Source of the DNA: a virus
Direction: 5' to 3' (one strand)
IMG/VR virus record: IMGVR_UViG_3300048818_000054
Location: 35,946-99,945 of that record
Length of the DNA: 64,000 nt
In this document: in pieces, positions 1-64,000 of the stretch
How positions within the stretch are numbered: position 1 is the stretch's first letter
Layout: each line of letters begins with the position of its first letter
Position numbers and translations under genes: made by a program
The notes under the pieces: generated by a model
What the model was told of the DNA's origin: nothing
Database searches by the model: none
Seen by the model: the letters and a program-made list of their open reading frames with translations, nothing else

Positions 1-984
1 ATCATCGAGCATCGAGCTACCACCGGGACCGATACTTGGGCCGCACGCAACCGGCGTCCAACCCCACAGCACCTTGGCAACGTCCATGTCGAGTTCTTCG
101 TAATGCACGTCGCCCCAAGTAATCGCTTCGACGGGCGGGCCGGGCATGACCTCGCCATCCTTCACGAACACGTCAAGGTCTTGGAATGAGCCGTCTTTGC
201 CGAAAGATATCTGGCGCAGAAAGAACACGCCATCGGGCCGTATCTCCGCGATGGTCGCGCCGGGAGTGTGGTGGAACTCGGCCTTCTGGCCGGCATTCTT
301 CTGGACATAGTTCGGCTTCGTGATGACGCCTGTGGTCATGATTTGCTTGCCGGGCCGGCCGGGCATAACCGGGACGCTCTTCAAAGCGATCTTGGCATGT
401 GGGAACACGGCCCAATGGTCGCGGGTGTTGGTTTCCCAGCCGGTGAGGGGATCGACGGCGGTAGGAAGGATGTTCGCCTTGCCAAACCACGTCAGCTTGG
501 GCGCGAGGTCCACCACTTCGGGGCGCAACAATTTCTCGATCCTTTGCGAGAAATGGCCGGTATCGACCATGTGCTCTTCGAAGAGGCCCTTCTGATAGGT
601 GAAGCCGCCGACTATGACCTCTCCGTCGCGCTGGGCGGCGTATGCCTGTAGATTGTTCAGGGCGGCCTCATACGTGCCAGTTTCGTCTTGGGCGGCGGTC
701 ATCAAGACCACGCGTACTTTGGCTGGGCGGGCTTCTACGGTCATCTTTGGCAGCAAAATCTTGGTCTTGGTACCGGCCTTCAAGGCGTGAGCGTCTGCCG
801 TGGTGGTTGCATCCTTCGGCGGGAGCAAGCCTTGCGCTCGCATCCTGACGACGTGCTGGAAAAACGTGGCGCGCTTGACGTGCATCAACTTGCTGGCAGC
901 TTCGACATTGCCCTTGGTTTTTGCCAAGTTTGCGCGGGCGCGTTCGACATATTCGGACGCGAAGACAATCAGGGAAGCGCTCAT
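1..984 (-). CDS. A1-like protein with N-terminal HTH and possible metallophosphoesterase domain (3' end cut)
   Basis: The gene starts with ATG at the high-coordinate end and stays open to the window edge, so 328 residues are visible and the C-terminus is missing. Residues about 24-52 look like a helix-turn-helix. Residues 288-294 read AITWGDVH-like, with a GD-x-H motif of the kind that forms the first metal site of calcineurin-type phosphoesterases; the remaining metal motifs would lie outside the window. Large phages carry proteins with this layout, usually named A1 after the phage T5 pre-early protein, and that assignment is from memory of the family. It is the last gene seen downstream of the lysis genes. 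Alternative: a DNA-binding protein with no phosphatase activity. Confidence 0.6.
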   Translation of the reverse strand, partial: MSASLIVFASEYVERARANLAKTKGNVEAASKLMHVKRATFFQHVVRMRAQGLLPPKDATTTADAHALKAGTKTKILLPKMTVEARPAKVRVVLMTAAQDETGTYEAALNNLQAYAAQRDGEVIVGGFTYQKGLFEEHMVDTGHFSQRIEKLLRPEVVDLAPKLTWFGKANILPTAVDPLTGWETNTRDHWAVFPHAKIALKSVPVMPGRPGKQIMTTGVITKPNYVQKNAGQKAEFHHTPGATIAEIRPDGVFFLRQISFGKDGSFQDLDVFVKDGEVMPGPPVEAITWGDVHYEELDMDVAKVLWGWTPVACGPSIGPGGSSMLDD

Positions 985-994
985 GGGGAATGCC

Positions 995-1429
995 TCATGG
1001 TTCGCCGTGCTTTGAGCACAGTTCGGCACGCGCTTCGTCTCTACCTTGCTGTCGGGCGTGTTCCAACTCGATCCGATGTTCTGATCGAGCTAGGGTTTCG
1101 GCAACATTAGTGGCAAGGGCGCGCGCCGAGGCAGCTTCGGAAAGTATCTGATCCAGTCGAGCGGTAGCCCGCGTCTGCGCGCTGCTCATAAATTCCATCA
1201 ACTCGCGAAGCCGGGAAAGGACTTCGGCAATTTGCGCGGCCATTAGGCCGAAGCCTGCGCTCTGAGCGGTCGGATCGACGGCAAGCGAAGTCGCTACCGC
1301 GCCACGGATGCGCTTGTAATAGCCCCAAACTCCAACGGCGGTGACGGCAACAGCCATTCCGAAATTGGCATAGGCTTGAAGCGAGCCAGAAAACATATTT
1401 GCCACGTCTGGCCCCGCGCCTTCCATCAT
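995..1429 (-). CDS. single-pass membrane protein with long helical tail
   Basis: This 144-residue protein has one hydrophobic segment at about residues 18-38, followed by a long alanine-, arginine- and glutamate-rich stretch that should be helical and may form a coiled coil. The start is an ATGATG that overlaps the TGA of the upstream four-helix membrane protein, with an AAGGTGA ribosome site. Translational coupling and the position next to the spanin-like genes suggest a role in lysis or at the membrane, but no family is recognised. An inner-membrane spanin function is possible but less likely than for the gene at 2314-2586. Confidence 0.6.
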   Translation of the reverse strand: MMEGAGPDVANMFSGSLQAYANFGMAVAVTAVGVWGYYKRIRGAVATSLAVDPTAQSAGFGLMAAQIAEVLSRLRELMEFMSSAQTRATARLDQILSEAASARALATNVAETLARSEHRIELEHARQQGRDEARAELCSKHGEP

Positions 1430-1905
1430 TCACCTTCCGGTCGATCAATCTCCAAGGTCGCAATGTAAGTGTTCACCACGTCCAAGATGAATAGACCAAC
1501 GTATACGGGGGCAGCGAAGTTCCAGTGCGGTAAAGAGAACGCGCCGAAGATAAGCTGAAACCAGACGAAACAAGAGAGGAAGGAACAGGCCGCGCGAATG
1601 TGCGGGGATAGGGTAAATGTGGGGAATGTGCCGTTGATAATCAGCGCGAATAGGCGCCCGCCGCCGAGTAGCAGCATGACGTATAGCCAAAAGTCTTGCG
1701 ACGCTAGACGCGTGAGATAGGCGTAAGTGTCAGCGTGCGGGTCATTCTCGAATAGGCCCTGATTTTGCATCATGACCAGTCCCATCCCGAACAGGATGCC
1801 CGATGCAACCCACGACCCGTAGCGCAAACGGAAATGCGCCATTGCTCCCCTGAACAAGGAATTGACCGGATTGTAGTTTGGGTTCCGCGCTATCGCCATT
1901 TCCAT
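1426..1905 (-). CDS. four-helix membrane protein, holin candidate
   Basis: About 159 residues with four hydrophobic segments (roughly residues 32-50, 74-94, 106-127 and 130-150). The preferred start is the ATG whose first base overlaps the upstream TGA; a GTG one codon earlier and an ATG two codons later are also possible, and AAGAGG lies just upstream. Size, helix number and position beside the endolysin and spanin-like genes fit a holin, but no holin family is recognised, so that role is inferred from context. The preceding gene overlaps it by one base and the next by four, so the genes appear translationally coupled. Confidence 0.55.
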   Translation of the reverse strand: MEMAIARNPNYNPVNSLFRGAMAHFRLRYGSWVASGILFGMGLVMMQNQGLFENDPHADTYAYLTRLASQDFWLYVMLLLGGGRLFALIINGTFPTFTLSPHIRAACSFLSCFVWFQLIFGAFSLPHWNFAAPVYVGLFILDVVNTYIATLEIDRPEGE

Positions 1906-2387
1906 CACGGCCTCTTGACGCCGGCTCGAAGGTGTTGAAGCACCTTATGCCAGAAAGGGTGCCATACGACCGGAGCCGGCGCGGGAACAGGCGGCGTCGC
2001 TGTCGCAATTCCTGGTACGACAGCGGCGGGGGCCGGAACGGGGGGTGTAGGGACAGCGGCGGGAATTTCGACCTTCGTTCCGACCTTGGGGGCGAACCAG
2101 CCTAGGTAGGAATGCGTGGGCACAACGGCGGTGATCTGGCGGCCAACACGCGTGACCACGACGGGCGGGTCTTGCGCGGCGGCTAGGTTGCTCACGCGGG
2201 TCCAACAGCCGGCCGAAACGCCGCGCTCGAAGTGGGCCGACAGACGCATTTCCCCGACCTTCGTTGTCGAGTGGACGTTCTGCAAACTGTCAACGATGAC
2301 ACCGCAAGGCTTGTCAACTGGCAGGCTTGATACACACCCCGTTGTCGCGATCCCAATTGCCACCAGCGGTAAAGCAATCTTCAACAT
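1905..2387 (-). CDS. outer-membrane lipoprotein, o-spanin (Rz1-like) candidate
   Basis: The chosen ATG begins a lipoprotein signal peptide: MLK, a hydrophobic core, then a lipobox ending ATTGC at about residue 18. An upstream in-frame start would add 13 charged residues and spoil the signal, and AAGGGACAG precedes the chosen one. The last third is rich in proline and alanine, as in Rz1-type spanins. Its 5' end overlaps the 3' end of the 90-residue membrane protein upstream by 74 bases in another frame, the usual Rz/Rz1 arrangement. At 160 residues it is long for Rz1. Known: o-spanins bridge to an inner-membrane partner and fuse the two membranes in the last step of lysis. The assignment rests on lipobox plus overlap. 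Confidence 0.6.
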   Translation of the reverse strand: MLKIALPLVAIGIATTGCVSSLPVDKPCGVIVDSLQNVHSTTKVGEMRLSAHFERGVSAGCWTRVSNLAAAQDPPVVVTRVGRQITAVVPTHSYLGWFAPKVGTKVEIPAAVPTPPVPAPAAVVPGIATATPPVPAPAPVVWHPFWHKVLQHLRAGVKRP

Positions 2388-2586
2388 TTTTCTGTCCCTT
2401 TGCAGCTTCCGCCTGCGACTTCGCATTGGCGGTCTGAATATCGGTTATCGCGGCAGCGTAGCCTTCGTCATAGACCTTGTGGTGCTCATAGGCGAGGAAG
2501 CCCGCCGCGCCAGCCACGATGACGCCATAGAAAGCGTAACGTAGCAAGGCGGGAAGGCCGATGTTCGTAATGAGGAAGGCGAGCAT
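2314..2586 (-). CDS. inner-membrane spanin (Rz-like) candidate
   Basis: A 90-residue protein with an N-terminal hydrophobic anchor (about residues 7-30) and a charged helical periplasmic part containing EHHKVYDEGY. The C-terminal part has two cysteines (a C-x12-C spacing) that could form a disulfide. The lipoprotein gene downstream starts inside its coding region. Type II membrane topology plus this overlap fit an i-spanin. No sequence-level family hit can be claimed, so the role is inferred from architecture and neighbours. Confidence 0.6.
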   Translation of the reverse strand: MLAFLITNIGLPALLRYAFYGVIVAGAAGFLAYEHHKVYDEGYAAAITDIQTANAKSQAEAAKGQKNVEDCFTAGGNWDRDNGVCIKPAS

Positions 2587-2739
2587 TCACTTGACCCCGG
2601 ACGGGTGAGGAAGGTGTGACGGTTTGGTCGGCCGTAACGGCGGCATACGGTGAACCGGTGCCGTCGCCATCACATGCGGAATAGGCTTTGCCGACGCGCG
2701 GGCTTGCGCTTGAATATGAGCGATAGGCTCGATTTTCAT
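2587..2739 (-). CDS. 50-residue proline/histidine-rich small protein
   Basis: A short frame from an ATG that overlaps the endolysin stop codon (ATGA) to a TGA immediately before the start of the Rz-like gene. It exactly fills the only gap in the lysis cluster, and the overlap implies coupled translation. The product begins MKIEPIAH, has no membrane segment and is rich in Pro, His and Ala. No family is recognised. It could be non-coding spacer, but the perfect fit between two coupled genes favours a real gene. Confidence 0.45.
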   Translation of the reverse strand: MKIEPIAHIQAQARASAKPIPHVMATAPVHRMPPLRPTKPSHLPHPSGVK

Positions 2740-3662
2740 CATGCAGCCTTTGCGAGTGGAACTACAGGCGTCGGCGGGACGTTATCATTAACGGCCACAA
2801 TTGGGAAGGGTCCATCGGCGTCAGGGTTAACAGGCTTCTTGAGCGCGCCCGCAGCGGCAGCGGCCGTCGCATCTGACCCGTATTTGAAGATGAAGCCGGC
2901 AATCGCTCCAAGCATCGTAAGCCCTACTAGAATATAGGTAATCCAGTGATGGTCGCCGCCGATAGACTGCAATTGCGGAACGGTTGCGGTGACGATTGTG
3001 CCCACCGATCCCGAGGCGGTGACAACGTGCGTGACAATCGGATTGACGGCGGGTTGGACCATATTATCGTCCACTTCCGCCTTCTGATGACCGCCTGCCG
3101 AGGTAACGTCAACTGGCATTGGCGCTGTCGCGGCGTTCGACCAAGCGTCGGCAGTCTTCTTGCCGTTGGCGATGCGTGCGGCCCAGCCCTTGCCGAACTC
3201 TGGCCATGTGGCAAGGCGCTCAAGCGTGCCAAGGCGGTGCTGACAAAAGCTGTCGATCAAGCCGTCGATATCGTTGACGGCGGCGAGCGCGGCCATGGTC
3301 TTCGGACCAAGATCGCCGTCCGCCTGACCGGTGTAGCCGTCCATCGCCTGTTGAAGCCATATGGTAGCGCGGCCGACGCCCGAGTTGACCGAGGCGTCAA
3401 AGAACGCAAAGTCGAGCCCGATCGGGAAAGCATCGCATTGCCCACGGTCCCAATACTGCGTCTTGTAAATCTCCGCGACCTCGGCGTCCGTGATCGAATA
3501 AACGTCGATCAAAGCCTCGTCGCGCTGCTGCCGCCAAGAATTGTAAGTGCGCTGCGTGATGCCATTGTTCGTCCGACCGCCGGGGTCTTTCGGGTTGTCA
3601 ACCTTGCCTCCCTCGTAAACGAGAATGCGGGGCAATGATCGAACAAAATCAGCTTGGGACAC
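2739..3662 (-). CDS. endolysin, glycoside hydrolase family 108 type
   Basis: The N-terminal domain has the GH108 signature: Y-E-G-G (catalytic Glu about residue 17) followed by NPKDPGGRTNNGIT. A second helical region (residues about 95-165, with DGDLGPKT) matches the peptidoglycan-binding domain usually attached to these enzymes. A hydrophobic segment near residues 242-266 may anchor it. The start is GTG because an AGGAGG lies six bases before it; an earlier in-frame TTG falls inside the palindrome at 3682-3695 and has no ribosome site. Known role: cleavage of peptidoglycan glycan strands at lysis. It is the first gene of the lysis cluster, separated from the fibre gene by only 45 bases. Confidence 0.85.
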   Translation of the reverse strand: MSQADFVRSLPRILVYEGGKVDNPKDPGGRTNNGITQRTYNSWRQQRDEALIDVYSITDAEVAEIYKTQYWDRGQCDAFPIGLDFAFFDASVNSGVGRATIWLQQAMDGYTGQADGDLGPKTMAALAAVNDIDGLIDSFCQHRLGTLERLATWPEFGKGWAARIANGKKTADAWSNAATAPMPVDVTSAGGHQKAEVDDNMVQPAVNPIVTHVVTASGSVGTIVTATVPQLQSIGGDHHWITYILVGLTMLGAIAGFIFKYGSDATAAAAAGALKKPVNPDADGPFPIVAVNDNVPPTPVVPLAKAA

Positions 3663-3681
3663 GGGGCCCCTCCTTGGCGTG

Positions 3682-3695
3682 TGCAACTAGTTGCA
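3682..3695. promoter_or_regulatory. 14-bp palindrome copy 1 (TGCAACTAGTTGCA)
   Basis: Perfect inverted repeat in the 45-base gap between the SPRY fibre gene and the endolysin, 19 bases upstream of the endolysin GTG. One of seven identical copies in the window. Probably an operator that can separate lysis expression from tail expression. Confidence 0.8.
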
Positions 3696-3707
3696 ATCTT
3701 CTCTAGC

Positions 3708-5303
3708 TCAAATTCCGAGGTAAGGCAACCTTGGGATGACAGTATAGCCGGACGGGATAACCCCGGCAAAGGCCGTGTCACCGAAGTTCATGGTGATGGC
3801 ACCGCCAGATGCCGTAAAGCCGGCCACGACCTTCCACGGTATCCCTTCGTCGAAGCCCGACATGCTGTAACCGCCGACTTCCGCGACAGGATCGGGTGGC
3901 GCGCTGCCATTCCAATCCGTGGCCTGCGTAATGTCCTTGTACCAAGCAAGACTGTTGACTACATCGATAGCGACTCCGAACCAGTCACCAGAGGTCGGAA
4001 CAAACGCGAACGCGTTGAACGCCGGACCCTTACTGCCGGCGTTCTCCACGACGTTATTGGTATTGTCGGCTGCTTCCGACTGATAGCTGTCCCAACCGGG
4101 CGCGCTCGCTGTCGAGAAAGCCGACGCGGCGAAACCAACGGCCGTGAGCGTGGCGGCCGTGCTTGCAAACGTCATCTTGAACTCGAAATAATACTTGCCA
4201 CCCGCGAGGGATGGGGTGCCAAGAACGCTGCCCGTGAGAGAGGCCGTAGCAATCAAGTCGCCGCCGCTCAGAGTGACGTTCGTTGATTTGTTGGCCGGAT
4301 CAAGGGTGATGGGGGCAGGCGTCGAGTAAGCCGGCGCGTCGAACGTCTGAGCGCTGCCAGACGTGTAATTGACGCCGCTGTTCGCGTGCCAAGCCGTCGT
4401 GTAATGCACGCCATCATCTGAGGATTGCACATAGAAATTATTCGGACATTGCGGATAGTTGCCGCCGTCCGAGCGCGACGTAAGGACCACGCTAGAGCAC
4501 TCAACCGGGCTCCCGCCATAGTTGATGCCGAGCACCTGACCGGTGTTGCCGTCCGAGGCGGACCATAGCGTTCCGCTGTTGCCGTCGAAAGCTTGATCGG
4601 CGTCATAGGTCGGCGTCGCGTAGGCTTCGGTAGAAAAGTGAGTTCCAACGCCCGTGCTCGTATCGGTGACGCCAGAATAGAACTGAATTTCTTGGAACGC
4701 GAAGGCGGTGTTGCCTTGGTTTTGCAGCATGGCGATTTGCCAATACTGATGCGAGCCCCAAGGCGATACGGACCAAGCAGGGAAGCTCCACGCCACATTG
4801 GAGAATTGTTGGATATGCGTGGCCTTGGCCCACGGGATGTAAGTCACCGCCGACCAAGCGTTGGTCCAAGACGATCCGTCATCCGACCATTCGACTTCGA
4901 AGCCGGTCGGCATTCCGGAGTAATTGTTATAGTCCGCGCAAAGCGTAACCACGTCCACGATGGCGGTCTTACCGGACCCGCAGTCTATGCCGAGCCACGC
5001 GCCGGAAACCGCGACCTCCCACGGATTGCTGATCGCGCTATCGTAATTGCCATCGAAAGCGAGAGAGCCGACATTGCTGCCGACGTGGCTGCTTTCCAGA
5101 TAGGTGCCACCCGGCCCGGAAACCGTGTCCGCCAGATTGACGGCGTTGAACGATCCGTACGGGCCGACAAACTCGGCCTGCTTGATATAGAAGTCCCCGC
5201 CCGAACCAGCGCCGACAAAGTTCGCGATGCGCCAATAACGATGCCCCGTGGGCGCGCCGCCGCCTGAAGACTTGTGCGCGATGCACGCTAGCAGTTGCTT
5301 CAT
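3708..5303 (-). CDS. tail fibre or receptor-binding protein with two discoidin-like domains and a SPRY domain
   Basis: The 531-residue product has two copies of a jelly-roll type domain resembling F5/8 type C (discoidin) modules (about residues 15-160 and 175-320; each with YWRI/YWQI, an inner FDGN motif and VEWSDDG/VQSSDDG strands). A C-terminal SPRY/B30.2-like domain (about 325-530) follows, with GKYYFEFKM, GDWFGVAID and a closing MNFGD. Such modules bind carbohydrate or protein ligands, so host recognition or virion decoration is likely. The ATG chosen lies two bases after the stop of the upstream fibre gene; an earlier TTG would overlap that gene. It is the last of the tail genes. Confidence 0.65.
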   Translation of the reverse strand: MKQLLACIAHKSSGGGAPTGHRYWRIANFVGAGSGGDFYIKQAEFVGPYGSFNAVNLADTVSGPGGTYLESSHVGSNVGSLAFDGNYDSAISNPWEVAVSGAWLGIDCGSGKTAIVDVVTLCADYNNYSGMPTGFEVEWSDDGSSWTNAWSAVTYIPWAKATHIQQFSNVAWSFPAWSVSPWGSHQYWQIAMLQNQGNTAFAFQEIQFYSGVTDTSTGVGTHFSTEAYATPTYDADQAFDGNSGTLWSASDGNTGQVLGINYGGSPVECSSVVLTSRSDGGNYPQCPNNFYVQSSDDGVHYTTAWHANSGVNYTSGSAQTFDAPAYSTPAPITLDPANKSTNVTLSGGDLIATASLTGSVLGTPSLAGGKYYFEFKMTFASTAATLTAVGFAASAFSTASAPGWDSYQSEAADNTNNVVENAGSKGPAFNAFAFVPTSGDWFGVAIDVVNSLAWYKDITQATDWNGSAPPDPVAEVGGYSMSGFDEGIPWKVVAGFTASGGAITMNFGDTAFAGVIPSGYTVIPRLPYLGI

Positions 5304-5305
5304 AA

Positions 5306-7324
5306 TCACGCGGCGTCTCCCGTCAAAATCCACTCATCCGTGCCCATCTTCGTGAGCGCGAGCACGGAGAATTGCGCGCGGGTGTTCAGCGAAGTCAAGG
5401 CATTATCGATCGTCACGCCGATGCCCGCCGCAACCGAAAGCTGCCCCACACCCATCTGGTCCACGATGATTGAGCAGCCAATGTCAAAAGCGACCGAGCT
5501 ATTGGGCGGGACGGTGAAGGTCAAAGCCGTCGCCTTATTGCCGCGAACCCACGTATTCTCGTCTCCAAGGACGAAGATGTAGTTGGCCGTCTGCGACGTG
5601 ATGGTGACGTTCGCGCTGGGTAGAGCCTTCGCTTCCCATTTCGTCGCACCGTTATTCCAGTAGAGCACGAAACCATCAATGCCCGAGCCGGGCGTAACCG
5701 ACACGTCGAAGAGATATTGAAGACCGGGAGTACCGGCAACCCATTTCGAAGTTCCATTGTTCCATTGGAGGAAATCGCCGTTGATGCCCGATCCTTCCGT
5801 GACATTCACGTCGATAAGAGCGGCAAGGGTGGTGACCAGCGTAGGCTTGCCGGTCAAATCCGAATAGGCCCCCGTGATGGCGACGGTCGCTAACGTTGGC
5901 ACCGTTAGCGTGCAATCCCATGTGTCCGTCCCGGATTTTATGAGGCGTGCGATCGTGTAGCGCGCGAGCATCACAAGCCCGGCCGGCGCGTTGATGGTGA
6001 CGCCGCCAGTCGCAACGATGGTGGTTATGCCGGCCCCGATTTGCTGCACGTCGATAACCGTGCCGATGGGATATGGGACCGAAGAGTTCAGGGGGACCGT
6101 GAGGTTGTTTGCCGAGGCGTTGCTCATGGTGATAAGCGCGCCTTCGTCAGCAATGACGGTCGTGTAGCTTACGGTCTGGGCATTGACGCTGGTATAAACC
6201 GGGCCTTCGTCCGCACCGCTTGCGCCCGACAAAGTGGCCTGCCAAACGTTCGTCCCGACCTTGAACAAGGTGGCGACCGAATATTGACCGCCAAAGGTCA
6301 AGTCGCTGTCCTCTGAGTGAATAGTCACGCCCACGCCGGCCACAAGCGTTGTGACGCCAGCCCCGGACTGCCCGACGTAAAGTATGGTCCCAATCGGGAA
6401 GGCGACCGAGCTATTCGGGGGAACCACGCAATTGTTGGCGCTCGCGTCGAACATGTCCACGAAGGTTGAAGCGTCGCTAATCGCCAACGTGTAATTCGAG
6501 GTTTGTTGATTGTAGCCGAGGATGCCGGGGATCGTGGGAGCCCACGCCGCGCCGTTCCACGCAAGCACCTTGCCGGTAGCGAGGCCGGTATAGGTCACGT
6601 CGGCAACGGAGGACAGCGCCGCCACGACCACGGACGGGCTCTTGGCCTCCCATTTCGAGGCTCCGTTGTTCCAATAGAGCACGTACCCGTCGATCCCGGC
6701 ACCTTCCGTCACGGTCACGTCGGTAAGAGCGGCGAGCGTCGTTATGAGGGCTTTCGCCTCCCACGTTGAGGCTCCATTATTCCAGTAGAGCACCTTGCCG
6801 TCGATACCCGCTCCTTCGGTCACCGTAACGTCGGTCAAAGCCGCAAGCGTGGTGGTGGCCGAGGGCAGCGTCTCAGGCGTCCATTTGGACGTTCCGCTCT
6901 CCCACATGAGGACTTGCCCATTGGTAGGCGAGGTCGCGGCAACATTCGTCAAGTCGTCAAGCACGGTCGGCGTGCCGCTCGCGTCCGTGGTCCAATAGCC
7001 GCCACCCGAGCCCTGATAGGTGATGAAGGTGCTCGTATAGGCGTCATACATGCGGAGCTTGAGCGGCGGCGTGACGAACTGCCAACCGTTGTAATAGAAC
7101 GTCAAGGTGCCCTGAAGCTGCCCAGCCCACGCGCCAGTAGGAGAAGACCCTATAATGTAGGCGTCCCCTTCGGCCGGCGAGCCGGGCGGCGTGTTCATAC
7201 CGTTTTCCAGCACCGATCCACGGAACACCGCGTCGATCAAAACCATGGCGGTGTTGAAGACGGCTTCCTTCTGCGCTTGGCTTGTCGTCATCAAGCCGAT
7301 GCCTAGGATAGGAGTAAAGCTCAT
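5306..7324 (-). CDS. tail fibre protein, DUF2793 N-terminus with internal repeats
   Basis: Residues 1-95 (FTPILGIGLMTTSQAQKE onward) match the DUF2793 tail-attachment module common in phages of alphaproteobacteria. The rest is built of repeats: about five copies of a 35-residue unit (LAALTDVTVTEGAGIDG then YWNNG) and three copies of a 90-residue beta unit (VPPNSSVAFPIG, ending in GT..W...L). Such repeats usually form a trimeric fibre shaft. It overlaps the upstream large tail protein by the ATGA motif and the downstream SPRY fibre follows at once, so the two probably form one fibre assembly. Repeats may recombine and change fibre length. Confidence 0.7.
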   Translation of the reverse strand: MSFTPILGIGLMTTSQAQKEAVFNTAMVLIDAVFRGSVLENGMNTPPGSPAEGDAYIIGSSPTGAWAGQLQGTLTFYYNGWQFVTPPLKLRMYDAYTSTFITYQGSGGGYWTTDASGTPTVLDDLTNVAATSPTNGQVLMWESGTSKWTPETLPSATTTLAALTDVTVTEGAGIDGKVLYWNNGASTWEAKALITTLAALTDVTVTEGAGIDGYVLYWNNGASKWEAKSPSVVVAALSSVADVTYTGLATGKVLAWNGAAWAPTIPGILGYNQQTSNYTLAISDASTFVDMFDASANNCVVPPNSSVAFPIGTILYVGQSGAGVTTLVAGVGVTIHSEDSDLTFGGQYSVATLFKVGTNVWQATLSGASGADEGPVYTSVNAQTVSYTTVIADEGALITMSNASANNLTVPLNSSVPYPIGTVIDVQQIGAGITTIVATGGVTINAPAGLVMLARYTIARLIKSGTDTWDCTLTVPTLATVAITGAYSDLTGKPTLVTTLAALIDVNVTEGSGINGDFLQWNNGTSKWVAGTPGLQYLFDVSVTPGSGIDGFVLYWNNGATKWEAKALPSANVTITSQTANYIFVLGDENTWVRGNKATALTFTVPPNSSVAFDIGCSIIVDQMGVGQLSVAAGIGVTIDNALTSLNTRAQFSVLALTKMGTDEWILTGDAA

Positions 7325-9999
7325 GGCACTTGTATCCCGATTGGAAAGCCTCGACCGACTTTCTGGCTGATCTGGTAAATCACAAGGTAGACTTCGGCGG
7401 GCGGGCTGACGACGCTATAGTCAGCCTCCTGATCCGCATGGGTGTAATCCCAAGTGTAGCCGAGCGCGCCGACCGATGGCACAAGCGGATAGGTGTTTAG
7501 CACGGTACCGTTGGGCGCGGATAGCACGTCCACCGAATAGGTCTCCGGAAGGTCATTGGCCGGCAAGGTGATATCCCCACCCGACAGCCATTGTCCGTTC
7601 TGGCGCGTGCGCGGAACCCAAGCCACCGTGATATCGCCGTTGGTAGCCCTGAATTTTTGCGTCACATGGACCGTATAGGGCCTGAAGCTGTTGCCGGTAT
7701 CGCTGAAGGTGAAGCTGATCTGGTCGGCCGCGTTCGAATTGATCGAAACGTCGTGGAACGTATCGGTCTGATTGAGGTCGGCAAGCGTCGTGATGACCCG
7801 ATTATATCCCTCGGTGACGCGAACGAAGTCCTCGCCCGTTACGTGCGTGTCCATCAAGCGCTCGGTGCCGCGCAGTCCGCGCATGAAGGTCGTCAGACGA
7901 AACAGGCCGTTTCCTAGATTTTGGGCGTTGGCGAACTGGACAAGCTCTTGGCCTATGAAGGTCACGTTCAGAGCTTGGAAAAGAAGATCGCTTTCGGTAG
8001 CAGAAACCAAACCCATCCCGTTGATAATGCGGACAACAATGCTGCTCTCACGGTCCCAATAGCAAGGGTTCATGCCGGGCGCTAGGGCGTCCAAGGCGAC
8101 ACCGTGGGGAACATTGACTTGAGACGTGGCAATGCCCTGCCACGCGGAGCCTGACGAAGGATTGATTATGTCCTGACCATAGGCTTGCGAGACGGACGGC
8201 GCGGCAGCGTCAACGAACAGCGTCCCGCCCTGCCACTGAATGCGTGAACCGGCGAGGATGACGTAAAATCCCGGAACGTCGGCGTCTGAGTCAGTCAGCA
8301 ACGGGCAGTCATAGAGGTAGCTAAAGGTTGACGACGTGCCGGGGAGCACGGTCGCTCCAGCGCCCGATCCTGACGATATATCGACGCCCACGGTCTGCGA
8401 CGGGTTGACGGACGGGTCCACATAATAGTGGTCCACGAACTGCGCCTTTATCAGGCCGTTAGCCCCCACTTCAAGTTGCGTGCAAAGGTACTCGTCGAAC
8501 AATTCCGTGTTGTACTTGTTCTGAACTTTCACAACGTCGGTAGGCTCCAACGTGATGTATTTGCGAGGCAATTGAATGCTGATGATCTTACGCGCGAACA
8601 TGCGATTGGCGAGCATTTGAATAACAGCGCCTTGCGCGTCAGCACGATCAAGAGCTATCGTCAAATCCACCTTTTCGATCAAGGTTGAAGGCGTATTGTA
8701 GCGCGCGGCGTAGAGTTCGTTGGGCGAGTAATTCCGCGCTGGCTCCTGATATTTCAAATCTATGCGCTGCGGAAGGTCATAGTCCGACGTGCGCTGAATT
8801 TGCTCGCGGACCGGCAACGGGTCGGTATCGGCGTGCGCGCCAAAGTCGCCTCGCTGAAGGATTTGCGACGCACGGACATTGACCTCTCCAAACACGATTT
8901 TATAGCCGCTCTCCGCGCCATTGATCGGGAAAACCTTCTGAAGGTCTTGCAGGATTTGGCGGGCGCTCGTAACCGTGGTCACGCAAAAGCCGGGGAAAAT
9001 CGTGTCCGTAAAGTTGAATTGGAACTGCTCGACCGTGAGGCCGGCCTGAAGGCAAATGCCCTGCATAACGTCAATGAGCGTGGTCGTGCCGCCCGGCGTG
9101 GTTTGGACTTCGGCCGTGATGCTTGGGACGTTGTTTCCGAAGTCCATAAGCTGAAGGTTCGTGATGACGAAATAGCAGCAATTGCGGAAGGCGGGCGCAT
9201 TGCCCGCGCCGAGATAGCCTTCGAGCAAGCCGTTGGGGGCCTGTTCGTCATCGCCAAGGTAGACCTCGATAAGGTCGAACCGGTTGATTTGCTGCTCGTA
9301 CTGATCCTGATTGTTCAGTCCGGAATAAAGCTGAGAGATAACATTCGTCACGCCAGCGCTGTCCGGGTAGAGGATGGCGTCAAAAATGCCCCCAGGGTCG
9401 GCCGGGGCTTCATCCACGATCGGATGCGCCATGATGTAGCCCACGGCGTCGGCCGGCGAAGAAAGCGTAACTTCGGTCGTGTCGAAATTGTTGAACGCGA
9501 ACACGAAAGCACTCGCGGCGGCATAGTCCAGCGACACACCTTCTTCGTCAATTAGACGGGTCGCTTCGGACTGATAGGCGGCGTCGAAAGCTTGGTTCGA
9601 AGTAGCGGCCACGATCGGATTGACATAGAGCAGCTTTTGGTTAGCCCAGACGCGGTTCAACTGGTAAACCGGTCCGGCGCAGACGCCCCAAGCGCCGTCA
9701 ACCGAGTACGTGAAGGTGTAGTTCTTGACGGCGTTGCCCGTCAGCATTCCCTTGCCGCCCCCGCCCTTCTTGCTGGCCTGATGGGTGTGCATGGTCTCGA
9801 TAAGCTCTGACGCGAAGATCATTTGCGTGGGGAGCTTCATGGTGCCCCACACCTGAATAATCGGCTGGCCGGGCGATACCGACGTGACGTTGATATCGGA
9901 CAGGCGCGAGCCATAGGTGTCCGGCTTCTTCGGCGTGAAAAGCGCCGTAAGCAACATCCCGCCAAGACTGACGACAAGGCCGACAAGGAGCATAGCCAT
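7321..9999 (-). CDS. large tail tip/hub protein (tail-fibre-attachment type, GTA gp15-like position)
   Basis: 892 residues. The N-terminus has a short hydrophobic segment (MLLVGLVVSLGGMLLTAL), then VNVTSVSPGQPI-type sequence and IQVWGT, as found at the start of central tail proteins of lambda J and GTA type. It follows DUF2460, DUF2163 and NlpC/P60 genes, the order of the tail tip in gene transfer agents, where the last and largest protein forms the hub that contacts the cell. The start ATG directly follows the TAA of the NlpC gene, with GGAGG upstream. The C-terminal part is beta-rich and may carry fibronectin-like modules. Exact domain limits cannot be set by eye. Confidence 0.65.
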   Translation of the reverse strand: MAMLLVGLVVSLGGMLLTALFTPKKPDTYGSRLSDINVTSVSPGQPIIQVWGTMKLPTQMIFASELIETMHTHQASKKGGGGKGMLTGNAVKNYTFTYSVDGAWGVCAGPVYQLNRVWANQKLLYVNPIVAATSNQAFDAAYQSEATRLIDEEGVSLDYAAASAFVFAFNNFDTTEVTLSSPADAVGYIMAHPIVDEAPADPGGIFDAILYPDSAGVTNVISQLYSGLNNQDQYEQQINRFDLIEVYLGDDEQAPNGLLEGYLGAGNAPAFRNCCYFVITNLQLMDFGNNVPSITAEVQTTPGGTTTLIDVMQGICLQAGLTVEQFQFNFTDTIFPGFCVTTVTSARQILQDLQKVFPINGAESGYKIVFGEVNVRASQILQRGDFGAHADTDPLPVREQIQRTSDYDLPQRIDLKYQEPARNYSPNELYAARYNTPSTLIEKVDLTIALDRADAQGAVIQMLANRMFARKIISIQLPRKYITLEPTDVVKVQNKYNTELFDEYLCTQLEVGANGLIKAQFVDHYYVDPSVNPSQTVGVDISSGSGAGATVLPGTSSTFSYLYDCPLLTDSDADVPGFYVILAGSRIQWQGGTLFVDAAAPSVSQAYGQDIINPSSGSAWQGIATSQVNVPHGVALDALAPGMNPCYWDRESSIVVRIINGMGLVSATESDLLFQALNVTFIGQELVQFANAQNLGNGLFRLTTFMRGLRGTERLMDTHVTGEDFVRVTEGYNRVITTLADLNQTDTFHDVSINSNAADQISFTFSDTGNSFRPYTVHVTQKFRATNGDITVAWVPRTRQNGQWLSGGDITLPANDLPETYSVDVLSAPNGTVLNTYPLVPSVGALGYTWDYTHADQEADYSVVSPPAEVYLVIYQISQKVGRGFPIGIQVP

Positions 10000-10464
10000 T
10001 TAGTAGGTTTCCTCCGTGCCCGGCAGATTGTAGAGGCAATGGAATTTCTGAACCCAGATGCGATTGTAGCTCTGCTCTACCACCTTTTGGAATTTGCTGA
10101 AGGAATGAATGACGGTCAGCCTGCCGCTGATCTCTCCGATGAAAGCGAAATGCTGCGGTTCGGACGGATGCCAGCCCCAATAGACGCATAGATCGCCGGG
10201 GATGGGCACTTGGCGGGCCGGCTTCCATAGTTGAGCGTCACATGGCGTGAGCAACTGATGCCCCTGTGGCATAGAGCTATAGGCGTGTGGCGCGTCCACC
10301 GGATGGCCCATGTCTTTGCAGACCTCGATAAGGAGCCCGACGCAATCTATGCCCTTCCTGCCCCTTCCTTGATGAAGGTAAGGCGCGCCTACCCAATTGC
10401 GCGCGGCGGCGACGATCGCTCTGCGCTTCAAAACGTAGTCCACCGGTAGCTGTTCGGGCGTCAT
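10000..10464 (-). CDS. NlpC/P60-type cell-wall peptidase of the tail tip
   Basis: 154 residues from an ATG that overlaps the previous TGA (ATGA). The catalytic cysteine is C41 in KGIDCVGL, and H105 in PQHFAFIGE is the likely catalytic histidine; PGDLCVYW lies between them, all typical for NlpC/P60 cysteine peptidases. In GTA and related siphophage tails the equivalent protein (gp14 position) cleaves peptide cross-links locally during DNA entry. Neighbours on both sides support this role. Earlier in-frame starts would run far into the upstream gene. Confidence 0.8.
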   Translation of the reverse strand: MTPEQLPVDYVLKRRAIVAAARNWVGAPYLHQGRGRKGIDCVGLLIEVCKDMGHPVDAPHAYSSMPQGHQLLTPCDAQLWKPARQVPIPGDLCVYWGWHPSEPQHFAFIGEISGRLTVIHSFSKFQKVVEQSYNRIWVQKFHCLYNLPGTEETY

Positions 10465-11033
10465 TTGGTTTGCCTCGGAGCGTAGCCTTGCGAGGAAATG
10501 TTCGGCGTAGCCAATGCCCTCTCTTCGGTCGGCATGTCCGGGAACGCACGATGGTTGTCCAAATTGTTGAATTGCTGACACGAAAGCCTGATCTTGGCGC
10601 AGCCCACGGTAGCTTCGAACGTGTCACCGGGCAGGATAGCGTTGGGGAACTTTTCGAGACAGAAAATGTACGGAATTCCGGCTGACGCGCCCAAGCTGTC
10701 ACGCACGGCGGACGAAAGCCCGGTGTTCCCTCCCGTCAACCAAGTAATGGTGCCGTACTGGAAATAGTGATCTGGATAATCGACCAAGCCGTGCTGGAAT
10801 ATCGCGGAATTTATCATGCCGAGCGGGTTGACGGTGCCAACCACAGTGCGGGCGAATATCGCGGTCCAAACCATCCCACCGTCAGTCACGGTTGCGTATT
10901 CTGTCGTGGGCCACGACGGTTCGCTACCGCCACTCTCAGCGGTCACGGCAATGTAATTCGGGGGGTCGGCCACAACTGCGCCTATCCCGCCTTGCAGCGG
11001 GTTAAACGGGCCGTATGAGTTCTTGCCACCCAT
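10461..11033 (-). CDS. C-terminal half of a split DUF2163 tail protein (BR0599-like)
   Basis: 190 residues whose C-terminal third has the cysteine pattern of the Phage_BR0599/DUF2163 C-terminal domain: GDTFEATVGCAKIRLSCQQF, then NLDNHRAFPDMP. The N-terminal part is beta-like, with no clear match. The ATG overlaps the TAA of the DUF2163 N-terminal gene by one base, so both halves are made together. In most relatives the two parts belong to one polypeptide (GTA gp13). Here either the gene has split or an extra domain was inserted between the halves. Confidence 0.65.
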   Translation of the reverse strand: MGGKNSYGPFNPLQGGIGAVVADPPNYIAVTAESGGSEPSWPTTEYATVTDGGMVWTAIFARTVVGTVNPLGMINSAIFQHGLVDYPDHYFQYGTITWLTGGNTGLSSAVRDSLGASAGIPYIFCLEKFPNAILPGDTFEATVGCAKIRLSCQQFNNLDNHRAFPDMPTEERALATPNISSQGYAPRQTK

Positions 11034-11971
11034 TAGATTTTGATCCCGAAGATATCGACTGGCTCGCCCACATAGACGAACTCTTGAAGGTTATCGAAGG
11101 CCGGTCCTACTGCAATTTGCGTGTTGTCGTTTGGCCCGAGGTCATCGTTTGACGATAAGCCTTGTCCCGGCACCGTTGGCGCGCGCTCGGCCGAGGCGTC
11201 ATAGGTCGTCAACGGCGTCACGGGGGTTGCTTCGGTCGATCCGCCGACATACTCGTCTCCGGTTAGCCACACGATGCCGTCGCCTTGAGAAACCGAACTA
11301 GCCGCCACACCGGTAGCAAGAGAGGGTCCGCGCGTCGTGTACTGGGCGACATACCAGAAATTCTTCGACGCCGGGTGTGCAGTCTGATGTGCGGCCGATG
11401 CCTGAACTATGTCCCCAATGCCAGCGTCCGTGAGCAGGCCGAGCCGGTAGGTGTGGTTGGCCTGCCAAGCCGGGACAGCAAGCTTGACCTTGCACCGAGC
11501 GTCGCCAAGCTGCGCCCCGCATTGCAGCGTGTAGAAATAGCCGAACGGTTGCTGAAGCTGTTGAAATAGTGAGCGAAGCTGCGTGGTCCATTGGCCGTCT
11601 TTGATGATGATCTCGCCAAGAATGCCGCCGCGCAGCGGAACCACGCCCCACTCAGGATGGTAGCGACAAATCCAGAAAACTTGCACGACCGCGCTGTCCC
11701 ATACGCCGCTCGCCAAATCCTGCTCGGTTATCAGTTCGTTGTCGAGCGCTTGGCATTCGAGGTTGTCCACCGAGAAATCGGCCTTGCTCATGATGGCGGA
11801 CGGGTTGAAGCCGTTCGTCGGGGTGTAAACGTCCACGCCATACGTGAACGGAATGTCTGAAGACGTGAAACCGAAGCGCTGCCCGTCTTTCCGCACGATT
11901 AGCCAGCCGGTATCGATCCGGGCAGTCTGGCTCTTCAGTTCGTTGAACAGGGGAGCGGGGATGCCTCTCAT
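11033..11971 (-). CDS. DUF2163-type tail tip protein (N-terminal part)
   Basis: 312 residues. Residues 1-165 (beginning IPAPLFNELKSQ, with FGFTSSDIPFTY, KADFSVDNLE and LRGGILGEI) match the N-terminal domain of DUF2163 proteins, the gp13 position of gene transfer agents and a baseplate/hub component. LQCGAQLGDARCKV about residues 149-162 contains the cysteine pair usually found at the junction to the second domain. The remaining 150 residues have no obvious match and may be an inserted module. ATGA overlap with the upstream DUF2460 gene. The missing C-terminal domain is encoded separately just downstream. Confidence 0.7.
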   Translation of the reverse strand: MRGIPAPLFNELKSQTARIDTGWLIVRKDGQRFGFTSSDIPFTYGVDVYTPTNGFNPSAIMSKADFSVDNLECQALDNELITEQDLASGVWDSAVVQVFWICRYHPEWGVVPLRGGILGEIIIKDGQWTTQLRSLFQQLQQPFGYFYTLQCGAQLGDARCKVKLAVPAWQANHTYRLGLLTDAGIGDIVQASAAHQTAHPASKNFWYVAQYTTRGPSLATGVAASSVSQGDGIVWLTGDEYVGGSTEATPVTPLTTYDASAERAPTVPGQGLSSNDDLGPNDNTQIAVGPAFDNLQEFVYVGEPVDIFGIKI

Positions 11972-13176
11972 GACGGGTCAGAACTCCGAACCTCTATCAG
12001 CTTGACGCTGTTCGCTCCGCCGACGCCGTAATCCTCAATGGTGGTCGCGAGCGTGTCCGTGTCGAAGCGCACCGGGACGTAAAACCAGAAACCGGCCGTA
12101 ATCACCACGTCATTGAGCGGGGCCGCGCCGATGGCGATATTGATACCCACAACGGCGCTCTCGATCGGGTTGCCGTAGCCGGCCGGATACTGGATCACGC
12201 AAGAGCTTCCGTCGCCGGCCACGCTCTCCAAGATGCACGGGACGGGCGGCGTCGGCGGGTCATTGATGGCGACATTGTTCAGCGGGTTTGCCCATCCTAG
12301 CACCGAGCATGGGCGGCCAGTGAAGGTGGCAAGCGGGCTGAAGTCGCCGGCTAAGCCGGTGATAGTGGCGTTGGACGATCCCTCACTGACGCCATTCAGG
12401 GCATCCTTGGCGCAGCCGTGGCCCGAGATATCGACGGACGCGGGCGGCGTGAAGGTGACTATGCCCGTCTCTTCGTCCACCGTCCAATAGACGTAGGGGA
12501 CGCCGTTCAAAGCAATGATGGTCGTGCCGGGTTGAGGGCGCGTGATCGGGCGCACGTTCGATGACGAATTGGTCGCGTACACCTTGATAAGCTGGAAATC
12601 GACAAGCACGCCGTTTCCCACTCCAATGGTCTGATCCATGTTCGTGATCGGCGCAGCGGAACGCGCCTCGAAGGCTAGCGCGTAGCTGGACGTGTAGTCC
12701 ACATTATCCTGATAATTGAAGCCGTAAAGCCGGCCCTTCATGGCGCGGAAAAACGCGATCAAGCCGGTAAGGTCTTCCATGGTCCTGACGCCGTACGCCA
12801 CGTCATATTCCTGAAGCGGCTGGTCCCATCGGCCGACGCGCTGGTCATCGCCCGAGTCAACGATAATTACGTCGGTCGCGAAACGGACGCTGGCGACGGA
12901 ATTGTAGCTTATATCTTTGGGGAAAACGTCTGTGAAAATCACTTGCGTAAATCCATAGAGAGGGGTGTGAGTGCAGAGCACGCGAAGCTCTACACGGCTG
13001 ATGTACAGGTGCGACGGCGGCGGCTTCGACAGGACCATAAGCGTCGCCTGCGTGGCCCTGACGCTCGGCGTGGCCGAGTAACCCAATACCCGCAATTCCT
13101 CACGCGTGACGCGCAAGTTCGGCGGGGCGACCTTCCCAAGTACCGAAAGGCTTTGCGTAGTCGAACGAAGGCTCAT
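11968..13176 (-). CDS. DUF2460-type distal tail protein with four N-terminal 18-residue repeats
   Basis: 402 residues. Residues about 75-225 match DUF2460 (GTA gp12 position, distal tail): FTDVFPKDISY, SVRFATDVIIVDSGDDQRV, RWDQPLQEYDVAYG, FRAMKGRLYGFNYQD. Before it are four tandem 18-residue repeats with the pattern R-x-T-x-x-x-L-x-V-L (residues about 3-75). After it lies a beta-rich tail without match. The start is the ATG overlapping the TGA of the upstream gene; an upstream TTG would overlap that gene by about 50 bases. Known: DUF2460 proteins sit between tail tube and baseplate hub. Confidence 0.75.
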   Translation of the reverse strand: MSLRSTTQSLSVLGKVAPPNLRVTREELRVLGYSATPSVRATQATLMVLSKPPPSHLYISRVELRVLCTHTPLYGFTQVIFTDVFPKDISYNSVASVRFATDVIIVDSGDDQRVGRWDQPLQEYDVAYGVRTMEDLTGLIAFFRAMKGRLYGFNYQDNVDYTSSYALAFEARSAAPITNMDQTIGVGNGVLVDFQLIKVYATNSSSNVRPITRPQPGTTIIALNGVPYVYWTVDEETGIVTFTPPASVDISGHGCAKDALNGVSEGSSNATITGLAGDFSPLATFTGRPCSVLGWANPLNNVAINDPPTPPVPCILESVAGDGSSCVIQYPAGYGNPIESAVVGINIAIGAAPLNDVVITAGFWFYVPVRFDTDTLATTIEDYGVGGANSVKLIEVRSSDPS

Positions 13177-14636
13177 GGGATCAAGAACCCGATGTAGGCG
13201 GCTTGAACGTTGCCCGTGGTCCAAGCTCCCCCAGCGGGCGGCGACGTAATCAGGAATTGCGAAGTCTGATAACTGGTCGAAACGCCGACCACGGGGCCGT
13301 CAGCCTCGGTCGCACTTGCCACGAAGCAAGGCTGATACGAGGCGACGCCGGCCGCATCTTTGCGCGCGCGGACGCAAACCGCCACGGCCAGAATATCGAT
13401 AATGTCGGCCGGCAAGGTGCTGACCGTGTAAAGCTCCTTGTGGCCCGCCGCGCCGGTAACAAGAGCGGCAGAGCCGAACGCGCCGGCCGCCGTGCCAGAC
13501 GCCGTGTAGACTGAGGGGTAGGAGTTGCCCACCGTGCCCGGCAAGAGCGCCGTGAAGACGCCAGTGGTGGCGAAGGCGACGGCCGAGACTTCGGTGTTGG
13601 CGGTCATGAGAGCAGCGTATAGCGAGCCAGCACCGGACCCTAGATTGACGGCGTTGCACAGATTGACCATCGAAGCCGTGAAGCTCGTGCCAAGCGTCAC
13701 GTCGCCATCGGTGTTCGTGTAACTCGTTTTGAACGTGTAGGTTTTCGAACCGATTTGAACGGTGTCTCCGTTCAAGAAATTGTTCGTGCTCGTTTCGGTG
13801 AAGGTGACGACGGCATAGGCCGAGCCCGTATCGTCCGCGAGATATGACGTGTCGTCATCGGGCGTCTGCTCATTGACCGACGTGAAGTGGCCCGAGCTTC
13901 CGCCAACTTGCGTGACGAATTGGTTCGGGCTTTCGTCCGACGCCGGGAAAATCGAATGGACAACCACGTCGCCAAGGAACGTGTTGAAGGCCGCCCCGGT
14001 CTGATCGCAAAGGTAGAAATCGTCATAGTAAGCGCCGACGCATCCCGAAAGGTTCGGACCCTCAGAGACCGAAATGTTGGACGAAAAGTTGCCCAACTTG
14101 ATCTGATTGCAGGAATTCGGCGCGCCAGACTTGCCGATCTTGATGCCGCTTAGGGTGATGACGGTTGAACCGTCCACCTTGACCTGAAGCGAGCCGGACG
14201 TAGCCGAGGGCGAATAGAGAATTTCGAGGTACTGCCACGTTCCGGGGAACAGCACGTTCGGCGGCGACGCGCCGACAAGATCGCCGTCGCCAGACGTGAT
14301 GCTAACGCCAGCCTCTCCGTCAGCATAAAGAACAAGCTGCGGCGTGATGAAGCCGAGCAGATTGTTGTACATGACCTCGGCAATGATGCCTGTCGTGCCC
14401 TGAAGGTTGACGGCAAAGCCGGCCACGATCGATGGTGACGTGGTGAACGAAACGATAAGCTCCGATCCTTCGTTGATATTCAGTGAATAGCCAACGCTGG
14501 TCCGCGTGTTCGAACTGGTCTTCATGTTGCCAGAGCCTTGGGCGATGTAGCCCGAGGTAGACAAAATGCCGTTCGTTTCAACGTCGGTATTGTTCACCCC
14601 GTAGGCGTCGAAACCGTCGATCAAAAGAAGTGCCAC
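13173..14636 (-). CDS. virion (tail) protein with concanavalin-like fold and shared beta insert
   Basis: 487 residues, GTG start with GAGGAAAC upstream. Residues 1-225 look like a LamG/concanavalin-type sandwich (LLIDGFDAY at the start, GTWQYLEI and VKVDG in the middle, YYDDFYL at the end), a common opening of phage structural proteins. Residues about 277-400 contain a module (FTETSTNNFLNGDTV, then YTF and NTEVSA) that recurs in the tail tube protein and in the 610-residue protein at 22467-24299. It lies between the tape measure and DUF2460 genes, so it is probably a minor tail component. Precise function unknown. Confidence 0.6.
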   Translation of the reverse strand: MALLLIDGFDAYGVNNTDVETNGILSTSGYIAQGSGNMKTSSNTRTSVGYSLNINEGSELIVSFTTSPSIVAGFAVNLQGTTGIIAEVMYNNLLGFITPQLVLYADGEAGVSITSGDGDLVGASPPNVLFPGTWQYLEILYSPSATSGSLQVKVDGSTVITLSGIKIGKSGAPNSCNQIKLGNFSSNISVSEGPNLSGCVGAYYDDFYLCDQTGAAFNTFLGDVVVHSIFPASDESPNQFVTQVGGSSGHFTSVNEQTPDDDTSYLADDTGSAYAVVTFTETSTNNFLNGDTVQIGSKTYTFKTSYTNTDGDVTLGTSFTASMVNLCNAVNLGSGAGSLYAALMTANTEVSAVAFATTGVFTALLPGTVGNSYPSVYTASGTAAGAFGSAALVTGAAGHKELYTVSTLPADIIDILAVAVCVRARKDAAGVASYQPCFVASATEADGPVVGVSTSYQTSQFLITSPPAGGAWTTGNVQAAYIGFLIP

Positions 14637-14646
14637 TGTCGTTTCC

Positions 14647-17600
14647 TCAGTTGTGCTTCGCGCCGGCCCGCGCCATCGAGGCGTGAGTCTGGGCGAGGAT
14701 TTGGGAATGTGAAGACCGGAAGCTGTCTGCGTCGCGGGTCATAACGGTCATATTGACGCGCGTGTCGCCACGGCGCGTATCTTGGCGCTCGGTACCGGCC
14801 GGCGTGGAACGGTTCTGAACGGCGTCGGCAAGGCGGTTCATGGCGGCGCTGTTGCGCGCGTCCTGATTGGCCGTGAGGACACGCTCGCCCCGCTGAAGCA
14901 CGGCGGGGAATTCATCGTCTCCCATGCCATCATGGAAGCGAGGCGCGCCGATGAAGGCCAACGGGGAAATGTTGCGGGTGAAGGAACGATCGCGGCCGAC
15001 TATGCCGCCCGAGTGCATTCCGCCGATGCCGCCCATGAGCATCTTGATAAGGCTCATGCCGCCGCCGAGCATTTCCGACGTGCCAGCGCCCATTTGGCCG
15101 GCCGGGGCGACTCCGGGGCCAAGCGCGGCAGTCTGTGAAAACAGCCCGGCGAACGGGCTCGCGCCGGTCCCCAAGCCACCAGTAGACGCGTCGAGACCCC
15201 CGCCGCCAAAGACCGGAATATTCGGCGCGGTTAGAGGGACGCCGGCTTGACTGTGCAAGTTCACGTCCACCGGGGCCTTGTTCATATTCTGGCTATCGAA
15301 GCCGCCCTGACCAAACACGAAGGCGTCGCGCCCAGCCGCGCCCATGGGTTGAGGACCACCGCCGCCAACGCCGAAGCCGATGTTACCACCGCTGAAGCCG
15401 CTGCCCTCAAACGAGATACCGGAGGACGGCCCACGCAAGTTGCCTAGACCGAAATTCGGGTCGCTGGGACTTCCTGTAGCGGGGCCGATGTTGATGCCAG
15501 TGGACGGGCCGCGCAAGTTGCCGATGCCAAAATTCGGGTCGCTGAGACTGCCCTTGGCAGCCCCAATGTTGATGCCAGTGGACGGGCCACCACCGGGAAG
15601 GTTGAGACCGTATGGCGAGACAGGCTGATCGTTCCCGGCCACGCCAAAATATTCTGTGTTTTGGCCCCTGCCTGACACCTGACCAGCCGCGCGAGCGCGC
15701 GCTTGAAAAGCATCGCCGCCCCAACCATCGCCGCGACCGTTCGCGCCCGAGTAGAGCGGATTGAGATAGGAAGTGCCGCCGTGCGTCGGGTCTGATCCAG
15801 AAAGCGACGCTCGCGCTTCGGCAAGTTGCGCTTCCGTAGGCATAGGACGATCGGCAAGAGACGTGCCCGTACCGTGCGGGCCATTGATGCTTGAGAACTG
15901 AATTTTGGCGCTTAGCTGGCTTTCTATCGTCGAGCCATAACCGCGATAATTCGATTGGGCGCGGTTCATCGCCGTCCAGTTGGTCATGGACATTTGGTTC
16001 GCACGGTCACCACCTTTAGTGACCTCCCCCGCGTTCATTTTCGCAAGGTTAACAATGTCATCTTGGCTCACGTCGCGACCAACGTTGGCGGGCGGACGAA
16101 GGCCAGTAGGGTTGTTTGCGTCAGGATGGGTAGCAGCCGCGACGGCCGAGGTCGCCGCCGATACTGCTCCGGGTGGCACAGTATTTGCGTTCGGCGCGCC
16201 GCCTAGTCCGGATAGAGCAGCGGCAGCGTGCGGGCCTAGCACCGAACCCATAGGAGCGGCGGCAGAGCCAGAGCCACCGCTTACAGCGCCCAGAGCCGTG
16301 CGTGCGGCCCCTGCGGCTGCGCCTGCGGCGGCGAGTTCAGGCGGAGCGCCAGCGACCGGGGCTGATATGGCGGCCGTGGCCGGCGACACGGCTCCGGGCT
16401 GAACTGTGTTCGGATTTGACGTGGCCGGCGAGCCAACGCCGTCCGTAACCCCCGGCACCGATCCGGCAGCGGAAGGTGTGACGCCGCCAGCGGGAGCCGC
16501 GCCGGCCGCGCCGGCAGGGGCAGCGCCACCCGAGCCGCCCGTGACATAGACGTTCGTGGCGTTGACGGACATTTGCTGATAGCTCTTCAGCGCGTCGCCG
16601 GTCTGACCCGACGCCTTGTTCGCCGCGTCCAGAGCAGCATTGGCCGACTTCACCTTATCTGCCGCGCCGCCGAGCGTGCCGAGACCGGAAATCTGATCGA
16701 GACCGGTCGCCTGCATCCCGCCCTTCATGAGCATATCGACGCCGCCCTTGACCATGCTCTCGCCAATGGACTTGCCCATGGCGGCGAAGGGGTAGCGCTG
16801 GCCGTTCAAGGCCCCGATGATACCCGAGGAAAGGCCGCTCGACACGCTGGACGCAAGGTTCTGCTCCATCTTGCCGATCTGGTCATTCATCGTGCCGATG
16901 CTATTCGCCCAACCGGCAAAGCCCGTCGTCTGCGCTTTGTTGGCGTCTGAAAGCGCGCGGTTCACGTCCTGAAGAGCGGCCTTCTGGGCCTCCGTGACTT
17001 GTACGCCCTTCTCTTCGAGAGCCTGAATTTGCTTAAGGGTTTCAACGTCTTCCTTGCGATAGTCGCCGCCGATCTTCAACTGAGCGACAAGCTGGTCATT
17101 CAGCGTGACGATATGGCCCATCGGGTCGCGCGCGGCTTCGGTGTCCTTCGTAAGCTGCGCCATGCCGGCCGTGTCGCCAATGGACGATAGAGCCTTCATC
17201 TTGTCGTTATAGTCGGAAATCGCCTTGCCCTGAGAATGCGTCTCTCCAACGGCAGCCATCACGTCTTTAAGCTCGTACGCGACCTTCAATTCGGCCGTGA
17301 GGTTGTCCACTTCGCTCTTGGTCCAACCGGCGTTTTTCTCCTTGAAGTCGGAAATGGTCTTCTCAACCGACGCGCTCTCTTTCTGAGCCGCCGTGATGGC
17401 GCTGGTCGCCGCGATCTCCTGTTGAAGGGAGCGCATTTGGTCGGCGTAAGCCTTCGCCGTGTCGGCCGCAGCTTTGGCGTTCATGCCCGCGCTGATGGCC
17501 TGATGCTCGGCGTCGTCTTGCGTGCCGGCGTGAAGCTCCCCGCCCTGCTCCATGTCGCGGAGCTTGGTCTTGATCTCAAGCTGGGTTTGCTGCTCTTTCG

Positions 17601-19560
17601 TGATGGCTTTCGCTTTGTCGATCTGATCGTTCAAGGTCTGCATTTCGACCTGAACAGGCGTCATCTTCTTCTTGGCGAGAATTTGATCGGCTTCGTCCAA
17701 CTGGACCTTATTGTCCTGTTGCTGATTGAGGGTCATTTGGCCGCGTGCAGTCGCGATCTTTTCCTCAAGGTCTTTCACTTCCTCAAGCTTCTTCACCCAA
17801 GGAACGAACGAAGCGATGGTGGTCTCGATATCTTGCTGGCCCATGCCGCCGCCCGAGCCGCTTTCGGCGGCTTTGTGGGCGTCCTGAAGGCTGGCCGACG
17901 CTTGATGGTCGGCATAATTCGAACCGCCGCGCGCGCGCTGCCGCTGCGTTTCGGATGAAGACTGGTTCTCCATGCCGTCCCAAGCGGTGTTGTGCGGGCG
18001 GAACTTGCCGGCCTCGTACTCTCCCTGCTTGCGCTTTTGCAGGGCGTCCGTGTTCCCGACAACAGCGTCCCAATCGTCTTGAAGGCCCCACCCCTGCTTG
18101 CGGCGGTCGCCAGCGTCATTGATCGCCCCGCCGACCACGCGGCCTGCTTCATAGGCCCCAAGAGCGGCCACCGCGAGGAACAGCGCACTGGTCAATCTCG
18201 ACACGCCCCGAGCCATAATGCCAAGGCCCGCGCCTTCAGCCGCCCCGAGAGAACCGAGGCCGGTTATAGCGGTGCGGAACAGGCCAACAGCTTTCACGAC
18301 ACCCAGAATACCGGGGGCGAACAGCGCAAAGTCAATTAGGATTTTCCCGGCCGGGCCGAGGTCTTTGAGCGTCTCAGCGGTTGTATGAATGACGCCGGCC
18401 AGCGCTTGGAAAGCGACCGTCAAAATCGGGATAGCGTCAGCACCTATCTCCGTCTTGAACTCGGTCCAAGCCGTTGACATTTCGTTCAAAGCTCGGTCGA
18501 ACTCCGACTTCATGTCGTGAGACATTTTGTCGGCCGCGCCGTCCGAATGGTCCGAAACCGTCAGTTGCTTATCGAGGTCTTTGATGCGCGACGCGAGCGC
18601 CTCGATCGTACGGACCTCGCGCGCGGCGCTGATCCCCAAGTTCTTGAGGAAGGTGGTATCGTCGCCGCCCGAGTTCTTGATGGCGTTGACGGCCTCCAAG
18701 ACCTTCTCGAACGCCTCTTCCGGATGCTGCTCGACAAGCTTCTTGGCTTCGTCGGTCGTCATACGCATGTGCTCGGCAAGAGAGCGCAGCCCCGCGCCGC
18801 CCTGCTCGGCCTTCTGGTGCATCTGCGTGAGGACCATGCTGAACTGCATGGCGGTACGCATCGGGTTGCCGCCTAGGTTGTCGAACTCGCGAGCGAAGGC
18901 GGCAAGGTGTTCGGCGCTGATGCCCATGCCTTGCGTTAGGCCGGCGAGGCGGCCGGTCATTTCGGTGATGCCCTCTATCCCAGAGCGCGCGCCTTTCGAG
19001 AGGCCGGCGAGCGCGTCGGCAAAATGGCCCACGTCATCAACGCCTTGGTCGGTAGCGAGTAGGATTTTGGCGACGCCGTTGGCGACCTGTTCAAGGTTGC
19101 CATCGTCAGTGATCTTGGACAAGGCGACCGAGAATTTCACTATATCCTCGCCGTGCGCGCCCATCTTCGAGGCGGCGACGGCAAGCTTGTCCATCTGTTG
19201 AACGGTGGCGTCGCCATTCTTCATGGAAATGTTCGCAAGCTCTTCGTGCAGAGCCATCACGCTTTCGCGCGACATGTCGGCGTTTCGGCCGATCTCGCGA
19301 ACGGCGCGGTCCATTTCCTGATAAGCGTCTACTGCGCCACGGATCATTTCGTTGGACGCGTACATGGCGATCAAGGACTCGGCCGCGCCCTTGGCAGCCT
19401 CCATGACGCCCTTGATGCTATCGGCGGCCTCCTTGTGAGCGGCGGCCATGCCACGGGCTTGGTTGCCCGCCCCCTGAAGCGCAGCCGCGTGCGCCTGCAA
19501 GATAGACGACGCCTCGTCTCGCATTCGCAAGATGAAATTAAGCTCGTTGCTGTCGCTCAT
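14647..19560 (-). CDS. tail tape measure protein with embedded cell-wall hydrolase-like region
   Basis: 1637 residues, by far the longest gene. The N-terminal 350 residues are helical and resemble the TP901 tape measure core. A hydrophobic stretch near residues 400-480 follows, then coiled coil (about 550-900), then Ala/Gly/Pro-rich linker. Residues about 1165-1290 resemble a SleB-type cell wall hydrolase (YRGYGSTIESQL, KIQFSSI, ADRPMP, SDPTHGGTSYLNP), and two to three 25-residue repeats (GPSTGINIG / SDPNFG) come next. The end has the usual HSGGIVG and FPAVLQRGERVL motifs. It sets tail length and is ejected into the envelope. It starts in ATGA overlap with the chaperone extension gene. Confidence 0.85.
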   Translation of the reverse strand: MSDSNELNFILRMRDEASSILQAHAAALQGAGNQARGMAAAHKEAADSIKGVMEAAKGAAESLIAMYASNEMIRGAVDAYQEMDRAVREIGRNADMSRESVMALHEELANISMKNGDATVQQMDKLAVAASKMGAHGEDIVKFSVALSKITDDGNLEQVANGVAKILLATDQGVDDVGHFADALAGLSKGARSGIEGITEMTGRLAGLTQGMGISAEHLAAFAREFDNLGGNPMRTAMQFSMVLTQMHQKAEQGGAGLRSLAEHMRMTTDEAKKLVEQHPEEAFEKVLEAVNAIKNSGGDDTTFLKNLGISAAREVRTIEALASRIKDLDKQLTVSDHSDGAADKMSHDMKSEFDRALNEMSTAWTEFKTEIGADAIPILTVAFQALAGVIHTTAETLKDLGPAGKILIDFALFAPGILGVVKAVGLFRTAITGLGSLGAAEGAGLGIMARGVSRLTSALFLAVAALGAYEAGRVVGGAINDAGDRRKQGWGLQDDWDAVVGNTDALQKRKQGEYEAGKFRPHNTAWDGMENQSSSETQRQRARGGSNYADHQASASLQDAHKAAESGSGGGMGQQDIETTIASFVPWVKKLEEVKDLEEKIATARGQMTLNQQQDNKVQLDEADQILAKKKMTPVQVEMQTLNDQIDKAKAITKEQQTQLEIKTKLRDMEQGGELHAGTQDDAEHQAISAGMNAKAAADTAKAYADQMRSLQQEIAATSAITAAQKESASVEKTISDFKEKNAGWTKSEVDNLTAELKVAYELKDVMAAVGETHSQGKAISDYNDKMKALSSIGDTAGMAQLTKDTEAARDPMGHIVTLNDQLVAQLKIGGDYRKEDVETLKQIQALEEKGVQVTEAQKAALQDVNRALSDANKAQTTGFAGWANSIGTMNDQIGKMEQNLASSVSSGLSSGIIGALNGQRYPFAAMGKSIGESMVKGGVDMLMKGGMQATGLDQISGLGTLGGAADKVKSANAALDAANKASGQTGDALKSYQQMSVNATNVYVTGGSGGAAPAGAAGAAPAGGVTPSAAGSVPGVTDGVGSPATSNPNTVQPGAVSPATAAISAPVAGAPPELAAAGAAAGAARTALGAVSGGSGSAAAPMGSVLGPHAAAALSGLGGAPNANTVPPGAVSAATSAVAAATHPDANNPTGLRPPANVGRDVSQDDIVNLAKMNAGEVTKGGDRANQMSMTNWTAMNRAQSNYRGYGSTIESQLSAKIQFSSINGPHGTGTSLADRPMPTEAQLAEARASLSGSDPTHGGTSYLNPLYSGANGRGDGWGGDAFQARARAAGQVSGRGQNTEYFGVAGNDQPVSPYGLNLPGGGPSTGINIGAAKGSLSDPNFGIGNLRGPSTGINIGPATGSPSDPNFGLGNLRGPSSGISFEGSGFSGGNIGFGVGGGGPQPMGAAGRDAFVFGQGGFDSQNMNKAPVDVNLHSQAGVPLTAPNIPVFGGGGLDASTGGLGTGASPFAGLFSQTAALGPGVAPAGQMGAGTSEMLGGGMSLIKMLMGGIGGMHSGGIVGRDRSFTRNISPLAFIGAPRFHDGMGDDEFPAVLQRGERVLTANQDARNSAAMNRLADAVQNRSTPAGTERQDTRRGDTRVNMTVMTRDADSFRSSHSQILAQTHASMARAGAKHN

Positions 19561-19976
19561 AGCCTTGGGCGTGCCTTCGGTATCGCGGCCTCGGCCGCAG
19601 CCTTTCGTTTTGCGTCCTCATTCCCGGCGTTATCACATTCCGCGTTCACCGCGTCTATGATCCGAAAAAGCTCGGCCGCCTTGTTCGACTGATCCATCAC
19701 CGAGCCGATTTGCGGAAGGTGACCCGATTTATAGAACCCGTAATACAAGAACATCTGATGCCATTGCATCGGACGTGCCTTGAGGTCTTGGCGAGGGCAC
19801 GCATAAGTGTCCTCTCCATCGATCTTGACCGGAAGGAAGGCTGGATTTACCCAGCCAACCCATCCGCCTTTTCCGTCCGGCCTAGCGCCATCGTCACCCT
19901 TTTTGAGAGGGTAGCTGTAGGCGGTGCAGCCCCATTCCTTTTGGCGCGTGCAGCCGTTGCATTGCCGTTCCGGCAT
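19557..19976 (-). CDS. tail assembly chaperone extension (T part), probably expressed by -1 frameshift
   Basis: 139 residues if started alone at ATG, but this frame is entered by a -1 shift from the upstream gene at an A8 run (20006-20013), which would give one long G-T type protein. The N-terminal cysteines (C6, C9, C17) suggest a small metal-binding knuckle. In siphophages a pair of overlapping genes before the tape measure encodes a chaperone and its frameshifted long form, which recruit the tape measure and tail tube proteins. Its position, directly before the tape measure with an ATGA overlap, fits exactly. Independent initiation at its own ATG remains possible; no strong ribosome site is seen. 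Confidence 0.7.
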   Translation of the reverse strand: MPERQCNGCTRQKEWGCTAYSYPLKKGDDGARPDGKGGWVGWVNPAFLPVKIDGEDTYACPRQDLKARPMQWHQMFLYYGFYKSGHLPQIGSVMDQSNKAAELFRIIDAVNAECDNAGNEDAKRKAAAEAAIPKARPRL

Positions 19977-20491
19977 TAAGCGGATGGCGGCGATGCCTCG
20001 ACGGATTTTTTTTCTTCAGCGGCGGTGACCTCGCTGATGTTTTTGATTTGCTGGGCAAGCTCCTGAATGAGGCGCACGCCCATCGTGTTCATGATCGCAT
20101 CGGCCACCACGTCATAAGGCCGGCCGTTGACGACGGCGCGCTGAGTGGAGAACGAAAGAGCGTTGCCCTTGGCGTCGGCAAAGTTCGTGAAGCCGATCAA
20201 GCCATGGCGAACGGCTTCGATGTTCGTCTGATTGACCTTGGTATGAATTCCATATTCGGTCGATCCCTCTTTGCCCGAAAGCGTTGAGGCGTTATCGTAA
20301 ATCAGGCCCATCAAGAACACGTCAAGGCCGCGCAGCTTGAAGCTGGTCGCGCCTTCTTTGATCTCCACATGCTCTGTGAAGCCCTTCGTGCTGTCGGCCG
20401 GATCGTTGGGGGTTTTCGTCTTGACCTTGGACGGGTCCATATCGGAAACATAGTCCAAGCTGTCGGCGGTTGTCATCGCAATTAGGGCCAC
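19976..20491 (-). CDS. tail assembly chaperone (G part)
   Basis: 171 residues from a GTG preceded by AGGAGG. The body (VEIKEGATSFKLRGLDVFLMG..., then VRLIQELAQQIKNISE near the end) is typical in size and placement for the short tail chaperone upstream of a tape measure gene. Near its end the codons run GAA GAA AAA AAA TCC, giving a slippery A-AAA-AAA heptamer; the zero frame stops shortly after while the -1 frame joins the next gene. A copy of the 14-bp palindrome lies 52 bases upstream of its start, so this transcript segment may be controlled there. Confidence 0.65.
   Translation of the reverse strand: MALIAMTTADSLDYVSDMDPSKVKTKTPNDPADSTKGFTEHVEIKEGATSFKLRGLDVFLMGLIYDNASTLSGKEGSTEYGIHTKVNQTNIEAVRHGLIGFTNFADAKGNALSFSTQRAVVNGRPYDVVADAIMNTMGVRLIQELAQQIKNISEVTAAEEKKSVEASPPSA
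20006..20013 (-). promoter_or_regulatory. programmed -1 ribosomal frameshift site (A8 slippery run)
   Basis: On the - strand the codons are GCT GAA GAA AAA AAA TCC. Slipping back one base on A-AAA-AAA moves ribosomes exactly into the frame of the downstream gene, passing through 11 open codons before its ATG. This is the arrangement used for G/GT tail chaperones. No clear downstream pseudoknot was identified by eye. Confidence 0.75.
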
Positions 20492-20542
20492 GGCTGCCTC
20501 CTTGGCTGTATGGCGTTATCGATCCCGGACGCTCGCACTTTG

Positions 20543-20556
20543 TGCAACTAGTTGCA
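20543..20556. promoter_or_regulatory. 14-bp palindrome copy 2
   Basis: TGCAACTAGTTGCA, 1 base after the stop of the 72-residue gene and 52 bases before the GTG of the tail chaperone gene. Same sequence as the six other copies. Confidence 0.8.
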
Positions 20557-20557
20557 A

Positions 20558-20776
20558 TCAGTGTGGCCCATCCATAGGACCAACCTTATCGGCATGGGGA
20601 CCGTTTATAAGGTGCGTCTTATCGGCAAGGACCATGGTGACCTTGGCCGGCGCGTAGCGCACGGCAAGCGCTTGGGCGGCTTCGAAGGTGAGCTTGACCG
20701 CCAGCACGTCGCCATAGAGGTTGCCCTCGCGATCGGCTTTCTGGACAACGTAAACGCGGGCGACGAATTTCGACAT
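20558..20776 (-). CDS. 72-residue protein of unknown function
   Basis: Small soluble protein (MSKFVARVYVVQKADREG...) between the tail tube gene and the chaperone genes. It has an alternating beta-strand-like first half and a hydrophobic middle, no membrane segment and no signal peptide. Position suggests a minor tail or head-tail completion factor, but no family is recognised. It ends one base before the palindrome copy at 20543-20556, which may mark the end of its transcription unit. Confidence 0.55.
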   Translation of the reverse strand: MSKFVARVYVVQKADREGNLYGDVLAVKLTFEAAQALAVRYAPAKVTMVLADKTHLINGPHADKVGPMDGPH

Positions 20777-20804
20777 GACGTTGGCGGGGCCGAAGCCCCG
20801 CTCC

Positions 20805-22427
20805 TTACATCATGAAGATGAAAAATTCGTCGTTACCCAGCGAGCGCGCGAAGCGCATTCCAGCCTGATAGGCCAAGATGCCCGAGCGGTCCTGATACGT
20901 GAGGCCCGAGTACTGGGTGTTCGGCGCGAGCATCCAAATCGTGTTGCCAGCGGACGTGCCGCAACGCATCTGGAAAGGCATTTCCTCGGCGGCGGCGAAG
21001 TGTCCCCAGAAATCTTGGTTCGCAACGGCGTCGGCTTCGGGGTCGATCCCACCTTCGGGCTTGCGCGACGTGATACGCACGCCGTTATAGCCATCGGACG
21101 AAGACACGTCGGGACGAATGACGATATCGTTCATCTGGTTGAAGGTGAACTTCTCCACGATCGCGTTGAACTGGTTGATCCACAAGCGGGCCAACTGGAC
21201 CTGAGAGGGCAGTTCGGTCTCGAATACCGGCGTCGGATTGGGATCGTCAACCGCCGCGTCATAGGTGCCCGTGAAGGTCCACTTGATGGTGGCGAAGTTG
21301 CCGGCCGCAGCCGTAATGTCGAACGTGCCGTAAGAGCCCGGCATTTCGTGCAAAACGTTGTCCTTGTGCATGTAGAGCGAAATGGACTGGAAATTCTGCG
21401 AAACCGGCGTGAGCAGCAAGCCGGCCGGCAGCAACCAAACCACCCATTGCATGGTGGTCACAAGGTTGCCGGTCCAAGTCGGCGTGATGGTCAGACCCTT
21501 CGTGCCCATGGCAAAGGGGCTGCCCGAGGTCACGACCGCAGCCGCGTCTCCTTCGCCAAGCACGTCCGAGGTCACGGTGATCTCGGCCACCCCGGAAGCG
21601 CCGGGGGTAGTGACCGAGAGATAGTAGCAAATGAGGTCGGTATTGGTCGCCTCATTGAGGCCGCCAACCAGAGTGGCATGGGCGAACACGCCAGCCGCCG
21701 TACCGCTGGCAGTATAGACCGAAACAAGCGAGTTGCCGTCCGTGCCGGGCTGAAGCGCCGTGAAGGTGATAGTGGTCGCAAACACGGCTGAGACTTCCGT
21801 GTTCGTTACCGTGGGCGCTCCGTAACCGGTGCCGCGCGCCGAAGCGCCCGTGCCGGTGCCCATGATGGCGGCGACCAAGTTGGCGACGGACAGCGCGAAG
21901 CTGGCTCCGAGAACCACAAGGTTTGCCGTGCTCGCATAGGACGTGGCGAAGGTGTAGGTCTGTCCGCCAATGTCGATCGTGTCCCCGACCAAGAAATTGT
22001 TGGTCGAAGTTTCGGTGAAGACGACGGCGGCTTTGACCTGAGTGGCGTCTACCCAAGAGACGGGAACGTTCTGGTTGCCGACGATAAAGGGACCGAGCGT
22101 GCTCGGCATGTCGCTGCCCGAGAGCGCGTAACCGCACGCCTGAAACAGGCGGCAGATGACGGGCGCATTGGCGAGCAGACCCGAGTTCTGAGCCCCGTTG
22201 CCGCGCAATTCCGTCTCGAAGGTCATCGAGGCGATCTTGCGGCCGATAATCACCGGCATGGGCGAGAGGTCGTTTCGAACGAAGTTTCGCTCAAGCACGT
22301 TCGGCTTGATGGCGAACTGCGGGTTGCTGACAAGGAAGCCATCGTTCACGCCGACCGCGACCGGCGTATTGTAGGTGACTTCAAGGGCTCCCTGAAGCAC
22401 CGCGAGGCGAGTAAGAAGGACGGTCAT
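20805..22427 (-). CDS. major tail tube protein with inserted beta module
   Basis: 540 residues. The N-terminal 110 residues have the pattern of siphophage tail tube proteins (LQGALEVTYNTPVAV early, a pair of basic/aromatic strands, then FETELRGNG). A module of about 125 residues (137-260, FTETSTNNFLVGDTI and GNSLVSVYTASGTA) is inserted and is shared with two neighbouring virion proteins. The C-terminal half contains GSYGTFDITAAAGNFATIKWTFTG, another typical tube strand pair. Position between the tail terminator side and the chaperone/tape measure genes supports the call. It is larger than most tube proteins (usually 150-350 residues), mainly because of inserted material. Confidence 0.65.
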   Translation of the reverse strand: MTVLLTRLAVLQGALEVTYNTPVAVGVNDGFLVSNPQFAIKPNVLERNFVRNDLSPMPVIIGRKIASMTFETELRGNGAQNSGLLANAPVICRLFQACGYALSGSDMPSTLGPFIVGNQNVPVSWVDATQVKAAVVFTETSTNNFLVGDTIDIGGQTYTFATSYASTANLVVLGASFALSVANLVAAIMGTGTGASARGTGYGAPTVTNTEVSAVFATTITFTALQPGTDGNSLVSVYTASGTAAGVFAHATLVGGLNEATNTDLICYYLSVTTPGASGVAEITVTSDVLGEGDAAAVVTSGSPFAMGTKGLTITPTWTGNLVTTMQWVVWLLPAGLLLTPVSQNFQSISLYMHKDNVLHEMPGSYGTFDITAAAGNFATIKWTFTGTYDAAVDDPNPTPVFETELPSQVQLARLWINQFNAIVEKFTFNQMNDIVIRPDVSSSDGYNGVRITSRKPEGGIDPEADAVANQDFWGHFAAAEEMPFQMRCGTSAGNTIWMLAPNTQYSGLTYQDRSGILAYQAGMRFARSLGNDEFFIFMM

Positions 22428-22466
22428 GGTTCAATTCCCTTGTTTTGGTTTCACCGATGACCGGCC

Positions 22467-24299
22467 TTAGAACTGCGACGCGACAACGTGAAGGCCCGTG
22501 CCCCAAGTGTCGCCCGCCAGAGCGGTGACGCGCGCGGCCAAGGTCGCCATGGCATTCGAGATTGCCACTTGGATAGTCGCGGCCAAGGTGTTCTGAACGC
22601 CACTCGCGCCGGTCGCGCCGGGATTGGTCGCGGCTACGGCGGCGTTGTCGGTCGTCACAACGTCGTGGATGGCGACAGTCGCGGCCGGCAAGACGCCGCC
22701 CGAGTTGTCGATCAAAGGCTGCAAGCCCGTGGTGCCGCCCACGTCGCCAAGGACAGCGTTCAACTGAGAGGCCATATAGGCGATGTTCGCCGTAACGGCC
22801 GCCAGAGTGGCGTTCCAAGTCGTGAGCGAAGCGCCGAGGGCAGCCGCGCCAGTCGTGGTCCCGCCGAGCACGCCCGAGCCGTCGAACACTTCCGAGTGCG
22901 TAGACGTGTTCGTGAAGACCAGCGAGTTGCCGCCGACGCCATCGACCAAGGCCGTGACGCTGAAGGTCGCGCCGCCACCCGCGTTCGGGACAAGCGAGGC
23001 AACCACCGTGTCTGGAACCGCCGTGTTCGGGACATAGACGCCCGCGCTGATGCCCGCCAAGCCGCGAACGGTCGAGGCCATCGAGGCGATAACGTCGGCC
23101 ATGGTGGCAGCGAAGCCGGCCGCCGTGTTGGCGCGCACCTGAATTTGGCCGGGCGTGGTGCCAAGCGTCGTGATGAAGCTGAACGATTGATTGCCAATCG
23201 TCATAATGTCGCCGTTGATGAAGTTGGTAGTGGTGGCTTCCGTGATGGTGCCCACGGCCTTGATGCCGGCCGCAACCGCGACCGTGGAGGCTTCGGACGC
23301 AAGCGTGGTCGAAACCGTCCCGCCGATGTTGTCCACCAGCGCGGCGAGATCGTTCTTCTCGCGATAGAGGTTGATCTTGGCGAGGATCGAAGAAAGCGCG
23401 TTCTGGTAGGCGTCAATGAGCGTGTTCGTGCCCGCCGTGGGGAGCGAAGCGCCGGACACGTCCTGATAGCCGACCGGAGCCACAACCGCGACCTCGGCGA
23501 TGGTGAGGACGCCCGAAGCGCCGCCCGTGCTGTCGGTGAGGGTGCCGGGCGTCGCGCCTTGCGTGAAGAATTCATTGTAGGCGCTGGCGAGAGAGGCGAA
23601 GTTATTCGCGACGGCGGCCAAGAACGCGGTGCCATCGGCCAAGAGAACCGAGTCCGAACCGGTCGCGCTGTCCACGGCGGCGGGGATAAGCCCGATGACC
23701 TTGGAGAGGTTCACTTCGCTGCCGAACGCATTGGCGATGACGGGCGCGCCGATGGCGGCCAAGCACTGGTTCATGCCGAACATGAGGTTGTACTGCGCGT
23801 TCATGATCGCATCGGCCTGCGCCACATACGAGGCGTAGCTGACGGCCAGAGCGCCCGCGCCGGTCGTGCAGGACAAGTCCTGAGCAACGATGGTCCCGAA
23901 GGTGCCGAGCGAGCCTTCCGCGTACTGAAGGTTCGCGACGCCGAGGCGGGCCAGCATGTTATTGATGACCGAAACCCAGCCCTGAATGGCGTTGCGCGTC
24001 TTGGCAACGGAGGTCGTGAGGGCCGTGGTAAGGACGCCGCCCGCCGACACGGCGTTATAGACGCCCGTGGGGGCAATGAGGTTGACCAGCGGTAGCGCGC
24101 CGTCGCCGCCCATGGTGGGGGGGATGGCTGCGGTGCCCGTCGTGCTGTCGGTCACGGCGCTGACGGCGGCGACCTGAAGTTTGGCAATGGCGTTGTCGAT
24201 CGCGAGGCCACGGACAATGGCGGCAAGACCGTCAACCTCTCGGCTGGCGACTTTGGACTCGCCCGAGAACTGGGCGCGCTTGACAAAAACTGCGGTCAT
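22467..24299 (-). CDS. large helical virion protein with shared beta module
   Basis: 610 residues from an ATG with AGAGGA upstream; an earlier TTG lies on the palindrome copy and is not used here. Most of the protein is Ala/Gly/Ser-rich and probably helical (for example VAQADAIMNAQYNLMFGMNQ). Residues about 350-482 hold the same module as the tail tube protein (ITEATTTNFINGDIMTIG, then FSF and GNSLVFTNT). It is encoded next to the tail tube gene on the neck side, so an abundant virion protein is likely, but its part in the particle is unknown. Confidence 0.55.
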   Translation of the reverse strand: MTAVFVKRAQFSGESKVASREVDGLAAIVRGLAIDNAIAKLQVAAVSAVTDSTTGTAAIPPTMGGDGALPLVNLIAPTGVYNAVSAGGVLTTALTTSVAKTRNAIQGWVSVINNMLARLGVANLQYAEGSLGTFGTIVAQDLSCTTGAGALAVSYASYVAQADAIMNAQYNLMFGMNQCLAAIGAPVIANAFGSEVNLSKVIGLIPAAVDSATGSDSVLLADGTAFLAAVANNFASLASAYNEFFTQGATPGTLTDSTGGASGVLTIAEVAVVAPVGYQDVSGASLPTAGTNTLIDAYQNALSSILAKINLYREKNDLAALVDNIGGTVSTTLASEASTVAVAAGIKAVGTITEATTTNFINGDIMTIGNQSFSFITTLGTTPGQIQVRANTAAGFAATMADVIASMASTVRGLAGISAGVYVPNTAVPDTVVASLVPNAGGGATFSVTALVDGVGGNSLVFTNTSTHSEVFDGSGVLGGTTTGAAALGASLTTWNATLAAVTANIAYMASQLNAVLGDVGGTTGLQPLIDNSGGVLPAATVAIHDVVTTDNAAVAATNPGATGASGVQNTLAATIQVAISNAMATLAARVTALAGDTWGTGLHVVASQF

Positions 24300-24347
24300 G
24301 ATGGTATTCCTCTGGTACGTGCCGGGGATGCCGACTTGTGGTTCTGC

Positions 24348-24361
24348 TGCAACTAGTTGCA
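24348..24361. promoter_or_regulatory. 14-bp palindrome copy 3
   Basis: TGCAACTAGTTGCA, 48 bases upstream of the ATG of the 610-residue virion protein and 44 bases after the end of the tail terminator gene. A short hairpin (GGCCA-TTG-TGGCC) lies just before it on the - strand. Confidence 0.8.
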
Positions 24362-24405
24362 CAAACTATTTAAGGCCACAATGGCCCGGTCTCATTCATG
24401 GCCCA

Positions 24406-24900
24406 TCAAAACGGCGGTGTAGCCGTCGCGCGCGGGTCGGCGTAGTTGTATCGGTATTGGATTTGCGCGATGCAAACGCCCATGGCGGCTCGGTCCGCAT
24501 AGGTTATGAGGTCCACTTCAGACCCGATGATCTTGGTATCTATGGCCCTTCCGCCCCATGTGCGGTCGGTAGTCATAGCGCGCTTCACGACGGTCAAAAG
24601 CTGTTCGATCAAGACGCCGGGGTCCGGATCGCCACGGTTTACGGTCGCCCGAAACTCGATATTCACTTCCATGAAGCACATGACGTATGGCATTTGGAAC
24701 TTCTCAGCCTCCTTCCCGGCGACGATACCGAGTGAGTACTGCTTCTTCTGATCGTTCTTGGTCAAAGGGCCAATCTCAACCGTCGAAAAATTGAAGCCGA
24801 ACGGGTCACCGATCGGCAACGCGTCGGTCACAAGGGTCCGAAAATAGGTCTCGATTGCCTGAATGATGGACAAGCGGACGCTGGTTACATTGGCGGTCAT
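24406..24900 (-). CDS. tail terminator / tail completion protein (gpU-like position)
   Basis: 164 residues (VTSVRLSIIQAIETYFRTL at the start, MCFMEVNIEFRATVNRGDPDPG in the middle, QIQYRYNYADPRA at the end). A helical N-terminus followed by a strand-rich core with MEVNIEF and IQYRYNY strands is typical for tail terminators that cap the tail tube under the head. It overlaps the HK97-gp10-like gene by ATGA and sits between neck and tail tube genes, which matches this role. Family assignment is by architecture and order. Confidence 0.6.
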   Translation of the reverse strand: MTANVTSVRLSIIQAIETYFRTLVTDALPIGDPFGFNFSTVEIGPLTKNDQKKQYSLGIVAGKEAEKFQMPYVMCFMEVNIEFRATVNRGDPDPGVLIEQLLTVVKRAMTTDRTWGGRAIDTKIIGSEVDLITYADRAAMGVCIAQIQYRYNYADPRATATPPF

Positions 24901-25550
24901 GACGAAGCTCCTGCGGTCATCGCCTGAACGATGGCGTCGGCGGCGCGCGATTGAAAGTAGCCCAAGCCTGCGTCAATCGTGGTTCGCAAGCCGAGGCGAG
25001 GCGGAATGGTCACTGAGGTCTTTAGCACGTAAAGGGGGACGATGCTGGTCCCCCGGCGCTGGAAAATTATGAGGTTCCCGGCCTTTGACTTGGCAACGAA
25101 GGTGTTCGGCCACGCGCGCGGCCCCATCATGAGCGGCACCCCTTGAGCGTCCAGCGCGGGCGGCAATGGGATGGCGAGGAATTGCGCGTTCTTAGCGTGG
25201 ATCGTGCCACCGTATTCTTGAATGGCGGCGTAGGGCACGTCCGATCCTATCGAACCCATGATGGCGTCGAAGGTCTCACCGGTAACATTGACGGAGGCGG
25301 CAATGGACGCGATCAAGGCCCCGGTACGCTTGCTCAGGGACGTTTCTGTCGTGCCGCCCGGCCACGCGCCGCCGTGGCGCTGCGCGAGCGCGGTCGATAC
25401 TTGGTTGAGAAATTCTCGAAGCTCTTGAGAAAGCACGCGGGCAGAGCCGTCCCAATCTGACTTCAGAGCTTTGCCAAAAGCGGTCAAGCCGGCCGATATT
25501 GAGTCGAACCGCTGATCTCGGAAGTTGACTTCGATATCGAAGGTAGCCAC
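24897..25550 (-). CDS. HK97 gp10-like neck/tail completion protein
   Basis: 217 residues with RTGALIASI, YAAIQEYGGTIHAKNAQFLAIP and LYVLKTSVTIPPRLGLR. This set is characteristic of the HK97 gp10 / minor tail component family that joins the head connector to the tail. The ATG has no overlap with the upstream connector gene (7-base gap), while its stop is shared with the tail terminator start. Confidence 0.75.
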   Translation of the reverse strand: MATFDIEVNFRDQRFDSISAGLTAFGKALKSDWDGSARVLSQELREFLNQVSTALAQRHGGAWPGGTTETSLSKRTGALIASIAASVNVTGETFDAIMGSIGSDVPYAAIQEYGGTIHAKNAQFLAIPLPPALDAQGVPLMMGPRAWPNTFVAKSKAGNLIIFQRRGTSIVPLYVLKTSVTIPPRLGLRTTIDAGLGYFQSRAADAIVQAMTAGASS

Positions 25551-25557
25551 GGCAGCC

Positions 25558-26184
25558 TCAGAGCGGCAGTAGGGCTAGGGGAGCGTAGCGAAGGTGTTTG
25601 GATAGCAGGGAATTGAGTTGTGGCTGTAGCACCTTCGGCTCTAGCTTGATTTGCGCTTCCGAAAGCGACGCATCGTCCACCAAACCGAGCAAAGTCTTGA
25701 TCTTGCACGCCTGTTGAAGCCAATCCGGAACCTCGGCCAACGAATAGCTCCCAACGATCGGGGGCGATGATGCGTCGGGATCAAAGCCGGCGACGTAAAC
25801 GATCTGAACGTACTGGCGGGAATAGCGATTGGCTACGTCCTTCACCAAGCCCTTGCCCGAGTGCAGAATGACGGTAGGCGTGTAATCGAGCAGCACGCTT
25901 CCATCGGTGAAGTTCGCATATTCGTAAGCCACCTTGACCGACGTAATGCTCGCGATAAGCCCGCGCGTAAGGCGGAACTCGGTAGCAAAAGCCTGACCCT
26001 CAATCACGGTCGGCTCGTCCACATAGAACGTGTCCGTGAACGTGCCCCGGTCAAAGTCGGTATTGAGCAACCCGGCAAGCTGCGGCTCCGCAGCGTCCAT
26101 CGCCATGGTGACGGCAAACGTAATGTCCGTCATCGCGTCAAAACCTAGGCGCTCGACAACTTCCGTGACCGAGGCAAGCAACAT
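25558..26184 (-). CDS. head-tail connector (adaptor) protein, gp6-like
   Basis: 208 residues. The start (LLASVTEVVERLGFD, then MAMDAAEPQLAGLLNTDF) has the helical pattern of DNA-packaging/head-tail adaptor proteins in which several amphipathic helices form a ring under the portal. YSRQYVQIVYVAGF and VPDWLQQACKIKTL are also typical. It lies immediately after the capsid-proximal genes and before the gp10-like gene, the usual place for the adaptor. Confidence 0.65.
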   Translation of the reverse strand: MLLASVTEVVERLGFDAMTDITFAVTMAMDAAEPQLAGLLNTDFDRGTFTDTFYVDEPTVIEGQAFATEFRLTRGLIASITSVKVAYEYANFTDGSVLLDYTPTVILHSGKGLVKDVANRYSRQYVQIVYVAGFDPDASSPPIVGSYSLAEVPDWLQQACKIKTLLGLVDDASLSEAQIKLEPKVLQPQLNSLLSKHLRYAPLALLPL

Positions 26185-26194
26185 GGCGTGGTCC

Positions 26195-26692
26195 TCACTT
26201 CATCTGAACGGCGACTTCGGGCTTTCCAGAGGCTTTGAAGACGCGCGGCTTGGTATTGTCCGTGGTGACCGTCCCGTCCGCCGCGTCCAAGCGACCTTCG
26301 GTGGCCGGGCGCATGGGCGAGCGATTGGGCTCGTCCGGAGGATTGAGGACTTGCATGGCGCGGTCGCGCTCGGCAACAGAAATCGGATATTTCAGCAATT
26401 CCGACAGGGCGTAATGGCTCGGCTTGCCTGAACGATCGAACTTCGTATCGTCGGGGGTTTCGAGCATACCCATCTTTTCGATGATATCTTCGATCAAAGC
26501 CTCGCCCTTGGGGCGATTGGCGAGGGCGTCGGCTTCGTATTCCTCTCGGCCGAATATGCCCTTGACGCGGAAGCGAGGATCGCTGTCAAGCAGCTTAGCC
26601 TCGTCGGAATTTACGTCCACTTCCTCGTCTTTGATGTAAATCCGGCCCCGGATGTTCAGACGGCGCGGACCAATGAGTTTTGCGGTAGGCAT
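26195..26692 (-). CDS. virion-region protein of unknown function
   Basis: 165 residues from an ATG preceded by GGAGAA; an earlier in-frame start would add about 20 residues without a ribosome site. The first 70 residues (PRRLNIRGRIYIKDEEVDVN) look like a small beta barrel, as in head-tail joining or head fibre bases, followed by a charged, helical second half. It lies between the capsid terminator and the adaptor gene. No family can be named. Confidence 0.55.
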   Translation of the reverse strand: MPTAKLIGPRRLNIRGRIYIKDEEVDVNSDEAKLLDSDPRFRVKGIFGREEYEADALANRPKGEALIEDIIEKMGMLETPDDTKFDRSGKPSHYALSELLKYPISVAERDRAMQVLNPPDEPNRSPMRPATEGRLDAADGTVTTDNTKPRVFKASGKPEVAVQMK

Positions 26693-26747
26693 GACATTCT
26701 CCATTCGGGGCAGCTTTCGCCAGCCCATCTTCGGCCCGGTATTGGGC

Positions 26748-26779
26748 GACAAAAGGGCGCAGCCGTTAAGCTACGCCCT
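26748..26779 (-). terminator. Rho-independent terminator after the major capsid gene
   Basis: On the - strand a 10-bp stem (AGGGCGTAGC pairing with GCTGCGCCCT, one G:U) with a 6-base loop is followed by TTTTGT. It lies 27 bases after the capsid stop codon, a usual place to cap capsid mRNA. Confidence 0.75.
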
Positions 26780-26805
26780 CATGTTCGGTCAAGCCGCGGT
26801 ACAGA

Positions 26806-27807
26806 TCAAACCGTGGCGATGTTCTCGTACTGCACGATGGCGTCGCTCTCTTCGATATTGAAGGCGATACGCGCCGTCAACACGATGATGTAAACGCGCT
26901 CCGTGATATCCTTGTCGAATTCCATGGACACCTGACGCTGAATGCCGAAAATCAGGTTCAGCGGGTCGGTGAACAGGCCCTCGGACTCAGGCATAAGAGC
27001 GACCGGGACCACGGGCGAACCGTAGGCGAAGGTCGGGCTCGTGCCCTGCGTCATCTGGTCGCCCAGCGCCGTTGCGCGGTCGGACAGCGTGTCGCGGTAT
27101 TCCGTCTCGTTATTGACCGAGACGAAATGGTTCAGCGCGGGCTTGTTGCGCTGATACTGCGACGGCATGGTCTTCAAGCCCTGCTTGAAGATGGCCTTGC
27201 TGATCGACTGGCTGTTGGCGTTGAACACGTTGCCGGACGTGCTGGCGATATTGAGCCAGCCGGCGAACTGGCTGAGATAAGCCTGATCGTCTGTATCGGC
27301 GGCGTTCGTGTAGGCGGTATACGCAAGCAGGCCAAGCTCTTCCATGTCCAGCGCGGCGCGCTCGGCAATCAAGTCAATGATCGTCTGGCGCAGCCCGGCC
27401 GGGCCGGTGTTGGGCAATTCGTTCGTCGCCGTCGTGGCGCGCTCGATATTGTCCTCCATCACGTCGTACGGGATGTTGACCTGAGCGATCTGCTCCTTGG
27501 TCGTCAACTCGATCTGCGACGTGGTGGGCTTGGCGCGGCCGTCGAGAGCCGTGCTGTTGGAACCGTTCGCCGTAAGAGCAACGGCCGACGTGGCGGCGCG
27601 CAAGATGCGCGAGCCGAAGCCGATCTTGTTGATCTTGCGGATGGGAGCAACCATTTCGACCACGCGGCAGAGCCGAATGAGCGTGGGCTGCTTGATAAGT
27701 TTGCGGATGAAGGCCGCGCCCTGTTCGGGGCTCAGTTCACCGCCGTTGCTGGCGAGGTCCGCGATGGCGAGATCGGCCTTGCGGAGCAGGCTGCTGTTGC
27801 TGGACAT
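26806..27807 (-). CDS. major capsid protein (HK97 fold)
   Basis: 333 residues. The N-terminal region (LLRKADLAIADLASNGGELSPEQ, then FIRKLIKQPTLIRLCRVVEM) and the C-terminal FGIQRQVSMEFDKDITERV followed by a YIIVLTARIAF strand are typical of HK97-fold major capsid proteins in phages with XkdF-type proteases. It follows the protease and scaffold-like genes and is followed by a strong terminator. The length is normal for the fold. ATG start. Confidence 0.85.
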   Translation of the reverse strand: MSSNSSLLRKADLAIADLASNGGELSPEQGAAFIRKLIKQPTLIRLCRVVEMVAPIRKINKIGFGSRILRAATSAVALTANGSNSTALDGRAKPTTSQIELTTKEQIAQVNIPYDVMEDNIERATTATNELPNTGPAGLRQTIIDLIAERAALDMEELGLLAYTAYTNAADTDDQAYLSQFAGWLNIASTSGNVFNANSQSISKAIFKQGLKTMPSQYQRNKPALNHFVSVNNETEYRDTLSDRATALGDQMTQGTSPTFAYGSPVVPVALMPESEGLFTDPLNLIFGIQRQVSMEFDKDITERVYIIVLTARIAFNIEESDAIVQYENIATV

Positions 27808-27848
27808 TTTCGTTCACTCCAAGTTTCTGTTGCAGTTGCTATCCGCGA

Positions 27849-29798
27849 TCACGCGCGGCGGGAAAATCCCGTATCCATGAGGGGCGGAGCGTTGTCGGCG
27901 GTCTTGGCGAAAGCCACAACCACGTCATCGTTCGCCTCCCCGAACACGGTCCCGAGTAGGGCCGCGTCGTGTTTCTTCACCGAGCCGACCACTTCGTCCA
28001 CCCGGCTTCCTAGGGCCGATACGTCCTTCTTCACGCCAGCCAGACCGTCTTTCACGTCCTTGCTGAGCGCGGCGACGGCCTGCATGATCGCGCCGTTCTC
28101 TGACTTGAGGGTCTGAACGTCGTTTTCCTGCGCGCCTGCGCCAGACAACCCGTCTGAGAGTTGCTGTTCTTTGTTCTTTCCCTTCTTGCCGGCGTCATCG
28201 TCGCCCGCGTTCTTGGTCGTCGGGGAAAGCATCTTCGCGGGAATGCCAGCGGTATCGAGCGTGGCTCCCTTGACTTTGCCGGTGACTTTGCCGCCAGCGT
28301 TCTTGGCGTCGTCAGCCGTGGCGCGCGCCTGAGCCGCGAGGCTATCTTCGTCCGTGCTGGTCCCGGCACCCGCGCCATCGGCACCTTCGCCGGTGACAAG
28401 AATGCTCGTAACATCAACGGTATGCGCGTCCTTGACGACTACCGTGTTCTTGACGGCCGCGAGGTCGAGTTCGGCTTTGGTAAGCGCGGCCTTGGCCTCT
28501 TCAACCTTCTGGGTGGAAGCCATCAACTTGGGATTGAGGCCCGTGGTCGCGCCGATCGTGCGAGCGTCGCCATCGTCGGCGTTCTCATTGCGGTTCGTCG
28601 CGGCGCGCGCGGCGTCATTGGCGTCTTTCCAGACCTTCACGTCGGCGGCGCTCTTGGCGAGGATCGCCTTGACCGCATCATAAATGCCCTGCGCGAGGTC
28701 GGTCTTGCCGACCGCAACCAAGTCGGCAGCGGTCTTGCACATGGCGGTCGCCTCTACTTCGGCTTTCTGCGTGGAGGCCATAAGCTCGGCGGGCATCCCG
28801 GTATCGGTGCCCGAGGTCTTGCCCCCTAACTTGCCGCCCGGAATGGCGTTGATGGCGGTGTTCGACGCATCGTCGGCGGTCGCCGCAGCGTTCGTCTCCG
28901 TGCCAGCGCCGAGTTCCGCGCCAGCGCCCGTGCCGTTCAGGCCGGCGTCGGCCTTCGCAACTTGGGTATTGCCGGGGGTCTTCTCCGGGATAAGCGGGTC
29001 TTTGCCGGCAACGGCCGTAGCCATGTCGCCGCCGCCGAGGTCGCCTTCACCCTTCGCGATCTTGCCCTTCTCAAACTTACCGGGGCCGGTCTCCTGATCG
29101 CCGCCAGCCCCGCCTTCGGCGTTGCCGGTGCCGGTCTTCTTGAGTTCGGCCTTGCGAAGCGCTTGGTCGAACTTGAAGGCCGAGACGGGAACCGCCTTGG
29201 TCAGGGTCATGATGTAGGCTTTGAAGTCGTCAACGGCCTTCGAAATGCCGACTGCGGCGGCGGTCGGGTCGGCCGCGTCCTGAAGCACGTTGCTGACCAC
29301 CGATCCGAGGGCCTGAGCCGCGCCGGACAGCGACATGACATACGAGCTTGTAGCGACGTTTTCGCCAAAGTCGGACGAATTGAAATCGTACTCGCAAAAG
29401 CCTTTCTTGAGGCCCGAAATCCCGAGCGCCACGTCCTTGCTGACCTTCAGCATCATCGTGTCTGCCGGGTTGACGCCGCTCTTCAGCGTATAGACCGTCA
29501 TGCCCTTGATCTCGCCCTTCAGAAGGGGCTCGAAGTCAACGCCGGCCGCCTTCAGCATGGCGATGATGGCGTCCTCATTGGCGGCCTTCGTCATGTAGAC
29601 GCCGACCACGGCGGGAGCAACCACGGTGCCACCGTCGCCCTTGAGAACGGTCTTCTTGAGCAAGCTATAGAGGTCCATGTCTGCGTCCTCGCTTTTGGTC
29701 AATCGAAACGGTATGCGGTTCGCACCCCGTTTGACCAACGCAATGAAATTCACGTCCGTATCGGTCAGTTCTGTCGCGTTAATTTCGAACTTGGGCAT
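27849..29798 (-). CDS. scaffold-like protein following the prohead protease
   Basis: 649 residues from the ATG preceded by GAGGGAATTTTGG. The first 40 residues (EINATELTDTDVNFIALVKRG) are the segment normally fused to or following XkdF-type phage proteases. Then come about 200 mostly helical residues, a long low-complexity Gly/Ala/Asp/Thr part with two related repeats (PAELMASTQKAE and NPKLMASTQKVE), and a C-terminal coiled coil (ALSKDVKDGLAGVKKDVSALG). Acidic, helical and repetitive composition next to the protease and capsid genes suggests a scaffold that is cleaved during maturation. It overlaps the protease gene by 20 bases. Confidence 0.6.
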   Translation of the reverse strand: MPKFEINATELTDTDVNFIALVKRGANRIPFRLTKSEDADMDLYSLLKKTVLKGDGGTVVAPAVVGVYMTKAANEDAIIAMLKAAGVDFEPLLKGEIKGMTVYTLKSGVNPADTMMLKVSKDVALGISGLKKGFCEYDFNSSDFGENVATSSYVMSLSGAAQALGSVVSNVLQDAADPTAAAVGISKAVDDFKAYIMTLTKAVPVSAFKFDQALRKAELKKTGTGNAEGGAGGDQETGPGKFEKGKIAKGEGDLGGGDMATAVAGKDPLIPEKTPGNTQVAKADAGLNGTGAGAELGAGTETNAAATADDASNTAINAIPGGKLGGKTSGTDTGMPAELMASTQKAEVEATAMCKTAADLVAVGKTDLAQGIYDAVKAILAKSAADVKVWKDANDAARAATNRNENADDGDARTIGATTGLNPKLMASTQKVEEAKAALTKAELDLAAVKNTVVVKDAHTVDVTSILVTGEGADGAGAGTSTDEDSLAAQARATADDAKNAGGKVTGKVKGATLDTAGIPAKMLSPTTKNAGDDDAGKKGKNKEQQLSDGLSGAGAQENDVQTLKSENGAIMQAVAALSKDVKDGLAGVKKDVSALGSRVDEVVGSVKKHDAALLGTVFGEANDDVVVAFAKTADNAPPLMDTGFSRRA

Positions 29799-30468
29799 CC
29801 AAAATTCCCTCGACAAACGAGAACCGGTGACAATGCGGCGGGTTGCCCGCCATTTCCGTTACCGTCCCGCGCTCGATCTTGTGAATGTGGCCGTCGCGAG
29901 CGTTGCCCGTCTTGCCACCAAGAAAGAACCCGGTCGGGTCATACTTGACGAAAAACTGGTGCCGGTGCCCTTGCACTTCGTCAGTCTCGCCTTTGAGCAA
30001 ATCCGGCATTTCGATCGAAAACACGGTGTCTGTTCGGACACCCATGCCATCAAGCGAAAAACCGTTCAACTCGCCCGACTTGACCATTTTCCAAATGGCG
30101 GCGTCGGGAACGTGCGCTCCAATCACCCAGCTATCGGCTAGGAAAATCGGGTCGCCTTCGCGAGCGATGAAGCTTTCGACGATGCACGAACCGGACGGCA
30201 CCTGAGAATGGTTCACGTCCACATTCTTCAAAAGGCCCTTGGACATGAAGTTGTACGCCATCTTCTTGACTTGCACGGCGGACATGAAGTCCCCTTGCGA
30301 GTCCGGAAAACCCGGCGCGTAAACCTCGCCAAAGACGGTCTGCTCTTCGTCATCTAGCTTCTTGATAAGGATTTGATTGATTTCCGGCACTGTTTTGAGG
30401 ACGCGGCTTGCCATGAACGATAGATCGTCCGTCGCCAGCTTCATCAACCTAACTCGGTCGGCCACCAC
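29779..30468 (-). CDS. prohead protease, XkdF type
   Basis: About 229 residues. VFGEVYAPGFPDSQGDF, VDVNHSQVPSGSCIVESFI and WKMVKSGELNGFSLDG form the conserved core of XkdF-like putative serine proteases (the second motif holds the conserved His). Such proteases cleave scaffold and capsid proteins after assembly. The GTG chosen follows GAGGATAAA; the next codon is also GTG and equally plausible, and a GTG 15 codons earlier lacks a ribosome site. A palindrome copy lies 71 bases upstream of the chosen start. Confidence 0.75.
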   Translation of the reverse strand: MVADRVRLMKLATDDLSFMASRVLKTVPEINQILIKKLDDEEQTVFGEVYAPGFPDSQGDFMSAVQVKKMAYNFMSKGLLKNVDVNHSQVPSGSCIVESFIAREGDPIFLADSWVIGAHVPDAAIWKMVKSGELNGFSLDGMGVRTDTVFSIEMPDLLKGETDEVQGHRHQFFVKYDPTGFFLGGKTGNARDGHIHKIERGTVTEMAGNPPHCHRFSFVEGILDAQVRN

Positions 30469-30539
30469 TTTATCCTCACCACTGGTCACCCAGCGAATGA
30501 TGAAGATTGGCACGCGCGAGAGTTTGGATCAATCCTCTG

Positions 30540-30553
30540 TGCAACTAGTTGCA
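30540..30553. promoter_or_regulatory. 14-bp palindrome copy 4
   Basis: TGCAACTAGTTGCA between the minor head fusion gene and the protease gene, immediately after a terminator hairpin. The spacing terminator-palindrome-gene suggests a transcription boundary. Confidence 0.8.
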
Positions 30554-30576
30554 CAAAATGGCCCAAGTGATGGGCC
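30554..30576 (-). terminator. hairpin terminator after the minor head fusion gene
   Basis: On the - strand GGCCCA-TCACT-TGGGCC (6-bp stem, 5-base loop) is followed by ATTTTG. It begins six bases after the stop codon at 30583. Moderate strength because the U run is short. Confidence 0.55.
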
Positions 30577-30582
30577 GCCAAA

Positions 30583-32559
30583 TCAAATTCGATCTATGGG
30601 TGCTCCGTCGTCATTCACGTTCTGAATGTCCGATATCGGGTTGCTTGAGTCAGGCTTTATGTCGTCATAGTCCTGCGAAAGCTGGCCTGCCGCGCTCTGC
30701 CTCTTGCCCTTCTTCTTGGGAGCATTCGGGGAACGGTCATCGTCGGACGGGTCTTCTTTCTCAACATTCTTGTCCTTGAAGTCATCAACGATCTTCTGAG
30801 CCTTGTCATAATCGCCAGCGGTGAAAGCGTCGTCAGCCTCCTTGAACATGGACGGGTCGGTTATCTCGAAGCGTGCCCACATGAGCGTGTCAATCTCGCT
30901 TTCGCTCCAATCTTTCGCTGTTTCAGCATCCGTTGAAATGGCGTCATCTGGTGAAGTCTCCGCGATGGCGAGCGCTGCATCGTAATCGCCGTCGTCATAG
31001 GCGGACTGCGCGCTGTCCTTCAAATCCCCGTCGTCAAGGTCTTCAATCGCGCCTTGCAGAGCTTCGGTCTTCGCGTCATCGTCCCACCCGGCTAGGTCTT
31101 CGGCGTCAACTTCATCGCCTTCGACACCCAATGCAGCAACTCCATCCAGCAAATCACTAACAAGGTCTTCTCCCTCTTCGGAAAGCTCACCGGGCTCTTT
31201 CGTGCTGGCCGGAACCAACATGCCACGGCAGTTCGGGTGATAGGGCGGCGAGCCGTAGCCGGCCGCCTGTAGTTCATCTGGCGTCATGCCGGCGAGGTCT
31301 TCGAGGTCAGGCCATGGTGCCATGGACGCCAACTCGTCGGGGTCGGACGTGCCCAACGTTTGCATGAGCCGGCCGCTCTGCTCGGCAACGTCGAACTGCA
31401 TCCCGTCCATGTACTGGCAAACGTCGCACGTCTTGTCGTCAAGAATTTCGCTGACCTCATAGGTGGTTGAGCCTTCGTCCGACGCCTGAGACAGGAAGCC
31501 CAGCGATATGAGACGCGAGGTAGTGAGACCGGCCTGCGTGTCGATTGGCACGGTCCCGCCGCTGGCTACAGCCGCATTAAGCTGGTCTGCAAGCGTCTCA
31601 AGTGCCGCCTCGGCCTTAATCAAGTCCTCTTCACGCACCTGATAAGTGCCGTTGTAATTGCGGACCATGCGGACAGGTAGCAATCGATATAGGGTCGCAA
31701 TGTCGCGGTTGCGGAGCGCCTGTAAGGCGTACTCTTTGTCTGACTGGTCACGGATGCGATCGATGGCGTCGTGCCACGCGAGCACTTCGGCCGAGGTCAT
31801 GCCTTCGTTGTCTTCGTCCTCGGCCTTCAGCACGTCCTCTTCAAGGTCATCCTGCCAGTCTGTATTGATCTCTTGGAAAATCTCAGGGCCGAATTCGAGC
31901 GGGCCGTCATAAGCCTTGATGGCGGACAGGTCCAAGTCTTCAGGCGCAGCATAGGTGATGGTGACGTGGGACTGGTAAGGTACGAAGCTATGATGGCAGC
32001 CCAGCACGCGCAGATACGAATGCCGCCTAATCAGGTCCGCGTTTTGGAACGTCATCACGACCGCATCCCCGAACTGCTCAATGGTTCGGTTTTCCGTGTC
32101 ATAGGCGAACAGGTGACCTGAGCCGCCCTCGCCCATGTTCTCCCAATCCACCGGGTCTTTCGAATAGACGACGGTGACGTGCATGTCATCGGCGGGGAGC
32201 GTGCTCGTAAATCCAGCCTCTTTCGCCCAAGCAAGCAGAGGTTCTGTGTTCACAAGGTCTCGACGGATGTAAAGCGTCTTGTCAAATTTCTTGAGCTTGC
32301 GCTTCCGCTTGTAGGGGGCCTGCTTCTGCTCGGGCTCGGCAAGGCCGCCCGTCACCGCTAGCGACACCGAGCTTATGTCATCTTTTTTGAGTTCTTTTTT
32401 TTTAGCTTTGGGCATGTCGGGAAGGCGCGCGAGCGCGGCCGATGAAGTGTCTTCGGTTTTGTCGAGCAGACGACGGTATTCAACGGCCGCAGCCGTCTGA
32501 ACCGGGTCATCCTTCAGTTTTGACAAAATCGCCGCGATTTCCACGTTTCCATACCTCAC
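30583..32559 (-). CDS. 2H phosphoesterase (Acb1-like) fused to Mu gpF-like minor head protein
   Basis: 658 residues. Residues about 92-205 carry a 2H phosphoesterase domain: TLYIRRDLVN, then the two H-x-T motifs HVTVVYS (H127, T129) and HVTITY (H198, T200), 71 residues apart. This arrangement resembles phage T4 Acb1, which degrades cyclic nucleotide signals of CBASS defence. Residues about 255-450 look like a head morphogenesis (Mu gpF-type) domain, with TCDVCQYMDGMQF (C378, C381) and PPYHPNCRG (H441, C444) as a metal site. The C-terminal 200 residues are very acidic. The frame starts at GTG; another GTG five codons on is possible. Neighbours are portal and capsid genes, so the enzyme may ride in the virion. 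Anti-CBASS activity is inferred. Confidence 0.65.
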   Translation of the reverse strand: MRYGNVEIAAILSKLKDDPVQTAAAVEYRRLLDKTEDTSSAALARLPDMPKAKKKELKKDDISSVSLAVTGGLAEPEQKQAPYKRKRKLKKFDKTLYIRRDLVNTEPLLAWAKEAGFTSTLPADDMHVTVVYSKDPVDWENMGEGGSGHLFAYDTENRTIEQFGDAVVMTFQNADLIRRHSYLRVLGCHHSFVPYQSHVTITYAAPEDLDLSAIKAYDGPLEFGPEIFQEINTDWQDDLEEDVLKAEDEDNEGMTSAEVLAWHDAIDRIRDQSDKEYALQALRNRDIATLYRLLPVRMVRNYNGTYQVREEDLIKAEAALETLADQLNAAVASGGTVPIDTQAGLTTSRLISLGFLSQASDEGSTTYEVSEILDDKTCDVCQYMDGMQFDVAEQSGRLMQTLGTSDPDELASMAPWPDLEDLAGMTPDELQAAGYGSPPYHPNCRGMLVPASTKEPGELSEEGEDLVSDLLDGVAALGVEGDEVDAEDLAGWDDDAKTEALQGAIEDLDDGDLKDSAQSAYDDGDYDAALAIAETSPDDAISTDAETAKDWSESEIDTLMWARFEITDPSMFKEADDAFTAGDYDKAQKIVDDFKDKNVEKEDPSDDDRSPNAPKKKGKRQSAAGQLSQDYDDIKPDSSNPISDIQNVNDDGAPIDRI

Positions 32560-33685
32560 TCGAAGCCGTCATCCCGGACTTCGCCAGACCGTCAAACGCC
32601 GCACGGGGCTTGTCCCCATAGGCAGCAACCACATTGGGCGGGATGTAGCGCCCGGTCGCGAAATAGCGCTCTATGACCGAAGTTGCCGACGTTGCGTGTG
32701 ACACGTCAATCAATTTCACATGGACGGTGTAGCCCTGACTAACCAATTTCTGGGTGTCCTGCAACACCTTCTCCGGGCTGTCAATTCTGGGCCATACGAT
32801 GTTATCGCCGTTCGCCGTAGCGCGCGCAAGCACGTCGTCAGTGATCGCGCCGGCCTCTTCATGAACTGCCCGCGCGCCGAGGCCGCCAGAGAATTCCGGA
32901 AGCTTCTCCTTGGCAAGATCGTTGTCTATTTCGAGCGTGCCGGCCAAACGCAACGGTTCTGAGAACGTGCTCTTCCCAGCCCCCGGCAAGCCTAGGATGA
33001 TGGTGGCCTCATGGCCTTGCACCCTGATCCCAATATCCTTGTTATAGAGGTCATCGGCTATGCTCTTCCGCAAACCTACGCGATCTTCGGTCGCCAGCAA
33101 GTAAGTCTCCGGAATGGCGTCGGCCAAGGTTTGCGCTCGCGTCAGACCAGCAACGATCTCTTCGTTGGTCATTTTGTCGGTGAAGGGGGTATAACTCTTC
33201 GCTTTCGGCGCAGCCGTCGCGCTCGCGCTGGCAAAGCGCCCACGTTCGTCATGGTTGCCGTTGAACTTCTGAAGCCGGGTGTGCCGCTCCGATTGGGCCG
33301 TGATGAAGTCGTGCAACTTCCGTGCCAGATAATCCCGTCCCTTGACCTCAACCGCATGGACAAGCTGGTCGATCGCGTTGTGAAGCTCTTGCGGAAGGGC
33401 CTTACCTTTGGCGTATACCGTCGTCAGCAAGTCGCCGGTTTGATGGTGGGCTCCGAATAGCAACGCCGCCGTGGCAAGCTCTTCGATCTTAGGGCGCACG
33501 TTCGACACAATGCCGACCAGCGACATACGCGCAACAATGCCTTGCGCCTCTGCGAATTTGCCTGCGCGTAGGAGAGGGTGAAGGTCTCCGACGATGCTGC
33601 GCGCCACCTTGTCCCATTGCGCGCGCATCGCGGCGGCCATGGTCCGCTCGATAGCGAGGTAAGCTTGGGGCGCGGCGGTGCTCAC
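32507..33685 (-). CDS. virion-region protein with zeta-toxin-like P-loop kinase domain
   Basis: 392 residues, GTG start overlapping the upstream TGA. Residues 1-150 are helical and end in NGNHDERGRFAS, a motif shared with neighbouring virion genes. Residues about 225-365 resemble zeta toxins: Walker A GLPGAGKS (232-239), EIDNDLAKE (D254/D256), HEEAGAITDDVL, and VIERYFATGRYIPP. Zeta enzymes phosphorylate UDP-N-acetylglucosamine or related substrates and poison wall synthesis; phage zeta-like domains may have other substrates. No epsilon-type antitoxin is seen beside it. Being between minor head and other virion genes, it may be packaged and injected. It overlaps the next gene by 53 bases. Confidence 0.6.
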   Translation of the reverse strand: MSTAAPQAYLAIERTMAAAMRAQWDKVARSIVGDLHPLLRAGKFAEAQGIVARMSLVGIVSNVRPKIEELATAALLFGAHHQTGDLLTTVYAKGKALPQELHNAIDQLVHAVEVKGRDYLARKLHDFITAQSERHTRLQKFNGNHDERGRFASASATAAPKAKSYTPFTDKMTNEEIVAGLTRAQTLADAIPETYLLATEDRVGLRKSIADDLYNKDIGIRVQGHEATIILGLPGAGKSTFSEPLRLAGTLEIDNDLAKEKLPEFSGGLGARAVHEEAGAITDDVLARATANGDNIVWPRIDSPEKVLQDTQKLVSQGYTVHVKLIDVSHATSATSVIERYFATGRYIPPNVVAAYGDKPRAAFDGLAKSGMTASSEVWKRGNRGDFVKTEG

Positions 33686-34527
33686 GCCTTGGCTCGCAGC
33701 CGGTCCCGCGCATAGCGGATCGAAGCGGAGTCATTCGCTTGGTCAAGGTATTTGAGTTCGGCCCGACCGCCCGGATTGGCGCTCGCGGCGGCGTGCGCGT
33801 CGCGCCCTATGTACGTGAGTTCGGCGTCTGTCTTGTCATGGTAGGGGTGGTCATAGAGCAATCCAGACTGCTTGACCTTCGACTCCACCGTTTGCGTCTC
33901 CGATGAAAAACGGCCGTCCGGACCATGATTGTCATTGGACTTGCTAACCCCGGAGTTGGCTTGGCCGTAATTGAACTTGTCCTTCGGGGCGAAGGTGAAA
34001 TTCTCGTCGTCTTCTAGGGACTGGCGCAGTTGCTCGGCCGCCAAATCCGCGTCTGATGCGGTTGTCCCATTGCCTACCGCGAAGCGCCCGCGTTCGTCGC
34101 GCGGCTGATCTTCGCTGCCTTTTTCCAGCTTGCCCTTGGCGTTGAAGCCGTCTGTCGCCTTCGAGCGGGTGTTGGCGTCCTTCGCCATATCGACGGCAGC
34201 GTTATAGGACGCCTTGGCGGGCTCCGTCGCGCCGTTGCGGGCATGGTCACCGGCTCGGCTGAACGTGTCGGCGGCGACGCGCGCCGCGATCGACGCTGAG
34301 TGGTGAAGCGCGGCCACGTCGCTTGTCGGGTCATTGGCATAAATGGCGTTGCCTTGATTGGCGTGCCAGACGGCCATTTGCCCGTAGCGCTCGGCAGCCG
34401 CGTCGGCGCGGTCAGCCGTGGTATGCAACGGCTCTTCGTCCGTGCTCGGCATCGTGTACATGCCCTTGCCGGCCGCGAACGGGTTTGCGGCCTTGAACAT
34501 GGGGACCAAGCGGTTGAAGTAAGCCAT
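33682..34527 (-). CDS. virion-region protein with two (R/D)GRF motifs
   Basis: 281 residues from ATG with GAGGAAACGGCC upstream; a longer frame upstream encodes only arginine-rich shadow sequence. The first 130 residues are Ala-rich helices. PRDERGRFAVGNG (about residue 140) and NHGPDGRFSS (about 205) are two copies of the motif also present in both flanking genes. It begins MAYFNRLVPMFK, similar to the next two genes, suggesting a family of related N-termini. Probably an internal or capsid-associated protein. No named family. Confidence 0.55.
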   Translation of the reverse strand: MAYFNRLVPMFKAANPFAAGKGMYTMPSTDEEPLHTTADRADAAAERYGQMAVWHANQGNAIYANDPTSDVAALHHSASIAARVAADTFSRAGDHARNGATEPAKASYNAAVDMAKDANTRSKATDGFNAKGKLEKGSEDQPRDERGRFAVGNGTTASDADLAAEQLRQSLEDDENFTFAPKDKFNYGQANSGVSKSNDNHGPDGRFSSETQTVESKVKQSGLLYDHPYHDKTDAELTYIGRDAHAAASANPGGRAELKYLDQANDSASIRYARDRLRAKA

Positions 34528-34537
34528 GGCCGTTTCC

Positions 34538-34936
34538 TCAGAGCGCCTTCGTATTCTTGTCGGCGGTGTTCGCCCAGCCCCGCGCGGACTTGACGTATTC
34601 GCCAGCGGTCTTCGTGTCGCCGGCCAGCGTGGCCTTCGAGGCTTCTCCGAAGTAGCTCGCGGCCTGCTTGTGAGCGCCGGCAAGCACGGCGTGATCCTGC
34701 GCCGGACCCTGCATCCCGCCCTTGGTCATGGCACCGTTGATCTGGTCGTGGAGGTCGGCCTGCGCGGCGTGGGCCTTCCCGCAATTGGCCTGCATGGCGG
34801 CTCCGCCGCAATCGGCGCTTCCGTCATCGCCTGACTGGAAAGTCGAGGTTGCGGCGGCGGCCTTCGCCAGCCCAACCTTTTCATCCTCAAGCTCGGCGTC
34901 GGTCTTTATGACCGGGTGTTTCGTGAAAAAAGCCAT
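34538..34936 (-). CDS. small Ala-rich helical virion-region protein
   Basis: 132 residues from ATG (AGGAC upstream). It starts MAFFTKHPVIKTDAELED, then is mainly alanine-rich helix with KAHAAQADLHDQINGAM and HKQAASYFGEASKATLAG. The helical part resembles the first helices of the 281-residue neighbour (both describe stretches with repeated A-x-x-x-A and a Y near each centre). Likely a paralogue that lost the GRF motifs. Function unknown; position suggests the virion. Confidence 0.55.
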   Translation of the reverse strand: MAFFTKHPVIKTDAELEDEKVGLAKAAAATSTFQSGDDGSADCGGAAMQANCGKAHAAQADLHDQINGAMTKGGMQGPAQDHAVLAGAHKQAASYFGEASKATLAGDTKTAGEYVKSARGWANTADKNTKAL

Positions 34937-34946
34937 GGTCCTGTCC

Positions 34947-35687
34947 TCACTGGTTCGTGTTGTCTTCATTGGCGGAATTCCCGCCCGAATTGTTGTACCC
35001 GGCCTGAGCCTCTGCAACGGCAGACGCGGCCTGCTCCTTCTGCGGATAAGAGCCGGTCACTTTCCCGGTCGGAAGGTGATGCGCGGCGAAGCCACCGGCC
35101 GGCATGGCGACAACGTGGCCCACGGTCTTGCCGGTCTTCTTGTCCTGCATTTCGTTGACGTGTGGGTTGTCCTTGGGGTCTTTCATGGTCATTTGCGAGC
35201 GCATGTCCGCGCCCGACACCTGAGCGCCACTGTTATTCTGGCCGCCCGCGCCAGAGGTCGTGTCCTGAGAACTGGCCGCTGCCGTCTCGCCGCCATTGTT
35301 CATGGGCTCACCCTTTTTCACGCTCCAGTACTTCTCAGGGTCGGAGCCGGCCGCCACAAACTTTTCATGAATGCTGGCTAGCTTGCTCTGGGCGTCTTCT
35401 TTGCTTGGGAGTTGGGTAGCCATGGAGCCAGTTTTGTCGTGAGAGGCCATCCACTTACCAGACGGCAGCTTAGACACGTCGCCTACGCGCTTGCCGTCGC
35501 CGTCATAGGAGCGGTGCGTCTCAACCGGGTTAGGATTGGCATCTGTCACCTTCGCGGTAACATCCTTCGACGTGAGCCCGCCACCGCTGCCCGAGCTAAA
35601 ATTCCCGTCCGGGCCATGGTTTTCGTTGCCCTTCACCAAAGTTTCTTCGGCGGTCTTAACGAGGGCGATGCGATGAAGGAACGTCAT
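34947..35687 (-). CDS. virion-region protein with N-terminal NHGPDG motif
   Basis: 246 residues from ATG (TGAGGATACCGCC upstream). The N-terminus MTFLHRIALVKTAEET is followed by NENHGPDGNFSSGSGG, the third relative of the GRF motif in this block. The remainder is polar, Gly/Ser/Asn-rich and probably partly disordered, with VGHVVAMPAGGFAAHHLPTGKVTG near the end and a similar VGDVSKLPSGKWMASH near residue 75, which looks like an internal repeat of about 25 residues. It lies next to the portal gene. No family recognised. Confidence 0.55.
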   Translation of the reverse strand: MTFLHRIALVKTAEETLVKGNENHGPDGNFSSGSGGGLTSKDVTAKVTDANPNPVETHRSYDGDGKRVGDVSKLPSGKWMASHDKTGSMATQLPSKEDAQSKLASIHEKFVAAGSDPEKYWSVKKGEPMNNGGETAAASSQDTTSGAGGQNNSGAQVSGADMRSQMTMKDPKDNPHVNEMQDKKTGKTVGHVVAMPAGGFAAHHLPTGKVTGSYPQKEQAASAVAEAQAGYNNSGGNSANEDNTNQ

Positions 35688-35697
35688 GGCGGTATCC

Positions 35698-37773
35698 TCA
35701 ATGCGTGTGATGGCCCAGCACGTCGAACGTGCAGGCGGTAAGCTCAGCAAGGCCGTCCGGGTCAAGGGACGGATCGACAAACATCAACTCGGTAGCCATC
35801 GCCATGATACGGGCTTGTGACTCGCCGTCCATGCGCTGGAAATAGCCCATGGACTTGTTCAGTTGGACAAAATCACGTTTCCGAAGCGACTTCAATAGAT
35901 CGTGGGCAAGCTCTAGGCCGGTAGCGGGCATTCCGTCGTCAGCCTTCTTGGCGTTTGACGCGGCGCTGGCATTGTTCCCGGCCGGCGTCTTGACCTTCGG
36001 TACCGGGATGGGGCCGGGCGACTTGCCGTTCTTACCGGGCGCGCCGGGCAGACGGCCCGCGCCGAGAGCCGGCGACACGGGTTGCGGGTTGATGGGTTTG
36101 ATGGGCTGCTTGCCGGCCGCGCCGGCAGGACCGGCCGCTGCGCCCATGGGGCCTGCCGCTGCACCGCCAGCGCCCGCGACGGCAACGGCCGCCTTGACGC
36201 CACCCGGAATTTCCTTGATCTGCCCCGTGTCCGGATCGACGGCATGAGTGGTGCCGGGGGGAATGGGTTGCGGAGCGGGCGGCTGTATCTGGTCGGACAG
36301 CGTTTGCGCGTCCGGCGACACCTTCATCTTGATCCCGACGATCTCGTTGATGACCTCGATAATATCGGCCGGCTCGACTTGCTGCATGGTCGAAATGATC
36401 TCAACGCCCTGAAGCTTGAGGGTCGCGTCTTCGATGACCAGAGGCTTCGATCGCAAGCAAAAGTCGTTAAACTTCATCGCCTTGAGCAACTTCATGGTGA
36501 TGATCGTGTCGAAGTCATCGCGCTCCGGTTTGAACACCTGAGCCTCGGCAACCACGTACGAAGCGAAGGCGGTCGCGAAATTGTAGCTCTCGGCCTGCCC
36601 CATGAAGATGGGCGGCATACGGAAGGCGCGCAGCACGCGCTCAGTGCAGCGCTTGTCATAGTCCTCAAACATGCTGTCCTTGGTCCTGTCGCCACCGAAG
36701 CGCTCGACGGTGACGGTCGCCTTGGGCGGCCCGCCATCGGTTGAGCCGCCCGTGGGCTCGACCTCTAGGACTTGGACATGGTTGTTCTTGGCGGCCGATC
36801 CGGCATTCATGCGCTGGATCGCCGCGCGGGTCTCGGCCTGAAGTGAGCCGCCCTGAAGGATAATCATGACCGGTGGAACGCCGCCGCGATTGAAGAATTC
36901 TAGGTTGAACTCTTCGGCCTTGCGCGAGCCGAGCACCGAGGGAAGCTGCGCTATCCAGCGCGGGATACCGTAGGGCGTATGGGAGTCCAAGATCACAATG
37001 AAGTGCATAATCTCCGTCGCGCGCATGTTCGCGGGAAGCTGTTGCCCCATGGGAGCCCAAACGGCGGTCTTCTTGTGTAGGTCACGGACCGAGCCGAAGT
37101 CCTTGAAATACATGAGCGACACGCCGTTCACAAGCTGGCAATACCGACGCTCGCGGGTCATAACATTCAGTGTCGTTTCCTTGCCTCCCCGGAAAACCTT
37201 CTGAGGAATAGACACGGCGTCATCAAGGCGCAGCATACGCATCATCTTGGCGTCAACGCGGCGAAACATGACAATTTCGTTCGACGCGTTTCGCAACACT
37301 TCAATGAACCCGTTGCCGGTACGCTCAAGATCGCGGCGGAGCAAAGCGCGTATCTGGCGGAATGAAACGCCCGGCCACGGTTCGTCAAAGAATTCGTTCA
37401 GGGCGTCAATCTGCGTATCGTCGGCGTCATCGTCCGTCGTGTCGTCATCCTTGCTCTCGAAGGTGTAGCCGGTGCCTTCGCAATTGGTCACCATGGCCTC
37501 AATGCAAGGCGATAGGGTATTGTTTTCCTGACTCAATCGGTCAAGCGTGCGGAGCGAGAACGGAGGCTGGATAATGCCTTGGTCACGGGTCGCGCCGACG
37601 TAAAGTTGCTGGTATTCGTCTTCCGGCTCGAAGGCATTCGGCTGAACCGCGCCATCGGGATTGTTGCCACCATTCGGCCCCAAATCCTTGAGGATTTGCG
37701 TCGAGCGGTCCGCAGAGACCAAGCGAAAGATTTGAGCGGACGGTTTCGCGTCCTTCTTGATCTCGTCAACCAT
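35698..37773 (-). CDS. portal protein
   Basis: 691 residues from the ATG with GAGGAAGCC upstream. The core (residues about 60-480) has the usual phage portal pattern: PPFSLRTLDRL, TGNGFIEVLRN, FRRVDAKMM, LDSHTPYGIPRWI, FFNRGGVPPVMII and FRMPPIFMG, as in PBSX/SPP1-like portals. A Pro/Ala/Gly-rich linker (about 520-620) and a helical C-terminal tail follow, both longer than in typical portals. Portals form the dodecameric ring through which DNA enters and leaves the head. It heads the capsid gene block; a palindrome copy lies 40 bases upstream. Confidence 0.85.
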   Translation of the reverse strand: MVDEIKKDAKPSAQIFRLVSADRSTQILKDLGPNGGNNPDGAVQPNAFEPEDEYQQLYVGATRDQGIIQPPFSLRTLDRLSQENNTLSPCIEAMVTNCEGTGYTFESKDDDTTDDDADDTQIDALNEFFDEPWPGVSFRQIRALLRRDLERTGNGFIEVLRNASNEIVMFRRVDAKMMRMLRLDDAVSIPQKVFRGGKETTLNVMTRERRYCQLVNGVSLMYFKDFGSVRDLHKKTAVWAPMGQQLPANMRATEIMHFIVILDSHTPYGIPRWIAQLPSVLGSRKAEEFNLEFFNRGGVPPVMIILQGGSLQAETRAAIQRMNAGSAAKNNHVQVLEVEPTGGSTDGGPPKATVTVERFGGDRTKDSMFEDYDKRCTERVLRAFRMPPIFMGQAESYNFATAFASYVVAEAQVFKPERDDFDTIITMKLLKAMKFNDFCLRSKPLVIEDATLKLQGVEIISTMQQVEPADIIEVINEIVGIKMKVSPDAQTLSDQIQPPAPQPIPPGTTHAVDPDTGQIKEIPGGVKAAVAVAGAGGAAAGPMGAAAGPAGAAGKQPIKPINPQPVSPALGAGRLPGAPGKNGKSPGPIPVPKVKTPAGNNASAASNAKKADDGMPATGLELAHDLLKSLRKRDFVQLNKSMGYFQRMDGESQARIMAMATELMFVDPSLDPDGLAELTACTFDVLGHHTH

Positions 37774-37813
37774 GGCTTCCTCGTCTTCGAAAACCAAATC
37801 TCAGACCAAAGAT

Positions 37814-37827
37814 TGCAACTAGTTGCA
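37814..37827. promoter_or_regulatory. 14-bp palindrome copy 5
   Basis: TGCAACTAGTTGCA in the 59-base gap between the DNA polymerase stop and the portal start. It separates replication from capsid genes. Confidence 0.8.
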
Positions 37828-37832
37828 CAAAC

Positions 37833-40226
37833 TCAGGCGGCGAGCTTCAGTTTCTTCAGGCTTGCGAGGTTCGGGCCGGCCTCCGCGTCCACAGTAAACT
37901 GTAGCTGCGGCTTCCAACCTACCTCATGAAGCGGTAGGTTTGCCATAATCTGAGCGGCCCGTCCAGCCCATAATTCGAAGTTGTCTTCCGGGACGTACGC
38001 GATCAAGGCGTCATGGATCATGGCGACGACCTCAATCTCCCCGTTCGGATAGGCTTGGTCGATAAGTGCGATGGCCCAGACCATCATATCGGTCAAGGTG
38101 CTCTGGACAGGGGCGTTGATGCCTTGGCGCTCGGCTTTGGCTCGTATCTCGCGATCCCATGATCGGATATGGGGCAAATGCCTGATACGGCCCAGCGGGC
38201 TTCTTACGGCCTCGTGGGCGTTGACGATCGCCTTCTGGTCGTTATGGAACTCTAGCAGGCCGGGGTAAAGCTCAAAAAAGGCGTCCCGCATCTGCGTCGC
38301 CTCGGCAAGGGACAGGCGGATACCGTAGTTCGCCCAGCTATACGCCTGAAACCCTCCTGCCGACATGCCATAAATCAGGCCAAAATTTGCCGGCTTGGCA
38401 TTGCCACGGTGCTTGTCGAAAAGATCGGCTAAGGCTTTGTCTTCGTTGTCCTTCCACGTTAAGAATTCATGCAATGGCGTCTTGCTCAGCTTGGCCCCGG
38501 TGACGGCGTGAAGGTCCAGCCCGTCAAGGTAAGATTGCAGCATGGTCGGCTCGGGCGCGAGACACGCGACGATCTTCAACTCGCCTTGGCTATAGTCGAT
38601 CGACACGATGACCTTGCCGGGGGGAGCCGGATAGCAGGCGCGTATCTTCTTGGCCCACTTCGTCTTCTTCGGCATGATCTGGATTGCGGGCTCTTTGGCG
38701 CTCAACCGCCCCGTCGTGGTGCCGCTCTCGTCGTCTTCGTCATCGTTCAGCCCGCCGTGGAAAAGCATATAGGTGGGGTGAAGCCTACCGTCCGGACGAA
38801 GGTGCTTGAGGAAACCCTCTACAAAGGTCGATAGCGTCTTGCCGGCCGTGTCCATGGTGGTTAGGGCGGTCACCATCGCAACGGCAGCGGGCACGTCTGC
38901 GAACTGGCGCAAATGGGACTTCGCCATCGATGGCACCTTCGCGCCGTTCTTGTCCGGCTTGGGCGTGAACTCTCGCGGCTTGAGGTTGAGGCCGTCCGTG
39001 GTAAAAAAGTAATCCTTGAGGATCGACGGTAGGAGCGGGCTCTTGCCATCCTCGATCTGATCGACAATGCGATCACGGAATTTCGTCAGCATCTTTTGCG
39101 GCAACAGTTCCATCGCCGTCTTCTGCGCCTCGGCAATCACGACTCGAAGCTCGGAAGCCAGTTCCTTCGATTTTTCAACGTCAACGCACACCCCGCGCCG
39201 CTCGACCTTTTCAAAGGCGCGCGCGCCGGGGTGAAGGATGGTGATATAGAACCTAGTCAGAGCGGCGTCGTCTGCTAGGTTATCTCGCAGCACGTCAGCG
39301 ACCTGTTGCGCGGCGTCAGTATCTCCCCCGGCGTAACCCAAAAGCTTGTCGGTCGGCACGTCCTCCATGTGGGCTTTGTCGGTCGTCTTGTTGAACACGT
39401 CGTCATAACCGCCCATGTCCGTATAAACCTTGGCGTGCAAGTTCAGGCTGTTGGACCGGTTTTCGTCAAGCAGCGTCCCGACCAAGAGATTGTCGAATTT
39501 GAAGTTCGTACAGGCGATCCCCCACTTCTCAAAAATCCAGTTCAAATCGAATTTCAGGTTCGACCCGCGAAGCTTCACCATGGGGCTCGTAAGCAGAAAT
39601 TCTATATGACCGAGCGAAGGCGCCTTGATACGCGGCGTCCCCGGCTGCTTCCCAAGATAGAGCAAGTGAGCGGTGCGGGGCTTGGCTGTAAAACTGATCG
39701 AAAGAATGTCTTTGTCGGGATACCATGGGTAAAGCCCCATCGTCTCCAAATCCATCGAAACGTCTACAGGTTTGTGCGTCCCGGCATGAGTGTGAATTAC
39801 ATAGTCCACAACTTCTTGAAGATCGGCTGCCCACTTGTAATCTCCTAGGCTAGGTTCAAACGAGCAGGTACGGAGAAACCGGACGGCAAGGCGCACGTCC
39901 CATTCGATCAATTCTCGCGTCGAAAAAACAGTCTGCGTCAAGCCGGGGTCGAACGTCACAAGGTAAGTCCCGCCGCCCGGCGAGGCTATCGGCACCCCGC
40001 GCATTGACGTGACGGTCTTGTTCTTGGGGACCAAGCCGGCGAGGCGCAGCACGTTCAGGCAATGGTTACCGCATACAAGCACAACTTCAAGCGTTGCCGG
40101 ATTTGGCAGGCTCTCGTCAAACTCTATGAAGTGGTGAGGGGGAACGTCAGGCCGGTAGTTCTTTAGAATAGGCCCGAAAACTTTCTGCACCGTGGGCGAT
40201 GCAGCCGAAGTCCAAATCTTTAGCAA
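37833..40226 (-). CDS. family A DNA polymerase with UDG-like N-terminal domain and 3'-5' exonuclease motifs
   Basis: 797 residues. Residues 1-130 resemble the uracil-DNA-glycosylase-like domain fused to some phage polymerases (VVLVCGNHCLNVL, VTSMRGVPIA, YLVTFDPG). Exonuclease motif I is MDLETMG (D159, E161) and motif III YAGGDTDAAQ (about 298-307). Polymerase motif A is VSIDYSQGELK (D544), motif B RGNAKPANFGLIYG (607-620), motif C IHDAL (D739). The usual glutamate after HD is alanine here. TTG start, supported by AGGAGC seven bases upstream. Replicates phage DNA. It is the only replication enzyme seen in the window. Confidence 0.88.
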   Translation of the reverse strand: MLKIWTSAASPTVQKVFGPILKNYRPDVPPHHFIEFDESLPNPATLEVVLVCGNHCLNVLRLAGLVPKNKTVTSMRGVPIASPGGGTYLVTFDPGLTQTVFSTRELIEWDVRLAVRFLRTCSFEPSLGDYKWAADLQEVVDYVIHTHAGTHKPVDVSMDLETMGLYPWYPDKDILSISFTAKPRTAHLLYLGKQPGTPRIKAPSLGHIEFLLTSPMVKLRGSNLKFDLNWIFEKWGIACTNFKFDNLLVGTLLDENRSNSLNLHAKVYTDMGGYDDVFNKTTDKAHMEDVPTDKLLGYAGGDTDAAQQVADVLRDNLADDAALTRFYITILHPGARAFEKVERRGVCVDVEKSKELASELRVVIAEAQKTAMELLPQKMLTKFRDRIVDQIEDGKSPLLPSILKDYFFTTDGLNLKPREFTPKPDKNGAKVPSMAKSHLRQFADVPAAVAMVTALTTMDTAGKTLSTFVEGFLKHLRPDGRLHPTYMLFHGGLNDDEDDESGTTTGRLSAKEPAIQIMPKKTKWAKKIRACYPAPPGKVIVSIDYSQGELKIVACLAPEPTMLQSYLDGLDLHAVTGAKLSKTPLHEFLTWKDNEDKALADLFDKHRGNAKPANFGLIYGMSAGGFQAYSWANYGIRLSLAEATQMRDAFFELYPGLLEFHNDQKAIVNAHEAVRSPLGRIRHLPHIRSWDREIRAKAERQGINAPVQSTLTDMMVWAIALIDQAYPNGEIEVVAMIHDALIAYVPEDNFELWAGRAAQIMANLPLHEVGWKPQLQFTVDAEAGPNLASLKKLKLAA

Positions 40227-40246
40227 GGCGTGCTCCTAGGCGAGCG

Positions 40247-40648
40247 TCAAGCTGCCAGAGCCCACACGTCATCGCGGCCCTTATAGAAGCTGCGTGAGAC
40301 GCCTTTGTCAAGCGCGGCGAGCGCTACTTCGAGACTTTCTGGACGATGCTTTTCCAACCAACCGTTGAACTGCTCCATCTTCGCCAGATTAAGCGCATGG
40401 ATCGAAATTTCTACTCCGTTCACCGCGACAAGAAACCCAAGGTTGCCGAGCACGCTCACGATAACCATCGTGCAGCCTTTCGCGACGTGGGAACTCTTGA
40501 CCTTCATGGTGAGGCGGACAGGAAGGTCGCCAAGCACGACCTCTCGCGAAACCTCGCCCGTTACCATGCCGGTGTTGCGATTGTGAAACACCTTCATGGC
40601 GAGCGCATCCGCGATGGCGTATATCGAATGCTGGTTCACAACTTCCAT
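40247..40648 (-). CDS. hypothetical protein, 133 residues
   Basis: From ATG with AAGGGATC upstream, overlapping the end of the preceding 68-residue gene by 13 bases. The middle is strand-rich (VVLGDLPVRLTMKVKSS, TMVIVSVLGNLGFLVAVNGVEISI) with a helical end. No membrane segment or signal. It lies 20 bases upstream of the DNA polymerase gene and may be co-transcribed with it. Not recognised. Confidence 0.55.
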   Translation of the reverse strand: MEVVNQHSIYAIADALAMKVFHNRNTGMVTGEVSREVVLGDLPVRLTMKVKSSHVAKGCTMVIVSVLGNLGFLVAVNGVEISIHALNLAKMEQFNGWLEKHRPESLEVALAALDKGVSRSFYKGRDDVWALAA

Positions 40649-40842
40649 TTGATTGATCCCTTGTAGTTGGCGGCTGACCATTTACCGAGCGTCGCGCCAA
40701 GATAGGTCACGACAAAATCAGCCGTAACGCCCACTTGTGCGGTGCAGAGCAGCTTGACCGGTTCGTCCGTTAGGGCAGGGAAGGGCGACGGCGTTTCCAG
40801 CCTATCGCCAACTTTGAGGCTATTGAAAAACGAAACGTCCAA
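40636..40842 (-). CDS. hypothetical protein, 68 residues
   Basis: TTG start with TAGGAG six bases upstream; this ribosome site decides the start because no ATG is available near it. The product (DVSFFNSLKVGDRLETPSPF...) looks like a small beta barrel, with VTADFVVTYLG in the centre. Its 3' end overlaps the next gene. Unknown function, in a row of small genes between the accessory block and DNA polymerase. Confidence 0.5.
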   Translation of the reverse strand: MDVSFFNSLKVGDRLETPSPFPALTDEPVKLLCTAQVGVTADFVVTYLGATLGKWSAANYKGSIKWKL

Positions 40843-40851
40843 AGGGGGCTC

Positions 40852-41751
40852 CTACTGCTTGAGGGCGATCTTGGCAAAGTCGGGGAACGGCGTGTCAATC
40901 GCGATGCCGAGGCCCATAAGGATTGCGCCGAGCGTCTTGCGCGCGAGCGGTATATCGTTGGCGATGCCCAAATGAAGGCTGGCGTAATCTGGCTTGAAGG
41001 TATCGAACCCGACGCCGATAATTGCGTTCTTGTGGGCGAGCAGCTTCGGACCCTCGATCCGGATTGAAAGCTGAGCGCCGTTATACTTGACCGCGACGTT
41101 CACGCCCTCGCCTCTCGCAACCACGAAATATCGCGAGCCGGCCGAAGTGCCATGGACAGGCTGGTAAAGGTGCTCCGCGCTCTTGAGATTAATCGTTGGT
41201 CCGTTCATTATGTCGCCTTCCTTAGTCGCATATTTCATCGGGGCGGTGCTGGTCGCTTGGAACGTCTTGCTGGTCCCGAGCGGCATCGGCTTTTTGAGGA
41301 ACGATAAGTCCTGAGCGTCGAATACTTCGGCTGCATCGTCGGCCGTCAAATCGATGGGCTGAGACTTCAATTTCGGCAAGGTGCTGAGAATGCTTCCGGG
41401 GGCAGCCGGCTTAGCGAACAGTTCGTGAGCCTTTTCCATCTGCGCCTTGGCAACCGTATGGGCCTTGATCGCATAGGAGATTGACTCTTTCACGTAAGCG
41501 GCTAGAGACGTGTTCTTGACTATGGGAAGCTTATTCTTGGTATCCGCTTGCAGATGGGGCGATATTTCCGCTGCATGGACCAAGAGGCCGTTCGTGCGGT
41601 CGCAAAACCACAAGCCGCTCGGCTTCCAAAAGACAGCCAGACCGACCGCCCACATTTGCTTCAAATCTTTGTCGCTACCCGTGAGCCACTGGATATCGTT
41701 CCAAGCGGACTTTAGTTTCGTGGGAGCGTCTTTCTTAATGAACAAAGCCAC
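40852..41751 (-). CDS. hypothetical protein under a CtrA-box promoter
   Basis: 299 residues. GTG is chosen because it lies six bases after AGGAGG; the preceding TTG is only three bases away. The N-terminal half contains WLTGSDKDLKQMWAVGLAVFW and LWFCDRTNGLLVHAAEI, looking like a compact alpha/beta domain; the C-terminal half is strand-rich (AVKYNGAQLSIRIEG) and ends in a helical segment. No family is recognised. It is the last gene of the accessory block and has its own promoter (TTGATA-17-TATATT) with a TTAA-N7-TTCACCAT box. Confidence 0.6.
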   Translation of the reverse strand: MALFIKKDAPTKLKSAWNDIQWLTGSDKDLKQMWAVGLAVFWKPSGLWFCDRTNGLLVHAAEISPHLQADTKNKLPIVKNTSLAAYVKESISYAIKAHTVAKAQMEKAHELFAKPAAPGSILSTLPKLKSQPIDLTADDAAEVFDAQDLSFLKKPMPLGTSKTFQATSTAPMKYATKEGDIMNGPTINLKSAEHLYQPVHGTSAGSRYFVVARGEGVNVAVKYNGAQLSIRIEGPKLLAHKNAIIGVGFDTFKPDYASLHLGIANDIPLARKTLGAILMGLGIAIDTPFPDFAKIALKQ

Positions 41752-41754
41752 CAA

Positions 41755-41835
41755 AAACCTCCTGTTTCTATTGGCTTATTTACAATATAGGCGTGATCCG
41801 AAGCGGTATCAAGTAGCATTTGGGGGAATGGTGAA
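41755..41835 (-). promoter_or_regulatory. CtrA-box promoter A with SD hairpin
   Basis: On the - strand: TTCACCAT (41828-41835; with TTAA seven bases further upstream at 41843-41846), 15 nt, TTGATA (41807-41812), 17 nt, TATATT (41784-41789). The ribosome site AGGAG lies in the loop of GAAAC/GTTTT at 41755-41768. Drives the 299-residue gene. Confidence 0.75.
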
Positions 41836-41842
41836 CAGATCG

Positions 41843-42673
41843 TTAAGCCCCCCAAATATTGCTCTTGGACGTGACCGGGCAATAGCTGTCGATCACCCCA
41901 TGTGACGTGTCATAGCTGGTCTTGGACCCTGCGGAGTAGTTGTTGCCGGTGTATGGGGTAACTTCATTCTTCCCGGACTTGGCGGTCGTCTTGTAGCCCT
42001 TGTGCTTCAACTTCTTGCAACCAAACTCCTTGACCAGAAAATCGACTTGCGACGTGCTCTCTACCGCCGTCTTGCAGTAGTTCGTGCGGACATACTCGAT
42101 AGCGTCGCTCTCTCCGTAGCGGGTGACCAGCGCGGCAAGGAACATACCGGTCCGCCCGTGTCCGCCCATGCAACCGCAATGGACTTTTCGGCCGGCGTCG
42201 ATCTGCTTTTTGGTCCAGTCCACCAGCTTGTTGAATTCTTCCGGCTTGTCCGGGATGCCCATGTCGGGAATGCGGAACAGGACTTCATCGCCCTTCTTCC
42301 AAGGCCAATTGCGTTGCGTGAACCGCATGTCATAGGCGAAGCCGATATACACGTCGGCGTCTTGGACGATCGGCTCGGAGCACGACCCGCCATAGATCAC
42401 CTTGTCGGTCCCCGGCAACGGCATAGCCGGATGCTTATGGTAGCAGCGGGAAAAGATGCCGGCGTAATTGTGAGACTGATACTTTGTGCCGGTGCCGCTG
42501 ACGCCGTGATGCTTGGCAGACGCCAGTTCGAATTTCGAATAACGCTGTTCCGCGCCAGAGCGCCACGGTAGCACGCCTTGCGCGCTGTAAGCCGGGTCGT
42601 GGCTGTCTTGCGGACCTAGGCCACCGTCACGGTGCTTTTCAAATTCGTCCCATGTATCCAGATACTTTGCCAT
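41843..42673 (-). CDS. protein tyrosine phosphatase-like protein 1
   Basis: 276 residues from the ATG that overlaps the upstream TAA (TAATG). The signature VHCGCMGGHGRTGMF gives a C-x5-R loop (C168, R174) preceded by an aspartate-containing segment (DKPEEFNKLVDW), as in cysteine-dependent phosphatases of the dual-specificity type. VYIGFAYDMRF and FRIPDMGIPD precede it. The last 60 residues (Lys/Ser/Tyr-rich) are extra and may be flexible. A second gene with a nearly identical loop lies 1.2 kb upstream. Substrates are unknown; host phosphoproteins, nucleotides or the neighbouring dikinase-like protein are possible. Confidence 0.65.
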   Translation of the reverse strand: MAKYLDTWDEFEKHRDGGLGPQDSHDPAYSAQGVLPWRSGAEQRYSKFELASAKHHGVSGTGTKYQSHNYAGIFSRCYHKHPAMPLPGTDKVIYGGSCSEPIVQDADVYIGFAYDMRFTQRNWPWKKGDEVLFRIPDMGIPDKPEEFNKLVDWTKKQIDAGRKVHCGCMGGHGRTGMFLAALVTRYGESDAIEYVRTNYCKTAVESTSQVDFLVKEFGCKKLKHKGYKTTAKSGKNEVTPYTGNNYSAGSKTSYDTSHGVIDSYCPVTSKSNIWGA

Positions 42674-43761
42674 TATGCCGCTTCCTTTCGAATGATCTTC
42701 TTGACGTAAACCGGACCGGCCTTGCCGGGCATAACCAGCAAGTGTTCCTTGATGAAATTCTTCTTGTCGAGCGCGACCTGCGCGGCGAAAGCTTCGGCCT
42801 TGGCCTTGGCGGCGGCGATGGCGGCCTTTGTTTCCGGCGTCATGCCATAGATTAAGGTCTGTTTCTTTATTTCGTTCGGATATTTTTGGACTGAGCCTTT
42901 CGCTTCCACCGTGTTCCAATCGACATAGGGGCCGATCGCGCCGGGGAAGTAATCGCGAACCCAAGCGGCCATCCCGGTCATTTCCGGGTTGACGTAGTGA
43001 GCCATTTCCGGGTCGTGAAGGATGGTCTCAATCATCTGTCCGGAGCGCTGCAAATCGAGCAGCCGAACAATGTAACTTCCGTTATGGCCGAACAGCTTAC
43101 CAGGCTTGTTAAAGATGGGAGCGCAATTGTGCGAGAGGGTCCAAATGGTATCGAGCATGATCTCTGCCGTAAACTCGCCGTTCACAAAACGGCCCATGCA
43201 ATCGGCAATGTTGCCCCACTTAGGACCGCCGTAAGCGCCGCCCCAGATTGAATGATAGTAAGACCAGCGAAGCGCGTCGCATAGCGTCCCGATCGAACAA
43301 TCCAGCGTGTTCTTGAGCAGGCGGTTGATAATGTCTTCCTCGCCGCCAGAGGCGGTAAGGAAGTTGGCGACCGGCGCTCCGAATTTTTCGGTTAGCTTCG
43401 GTCCATCGGTCTGCTTCGAATGACTGTGGCGGGCCTCGCGAACGCATATGGAAAGCAAGTAATAAAACGAGCGGCGGGCCTTCTCGCCCATCATCGCATG
43501 GTAGCGCTGAACGAAGTCCAATTCGGCGGCCGGCAGCGGCTCCAACGGATGGCGCTTGGCCGAGATTAACGCCATGCCATGGTTCATGCCGTAAAACCAA
43601 AGGGCTTCACGTTCAGGGCTGGCAAGAGGCGTCTTGTCTTGAGAATGAAATTGCTTGTAGGCGGGGATCACCGAGGAAACGGGAACTGCCGACATATCGG
43701 CCGGTCGCGTCAAAGCGCGTGAATTGTGATAGGCCAAAGTGTTTTGTGGGTCTGTGAGCAC
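42673..43761 (-). CDS. hypothetical protein between two phosphatase-like genes
   Basis: 362 residues, GTG start ten bases after AGGAGG. Mainly helical: FYGMNHGMALISAKRH, RSFYYLLSICVREARHSHS and WSYYHSIWGGAYGG give a core with many His, Tyr and Trp residues. The end is a Lys/Ala-rich helix followed by PVYVKKIIRK. No family can be named. It has its own CtrA-box promoter and shares one transcription unit with the phosphatase-like gene downstream, through a TAATG overlap, so the two may act together. Confidence 0.6.
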   Translation of the reverse strand: MLTDPQNTLAYHNSRALTRPADMSAVPVSSVIPAYKQFHSQDKTPLASPEREALWFYGMNHGMALISAKRHPLEPLPAAELDFVQRYHAMMGEKARRSFYYLLSICVREARHSHSKQTDGPKLTEKFGAPVANFLTASGGEEDIINRLLKNTLDCSIGTLCDALRWSYYHSIWGGAYGGPKWGNIADCMGRFVNGEFTAEIMLDTIWTLSHNCAPIFNKPGKLFGHNGSYIVRLLDLQRSGQMIETILHDPEMAHYVNPEMTGMAAWVRDYFPGAIGPYVDWNTVEAKGSVQKYPNEIKKQTLIYGMTPETKAAIAAAKAKAEAFAAQVALDKKNFIKEHLLVMPGKAGPVYVKKIIRKEAA

Positions 43762-43768
43762 GCCGGAA

Positions 43769-43857
43769 AAACCTCCTGTTTATCAGGCATTTAGAACATA
43801 GCATCTAGGAGGGTCGCGTTCAAGCGGTAGTTTCTGCGATGGTTAAGAAAGTCCTAA
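43769..43857 (-). promoter_or_regulatory. CtrA-box promoter B with SD hairpin
   Basis: On the - strand: TTAG-N7-TTAACCAT (43839-43857), 15 nt, TTGAAC (43818-43823), 17 nt, TATGTT (43795-43800) with TGC before it (extended -10). The ribosome site is inside AAAC-AGGAG-GTTT at 43769-43781. Confidence 0.8.
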
Positions 43858-44340
43858 AAACCATCCGAAGCGCTTGCGCCACGCCGCCCAGAAAAACCAA
43901 CGCTGGATTTCTTCAACGGGGAAGGCGGCTACGTAATCGATCTGCTCTTCTGTCTCGCACGACCGGTCATCGTAATGCCAGCGGACGTAGCCGACCGGAT
44001 TTCCAATCCCGGCGACCTTGGCTAGGAGCGCAAGGAACAGACCGGTGCGGCCGATGCCGCCCATGCAGCCGACGTAAACTTTCTTGCCGTCCAGCATGGC
44101 TCGGAGCGCTTTCTTGAGGACCGAGACGACGGCTGACGTGTCCTGCGGAACCTGAAAGTCCTTGATTGGCAACCACGCATGGACGCCTTCGAACGGGACG
44201 CGCTCGGAGCGAACGCAAACGTTGAAGGTTCCGCCGACCGGGCGCGCGTCAAACGGGCCACCGTCGATATCGAAACGATACCAACCGCCGTCCCATTGAA
44301 AATAGAGAGGCATTGAATTTGTCAGTCTCTTATGAAGCAC
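43843..44340 (-). CDS. protein tyrosine phosphatase-like protein 2
   Basis: 165 residues, GTG start six bases after AGGAGG. The loop VGCMGGIGRTGLF (C92, R98) is the C-x5-R signature of cysteine phosphatases and nearly equals that of the other phosphatase-like gene. W-L-P-I-K-D-F (about residue 56-62) could hold the general acid. The C-terminal AWRKRFGWF is basic and aromatic. It is much shorter than the first copy and their remaining sequences differ, so they are not a recent duplication. Own CtrA-box promoter and the best SD hairpin of the set. Confidence 0.65.
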   Translation of the reverse strand: MLHKRLTNSMPLYFQWDGGWYRFDIDGGPFDARPVGGTFNVCVRSERVPFEGVHAWLPIKDFQVPQDTSAVVSVLKKALRAMLDGKKVYVGCMGGIGRTGLFLALLAKVAGIGNPVGYVRWHYDDRSCETEEQIDYVAAFPVEEIQRWFFWAAWRKRFGWFLGLS

Positions 44341-44343
44341 GCG

Positions 44344-44416
44344 AAACCTCCTGTTTCGTCAATCACTTATAGCACATTTTGACAGCATCGCAAATGATAT
44401 CGCCGTCAATGGTTAA
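44344..44416 (-). promoter_or_regulatory. CtrA-box promoter C with SD hairpin
   Basis: On the - strand: TTAACCAT (44409-44416), 15 nt, TTGCGA (44388-44393), 16 nt, TATAAG (44366-44371) with TGC before it. It overlaps the 3' end of the 70-residue gene. The SD hairpin is CGAAAC-AGGAG-GTTTCG, six perfect pairs. Confidence 0.75.
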
Positions 44417-44575
44417 GAGCCAATCCCTGAACCGCCAGTTCCCATATTCGCTTGTGACTGGCGAGGCGCGCCGTCCCATGGCGGCGAGGGTACGGGCGAA
44501 CATGCCGCGCATCCCATCTTCCTTGGCGTGAGCGATGGCGTTATCCGACACGCGGTACACCCTGAACCTTGTCAT
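44363..44575 (-). CDS. hypothetical protein, 70 residues
   Basis: ATG with GAGGAAAACGGCT upstream, overlapping the end of the CsrA-like gene by 35 bases. The product is basic in its middle (MRGMFARTLAAMGRRA) and ends in LLTIDGDIICDAVKMCYK. Codons near its end contain the TTAACCAT box and promoter C, so the coding sequence doubles as regulatory DNA. Function unknown. Confidence 0.5.
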   Translation of the reverse strand: MTRFRVYRVSDNAIAHAKEDGMRGMFARTLAAMGRRASPVTSEYGNWRFRDWLLTIDGDIICDAVKMCYK

Positions 44576-44846
44576 AGCCGTTTTCCTCGCGCCATCTGTC
44601 GCCCTTTAAGATACGCATGGATTTGGGCGCGTCAATAACGACTCTCGCAATGCCGTGTTGCGGGCGGTCCCCGGACGAAATGAACACGTCAGGCATAATC
44701 TCTGTCGCCTCTTCCTCTCCGATCTTGAACATCTGGTCGCCGGCCGCGAGGGTGAAGGTGAAGCGTCCGGAGCGATACGCCACGAAAACCTGCTTGTCGG
44801 CAACATAGAAATCGTCGCCTTCTCTGAGGCTGAGGGTGAGGGGCAT
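44541..44846 (-). CDS. CsrA-like small regulator candidate
   Basis: 101 residues. LTLSLREGDDFYVADK at the start and ARVVIDAPKSMRILKGDRWRE at the end resemble the beginning (LVLTRRxGE) and end (VxLGIxAPxxxxIxREE) of carbon storage regulator proteins, with an insert of about 30 residues between. CsrA binds GGA in loops of mRNA leaders. That matches the AGGAG-in-loop ribosome sites found in this block, although the match in sequence is partial. It lies downstream of the dikinase-like gene in the same unit. Alternative: a small beta-barrel protein unrelated to RNA. Confidence 0.5.
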   Translation of the reverse strand: MPLTLSLREGDDFYVADKQVFVAYRSGRFTFTLAAGDQMFKIGEEEATEIMPDVFISSGDRPQHGIARVVIDAPKSMRILKGDRWREENGYDKVQGVPRVG

Positions 44847-44850
44847 GAGG

Positions 44851-46830
44851 CTAGGCTCCTAAGACAGAGAACACGGCATATTCAGCGGGCATAGCCTTGG
44901 GCGCTGCCGTATGGCCGTCGTGGTCGATAATCAGACCCGCCAGAGCCTTACCACGGATTTTGATCGCGTTCTGTAAAACCTTGACGAACGGGTCGGTCTT
45001 GACAGTCAGGTTGCCGAAAGTCTCGCGTAGCGTGTCGTCAGCTTCGTTCAGGAAAGCCTTGGGCGGGCGAACGTCAAGGGTGACGTGCATACGCATCGGC
45101 AGAGCCGCGAGGCCGTCCAACACCGCCGTCATGACCTCTTCCGAACCCCACCACTGAGAGGCCATGATCCGATGGGGCTTGGCCGCTCCCATGTCGCACG
45201 GGACAGGCGGGCAAGTGCCGAGCATTTCGAAAGACCAATCGATCACGTTCTGGACCGCCTTGTCATCCGAGGCGTCGATCACCGGAACCTCTTGATTGAT
45301 CCAAACCCGGCCGGTCGAACCGTCGATCGTAACGGTTTTCCACTTGCCGGCGTTGTCCAGCATATGCGGCCCGACGCCAACCACGCAAGTCTTGTCCATT
45401 GCGCGGGCGACCACGGCGGCGTGACTGGTAGCACCGCCCATGGCGGTTAGAATGCCCTTGGCCTTCGCCATCCCGGCGATATCGTTAGGGCTGGTTTCGT
45501 GCGTCACCAGAATGCAATCGAACTTGGCGGCGACCGCATCGGCCGAGCTAAACACCGGCTGCGCGGTCACGACGCCGGGGCAACCGGGGATGCCGGTGAA
45601 ATCTGGCTTGACCTTGTAATCGGGATCAATCTGCGGGCGGCGCAGCGTCTTGAACTGTTCGCTCGAAAGTTTCTTGAAAGCGTCAAGGCGGGTCCACTCG
45701 CCAGCGCCCACCTTGTCTACCGCGATGCGGAAGGCCGCGCGCGCCGAGCGCTTTCCAGAGCGGCTTTGCAGGATATAAAGCTTGCCCTGCTGAACCGTAA
45801 ACTCAATGTCCACCATGTCATTATAGATGGTTTCCAGCTTCGAGCAGAGCGCCAAAAGCTGGGCGTGAACGTCGGGCCAAGTAAAGTCGAGGCCGTTCGT
45901 GTTATAATTCCACTTGCCGATCATGCCTTCAACGGGATGCGGGGTCCGGATGCCGGCCACCACGTCTTCACCTTGGGCGTTCTCCAAAAACTCTCCGAAC
46001 ATGCCGGGCTCGCCAGTTGACGGGTTGCGAGTGAAAAGGACGCCGGTTCCGCTCGACTTGCCCATGTTGCCGAACACCATCGCCTGTATGGTAACGGCGG
46101 TGCCCATGTCATCGGGGATGCTATTCAGCTTGCGATACTCAATGGCGCGGGGGCTCTCCCAGCTATCGAACACGGCCAAGATGGCGGCAGCTAACTGCGC
46201 CCCCAAAGTATTGGGGAATTCCTTCTGCGTCGCGGCCTGAAACTTCTGTGTCATCAAAAAGCTGACCGCCTTCAAAGCGCCAACGGTCAGGTCGGTATCG
46301 AGCACCGCTTTATCGAGCACCTTCATTGCGGCCAACTCGCCGTCAAACACGGCCATCGGAACACCGAACGCCGTTGCGCCGAGCATCGTTATCAAGCGAC
46401 GGTAGCTGTCGAACGCGGCGCGCTCGCCAATCTTATCCCCCCAGCTATCGACGTTGCTTGTCGTGAGGCCGACGTTCAAAATCGTGTCCATCATGCCGGG
46501 CATAGAAACTGGCGCGCCAGAGCGGACCGAAACGAGAGGCATGAAGCCGAACTTCTTTTCGAGGGTCGCCATGTGCTCCATGGTCTTTGCGACCAAACCA
46601 TCAATGAAAGACACGTCAGCCGTCGTCACGCCGGCCTTCTTCATTACGCGGAACTTATTGCAAACGTCCGTCGTGATGGTGAAACCAGGAGGAACCGGCA
46701 TTCCATCATTGACCATCCTCACAAGGCCGGCACCCTTGCCGCCAAGGACGCGCTTCGTTTCCGAAGCGTCCGACGATTGCCACTGGCAACCGGTGTCCGA
46801 AAAATCATACATGGGAAGGTAGTCGGTCAT
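44851..46830 (-). CDS. pyruvate phosphate dikinase-like protein lacking the PEP/pyruvate barrel
   Basis: 659 residues against about 870-900 for true PPDK. The ATP-grasp part is well conserved: VLGGKGAGLVRMVNDG, LVSVRSGAPVSMPGMMDT, MVFGNMGKSSGTGVLFTRN, GEFLENAQGEDVVAGIRTP, DIEFTVQQGKLYILQ. The swivelling phosphohistidine domain follows (GGATSHAAVVARAMDK, H470). After about residue 520 the sequence no longer resembles PPDK: the TIM barrel that binds PEP/pyruvate is absent and about 140 different residues end the protein. So ATP-dependent autophosphorylation of H470 is plausible but the acceptor must be something else (compare rifampicin phosphotransferase architecture). Own CtrA-box promoter. 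Confidence 0.8.
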   Translation of the reverse strand: MTDYLPMYDFSDTGCQWQSSDASETKRVLGGKGAGLVRMVNDGMPVPPGFTITTDVCNKFRVMKKAGVTTADVSFIDGLVAKTMEHMATLEKKFGFMPLVSVRSGAPVSMPGMMDTILNVGLTTSNVDSWGDKIGERAAFDSYRRLITMLGATAFGVPMAVFDGELAAMKVLDKAVLDTDLTVGALKAVSFLMTQKFQAATQKEFPNTLGAQLAAAILAVFDSWESPRAIEYRKLNSIPDDMGTAVTIQAMVFGNMGKSSGTGVLFTRNPSTGEPGMFGEFLENAQGEDVVAGIRTPHPVEGMIGKWNYNTNGLDFTWPDVHAQLLALCSKLETIYNDMVDIEFTVQQGKLYILQSRSGKRSARAAFRIAVDKVGAGEWTRLDAFKKLSSEQFKTLRRPQIDPDYKVKPDFTGIPGCPGVVTAQPVFSSADAVAAKFDCILVTHETSPNDIAGMAKAKGILTAMGGATSHAAVVARAMDKTCVVGVGPHMLDNAGKWKTVTIDGSTGRVWINQEVPVIDASDDKAVQNVIDWSFEMLGTCPPVPCDMGAAKPHRIMASQWWGSEEVMTAVLDGLAALPMRMHVTLDVRPPKAFLNEADDTLRETFGNLTVKTDPFVKVLQNAIKIRGKALAGLIIDHDGHTAAPKAMPAEYAVFSVLGA

Positions 46831-46833
46831 CGT

Positions 46834-46927
46834 TGAACTTCCTGTTCAATCACGGTGTTGATTAGAACATAGCACGCCGTACGGCTCTTGCAAGTACGAC
46901 GTGCCATGATGGTTAAAAATCAGTTAA
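46834..46927 (-). promoter_or_regulatory. CtrA-box promoter D with SD hairpin
   Basis: On the - strand: complete TTAA-N7-TTAACCAT (46909-46927), 15 nt, TTGCAA (46888-46893), 16 nt, TATGTT (46866-46871) with TGC before it. The ribosome site is in TTGAAC-AGGAA-GTTCAA, whose stem differs from the others by compensatory changes. Drives the dikinase-like gene. Confidence 0.85.
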
Positions 46928-47157
46928 GCGACGACTGGACGTTCGGCCTGAAAATGGTCGATCGTCTTTCCGTCATCGTTCATCACCCAAGCGTCACCGG
47001 ACACCGGATACGTAGAGCAGCCTTTGCCTTCGCGCCATACGGTGCAAATCAACGGCGTATCCTGTTCCTTGTCGGTATGGAAGTCCACGCCGGTTATGTC
47101 GTGTCCTCCGATGATCGAAAACAACTGTGGTTTCGGATCGTAAATCTTGATGAACAT
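46924..47157 (-). CDS. hypothetical protein, 77 residues
   Basis: ATG with GGAAGACAGAT upstream; a longer upstream frame is shadow sequence of the next gene. The product (MFIKIYDPKPQLFSIIGGHD, then TVWREGKGCSTYPVSGDAW) looks like a small beta protein. Its stop codon forms the outer half of the CtrA box of promoter D. Unknown function; possibly coupled to the genes from 47903 down. Confidence 0.5.
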   Translation of the reverse strand: MFIKIYDPKPQLFSIIGGHDITGVDFHTDKEQDTPLICTVWREGKGCSTYPVSGDAWVMNDDGKTIDHFQAERPVVA

Positions 47158-47221
47158 ATCTGTCTTCCTATCTGTCTCTTCGACGGTGCGCCGTCCCGAT
47201 CCGTTCAACGAACGAATTTCG

Positions 47222-47734
47222 TCAATGCACTGAACGCGTGTAGAGCCCTTGAAGCTGGGCGCGCGTGATAAGATAGCCGGCTTCCTTGCGCCACAACCTT
47301 TCGTTAACTGACCACACCGGCCTGAGACCGTCAACGTCAGGGTCATCGTTCTTGGCGTCTTCCATGAGCAGCAAAGCGACAAGCACGGCTTGGCACGTCT
47401 TATCGTCCAAGAGGCCCTCGTCCACTAGGAGCAGGGGGAACATGGCGCACACGTACAGGGCGTGCCTCGGCTCTCCCGCTGCTAGGTCGCGCATCATGGA
47501 AACTGCCGTCCCCTCCACTCTGGCCGCGAGACGTGCGACGTTGAACATGTCCAGACTTGCTAACGGTTTGACCGATGCGACAGACAAATGGTGCAATACG
47601 TCCGCCCTGATCGTAAAGCCTGTCTTCTGGCATTCCTCGATAGCCAATATCAGCATGTGCGCGGGCAGACACATTTCCAATATCTTCGAGTCCCGCACCT
47701 GAAAGGCCCGAGGTTCCAACACCTGAACGCTCAT
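47222..47734 (-). CDS. hypothetical helical protein, 170 residues
   Basis: ATG with GGAGACGGAAA upstream. Predominantly helical (PAHMLILAIEECQKTGFTI, MFNVARLAARVEGTAVSMM, TCQAVLVALLLMEDAKND), cytoplasmic, ending in LITRAQLQGLY. No family recognised. It overlaps a longer frame (47400-47903) that is only unique in its first 58 codons; whether both are translated is unclear. Confidence 0.5.
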   Translation of the reverse strand: MSVQVLEPRAFQVRDSKILEMCLPAHMLILAIEECQKTGFTIRADVLHHLSVASVKPLASLDMFNVARLAARVEGTAVSMMRDLAAGEPRHALYVCAMFPLLLVDEGLLDDKTCQAVLVALLLMEDAKNDDPDVDGLRPVWSVNERLWRKEAGYLITRAQLQGLYTRSVH

Positions 47735-47903
47735 TTTCCGTCTCCAATTGCCCGCCGTTCTGATTGGCGAGTGTTTCAAAAGTGGGGTCTTCGAACGCTG
47801 GCGTAACGACGTAGCCGTTGTCCGTATAGGGGACTTTGCGCTTGTCTAGCGCAGCACAAAACACGGCTTGCCCCGTGTCATTGAAAAATCGAAAATCACT
47901 CAT
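47400..47903 (-). CDS. possible protein overlapping the 170-residue gene
   Basis: ATG eight bases before the end of the large terminase gene. The first 58 codons (SDFRFFNDTGQAVFCAALDK...) lie outside other genes and look like real coding sequence; the next 110 codons overlap the helical gene in another frame and are Gly/Arg/Pro-rich as expected for a shadow. A +1 shift near codon 57 would join the first part to the downstream gene. Either a short gene with a fortuitously long frame, or a fusion broken by a frameshift. Confidence 0.35.
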   Translation of the reverse strand: MSDFRFFNDTGQAVFCAALDKRKVPYTDNGYVVTPAFEDPTFETLANQNGGQLETENERSGVGTSGLSGAGLEDIGNVSARAHADIGYRGMPEDRLYDQGGRIAPFVCRIGQTVSKSGHVQRRTSRGQSGGDGSFHDARPSSGRAEARPVRVRHVPPAPSGRGPLGR

Positions 47904-49833
47904 CTTCCGACCGCATGGTGACTAAGCCCTTTTGCGTGCGGAGGCGGTCGATATACGGCATAGCCATCAACTCCTCCTTCTCGCGCGCAGCGATATCGTT
48001 CTTGCCGCGCGGCTCAGTCAAGAACGTCGGAATTCGGTTGCCCGGTATCCCGTGCTTGGTCCAGCTATCGCGCATCCTCATGAGGCCGAGCACAACGCCG
48101 GCCATGGCGTCTGCAACGTCCTTCGATCCTTTCGGAGGATGGTCGATCTTCTGCTTCTTTACGTCAAGTTCCAAGCTCACCATTTCCTTCTGGGCCTTGG
48201 CATGGACCGGCGCGAGTATGCGACCATCATAAAACGCCTGCTTAGTGAGGTCATATCCGAACGTGTCGCTGTCCACCGTAGCCTTGCCGCAAATGAAACC
48301 TTCGCGCTGCAATATCTGCCGGCTATCGTCAGACTGGTACTGATCGAACGTCACCCATTTGATGTTGATTTTCAACGTGTCACGGACGAAATAAATCAAG
48401 CTACGAATGTCCGCGAACACGATCTCCCCGCCCTTTGGCGGCGGCACTTCAAGGACAAAATCAAAACGGATGATCGGCAAGTCTTCCGCGTAATCCCCAC
48501 GCTTCATTTTGACGAAGTGATCGATATGCCCCATCGCGACTCCTGCGCTGTCTTTCGAGGTCGCAAGATCAAGGTGCATGAAGCGCGGTTCGTTGGGGTT
48601 AGCCAAGCGCTCGGGGAAGCACATGGGCTTCTTGCTCACCAAGTCAGCGGTATCGAGCGATAGGATCGACTGGACACGACCGAAGCACCGCGCGACTGCA
48701 TCGGTGTTCAGCATGAAGGGGTGAATAGCCAACGTCGATACGCCGGCCACGTCGCGCAAGCGCGCGAGCATGTCTCCCTCAAAACCCATCTGATATTCGA
48801 TGGGTATCAGCATGACCAAGGACTGGTCTTCCTCGGGGATCACGTCTTCGTCTGTCAAGATGCGCGGCTTGCGCGCGGCGTCCCCGATGAAGATGCGAAA
48901 CTTGTCTCCGCAAAAGCGATCTGGCTGCAAGTCCCAAAGCTTCCGGTCATAGACGTAAATGCGCGGGTTTGTGCGCGCGTCCATTTCGATCTTGTCAGTC
49001 AACTGTCCGGGATAGTTCCTCGAAGAAACCAAGCATACCATGCCCGGCAGCCAGCCCTTGACCATGAAGCGGCTCTCACGGCGTCGCGCGATCGTATTGT
49101 AATTCTGATGGGCCTGATCGTACGCGGTGCCGTCAGCATTCTGCTTCGAGTCCTCGACCACGGCCATGAAGTTCACTTCGTCAATCACGCCACCGATGAC
49201 GTTTTGGCCGATGGCGGCCTTGTCCGATCCAGAAATAGGCTTGACGATGATGCGGTTCGGGAAGCGCATTTCGCTTTCCCGCGTATGGTCGAAAGGAAAC
49301 GTGTCTCGAAAATAAGGAGCCTTGTCGATCATGTCCCGGAAACGAGCGTAATCGACGGCCTGCGCCAGCGCGGCGTTGAGGGACTGAAAGATGATCGAAA
49401 TTTCTGACGAAGGGTCAAGCCCGTATTCCGCGTGCGGGTCGCGCAGACAGGACATGAGGTACACCTGATAGGCTTGCGTGTAGAGCGCGATGGTGGTCTT
49501 GGCGACGCCGATAGGGCCGGTCAAAACGCACTGGTCATACTTGCCAGAATTCAGTTCGATGAAAACCTTCATGACCTCGGGCCAAAGGATGCCCTTCTTG
49601 TCCATATACTCTCCGCTCTCGACAAACTCCTGCGGACGAACAGGCATGTGCCGAAACTTCGAATATTTCTTGGTAGCTTCCTCTACGGCAAGAGGCGGCG
49701 CGAATTCTCTCGCCAATTGCTCGACGATCTCAAAGTCTTCTGGATTTTCGTCGCGCATCGTAACGAGCATGGCCTCGGCAATGCGCTGTTCATCAAGCGT
49801 CTGGCGCGCTCGCCTGCTCATTACTAGGGACAT
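47896..49833 (-). CDS. terminase large subunit
   Basis: 645 residues. Walker A LTGPIGVAKTT (about residues 105-115), Walker B VIDEVNFM (about 216-223) and the RNase H-like nuclease motifs HLDLATSKDSAG (first Asp) and KGSKDVADAMAG (last Asp) are all present. This motor cuts concatemeric DNA and pumps it into the head through the portal. Several starts are possible (TTG, ATG, ATG); the first ATG is used. It overlaps the upstream gene by 41 bases. The Walker A has the deviant GPxGxAKT form seen in terminases. Confidence 0.88.
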   Translation of the reverse strand: MSLVMSRRARQTLDEQRIAEAMLVTMRDENPEDFEIVEQLAREFAPPLAVEEATKKYSKFRHMPVRPQEFVESGEYMDKKGILWPEVMKVFIELNSGKYDQCVLTGPIGVAKTTIALYTQAYQVYLMSCLRDPHAEYGLDPSSEISIIFQSLNAALAQAVDYARFRDMIDKAPYFRDTFPFDHTRESEMRFPNRIIVKPISGSDKAAIGQNVIGGVIDEVNFMAVVEDSKQNADGTAYDQAHQNYNTIARRRESRFMVKGWLPGMVCLVSSRNYPGQLTDKIEMDARTNPRIYVYDRKLWDLQPDRFCGDKFRIFIGDAARKPRILTDEDVIPEEDQSLVMLIPIEYQMGFEGDMLARLRDVAGVSTLAIHPFMLNTDAVARCFGRVQSILSLDTADLVSKKPMCFPERLANPNEPRFMHLDLATSKDSAGVAMGHIDHFVKMKRGDYAEDLPIIRFDFVLEVPPPKGGEIVFADIRSLIYFVRDTLKINIKWVTFDQYQSDDSRQILQREGFICGKATVDSDTFGYDLTKQAFYDGRILAPVHAKAQKEMVSLELDVKKQKIDHPPKGSKDVADAMAGVVLGLMRMRDSWTKHGIPGNRIPTFLTEPRGKNDIAAREKEELMAMPYIDRLRTQKGLVTMRSEDE

Positions 49834-50458
49834 GCTCAATCACCCGATCCGATCGTTCACCTATCAATTCCAGCATCCGCGCTGCGATGCGTGACACCTT
49901 GTCATGGTCGGCTGCCGCCTTGGCAAAGCTGACTTGGTTCGACGTGTCAAACCCGATGCGCTCAAGAACCTTCTGCGTCAATCCCTGCAACGTCACGCGC
50001 TCCTTATGCACGTTCAGGATGGTAGCAAGAATTGTTATTTCGGCACGCGGGTCTTTGAAGTTCCCAAGCCTCGACCATAACTCGCTCTCGATCAAGTCTA
50101 GCCGCACAAGGCCCTCGCCGCGATGGCGGGCGTGTTGGCGGGACGTGCCAAACATTTCCCAGCGGGCAAAAACCCGCGTGATGTAGCGCTCCATCTGCCG
50201 GCCGTCTTTCACGTCAAGCAGAGCCATGAGTTGGGGCTTGGCACGGATGCCTTTCGCCATCAAAAGCTCGACGCGCGCGGTTTGCTGTTCATCGTACTGA
50301 GCCCGCTCTTCAACACCTTTCGTAGGGTCATAGGTCGGGGGTACCGGGACGAACACATGATGCGGCAGTAGAGACGCGCCGTCTCCAAGCTTTTTCAGCT
50401 TCTTCTTCAAGGTTGACGTGGCGACTGGCGTTGTCGGGATGGCGATCTTGGCAGGCAT
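49793..50458 (-). CDS. terminase small subunit candidate
   Basis: 221 residues; the ATG overlaps the TAA of the ParB-like gene. After a basic, probably disordered N-terminus comes a helical segment resembling a helix-turn-helix (residues about 65-100: LLMAKGIRAKPQLMALLDV, then MERYITRVFARWEMFG), then further helices and a conserved-looking ERVTLQGLTQKVLERIGF. DNA-binding fold, size and position directly upstream of the large terminase fit the small subunit that recognises packaging sites. No family match can be claimed. Confidence 0.5.
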   Translation of the reverse strand: MPAKIAIPTTPVATSTLKKKLKKLGDGASLLPHHVFVPVPPTYDPTKGVEERAQYDEQQTARVELLMAKGIRAKPQLMALLDVKDGRQMERYITRVFARWEMFGTSRQHARHRGEGLVRLDLIESELWSRLGNFKDPRAEITILATILNVHKERVTLQGLTQKVLERIGFDTSNQVSFAKAAADHDKVSRIAARMLELIGERSDRVIEHVPSNEQASAPDA

Positions 50459-51327
50459 TATGCGTGCGCCTTGTCGGTCGCTTGCTTTTTGGCCTCTTTG
50501 ACCGTCGCGTCCTGAGCCGCCTTGTCATAGATTTTCTTGTGGACGGCCGTGGCGATCTGCATCTGCAAGTCCTTGGGCAAGCTGTTGAATGTCCCACAGA
50601 TAACAGCTAGGGCGACGTTCCGCAACTTCGCGCCCGCAATGCCCATACCGGCCTTCATGGCGAGGTCATAATCCTTGACCTCATGGCCGATCAAAGCGGT
50701 CACGTCATCGCCCGCGATCTTCATGCACTTCTTCATGGCCGTGGTGTACGCGCCGAACTCGTCCGGCATGAGCATGAGATTGACCGCGATCGGGCGCTCG
50801 ACCTTCTCGACGCTGATTGCAATGCCATCGGAAGGGTTGAAGTCGGGAACCTTCAAAAGCTCAAGCACGCTGATTTGCTGGTCCTCCCCAATGCCGGTCA
50901 TGCTCCTGATCTCGGCCACGGTGTAGACCTTGTGAAGGTCCACCAAGAGACGGGCAAGGCGAATGGGGATATTCTGGCCGCGCAGATTGTTCATTGACAG
51001 CGTGCGGACCTTGGCGACCGTTTCGTCATAGGACACAACGATGATGGCAATCTTCTTGAGGCCGGCGATCTTCGCGCCCTTCCAGCGGTGCTCGCCGTCA
51101 ACGATCAAGAACTTGTCGGGGAAGCCGGGCTTTGGACGAACCAAGATCGGCTGGTTCATGCCTTCGGCTTTCACCTGAGCGACAAGGGTTTCGAAAAACT
51201 CGACCTCCATGTCATTTGGGTTGTAATTGTTCGGTTCGACGTTTTCGATCGGTACGATCCGAAAGTCGATAGACCCTTCCTCGGCCTCTAGGGCGGGCTG
51301 GGGCTTCTTCACCAATTTAAGGGGCAT
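50458..51327 (-). CDS. ParB/sulfiredoxin-fold protein
   Basis: 289 residues. IVDGEHRWKGAK (G78-E79-H80-R81) and the preceding PILVRPKP strand form the ParB N-terminal (ParB/Srx) nucleotide-binding motif, with NNLRGQNIPIRLARLL following as in ParB domains. Known members use CTP to slide on DNA or have nuclease activity. No ParA is present. In phages, ParB-like genes often lie next to terminase genes, as here, where a role in DNA packaging or replication is suspected. It overlaps both neighbours. Confidence 0.7.
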   Translation of the reverse strand: MPLKLVKKPQPALEAEEGSIDFRIVPIENVEPNNYNPNDMEVEFFETLVAQVKAEGMNQPILVRPKPGFPDKFLIVDGEHRWKGAKIAGLKKIAIIVVSYDETVAKVRTLSMNNLRGQNIPIRLARLLVDLHKVYTVAEIRSMTGIGEDQQISVLELLKVPDFNPSDGIAISVEKVERPIAVNLMLMPDEFGAYTTAMKKCMKIAGDDVTALIGHEVKDYDLAMKAGMGIAGAKLRNVALAVICGTFNSLPKDLQMQIATAVHKKIYDKAAQDATVKEAKKQATDKAHA

Positions 51328-52288
51328 CGGTAGTTCCTTCGTCTTCGTCGCGGGTGTGGAGCACTCGTTGCTCGATCTTGGCGTGCAGCACGTCAGACAG
51401 ACGATAGTTCATCGGGTCCGGCCTGCACATACCATCTTCCAACAGGTCGCGGCGGTTTACAAGCCAGCGATCTTTCCAATAGTCGGTCTGTTGGGCGAGG
51501 CCATGCGTCAGCTTCTTGCCGGGGTCTTTCGACGCTCCGGTCAAAACCGCCTTCGAATTCTTGTGGGTTTGGAGAATGTAGACGCCGGCTCCGTCTGGCG
51601 CGAGCCCGCAGTCTTCAAGCCCGCGCGCGTGCAGGCGGTTGTACTGGGCGGCTTTGCCGTGCAGGGTCTTGATGACCACGGCCATAATCATGATGCTGAA
51701 TTGAAGCTCGTACACTCGAAGCACTTCGGACGATGTAGCGAGCAAGGTCAAAAGTTTGCCGCCCGTCAGCAAGCCGAACTCGGCCAACGGAATGCAGCGG
51801 ATAATAGACTGAACCATTTCTGACGTGTTCGATCCGTTCTTGTCCGCGCCGCTGATCCCTACCTTGCCGCCAGCCCAATCCGAAAAGAAGCCCCACGGCG
51901 TCGGCGTGCCGGTCATCGCCCAAAGGCCGAGGAAGCACCCGGACTCACCGTCGAACAGCATCCATTGCGCGCCTCTGCCCATCGCCTGAACCGATTGGTT
52001 CTGATCGGCCGACGATAGAATGACGCGGAAGTAATTGAAGATGGCGCGGTCTTGCGTCGTGACTACCTTCCGCAAGATGGGCTTGATGGCGAACGGGTTG
52101 AACGGTCGCACAAGCGACATGGCGAGCGGTTCGATATCCGAAAGCTCTTTCATCCAGCCATAGACGAAACTGGCTTCATGCGACGGGTGATAGCTGGCGG
52201 ACTTGCGGTCAAGGTGACCTGTCGGCGGCTTATACGCTCGCATGTGATTTCCAAATTGGAGCGGGGCGCGCTCACCGATGAACGCCAT
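51317..52288 (-). CDS. DUF4338 / DruA-like protein
   Basis: 323 residues. The middle part resembles DUF4338, the family of Druantia protein DruA: CFLGLWAMTGTPTPWGFFSDW, RCIPLAEFGLLTGGKLLTLL, and VVIKTLHGKAAQYNRL followed by GVYIL. DruA-like proteins are part of an anti-phage system in bacteria but also occur in phages, where the role is unknown. It starts with ATG and overlaps the ParB-like gene by 11 bases, in the packaging cluster. The match was made by eye and is moderate. Confidence 0.55.
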   Translation of the reverse strand: MAFIGERAPLQFGNHMRAYKPPTGHLDRKSASYHPSHEASFVYGWMKELSDIEPLAMSLVRPFNPFAIKPILRKVVTTQDRAIFNYFRVILSSADQNQSVQAMGRGAQWMLFDGESGCFLGLWAMTGTPTPWGFFSDWAGGKVGISGADKNGSNTSEMVQSIIRCIPLAEFGLLTGGKLLTLLATSSEVLRVYELQFSIMIMAVVIKTLHGKAAQYNRLHARGLEDCGLAPDGAGVYILQTHKNSKAVLTGASKDPGKKLTHGLAQQTDYWKDRWLVNRRDLLEDGMCRPDPMNYRLSDVLHAKIEQRVLHTRDEDEGTTDAP

Positions 52289-52344
52289 CCCAACCGGGAA
52301 GGTCGGGGCCGAGCCACTTCGAGCCCCGCGAAGAATTCAGTCTC

Positions 52345-52857
52345 TCAAAAAGGAATGGCGTCGTCAAGCGCCTTCGCGCTGACCGGCCACGGCCAGAACT
52401 CTTTCCAGCGGACGTTGGCGTTGACGGACGGTTCATATTCTCGCGCGTCAATCGTCGAACTGTCTGGCAGGATATGCGTCGTCTTGATGCCGGGCCTATG
52501 TTCGTGCAACCAGCGGGTCAATTTGCCGGCGCGATGGCATTCGCACGGTTTGCCTTCCGAGCACATGAGCGCAACGCGCTTCTCTTTCGAAAGCTCTGCG
52601 ATCTTCAACATTTGAGCGGTGAAAGCTGTTTGCGATATCGGCTCGGTCGTGAGGCCGCCGAGCGACGTTCCACCATAGAGGTATTTGACGCCGTATTTGT
52701 TCGTCAGACCGATCAAGTTGTCGCGTGAGAAATGAGGGAAGCGCGAAGTAGGGCGTGACCGCACGTCAATCAAAACTTCGATCTGATGGGCGACTAAGCG
52801 ATTGCCAAACACGGCGGCGGGGTGGTTCGAATGGCCGATTGTGAAGATTTCAGGCAT
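52345..52857 (-). CDS. DUF488 family protein
   Basis: 170 residues. FTIGHSNHPAAVF at the start, VLIDVRSRPTSRFPHF, the Tyr/Gly segment YLYGGTSLGG, and ALMCSEGKPCECHRAGKL (two cysteines plus HR) are the full signature of DUF488. Function of the family is not established; some members sit near nucleic acid modification genes. ATG with GTAGGATATAACC upstream. The 74-base gap upstream holds two ACTTGCA direct repeats. Confidence 0.8.
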   Translation of the reverse strand: MPEIFTIGHSNHPAAVFGNRLVAHQIEVLIDVRSRPTSRFPHFSRDNLIGLTNKYGVKYLYGGTSLGGLTTEPISQTAFTAQMLKIAELSKEKRVALMCSEGKPCECHRAGKLTRWLHEHRPGIKTTHILPDSSTIDAREYEPSVNANVRWKEFWPWPVSAKALDDAIPF

Positions 52858-52931
52858 GGTTATATCCTACGCGCAAAGGCGTGAAATTGCAAGTGTTTCT
52901 TGCCGTGCGAGTGCAAGTATTTGCAGGCGGA

Positions 52932-53378
52932 TTACTCGAACTTCGCGGGCTGCGGACCTTGGCCTTGGTTCTGATATTTGCCGGTGTAGCCGCGATCGGC
53001 CGGAACGTCGAGCACATGGAAAATCACCTGAGCAATGGGAGAGCCGGCCTGTATGTGCAGGGTTTCCTTGCCGTGGTTCGACAATTCTATGGTCAGATAA
53101 CCAGACCAGCCGGGCTCCGCAACAGTGTTTTGCAGAGCAAGGCCGAGGCGAGCCCACGTCGATTTGTCGTGGACTATGCCCACATAATCGAGCGGCATGT
53201 TGAACCGCTCAACGGTTGACGCCAGCGAAAAACCGCCCGGCTCAAGCCATACCGTCTCAGCGATGCGGATATCGTAACCAGCCACGCTGACGCCGTATGA
53301 CAATCCGAACGCCACGGTGCGGTCGCAAAACGGTTGCAACGGCTGGCGCATCCATAGAGTTTTGCCGGAAACTATCAT
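52932..53378 (-). CDS. dCTP deaminase / dUTPase-family protein
   Basis: 148 residues from the ATG overlapping the preceding TGA. DKSTWARLGLALQNTVAEPG, then WSGYLTIELSN and AGSPIAQVIFHVLD form the conserved core of dCTP deaminases (trimeric dUTPase fold). It would convert dCTP to dUTP, feeding dUMP and then dTMP synthesis; the ThyX-like and MazG-like genes nearby fit this pathway. Substrate choice between dCTP and dUTP cannot be decided by eye. Confidence 0.75.
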   Translation of the reverse strand: MIVSGKTLWMRQPLQPFCDRTVAFGLSYGVSVAGYDIRIAETVWLEPGGFSLASTVERFNMPLDYVGIVHDKSTWARLGLALQNTVAEPGWSGYLTIELSNHGKETLHIQAGSPIAQVIFHVLDVPADRGYTGKYQNQGQGPQPAKFE

Positions 53379-53647
53379 GACACGATACGATGGGGCGCGC
53401 CGTGATGCTCCATGCAATTCACCGCTATGCCGGCGACCTTGCGGATCATTTCGAGAGCCTCAAGCTCCGGGGCCTTGGCTCCTGACCAGAGCTTGCGCGC
53501 GCGGGCGGCATACTCTTCGATCAAAAGGATTTGCTCGCCAATGCTGAGCGGGCGCTGCCCTTGGGCGTCTCCCCACATAGCGATCTGATAGGCGCGTTCT
53601 GTGTCGATAGCCTCATAGACTTCTTGACGTGTTGCGGCCATTTTCAT
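53375..53647 (-). CDS. hypothetical protein, 90 residues
   Basis: ATG overlapping the upstream stop (ATGA); a longer frame upstream is shadow sequence. The product has ERAYQIAMWGDAQGQRPLSI, EQILLIEEYAARARKLW and EMIRKVAGIAVNCMEHHGAP, a helical pattern I associate with small phage proteins in nucleotide-metabolism clusters, but no function is known. Coupled on both sides. Confidence 0.6.
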   Translation of the reverse strand: MKMAATRQEVYEAIDTERAYQIAMWGDAQGQRPLSIGEQILLIEEYAARARKLWSGAKAPELEALEMIRKVAGIAVNCMEHHGAPHRIVS

Positions 53648-54057
53648 GCTGCTAAATCCAAGTGTTTGACTTCGACTGACTCGGGGCCGAAGGCTCGTCG
53701 AATTTCCTTCGCGAGTAACTCGGCCATGGCGACCGATCGGTGACGCCCGCCGTAGCAGGCGAAGGCAACAGCATCGTGCGTCCAAGCAGTTCTCAGACCT
53801 TCGTTCAAAAGGTCATGGTACTGGGGGTCGCACCGGACGTATTCTTGAACGTCGATATCGGTGCCGTCCTGCAAGCGTAGCGCAGAGACGTTATGAGGGT
53901 TTCGAAGTATCCGACAGTCGATCACTGGCACGTTTGCCGGCGCGTGGCTTTCGCCCCCCTTCATCCCGAACGATAGCACCTTCACCAGCGGCTTCGGGTC
54001 GGGTGGCAGGACGCCCGTCAGCTTGACCGACTGAACCACTTCCTTCATTTGCGACAT
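53644..54057 (-). CDS. RapZ C-terminal domain-like protein
   Basis: 137 residues. SFGMKGGESHAPANVPVIDC, then RILRNPHN, and FACYGGRHRSVAMAELLAKE match the C-terminal domain of RapZ (the RNase adaptor that binds glucosamine-6-phosphate and small RNAs), including the C-x-G-G-x-H-R-S loop. The N-terminal P-loop domain of RapZ is absent. Phages carry stand-alone copies of unknown role. It overlaps the upstream gene by 167 bases in another frame. Confidence 0.7.
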   Translation of the reverse strand: MSQMKEVVQSVKLTGVLPPDPKPLVKVLSFGMKGGESHAPANVPVIDCRILRNPHNVSALRLQDGTDIDVQEYVRCDPQYHDLLNEGLRTAWTHDAVAFACYGGRHRSVAMAELLAKEIRRAFGPESVEVKHLDLAA

Positions 54058-54475
54058 TCGCCTGTTCCTTCATGAAGTCACCGAAAATCTTCTCGAAAAC
54101 GTTGGGTTCCATCAAGCCTTTCCCTGACGCAACGATCTTCGCCGTCACGTCATCGGTGAAGCCTAAATTGATGGCGTCGTCGCGGTTGATAAGCAGCCAT
54201 CGGCCGGTGAAAGCGACGGCAGACATTGCACCTTCGCGCATGATCGAAGGGCGCTTCAATTTCGATGCTTGGTCGATCTCAGCGCAAACGATGCCCTTCG
54301 ACATTGTATCTTCGCACGTCTTGCAGGGCTCGTAGTCAAGGACAAGGTTTTTTGGGGCTTCGCCTTTGAACTTGTTGCCAAGCAAGGCTAGCTCACCCTT
54401 CGGCTTCGTACACCAAAAGCAAATGGGAACGGTCGGGTTGACGCAGAATTTCGGGTGGAGAACAAGGGCAGACAT
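53891..54475 (-). CDS. hypothetical protein with Cys pairs
   Basis: 194 residues. Two cysteine pairs (C19-x2-C22 in CFWCTKP and C51-x2-C54 in CKTCEDT) suggest a zinc ribbon in the first 60 residues; a compact domain to about residue 140 follows (GRWLLINRDDAINLGF). The last 55 residues overlap the RapZ-like gene and look like low-complexity read-through. The ATG follows a hairpin GAAAC-ATGAG-GTTTC with the ribosome site in its loop, and a promoter TTGACG-17-TAGTCT lies upstream. Confidence 0.55.
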   Translation of the reverse strand: MSALVLHPKFCVNPTVPICFWCTKPKGELALLGNKFKGEAPKNLVLDYEPCKTCEDTMSKGIVCAEIDQASKLKRPSIMREGAMSAVAFTGRWLLINRDDAINLGFTDDVTAKIVASGKGLMEPNVFEKIFGDFMKEQANVANEGSGSVGQADGRPATRPEAAGEGAIVRDEGGRKPRAGKRASDRLSDTSKPS

Positions 54476-54476
54476 T

Positions 54477-54528
54477 GAAACCTCATGTTTCGAAGTTTCA
54501 GACTAGATTAGGCGCGTTGCATCGTCAA
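54477..54528 (-). promoter_or_regulatory. sigma70-type promoter with SD hairpin, no CtrA box
   Basis: On the - strand TTGACG (54523-54528), 17 nt, TAGTCT (54500-54505), then the hairpin GAAAC-ATGAG-GTTTC (54477-54491) carrying the ribosome site. No TTAACCAT-like box is found at the standard distance. Confidence 0.6.
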
Positions 54529-54843
54529 GCGCGAAGATAGGAACAGGAACGATTTCTTTGCGACCACGGACTCTAGGTCCAACTGTTTGGTCTTGGCGGC
54601 GCGGATGGCTGATTGCGTCTTGCGGTGTTCGGTGATCTCGTTTCGATCAAGGGCCTCAAGCTCATAGCCGAGGTATCCCAACACGCGTTCCAGAATTTCA
54701 ACGTCGCCGGCTGTCTGGCCCGCTTCGATGCGACGGAGGGTCGATCGATTTACTTTGGCTTCGACCGCCAAGGTGCGTTGAGTGATGCGTTTCTCGCTAC
54801 GAAGAGTGCGGATCAAACCGCCCCAAAAATTTGCAGAACTCAT
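54508..54843 (-). CDS. XRE-family transcription regulator
   Basis: 111 residues. Residues 8-60 form a classic XRE helix-turn-helix: LIRTLRSEKRITQRTLA, then AKVNRSTLRRIEAGQ and a final helix ILERVLGYLGYELEAL. The chosen ATG has GAGG nine bases upstream; another ATG five codons earlier has none. One copy of the 14-bp palindrome lies 19 bases upstream of the start, so the protein may bind it and control itself and the other six sites. The C-terminal 45 residues are basic and helical. Confidence 0.75.
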   Translation of the reverse strand: MSSANFWGGLIRTLRSEKRITQRTLAVEAKVNRSTLRRIEAGQTAGDVEILERVLGYLGYELEALDRNEITEHRKTQSAIRAAKTKQLDLESVVAKKSFLFLSSRLTMQRA

Positions 54844-54861
54844 GTCAGTGAGCCTCATTTG

Positions 54862-54875
54862 TGCAACTAGTTGCA
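54862..54875. promoter_or_regulatory. 14-bp palindrome copy 6
   Basis: TGCAACTAGTTGCA directly upstream of the XRE regulator gene (flanks give GTGCAACTAGTTGCAC, 16-bp symmetric). Likely autoregulatory operator. Confidence 0.85.
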
Positions 54876-54924
54876 CAGATTGGCACACTCCCGAGCCCGA
54901 GGCAAGCTACCTATGGGGAAAAAT

Positions 54925-55278
54925 TCAGTCGAAGCCACAAGCGTTTGTGCCATGCACGGTGCAGTCAACAATTGTGGCGCAACCGCATAGGGCAAGCGAC
55001 CTCCTGGTAGGGGCGCGAATCACGCAGCCGATCATGGCGCCGCTTGCGGCCGAATTGATGCAATTCGAATAAGGCTGTCGAAGATCGTCCAAAAGCTTGT
55101 CCTGCTTGACGGCGCGGTCGAACCTCATGCGCTCGATTTGCTCCTTGCGCTGATCGTTCGCCGCCGCGGCGTTGGCGTCCATTTGCGTCTGCGCCGCATC
55201 ATTGGCCGCATTGCGAACGGCGTGAAGATTGGCCGGCGTGAAGCCATCGGGATTCGTGTCAACGGAATTTGCGGGCAA
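54925..55278 (-). CDS. hypothetical protein, 117 residues
   Basis: TTG start chosen because AGGAGG lies seven bases upstream; an ATG 29 codons earlier is close to the tRNA-Thr gene and has no ribosome site. The product is polar and helical (LHAVRNAANDAAQTQMDANA, then EQIERMRFDRAVKQDKLL), with several cysteines at the end. The 19-bp sequence holding this ribosome site recurs near the 3' end of the same gene. Function unknown. Confidence 0.5.
   Translation of the reverse strand: MPANSVDTNPDGFTPANLHAVRNAANDAAQTQMDANAAAANDQRKEQIERMRFDRAVKQDKLLDDLRQPYSNCINSAASGAMIGCVIRAPTRRSLALCGCATIVDCTVHGTNACGFD
54995..55013. repeat. 19-bp direct repeat, copy 1
   Basis: AGCGACCTCCTGGTAGGGG (as read on +), identical to 55281-55299, 286 bp apart. 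On the - strand it carries AGGAGG, followed four bases later by a TTG that opens a 42-codon frame ending inside the palindrome copy at 54862. Confidence 0.75.
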
Positions 55279-55280
55279 CG

Positions 55281-55299
55281 AGCGACCTCCTGGTAGGGG
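55281..55299. repeat. 19-bp direct repeat, copy 2
   Basis: Second copy, providing the AGGAGG ribosome site of the 117-residue gene. Confidence 0.75.
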
Positions 55300-55388
55300 A
55301 ATCAGCGCCCCCGAACATCCGCGCGGGGCTCTGTCGTCCCCAACGCCATCTTCCGAACCTGTCATAATGGCTCATTCTGATGCTCCGA

Positions 55389-55463
55389 TGGTGCCCGGTG
55401 GGGGGATCGAACTCCCGACCTCCGGTTTACGAAACCATTGCTCTACCGCTGAGCTAACCGGGC
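55389..55463 (-). tRNA. tRNA-Thr (anticodon CGT)
   Basis: 75 nt including an encoded CCA. The acceptor stem GCCCGGT pairs with ACCGGGC; the D arm has GCTC/GAGC; the anticodon loop TTCGTAA gives CGT for the codon ACG; the T arm contains GTTCGATCC. All stems close, with one mismatch at the outer anticodon pair. It lies between the 117-residue gene and a 109-residue gene, transcribed with them. Confidence 0.9.
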
Positions 55464-55468
55464 CAAGA

Positions 55469-55798
55469 TCACCAGACGCCGATGACTTGTGTGATGGTGG
55501 CAATGCTTGTGATGCCGGCGATGCAGACGGCATTGTAACCGGCCTGCAACGTCATGGTCGTGACGACGTTGCCGAAAGCGTCATGCCCGGTCAAGGTGCC
55601 GGCCTTGTCGCAAATCAAGCCGCGCGTGGGGCCTTGCGTGAGGGGGGTGTTGCCGCCGCTGTCGATCTGCGCCGTGATATCGGCGTAAACGATGGCCGGG
55701 CCGAGCAGGGTCGGCATGTCATAGTCTGACACGTCCGTATAGGACTTGGCTTCCAAGCCCCATTTGAAAACTGGAACGGCAAGTTTCGGGAAGGCCAT
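55469..55798 (-). CDS. hypothetical protein, 109 residues
   Basis: ATG with AGGAGCC upstream, lying between the two tRNA genes. The product (AFPKLAVPVFKWGLEAKSYTD, then AQIDSGGNTPLTQGP, GLICDKAGTLTGHDAFG, ending AGITSIATITQVIGVW) looks like a small beta-rich protein, as seen in capsid decoration or head fibre proteins, but nothing specific can be claimed. Its placement away from the capsid block argues against a major virion role. Confidence 0.55.
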   Translation of the reverse strand: MAFPKLAVPVFKWGLEAKSYTDVSDYDMPTLLGPAIVYADITAQIDSGGNTPLTQGPTRGLICDKAGTLTGHDAFGNVVTTMTLQAGYNAVCIAGITSIATITQVIGVW

Positions 55799-55817
55799 TG
55801 GCGTAGGCTCCTAGAAT

Positions 55818-55894
55818 TGGTTGCGGGAGTAGGATTTGAACCTACGGCCTGTTGGGTATGAGCCAACCGAGCTACCGGGCTGCTCCACCCCGCT
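55818..55894 (-). tRNA. initiator-type tRNA-Met (CAT)
   Basis: 77 nt including CCA. Anticodon loop CTCATAC. Initiator features: position 1 is A and 72 is A, so the first acceptor pair is mismatched; the D stem has A11:T24; the D arm GGAGCAGCCCGGTAGCTC matches bacterial fMet tRNAs almost exactly. The anticodon stem ends in TGG/CCA, so only two of the three G:C pairs of standard initiators are present. Probably a phage initiator tRNA. Confidence 0.8.
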
Positions 55895-55914
55895 AAATCG
55901 AACCTATCAGGCCC

Positions 55915-56784
55915 TCAAGCGTATTGCAAGGTGGCTTCGCCGGGCATGGTCTTCCGAAGCTGCACCCAGCCCACAAGGTTGCCGTGCAAGTGTGGTTGCT
56001 GCCAACCGCTGATCTGGTCGTCAAGCACGTCCGGCGTCGCCTGATGCTCAAACGGGCTGGCGTGCATCGGGTTTGCCGAGGACAGCTTTTCATAAAGCGA
56101 GACTGCGCGATCGACGGTCATGTCAAACCCTTCCACCGTATTATAGCTGGTCGAAGCGCAACGGGCGACCGACAACTTTTTCGCAAGGTCCAAGTCGCGG
56201 ACAACCACGCCGGTTGCACCGGGCGGTGCGAGGAAGGGCAAATGCCACTCGCCGGGCTTCAAAATCTGGACCGGTGCGGCGGTGTGGGCGAATCGCATAC
56301 GTTCAGCAAGCAAGCGCATATGTGGCTCTGCGCCGTCGTGGCAACGAAGTGCCCAAAAGTTCGCCCACTCGGTTGCCGTGATAACGAGGGTGATATGGGT
56401 GTAGGGCTCCAAGAGCCGATTGCAGAGCGACTTATGGACGCCGAGGGCGTGGAGCGAGTCAGCGCGAGCACAAGCGTCGTCACGCGACTTCTTCCACTGA
56501 TATTCCAATTTCGCGATGATGTTCGGGTCCGTAATAAATACGCCCGAGTGCATCCCCTTGCCATCGGCCATCCAATACACCGGCATAGCAGGGTCGTTTA
56601 CGGCTTCGTCCAAGAGCCTCTTGAATGGCAGCGCGCGTGACGATGACGCGTTTCTACCGAACGCACGATGCGTCATGACTTCGGCGTGTATCCAACGCGG
56701 ATAGCGAGAGAGCAGCGTCGTTATCGTAGCCGGGTTACCAGCCGATGAACTTTTCAAAATGGCTTGCGCCGAAAAGGTGGTCAT
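55915..56784 (-). CDS. FAD-dependent thymidylate synthase (ThyX)-like protein
   Basis: 289 residues. THRAFGRNASSSRALP matches the ThyX signature RHR-x2-S-x-N-x2-S-x-R in altered form, and PYTHITLVITATEWANFWALR plus HDGAEPHMRLLAERM match the later FAD/dUMP-binding helices. ThyX makes dTMP from dUMP using folate and FAD; a dCTP deaminase-like gene nearby would supply dUTP. The first arginine and the NE pair of the usual motif differ, as in other phage relatives, so activity may differ. ATG start; the 20-codon reading frame before it may be coupled to it. Confidence 0.65.
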   Translation of the reverse strand: MTTFSAQAILKSSSAGNPATITTLLSRYPRWIHAEVMTHRAFGRNASSSRALPFKRLLDEAVNDPAMPVYWMADGKGMHSGVFITDPNIIAKLEYQWKKSRDDACARADSLHALGVHKSLCNRLLEPYTHITLVITATEWANFWALRCHDGAEPHMRLLAERMRFAHTAAPVQILKPGEWHLPFLAPPGATGVVVRDLDLAKKLSVARCASTSYNTVEGFDMTVDRAVSLYEKLSSANPMHASPFEHQATPDVLDDQISGWQQPHLHGNLVGWVQLRKTMPGEATLQYA

Positions 56785-56839
56785 TTCTTCCTCTTGGGGA
56801 TTGGAATTTCGATGCGTACAGAGCCGTCAGGCAGGACGG

Positions 56840-56950
56840 TCACCTGTCCATCGGCCCGTCGTGAGGATCGCCGCCCTTGCTGACCTCGTAAATCATCACG
56901 CCTAGGAGCGCCACGATCAAAGCCAGCGCCAGCCAATTTTCGAGCATCAT
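56840..56950 (-). CDS. 36-residue membrane peptide
   Basis: Short frame from ATGATG overlapping the TGA of the MazG-like gene. The product MMLENWLALALIVALLGVM then IYEVSKGG is a single hydrophobic segment with a polar tail. A second, 20-codon frame (GTG at 56843, overlapping its stop, to 56781) encodes VLPDGSVRIEIPIPKRKK and ends one base before the ThyX-like ATG; it is too short to judge. Coupled starts suggest both may be translated. Confidence 0.4.
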   Translation of the reverse strand: MMLENWLALALIVALLGVMIYEVSKGGDPHDGPMDR

Positions 56951-57363
56951 TGTGGGCTCTCGCCAAGGCCGGCCTCTGCTTTCTCAAGCTGCCGTTTGAT
57001 AAAGTGCTCGCGATCGAAACCGAGCACGCGATCAATCTCCGTGCGTACTGCGTTATCGAGGCGGACTTCTTTCGCCGCGCAATAAGCGAGCAAGCAGACG
57101 CCGACACCGCCAAGCTCTTGCGGCGGGTCGCCGGGTTTGCGGTCGAACACGCGATCGACAAGCTTGTGTAGCTTGGCGCGCATGAGCGTCTTGTCATGCG
57201 TCTCCGCTTGGGCAAGTTCAAGAGCCTCTTCGCTTAGGCGAAGCACGCGCTCTTCGATGCTGTCGAAAACCTTGTCGCCCCAAGCGCGGCGCACCCATTT
57301 CTCGACCACGATCTGGTCAAGGCCGTAATCTGCCCACGCGGGACCGGTTTCTATCTCAGCCAA
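56947..57363 (-). CDS. MazG-like nucleotide pyrophosphohydrolase
   Basis: 138 residues, TTG start with GGGGGA upstream. ERVLRLSEEALELAQA (E-E-x2-E metal-binding helix) and PPQELGGVGVCLLAYCAA are the two halves of the MazG-like/all-alpha NTP pyrophosphatase fold. Such enzymes hydrolyse (d)NTPs or alarmones and are common in phages, where they may adjust nucleotide pools. It overlaps the downstream small gene and follows the 65-residue membrane protein. Exact substrate unknown. Confidence 0.7.
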   Translation of the reverse strand: MAEIETGPAWADYGLDQIVVEKWVRRAWGDKVFDSIEERVLRLSEEALELAQAETHDKTLMRAKLHKLVDRVFDRKPGDPPQELGGVGVCLLAYCAAKEVRLDNAVRTEIDRVLGFDREHFIKRQLEKAEAGLGESPQ

Positions 57364-57553
57364 AATGCAAAATCCCCCAAGCTATAGCGGCCACGATCGA
57401 CGCACCGAACATAGCGCGCGTGGCATAGCGAATTTCCCGCGCATAGATCAAGAAACCCGGCGCAGCGGTCACGTAGGTTACGGCGCGCACGCCACGTCGC
57501 AAGCGGTCGCGCAGCTTGAAGTCTTCGGACAAAGCAATTGGTAGACTACTCAT
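57356..57553 (-). CDS. 65-residue membrane protein
   Basis: ATG with GGAGGCTGTCGAA upstream; a longer upstream frame crosses the promoter region. Hydrophobic segments at about residues 25-38 and 45-62 (AMFGASIVAAIAWGILHF). First gene of the leftward unit that starts at the divergent promoter near 57600. Function unknown. Confidence 0.55.
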   Translation of the reverse strand: MSSLPIALSEDFKLRDRLRRGVRAVTYVTAAPGFLIYAREIRYATRAMFGASIVAAIAWGILHFG

Positions 57554-57583
57554 TTCGACAGCCTCCGTGCTGAGCGTTGTCCA

Positions 57584-57612
57584 ACAATGGCGACACGCCC
57601 TCTCTCTGTCAA
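57584..57612 (-). promoter_or_regulatory. leftward sigma70-type promoter
   Basis: On the - strand TTGACA (57607-57612, perfect -35), 17 nt, CATTGT (57584-57589, weak -10). Located just upstream of the 65-residue membrane gene and divergent from the + strand gene. Confidence 0.5.
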
Positions 57613-57624
57613 CCAAATTCAGCC

Positions 57625-57653
57625 TTGCGCTTTTTGGGATCATGATTTATGTG
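57625..57653 (+). promoter_or_regulatory. rightward promoter candidate for the only + strand gene
   Basis: TTGCGC (57625-57630), 17 nt, TATGTG (57648-57653), 24 bases before the ATG of the + strand gene. Only partial match to consensus. Confidence 0.45.
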
Positions 57654-57676
57654 AGCCGGGTCGAAAGGGGGTTTCC

Positions 57677-58093
57677 ATGTCCGACCTCGAACGGATGTTC
57701 AAGCGTTTAGATGCACGGCTTGAAGTCCACAATGGACAGATCAACCGAAGGATCGACCAAATCATGGCTGCCATCGACGATCTCAACGCCGGCATTACGA
57801 CGCTCGCAACCGACATGTCGGCGGTTTCCGCCGACGTGACGCAAGTATCGACCGACCTCTCCGCCGCTGTCGCCGCCCTACAGGCTGCCATCGCTGCGGG
57901 CAATTCGGTTGCCATCGAAGCCGCCGTTGCCAATCTGGCTACGGTTGACACCGCCGCGAAAGCTGCCGACGTTGCCCTCAAGGCAATGGATAGCACTCTC
58001 ACGGCTCTTGTGCCTCCGCCCGCCGCTGCGGCCCCTGCGGCTGCGCCTGCTCCTGCGCCCGCTCCCGCCCCGGCTCCTGCCGCTGGCTCTTGA
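57677..58093 (+). CDS. coiled-coil protein with Ala/Pro-rich tail (only + strand gene)
   Basis: 138 residues from ATG with AAAGGGGG upstream; an earlier frame start overlaps the promoter. Residues 1-110 are an amphipathic helical stretch with LERMFKRLDARLEVHNGQINRR and regularly spaced D/T/V (TTLATDMSAVSADVTQVSTDL), likely a coiled coil; residues 111-135 are an AP repeat ending in GS. Tails of this kind occur in short fibre-like or trimeric proteins. It is followed directly by a terminator and faces the opposite way to all other genes, suggesting separate regulation. Confidence 0.6.
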   Translation: MSDLERMFKRLDARLEVHNGQINRRIDQIMAAIDDLNAGITTLATDMSAVSADVTQVSTDLSAAVAALQAAIAAGNSVAIEAAVANLATVDTAAKAADVALKAMDSTLTALVPPPAAAAPAAAPAPAPAPAPAPAAGS

Positions 58094-58108
58094 CGGTCAA
58101 GCAGACAT

Positions 58109-58146
58109 GAAGGTGGCCGTCCGACGTGAGCCTGGCGGCCTTTTTT
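58109..58146 (+). terminator. Rho-independent terminator of the + strand gene
   Basis: AAGGTGGCC pairs with GGCGGCCTT (one wobble, one mismatch) around a 15-base loop, followed by TTTTTT. It ends the + strand transcript before the leftward genes, which converge on it. Confidence 0.6.
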
Positions 58147-58158
58147 ATAGAAGGCAGA

Positions 58159-58347
58159 TTAGTTCAGTTGACGCGCCCCATGGCCCGGTCGGAAAGCGCT
58201 GACACGCTTATCCTGACCGAGTGCCTGTTGAGAGATTTGGGGGCGACCCCGGCGCTCCGAAGCGAACACGGGAAGCTTTGTTTCCGCCGACAATGCCGCC
58301 ACGTAGGCAGCGTAGTCCGCGAAAGACTTGACGTGTCTGATCTGCAT
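58159..58347 (-). CDS. 62-residue protein of unknown function
   Basis: ATG with GGGGAAAT upstream. N-terminal part QIRHVKSFADYAAYVAALSAE is an amphipathic helix; the rest is Arg/Gln-rich. The 3' end lies 13 bases from the terminator of the convergent + strand gene. Unknown, moderately likely to be real because of the ribosome site and position. Confidence 0.4.
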   Translation of the reverse strand: MQIRHVKSFADYAAYVAALSAETKLPVFASERRGRPQISQQALGQDKRVSAFRPGHGARQLN

Positions 58348-58414
58348 ATTTCCCCATCCTTGGTTTCGAGTTGACGATCACGCCCACCCCAAGGGGACGG
58401 GCGACCGTGTAACT

Positions 58415-58441
58415 CTAGTGGTATCAGAATGGTTCCACTAG
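58415..58441. repeat. inverted repeat CTAGTGG-N13-CCACTAG
   Basis: Two 7-bp arms around 13 bases, in the 131-base gap between the exported-protein gene and the 62-residue gene. It could be a hairpin ending the first transcript or an operator for the second; there is no U run. A second GC-rich hairpin (CCCC-AAGG type) lies at about 58386-58400. Confidence 0.5.
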
Positions 58442-58478
58442 CAAGGTTCGGAAAGTACGCATGCGGCCTAGGGACTAC

Positions 58479-58967
58479 TCAGTCGTGAATGGTCCAAGTG
58501 AACGTCTGGCCGTTCAGTTCGCAACTATTGTAGACGATCGGACCCCACGTCGAGCCGTCGCCGCTTCTGGCATAAAGTGTCTGATTGCAATGCACGCCGT
58601 CGTACGGGACGCCCCACGGATTGACGATGTTTCCGGGCGTCACGAAGCCGTTCCACACCGCGCCGTTGACCACAACCTGCACGATGACGTGGCTCGTCCA
58701 ATTCCGCAAAAGCATTTGCTGCAACGGCGGCGTCGCATATAGCACTTGCGGACCGGGATCGACCGGGACAACTTCGATGGGCGCGATGTAAACCGGAGCC
58801 GGGACCACGATGACCGGAGCCGGCTCGTAATCATGATAGGGCACGTAGCCGCCAAAGATGCCACCCAGCAAGCCGGGAATGAGGCCGGGGTAGTATCGAT
58901 CGTGCGCGAACGCGGGAGCCGTCACAAGGGCTGCCAGCGTGACGCCAAGTAGAAGTCGCTTCAACAT
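58479..58967 (-). CDS. exported protein with Sec signal peptide
   Basis: 162 residues from ATG with AAGGAAAAA upstream; an upstream in-frame start would mask the signal. Residues 1-21 (MLKRLLLGVTLAALVTAPAF then AHD) form a Sec signal with cleavage after AFA. The mature part is Pro/Val/Tyr-rich (EPAPVIVVPAPVYIAPIEV) with two cysteines and a Trp/Asn-rich end. An exported periplasmic or surface protein is unusual in a lytic-type cluster; superinfection exclusion or envelope modification are possible. It has a promoter resembling the CtrA-box class. Confidence 0.65.
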   Translation of the reverse strand: MLKRLLLGVTLAALVTAPAFAHDRYYPGLIPGLLGGIFGGYVPYHDYEPAPVIVVPAPVYIAPIEVVPVDPGPQVLYATPPLQQMLLRNWTSHVIVQVVVNGAVWNGFVTPGNIVNPWGVPYDGVHCNQTLYARSGDGSTWGPIVYNSCELNGQTFTWTIHD

Positions 58968-59024
58968 GGATTTTTCCTTCTGCGATAGCGCGGGTGCCGC
59001 CGCGCGTCGGAAACTATTGTCCAA

Positions 59025-59076
59025 AGCATGTCGCATTTTTCGGACATATGCAAGAGCAAAGCCTTGATATGCTTAA
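59025..59076 (-). promoter_or_regulatory. CtrA-box-like promoter F (degenerate)
   Basis: On the - strand TTAAGCAT (59069-59076, one mismatch), exactly 15 nt, TTGCAT (59048-59053), 17 nt, CATGCT (59025-59030). Weak -10 but the same geometry as promoters A-E. Upstream of the exported-protein gene. Confidence 0.5.
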
Positions 59077-59083
59077 CGAATAC

Positions 59084-59377
59084 TCATGCTGACGGCAGAC
59101 GCTTGTTCGTTGCGTCGCGCTCGTAAGCGTCGAACTCTTGCAGGATCACGCTTACGCAGACAGCTTTCGGAACGCGCCAGCAATGAGGCTCCGCGCGCAA
59201 GTCCGGCCGCGTGGCGATGTAGCTGTATCTATCTTTGATGTAGGCGCGCGCTTGGCTGCGCGTCTCGAACAGCGCAAGCTTGTAAGCCCCGAACCCGAAC
59301 TGGTCACCGATGAAGTACTCGCGGTGCCCGTCCAACTTGTTCGTTTGCGTCCAGCGGACTGCCCAACCGACAATCAT
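59084..59377 (-). CDS. hypothetical protein, 97 residues
   Basis: ATG with GAGGTAGAC upstream. Contains VRWTQTNKLDGHREYFIGDQ, FETRSQARAYIKDRYSYIATRPDL and a C-terminal strand CVSVILQEF. The pattern (a trp/tyr-rich strand pair followed by a helix) resembles small phage proteins of unknown role. Ends eight bases before the TTAAGCAT box of promoter F. Confidence 0.55.
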   Translation of the reverse strand: MIVGWAVRWTQTNKLDGHREYFIGDQFGFGAYKLALFETRSQARAYIKDRYSYIATRPDLRAEPHCWRVPKAVCVSVILQEFDAYERDATNKRLPSA

Positions 59378-59379
59378 GT

Positions 59380-59610
59380 CTACCTCATTAGCTTGTAGCG
59401 ATAGCGGACTCGGCCGCAAGCCAATCTGAGGACCACATGGGAGCCGAATTCCTCTTTACGCAAGTCGCGTATCCGCGCTGAAATAGACGCCTGCGGGTCG
59501 CCCGTCAGTTCGGATAGTTCGGCCAGCGACCACGCGCTGCCATCATCCATCAAGGACTTGACGCGCTCGCGTTGAAGCAAATCAGCGGACGGGTGTTTTG
59601 GCCTAGCCAC
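59380..59610 (-). CDS. winged-helix DNA-binding protein candidate
   Basis: 76 residues from a GTG just after the stop of the upstream gene (7 bases earlier); the frame upstream of it is shadow. WSLAELSELTGDPQASISARIRDL is a helix-turn-helix with a recognition helix, followed by strands VVLRLACGRVRYRYK as the wing. Probable transcription regulator of the early cluster. Family not named. Confidence 0.55.
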   Translation of the reverse strand: MARPKHPSADLLQRERVKSLMDDGSAWSLAELSELTGDPQASISARIRDLRKEEFGSHVVLRLACGRVRYRYKLMR

Positions 59611-59902
59611 CGCACGCCACCAAGGCCGGCACTTCAACGTCTTCCTCGATCTCTTCGACCCGGAACACGAAGCGCTTGCCGTTGCGAAGCTGATAGACGA
59701 CCTCGCATTTGTCATCCGCGACAATGCCAACTCGCATGGTGACTGGCGAGCGTGAGCTACGCTGGCCGGCGACAATCTTCGCTTCCTTCGATCCCGCCTC
59801 ATGGTCGCGGACGCTCATAGGATCGTGATTGTTCAGCTTGCGTCCCATCCATTGGGCGAGCCCTTCGGCGTCGCTGAGAATGTGTGCTCTTACCTTACCC
59901 AT
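59603..59902 (-). CDS. hypothetical protein, 99 residues
   Basis: ATG with AAGGGGTTTCAA upstream. Basic N-terminus, then SVRDHEAGSKEAKIVAG, and a beta-rich C-terminus (VVYQLRNGKRFVFRVEEIEE). No family recognised. A perfect 10-bp inverted repeat lies 40 bases upstream of its start. Confidence 0.5.
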   Translation of the reverse strand: MGKVRAHILSDAEGLAQWMGRKLNNHDPMSVRDHEAGSKEAKIVAGQRSSRSPVTMRVGIVADDKCEVVYQLRNGKRFVFRVEEIEEDVEVPALVACGG

Positions 59903-59941
59903 TTGAAACCCCTTGGTTTTCCACTGTCGAGAGGAATTTTC

Positions 59942-59970
59942 GATCCAATAGTGGAAACCGCTATTGGATC
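59942..59970 (-). repeat. perfect 10-bp inverted repeat (hairpin)
   Basis: GATCCAATAG and CTATTGGATC around a 9-base loop, between the 53-residue membrane gene (whose stop codon lies in the stem) and the 99-residue gene. Followed on the - strand by GAAAATTCC; a weak terminator or a processing/retarding structure. Confidence 0.65.
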
Positions 59971-60122
59971 ATGTGCAGGAATGCACCGTACACGTCGCGC
60001 CCGGCCCCGACCATAAGAAACGCCAGCCATATGACCAGCAAGATCGCGACTGTTCCGAGGATCAAAATCTCAGCGCATCCGGGCTTCTTGTCAAGCTCGG
60101 GCTCCCAATCGTTCAAGCTCAT
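59961..60122 (-). CDS. 53-residue membrane protein
   Basis: Short frame from ATG overlapping the TGA of the upstream gene. Hydrophobic segment at about residues 19-40 (ILILGTVAILLVIWLAFLMV) preceded by acidic residues and followed by a short tail. Coupling supports translation. Stop codon inside the perfect hairpin. Confidence 0.55.
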   Translation of the reverse strand: MSLNDWEPELDKKPGCAEILILGTVAILLVIWLAFLMVGAGRDVYGAFLHMIQ

Positions 60123-60481
60123 ATGTCACCCCTAAGCGTGAGAAAATCGCGCATCGTGTTGCAGACCCTATGTGCGAAGCGCAAGAACTCTTCCGAGTCA
60201 GGAAGGTACTCGCGTACCATACGCTCGGCCGCAAGTTCAGTCACGGTCGGGGCATCGAATTTCGCTTTGTTAATGCCAGACCAACGTATCATGAGCGCCC
60301 TCTTGGTCAAGTCGGCGTATGACAAAACCGCCCAATAGGGCAGCTTATAGTCTTCCGCTATGTTCATGTACGGGTAGCTTCCGGAACGGCGCGCAGAGCG
60401 CGCAAGTGCCGCGACGTACATCTTGTCAGTCACGCGCTTGATGGCGTCCTGATCGGATTGAGAGCAGAAACCGTCCGACAA
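60119..60481 (-). CDS. hypothetical protein, 120 residues
   Basis: TTG start five bases after AGGAGG in the hairpin GAAAC-AGGAG-GTTTC. Contains SDQDAIKRVTDKMYVAALARS, YWAVLSYADLTKRALMIRWSG and ERMVREYLPDSEEFLRFAHR; soluble and helical. No family named. First well-supported gene after the long leader of promoter E. Confidence 0.55.
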   Translation of the reverse strand: MSDGFCSQSDQDAIKRVTDKMYVAALARSARRSGSYPYMNIAEDYKLPYWAVLSYADLTKRALMIRWSGINKAKFDAPTVTELAAERMVREYLPDSEEFLRFAHRVCNTMRDFLTLRGDI

Positions 60482-60594
60482 CGAAACCTCCTGTTTCTGC
60501 GGCGCTTGCTGGTCATTACAAATTCCCCGCCAGAGGCCGCCTTCGTATGGGCGACTTGACGGGGGTTGTTCCGGTTCGCAACGGGGCCGTTCAT
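60430..60594 (-). CDS. possible 54-residue basic peptide
   Basis: ATG with TAGGAGCCACCTC upstream (strong ribosome site), overlapping the next gene by 52 bases in another frame. The product is basic (MTSKRRRNRRFRCRT). The ribosome site argues for translation; the long overlap and composition argue against. Confidence 0.35.
   Translation of the reverse strand: MNGPVANRNNPRQVAHTKAASGGEFVMTSKRRRNRRFRCRTVSALNPIRTPSSA
60483..60497 (-). promoter_or_regulatory. SD hairpin GAAAC-AGGAG-GTTTC
   Basis: Ribosome site of the 120-residue gene in the loop of a 5-bp stem; one of six such elements. Confidence 0.6.
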
Positions 60595-60599
60595 GAGGT

Positions 60600-60917
60600 G
60601 GCTCCTAACACGCTTGTCGTGCTTTGCTACTAGGGTAGCTCGTGACGGCGCTTGCTTGGACCGCGAGGGCGGTTCGTCATCCTCGATCTCCGCTCCAAAA
60701 CGTCGCGCTTGCAATCGCGGGGGTTCCAGAGGTTTGCCGGGCTCCCGATTTGAGCTACGGTCCAAGGAAGCGTCGTCTAGTAGAAAATTGGTGCCGGTCT
60801 ATTCGAGAGCCGAGCGGCAGGCTGTAGTATATCTTTCCAACTTGCTTGCTGGCCCGAAGGCCACCGGGCGGGCCTCGCTCCGGAAGGGGAAACAGGAAAG
60901 GCCGTTTCCATACTTTC
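60600..60917 (-). other. structured leader, no convincing gene
   Basis: About 300 nt between promoter E and the first ribosome site. It contains GGAAAC-N10-GTTTCC and GGCCCG-N12-CGGGCC inverted repeats near its 5' end. One frame (60755-60952) is open but its only ATG sits inside the -10 box. May be an RNA regulatory leader or simply untranslated. Confidence 0.45.
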
Positions 60918-60968
60918 AACATAGCACCTTGCTTTTCTCTTGCAAGGGGCAATCGCTGCGATGGTTAA
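60918..60968 (-). promoter_or_regulatory. CtrA-box promoter E
   Basis: On the - strand TTAACCAT (60961-60968), 15 nt, TTGCAA (60940-60945), 16 nt, TATGTT (60918-60923) with TGC before it. A palindrome copy lies 9 bases upstream. Drives the small early-type genes from 60594 down. Confidence 0.8.
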
Positions 60969-60977
60969 GGAATTCTG

Positions 60978-60991
60978 TGCAACTAGTTGCA
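60978..60991. promoter_or_regulatory. 14-bp palindrome copy 7
   Basis: TGCAACTAGTTGCA directly upstream of CtrA-box promoter E and 4 bases after the end of the 63-residue gene. Confidence 0.85.
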
Positions 60992-60995
60992 AATT

Positions 60996-61187
60996 TTACT
61001 GAGACATGTGCCGCTGAGCCGGGCCTTCATAGACAGCAAGGCGAGCTTCGAGGTCGGCAATCTTCATCTGCAAAAGCCACTTTTCCCAATGAGCAAAGTC
61101 TGAGTCCAACCAGCCCATATTGTAGGCTTTGCAGACAAGAGTAACGGCCACGCAAGCGCCCAACGTGAAGACGAAGAGAACCCACAT
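60996..61187 (-). CDS. 63-residue membrane protein
   Basis: ATG with AAGGGACGGTC upstream; longer upstream frame is shadow. Hydrophobic segment at residues 2-20 (WVLFVFTLGACVAVTLV) then a helical cytoplasmic or periplasmic part (WEKWLLQMKIADLEARLAV). Resembles small phage membrane proteins with a coiled-coil tail. Unknown role; it follows two other small genes near the fibre genes. Confidence 0.55.
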   Translation of the reverse strand: MWVLFVFTLGACVAVTLVCKAYNMGWLDSDFAHWEKWLLQMKIADLEARLAVYEGPAQRHMSQ

Positions 61188-61200
61188 GACCGTCCCTTTC

Positions 61201-61389
61201 TCAGACCTTGGGAGCCGGCGCGGGAGCGGCAACAACCTTTTCCACGACCGCAATAGCGGGCGCAGAGGCGGGAACTTTCTTCGCGAAAATCCCGAGCATC
61301 TTCGACCAAGTGAAGCCGAAGACCGAAGAGGCAATGACGCCTCCAACGAAGCCACCGGCAGCGCCGATAGCGAGTGTGACCATATCCAT
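61201..61389 (-). CDS. 62-residue membrane protein
   Basis: ATG with AAGGAG upstream. Hydrophobic, glycine-rich segment at about residues 5-27 (LAIGAAGGFVGGVIASSVFG), then a Lys pair and an Ala/Pro-rich tail. Possible small pore or anchor protein. No family recognised. Confidence 0.55.
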   Translation of the reverse strand: MDMVTLAIGAAGGFVGGVIASSVFGFTWSKMLGIFAKKVPASAPAIAVVEKVVAAPAPAPKV

Positions 61390-61401
61390 TGAGCGGACTC
61401 C

Positions 61402-61638
61402 TTATTTCCAATCGGCGGGCAGGCTGCCTTCAGCCCCGATCGCCTTTGCACGGGCCTTGATATGCGCCTTTACGGCGTCTTTGTCATCTGCCATTCCTGA
61501 TAAACTGATGGCATTTTTCAAGTCGCCCGCGTTCTCGATAGGAAAGCGCCCGCCCGGCATAGCCGCGCCACTGTCCGCGAGCTTGGCGCGCTGCTTGCCG
61601 CTGAAGTCTCGCTTTATAATGCGTGTGTAGTGCGTCAT
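61402..61638 (-). CDS. DUF6582-like small protein
   Basis: 78 residues from ATG (TGAGGGG upstream). KRDFSGKQRAKLADSGAAMP, then GGRFPIENAGDLKNAI, then AVKAHIKARAKAIGA match a small domain found in many phages either alone or fused to capsid-protease proteins, called DUF6582 as far as I recall. Function unknown. It lies just after the fibre genes. Confidence 0.65.
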   Translation of the reverse strand: MTHYTRIIKRDFSGKQRAKLADSGAAMPGGRFPIENAGDLKNAISLSGMADDKDAVKAHIKARAKAIGAEGSLPADWK

Positions 61639-61649
61639 GGCTCGACCCC

Positions 61650-62609
61650 TCACTGTAAGCGTTCCATCGTGACTTTGTGAACATTGATGGCGTCCACGGC
61701 GGACGTGCCATTGTTCAAGCGGAAGTCCAAGGTCTGCGCGCCGGTAGGTAGGCCGGTGACGCTGGCCGCAGTCGCGATTTGCGGGCTGGTAGGTTCTGCG
61801 GACGCCACGGCCGTAACGACGTGATGAAACAGAATGCCGACGATCCACGCGGCCGACGCGCTCGACGCGTTTATCTCGAACTCGCACTCCCAATTCGTCA
61901 CCTGAGCGCTCGAAACCAAAACTACGGCCGTAGTGATGGCGACCAAGAGGGTGCCGCCCCAATAGCAAGCAAGAACGAAGGTGCGCGCCGTCGCGGACGA
62001 AGCCGGGTTAAACGAGCCGTGCGCGCGGACTCTCCATACGCCGCCAGCGGCTAGGATTTGATTTAAGAGGGTCACGCCGCCCGTGGTCGGGGTGGTGGTG
62101 GCAGCGATGGCCGTAACCGCCGTGAGGCCGCCAGCGTAGCCGGCTACCAGCTTCGGTTGCTGCACGCTCACGACCGTCCACTTGCTCACGCCGTCGCTTT
62201 CCAGCGTGACGGCTCCATACGGCGTATTGAGGACCAGCGAGGTCAAGCCGCTGATCGTGTCGGACCCGGCGCGGTTGATCGTGATCGTAATGGCGGACGT
62301 GACCGAGCCGCTTTCGTCCACAACCGTAATTTCTGCGCCGGCCGGATAGAGCGATGCAGCGGGCAACGCCACGGCGCGAGATACGGTGATCGACGTGTAG
62401 GCGATGATGCGATCGGTGACCAAGGCCGAATAGGCCGCGTCGGCAACCGCCGTACGCGTCGATATAGACAGGGGCCAACCGTTCTGAGTGGTCCCGTCGT
62501 GCAGGCGCGCGATATTGTTCGTGGTATCCATGACGATCTCGCCAAGGGCACCCGTGAAGGTGGCATTGTTCGCGGCGGTATCGCGGCGGTGTTTGATTTG
62601 AACGGACAT
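61650..62609 (-). CDS. tail fibre / tropism-type protein
   Basis: 319 residues. The N-terminus VQIKHRRDTAANNATFTG, then GEIVMDTTNNIARLHDGTT, is the short beta module that starts many phage fibres and tropism proteins. Residues about 55-150 look like a beta-helix shaft (ITITINRAGSDTISG), and the C-terminal 140 residues form a strand-rich head domain. It lies between the large fibre-like protein upstream and the small genes. Host-binding or structural role inferred. Confidence 0.6.
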   Translation of the reverse strand: MSVQIKHRRDTAANNATFTGALGEIVMDTTNNIARLHDGTTQNGWPLSISTRTAVADAAYSALVTDRIIAYTSITVSRAVALPAASLYPAGAEITVVDESGSVTSAITITINRAGSDTISGLTSLVLNTPYGAVTLESDGVSKWTVVSVQQPKLVAGYAGGLTAVTAIAATTTPTTGGVTLLNQILAAGGVWRVRAHGSFNPASSATARTFVLACYWGGTLLVAITTAVVLVSSAQVTNWECEFEINASSASAAWIVGILFHHVVTAVASAEPTSPQIATAASVTGLPTGAQTLDFRLNNGTSAVDAINVHKVTMERLQ

Positions 62610-62663
62610 TGGTTCAATCCTCTGAATTATTCTCTAGCACGGACCTTGGCTTATGCCAATCTC

Positions 62664-64000
62664 TTACTGCCCTCGCGGGTCGGTCCAACCGTACGTGTAA
62701 ATCATAACCGTAGTGCTGGCTAAGGTGGCAATAGTTCTGACCTCACCAGCTATATCAGTCTGAACGTCTACATGACCAATCACGGCCTGAGCGGAGACTT
62801 GCACCTTGAAAGTGCTGTCAGTGCTACCAGCCGCCGAAGTCTCGGCCGGCGACGAAAACGTTACGTTAGCTCCCACCGTAGAGTTGGAAGCAAATCCTCG
62901 CATGTGTGCCTTGACCACCACCCCACGCGGCACGCTAACTTGTGTCAAAACAGCGGTAGTGCCCAAGACCGCCGTGTTCAAATCGAGGATTGGCACGGCA
63001 AAGATGAATTCGTCATACCATTGCGTGAAAGCCAAAATGTTCAGGCTTCCATCGGTCCTAAACGAGCCTATGCGACGATAATTCGTATAGTTGGCGGGCA
63101 GATTTGGCGAACTGGTGATCGTGCAGGTCAGGCTACCGACAGACAGATTGATCGCCGCTCCACCTTGCGTAAGCGAAAGCTCGAAAGTGGTCAGCCCGAG
63201 GGCCGAAACGTAATAGGTGGTTGCTACCGATACGCCAGTGCCGTTCGCGGAAAGACCGAGGTTCGACAAAACAACCTTCTGACCGGCCTGCAACCCATGA
63301 ACAGTCGGCGTAGTGAACACGCACGGCAAACCCAGACCAGTAACTCCGGGCATAACGAGGTCGCAAGAGAGCGAAAGAAGGAAATCGACTTGTAGCGTGT
63401 CGGGTCGAATGATCTGGAAAACGTGATACCAAAGGTTCGAAGCAACGGTGCCAACGTCCAACCCGCCGTGGCCGCTACCTGACGCCCAAAGACCTGTCGT
63501 CTTGGTAAAAGCCGACGATGCCATGAGGAAGGTTTGTTGGTCGTCGCATGAGCAGCCCGCCGCTATATCGATAACCGTACTCGGCGTCGTCGGATCGTTC
63601 GACATAATCAAGCCGCCAAGCCTGCCGCGCATGAACACACCCGCGCCAGAGAGAGCGGTAAACGGGGTGGTCGAAACCCCGAAATTCCCAAGATCGGCAA
63701 ACGTCATCGGCTCATAGAGCTTGATCGCGCCCCAATCGTCCCAAGCGGTGACTTTCTCTGAAATCATACCGCAATCCAGCGACGCGCCGTTGGCGAGTTC
63801 AGCGCTCGGTCGCACGCACGCCACTAGGCCGTTCGGATCGTCTAGGCCGCCGAGGTCGATAACCGCAACCGGCGTGCCGTCCGTTAGCGTGCCCCAATCG
63901 TCAATCATCGAAGCTGCGTCTTGAATGCGCCCGCAATCAATTCCAGCGCCGTCAGCAAGGTTTTCCCACGCGCCGGCCGCTATCCACTTCAACGTGGCTT
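62664..64000 (-). CDS. fibre-like virion protein, 5' end outside the window
   Basis: At least 445 residues; the frame is open to the window edge, so the start is unknown (a TTG at 63992 has no ribosome site). The visible N-terminal part contains two related units (DCGRIQDAASMIDDWGTLTDG and DCGMISEKVTAWDDWGAIK) about 45 residues apart. The middle has a strand-rich domain with CSCDDQQTFLM and LWYHVFQIIRP, resembling lectin-like sandwiches, and the end is another beta domain. Probably a tail fibre or tail-associated protein. Confidence 0.55.
   Translation of the reverse strand, partial: ATLKWIAAGAWENLADGAGIDCGRIQDAASMIDDWGTLTDGTPVAVIDLGGLDDPNGLVACVRPSAELANGASLDCGMISEKVTAWDDWGAIKLYEPMTFADLGNFGVSTTPFTALSGAGVFMRGRLGGLIMSNDPTTPSTVIDIAAGCSCDDQQTFLMASSAFTKTTGLWASGSGHGGLDVGTVASNLWYHVFQIIRPDTLQVDFLLSLSCDLVMPGVTGLGLPCVFTTPTVHGLQAGQKVVLSNLGLSANGTGVSVATTYYVSALGLTTFELSLTQGGAAINLSVGSLTCTITSSPNLPANYTNYRRIGSFRTDGSLNILAFTQWYDEFIFAVPILDLNTAVLGTTAVLTQVSVPRGVVVKAHMRGFASNSTVGANVTFSSPAETSAAGSTDSTFKVQVSAQAVIGHVDVQTDIAGEVRTIATLASTTVMIYTYGWTDPRGQ

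Follow-up and report, generated by a model that had tools for sequence, protein, structure and literature searches.

Candidate CtrA-responsive sigma-70 promoters of fixed geometry in a phage of a probable alphaproteobacterial host

CtrA at host and phage promoters

The binding site of CtrA has been described in two forms, TTAACCAT and TTAA-N7-TTAA (PMC3692519; PMC6180460). In Caulobacter and Rhodobacter sphaeroides the activating site overlaps the -35 element and ends 23-24 nt before the start of transcription (PMC11264516; PMC6180460), and at Caulobacter pilA upstream CtrA sites repress (PMC11264516). Outside the Caulobacterales and Hyphomicrobiales, CtrA serves motility and quorum responses, not the cell cycle (PMC9437464). 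Control of phage genes by host CtrA is already published, in 2022 and for a few phages (PMC9437464). Host CtrA activates gp005 and gp018 of phiCbK through TTAA-N7-TTAA and represses DELTA_120 of phage Delta, an instance of lytic deferment (PMC9437464), and the gp019 promoter of Mesorhizobium phage Cp1R7A-A1 is bound by CtrA in EMSA and activated by CtrA in lacZ assays in a ctrA-ts strain (Mascolo et al. 2022, PMC9437464).

The proposed promoters discussed here carry the same binding sequence as the CtrA-activated host promoters and resemble those of phiCbK gp005 and gp018, but they differ from both in layout. The box stops some 50 nt short of the predicted start and a -35 element is retained, an absence of overlap that the first-pass annotation rightly called unusual for Caulobacter, and which departs from the Rhodobacter sites as well. 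By sequence, the phiCbK promoters have the site in the place of the -35, with a close CTAG-type -10-like element and no separate TTG -35. A fixed box-to-promoter layout appears to be undescribed, and both the phage lineage with CtrA sites and the class-I geometry look new.

Boxed promoters of the window phage

The window is a 64,000-nucleotide stretch of IMG/VR record IMGVR_UViG_3300048818_000054. Promoters A to E, the site at 59025 and all open reading frames are given in window numbering, and positions 11473, 15867 and 17427 in genome numbering; whole-phage counts refer to a search of the full 99,945-bp record.

The five minus-strand promoters of the first-pass annotation were all recovered where it had placed them, with TTG -35 elements, a spacer of 17 nt (A, B) or 16 nt (C, D, E) before the -10, and, as it had noted for most of them, TGC directly 5' of the -10 (B to E; A has GCC). 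Promoter D (46866-46927) contains a full CtrA site, with TTAA at 46924-46927, seven nucleotides, and TTAACCAT at 46909-46916, followed by TTGCAA (46888-46893) and TATGTT (46866-46871). The claim that A and B also extend to this form within one mismatch holds. Promoter A (41784-41846) reads TTAA-N7-TTCA, with TTAA at 41843-41846 and the box TTCACCAT, one mismatch from TTAACCAT, at 41828-41835, ahead of TTGATA (41807-41812) and TATATT (41784-41789). Promoter B (43795-43857) reads TTAG-N7-TTAA, with TTAG at 43854-43857 and TTAACCAT at 43839-43846, ahead of TTGAAC (43818-43823) and TATGTT (43795-43800). No second half-site is recognisable in the remaining two good window promoters, C (44366-44416; TTAACCAT at 44409-44416, TTGCGA at 44388-44393, TATAAG at 44366-44371) and E (60918-60968; TTAACCAT at 60961-60968, TTGCAA at 60940-60945, TATGTT at 60918-60923). 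Thus each promoter region holds a CtrA site, as expected of a CtrA-regulated phage promoter: perfect in D, one mismatch away in A and B, and a half-site in the rest.

The sixth site that had been proposed (59025-59076, minus strand) stands only in part. Its box, TTAAGCAT at 59069-59076, is sound and lies 15 nt before TTGCAT (59048-59053), so that this distance is exact in all six window sites, but its -10, CATGCT (59025-59030), is poor and the site is absent among the sigma-70 scan hits above threshold. The whole-genome motif search that had been suggested as a check added two good copies beyond the window, at 11473 (TTAACCAC) and 17427 (GTAACCAC), and a weaker one at 15867 (TTAAGTAT), giving at least seven boxed promoters in the record (A to E and the two good copies). 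The sites lie at ordinary gene starts, at 11.5, 15.9, 17.4, 77.8, 79.8, 80.4, 82.9, 95.0 and 96.9 kb of the genome; judged from these positions they are dispersed, and LPEG-type clustering in one DTR/gap region (PMC9437464) is not seen.

The arrangement exceeds chance, and the sites coincide with promoters. TTAACCAT occurs only four times in the record, each time at N15-TTG (binomial P = 1.7e-7) and each time ahead of a TATGTT or TATAAG -10. The combined pattern TTAACCAT-N15-TTG-N19/20-TAT is present four times, versus none in each of 100 dinucleotide shuffles, and for 4 of 8 boxes a TTAA, with no more than one mismatch, stands upstream at N7 (P about 6e-5). A sigma-70 matrix scan blind to the box ranked A first, and its top five comprised A, D, E, B and one site beyond the window. 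Of the promoters without a box, the two strongest in the genome (26199, 32577) carry the -35 TTGACA; the boxed ones have TTGCAA, TTGAAC, TTGATA or TTGCGA.

Some sequence is common to several promoters (TTGCAAGAG and TGCTATGTT to D, E and 11473; TTAACCATCGCAG to B and E), as would be left by a promoter cassette spreading with no regulatory meaning. The 15-nt linkers, however, vary in sequence at constant length, the shuffles yield no such pattern, and the same distance recurs in independent phages with unrelated linkers, so that such a cassette, or chance, is extremely improbable.

Relatives and host

Rhodobacter phage RcZahn and the Rhizobium phages RHph_Y1_11/TM16 are distantly related to the window phage. 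These are homologous phages of ~100 kb with the same pyruvate phosphate dikinase-like (PPDK)/phosphatase cassette between terminase and DNA polymerase, but they lack TTAACCAT-N15-TTG, and other sigma-70-like promoters precede the same genes. The proposed extension of the motif search to related phages therefore failed among the closest relatives and succeeded in phages of other lineages. Since boxes are entirely absent from the nearest relatives whose alphaproteobacterial hosts are known, the boxed promoters are either recent or lost in those relatives. The box was also sought in 79 other PPDK-bearing IMG/VR loci and was found only in a fragment of the same phage.

Depletion of GANTC is expected for a phage of a CcrM-methylating alphaproteobacterial host. 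The window phage has 53 such sites versus 370 expected, a sevenfold depletion; the Rhodobacter and Rhizobium relatives have 0-1, and a Stenotrophomonas relative has 331 of 349 expected. From the nearest relatives and this depletion, the host is probably an alphaproteobacterium, in which CtrA is presumed to be present. The OmpR-type DNA-binding domain (PF00486) was not found among the proteins of the window phage. Given these alphaproteobacterial signs and no OmpR-type domain of the phage's own, the regulator should therefore be host CtrA.

Recurrence in other phages

The box also lies 15 nt before TTGC in Cp1R7A-A1 and in at least a dozen IMG/VR contigs, which together represent at least two lineages other than that of the window phage. 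Cp1R7A-A1, chosen by terminase similarity and from the literature rather than by motif, shares with the window phage the box, the TTGC -35 and the 15-nt distance, found at 5 of its 11 TTAACCAT copies (P = 3e-7). It differs in belonging to the phiCbK-like cluster and in having its sites gathered in the left ~14 kb, whereas those of the window phage are dispersed and mostly single half-sites. A second promoter class in other phages has the box 25 nt before the -35, and the tested gp019 promoter belongs here, its TTAA-N7-TTAAC being followed by TTGCGT 25 nt past the 8-mer.

Across IMG/VR, the correct spacing returned 33 matches in 20 stretches, versus 2 and 5 for wrong-spacing patterns of equal stringency. 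Within those loci a TTG stands at 15 nt for 53 of 117 TTAACCAT copies, where 2.1 are expected, about half of the 53 being ascertained. A second TTAA lies upstream at a gap of 7 in 17 of 67 like promoters, and at any other gap in at most 2; with up to one mismatch allowed, the enrichment at gap 7 has a Fisher P of about 5e-11. When the distance was left open, the IMG/VR matches listed were mostly AT-rich chance occurrences, and among the eight GC-rich matches listed four fell at 15 nt and two at 25. The spacing is not universal, since Brevundimonas phage Gurke has TTAACCAT 18-19 nt before TTGACA.

Phages often encode their own activators, and among the many unassigned open reading frames of the window genome one could specify a novel DNA-binding protein acting on the boxes in place of CtrA. 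This is quite unlikely: the phage lacks an OmpR-type winged helix, and the full sites show the N7 signature of CtrA. Moreover, the proteins common to the window phage and the phages of like geometry are tail proteins and one thymidylate-synthase-like protein (tblastn 1e-5; IMG/VR loci partial), so that no phage regulator shared by them is seen. Given that the view is from the DNA side, a further candidate factor is another host regulator of the OmpR family or a DNA-bending protein with a similar site. However, TTAACCAT and TTAA-N7-TTAA are both described CtrA site forms and the tested phage promoter of like geometry uses CtrA, which makes such a factor highly unlikely. The attribution to CtrA made in the first-pass annotation is thus supported by the N7 signature, the probable host and the missing phage OmpR-type domain, as well as by the layout in unrelated alphaproteobacterial phages and the place of the tested Cp1R7A-A1 promoter in the same geometric family.

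Use of the exact promoter was also sought in cellular genomes. The strict pattern gave no match in cellular genome contigs, and a looser one gave 62, mostly in other phyla, versus an estimated 60 or so expected. A TTGAC variant gave none in 289 alphaproteobacteria, and 198 Rhodobacterales genomes gave seven matches, none at 15 nt; neither count exceeds its reversed-pattern control. Wide cellular use was rejected, the matches being at chance level, and with no cellular excess the phage layout would not have been copied from an established host promoter type.

Proposed mode of activation

It is quite likely, on the evidence of the DNA, that the boxes belong to sigma-70 promoters of a ~100-kb alphaproteobacterial siphophage that are activated by host CtrA. 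What is inferred for the window phage is which factor binds, whether it activates or represses, that it touches the alpha-CTD, and when the genes are expressed. Against this reading stand the good window promoters with a missing (C, E) or imperfect (A, B) second half-site, the boxless close relatives and the promoter's chance-level frequency in cellular genomes. Phosphorylated CtrA would bind TTAACCAT alone, or TTAA-N7-TTAACCAT as a dimer; the centre of the full site falls near -61, and an intact, sub-consensus TTGC or TTGA -35 follows the box after 15 nt. From there CtrA would most likely touch the C-terminal domain of one RNA polymerase alpha subunit, in class-I style. In the second class of promoters, in other phages, the site lies one helical turn farther (25 nt, centre near -72). 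By analogy this is a class-I position, full-site centres falling at about -61/-62 (15-nt class) and -72 (25-nt class) of the predicted starts, with an intact -35. In such a design the CtrA input would be added to a sigma-70 promoter, its -35 not replaced.

CtrA might instead bind and repress or delay, in the manner of the lytic deferment of phage Delta, or only tune timing as at pilA. Besides these precedents for repression, the -10s are of the extended type and close to consensus, so that the boxed promoters may fire unaided. Repression or delay is nevertheless unlikely, as a site near -61 lies outside the core footprint of RNA polymerase, exact phasing at 15 or 25 nt is needed by a polymerase-contacting activator and not by a repressor, and the gp019 promoter of the 25-nt class is activated.

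The evidence leans, though only slightly, towards unrelated alphaproteobacterial phage lineages having independently reached one class-I CtrA promoter, at -61 or -72, with the TTGC -35 kept and no cellular excess. Such convergence, if true, would imply that activation by CtrA obeys a rigid helical-phase rule. If activation by CtrA holds in the window phage, a further phage family, RcZahn/RHph-like, has the trait, under a strict geometric rule readable from sequence. The rule would then serve to predict CtrA-responsive phage promoters in metagenomes, and the layout would be a likely mark of alphaproteobacterial hosts. These promoters would also offer a simple system for asking whether CtrA works as a class-I activator, a mode absent from the host-promoter descriptions cited above (PMC11264516; PMC6180460).

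Genes under the boxed promoters

The genes concerned are the conserved PPDK/tyrosine-phosphatase cassette and small open reading frames with no assigned function; through CtrA, this cassette and a few small genes would be coupled to host CtrA activity, whether cell cycle or motility state. Promoter D precedes the PPDK gene (44851-46830, minus strand), whose presence and position are conserved in RcZahn, RHph_Y1_11, TM16 and DLP_5. Promoter C precedes a DSP/PTP-type (tyrosine phosphatase-like) gene (43843-44340, minus strand; PF22785 and PF22784 above cut-off), the orthologue of RcZahn gp9. Orthologues of RcZahn gp10 (42673-43761) and gp12 (40852-41751) are the predicted targets of B and A, respectively, and a second tyrosine phosphatase reading frame (41843-42964) is probably also under B. 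The nearest reading frame downstream of E encodes 44 aa (60777-60911) and is possibly leaderless, and the weak site at 59025 lies upstream of a small, exported-looking reading frame (58479-58967).

Promoters with a CtrA-type box

Promoters of phages phiCbK, Cp1R7A-A1 and Delta are bound and controlled by CtrA, and lytic deferment was proposed by the authors of that study (PMC9437464). Host CtrA is also required by an R. capsulatus phage (PMC10589892). CtrA recognizes the full site TTAA-N7-TTAAC and the half-site TTAACCAT (PMC3692519). No description of a promoter class with the box at a fixed 15 or 25 nt from the TTG of the -35 was found in the literature searched, where subscription journals are thinly covered.

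The first-pass annotation had placed five such promoters on the - strand (A-E; window 41784, 43795, 44366, 46866 and 60918) and a sixth site at 59025; all are confirmed, with 15 nt from box to -35 in each, although the good box at 59025 goes with a poor -10. The whole-genome motif search it proposed gave extra copies outside the window, at genome 11473, 17427 and, weaker, 15867. In the entire record, TTAACCAT occurs four times, each followed by N15-TTG-N16/17-TATGTT or TATAAG (spacer measured from the -35 hexamer), and shuffled sequence never yields a TTAACCAT-N15-TTG-type promoter pattern. A sigma-70 matrix scan blind to the box ranked A, 11473, D, E and B highest among all promoters. Of the eight boxes in the initial list, A, B, D and 11473 are preceded by a second TTAA at a gap of exactly 7 nt, one mismatch being the most allowed (P ~6e-5); this count reads the box of A as TTCACCAT.

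The same geometry in other phages

The 15-nt geometry is not private to this phage. In IMG/VR, the correctly spaced stringent pattern gave 33 matches in 20 stretches, some contigs carrying 3 to 6, against 2 and 5 for two mis-spaced control patterns of equal stringency. One 14.8 kb contig (L112), whose terminase resembles the phiCbK-like cluster, holds 37 TTAACCAT, many as GTTAACCCTTTGTTAACCAT-N15-TTGCAT. Across the loci recovered by pattern scans, TTG stands at offset 15 in 53 of 117 TTAACCAT (2.1 expected), about half of these cases being ascertained by the search itself, and at offset 25-26 in smaller numbers; counts at offsets 41-42 are attributed to TATGTTG of the -10 itself. By sequence similarity, the box-bearing contigs are of differing lineages: L348 and L340 are Cp1R7A-A1-like by terminase, L247 and L230 are related to Roseobacter phage RDJL3 or to PaMx25, and the window phage represents a further lineage.

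In Mesorhizobium phage Cp1R7A-A1 itself, TTG follows 5 of 11 TTAACCAT by 15 nt (P = 3e-7) and several TTAA-N7-TTAAC sites by 25 nt. Its gp019 promoter, reportedly CtrA-bound and approximately twofold CtrA-dependent (PMC9437464), falls by sequence in the 25-nt class, and the promoter family thus has one tested member. Among 67 distinct promoters of the box-bearing type, 17 have an upstream TTAA at gap 7, the spacing of the CtrA full site, and no other gap accounts for more than 2; most of the loci came from searches without a requirement for that TTAA. This spacing, the CtrA-bound gp019 promoter and the signs of an alphaproteobacterial host support the earlier reading of the boxes as CtrA sites.

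Five TTAACCAT promoters of Brevundimonas phage vB_BpoS-Gurke (ON529850.1, 280238-290848) have a third geometry, distinct from the 15- and 25-nt classes, with 18-19 nt of A-rich linker (TTTTCTGAAAAAG) before a TTGACA -35. Contig L144 (JAKQEI010000250.1), with 60% GC and assigned to a Bacteroidota MAG, carries the same promoter geometry as the window phage beside phage-like genes (a ribonucleotide reductase-like ORF), and is probably a mis-binned phage.

Position of the box and possible mode of activation

If transcription starts 7 nt past the -10, as assumed from sequence, the 15-nt class has the centre of its full site at -61/-62 and the 25-nt class at about -72. For activators such as CRP, centres near -61/-62 and -72 are class-I positions, in helical phase, from which alpha-CTD is contacted. 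By analogy, CtrA on its full site would contact alpha-CTD from there. The -35s of the box promoters are present yet sub-consensus (TTGCAA, TTGAAC, TTGATA, TTGCGA), whereas the genome's two strongest box-less promoters have TTGACA, which fits a need for help. For the window phage, we infer the direction of control, the alpha-CTD contact and the timing. Activating CtrA sites of Caulobacter and R. sphaeroides overlap the -35 (PMC6180460; PMC11264516), which bears out the earlier remark that lack of overlap is unusual for Caulobacter; that remark is here refined to a recurrent class-I-like architecture.

Two nearly identical box-less promoters at genome 14155 and 20353, TTGACTTC-GAAC-ATCGTCTATCGTCACG, and several other promoters with TATCGT as -10 may represent a second family.

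Relatives, host and downstream genes

The window covers bases 35946-99945 of the 99,945-bp virus record. The phage's DNA polymerase shares 56% identity with its counterpart in Rhodobacter phage RcZahn, 51% with those in RHph_Y1_11 and TM16, both Rhizobium phages, and 43% with that in Stenotrophomonas phage DLP_5; gene order is conserved among them. Nearly all genes with relatives, and all promoters found, are on the - strand. GANTC, the CcrM site, occurs 53 times against 370 expected (0.14 of expectation), once in RcZahn and never in the two RHph phages, whereas DLP_5 is not depleted (331 against 349). By these counts, CcrM-site avoidance tracks alphaproteobacterial hosts in this group, and together with the hosts of the relatives the depletion points to an alphaproteobacterial host. 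GANTC is also zero or nearly so in box phages L272, L341, L342, L230 and L347; depletion is absent from some others. Two box-bearing IMG/VR contigs, L344 and L345, are enriched (2.2x and 1.5x expectation).

Promoter D is placed to drive a PPDK-like gene (PF01326, PF00391), and C to drive a gene for a DSP/PTP-like phosphatase. Downstream of B come a gene of no assigned function and then a second phosphatase-like gene, and downstream of A a gene of no assigned function. RcZahn, Y1_11 and TM16 likewise carry the PPDK/phosphatase cassette between their terminase and DNA polymerase genes, but there under other, box-less sigma-70-like promoters. Promoters E and 11473 precede short ORFs (44 aa, window 60911; 69 aa, genome 11416) whose ATG lies exactly 6 nt past the -10, so these transcripts may be leaderless.

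A palindrome set

The perfect palindrome TGCAACTAGTTGCA occurs 14 times in the record, with no one-mismatch copies: at genome 6569, 13671, 17402, 18717, 25320, 30667, 33827, 39629, 56490, 60295, 66487, 73761, 90809 and 96925, the last seven being window 3684, 20545, 24350, 30542, 37816, 54864 and 60980. It was not found in RcZahn, Y1_11, TM16 or DLP_5. Copies frequently lie just 5' of a Shine-Dalgarno or across a -35, with examples immediately before promoter E and at 17427, and the set looks like operators of a phage regulator.
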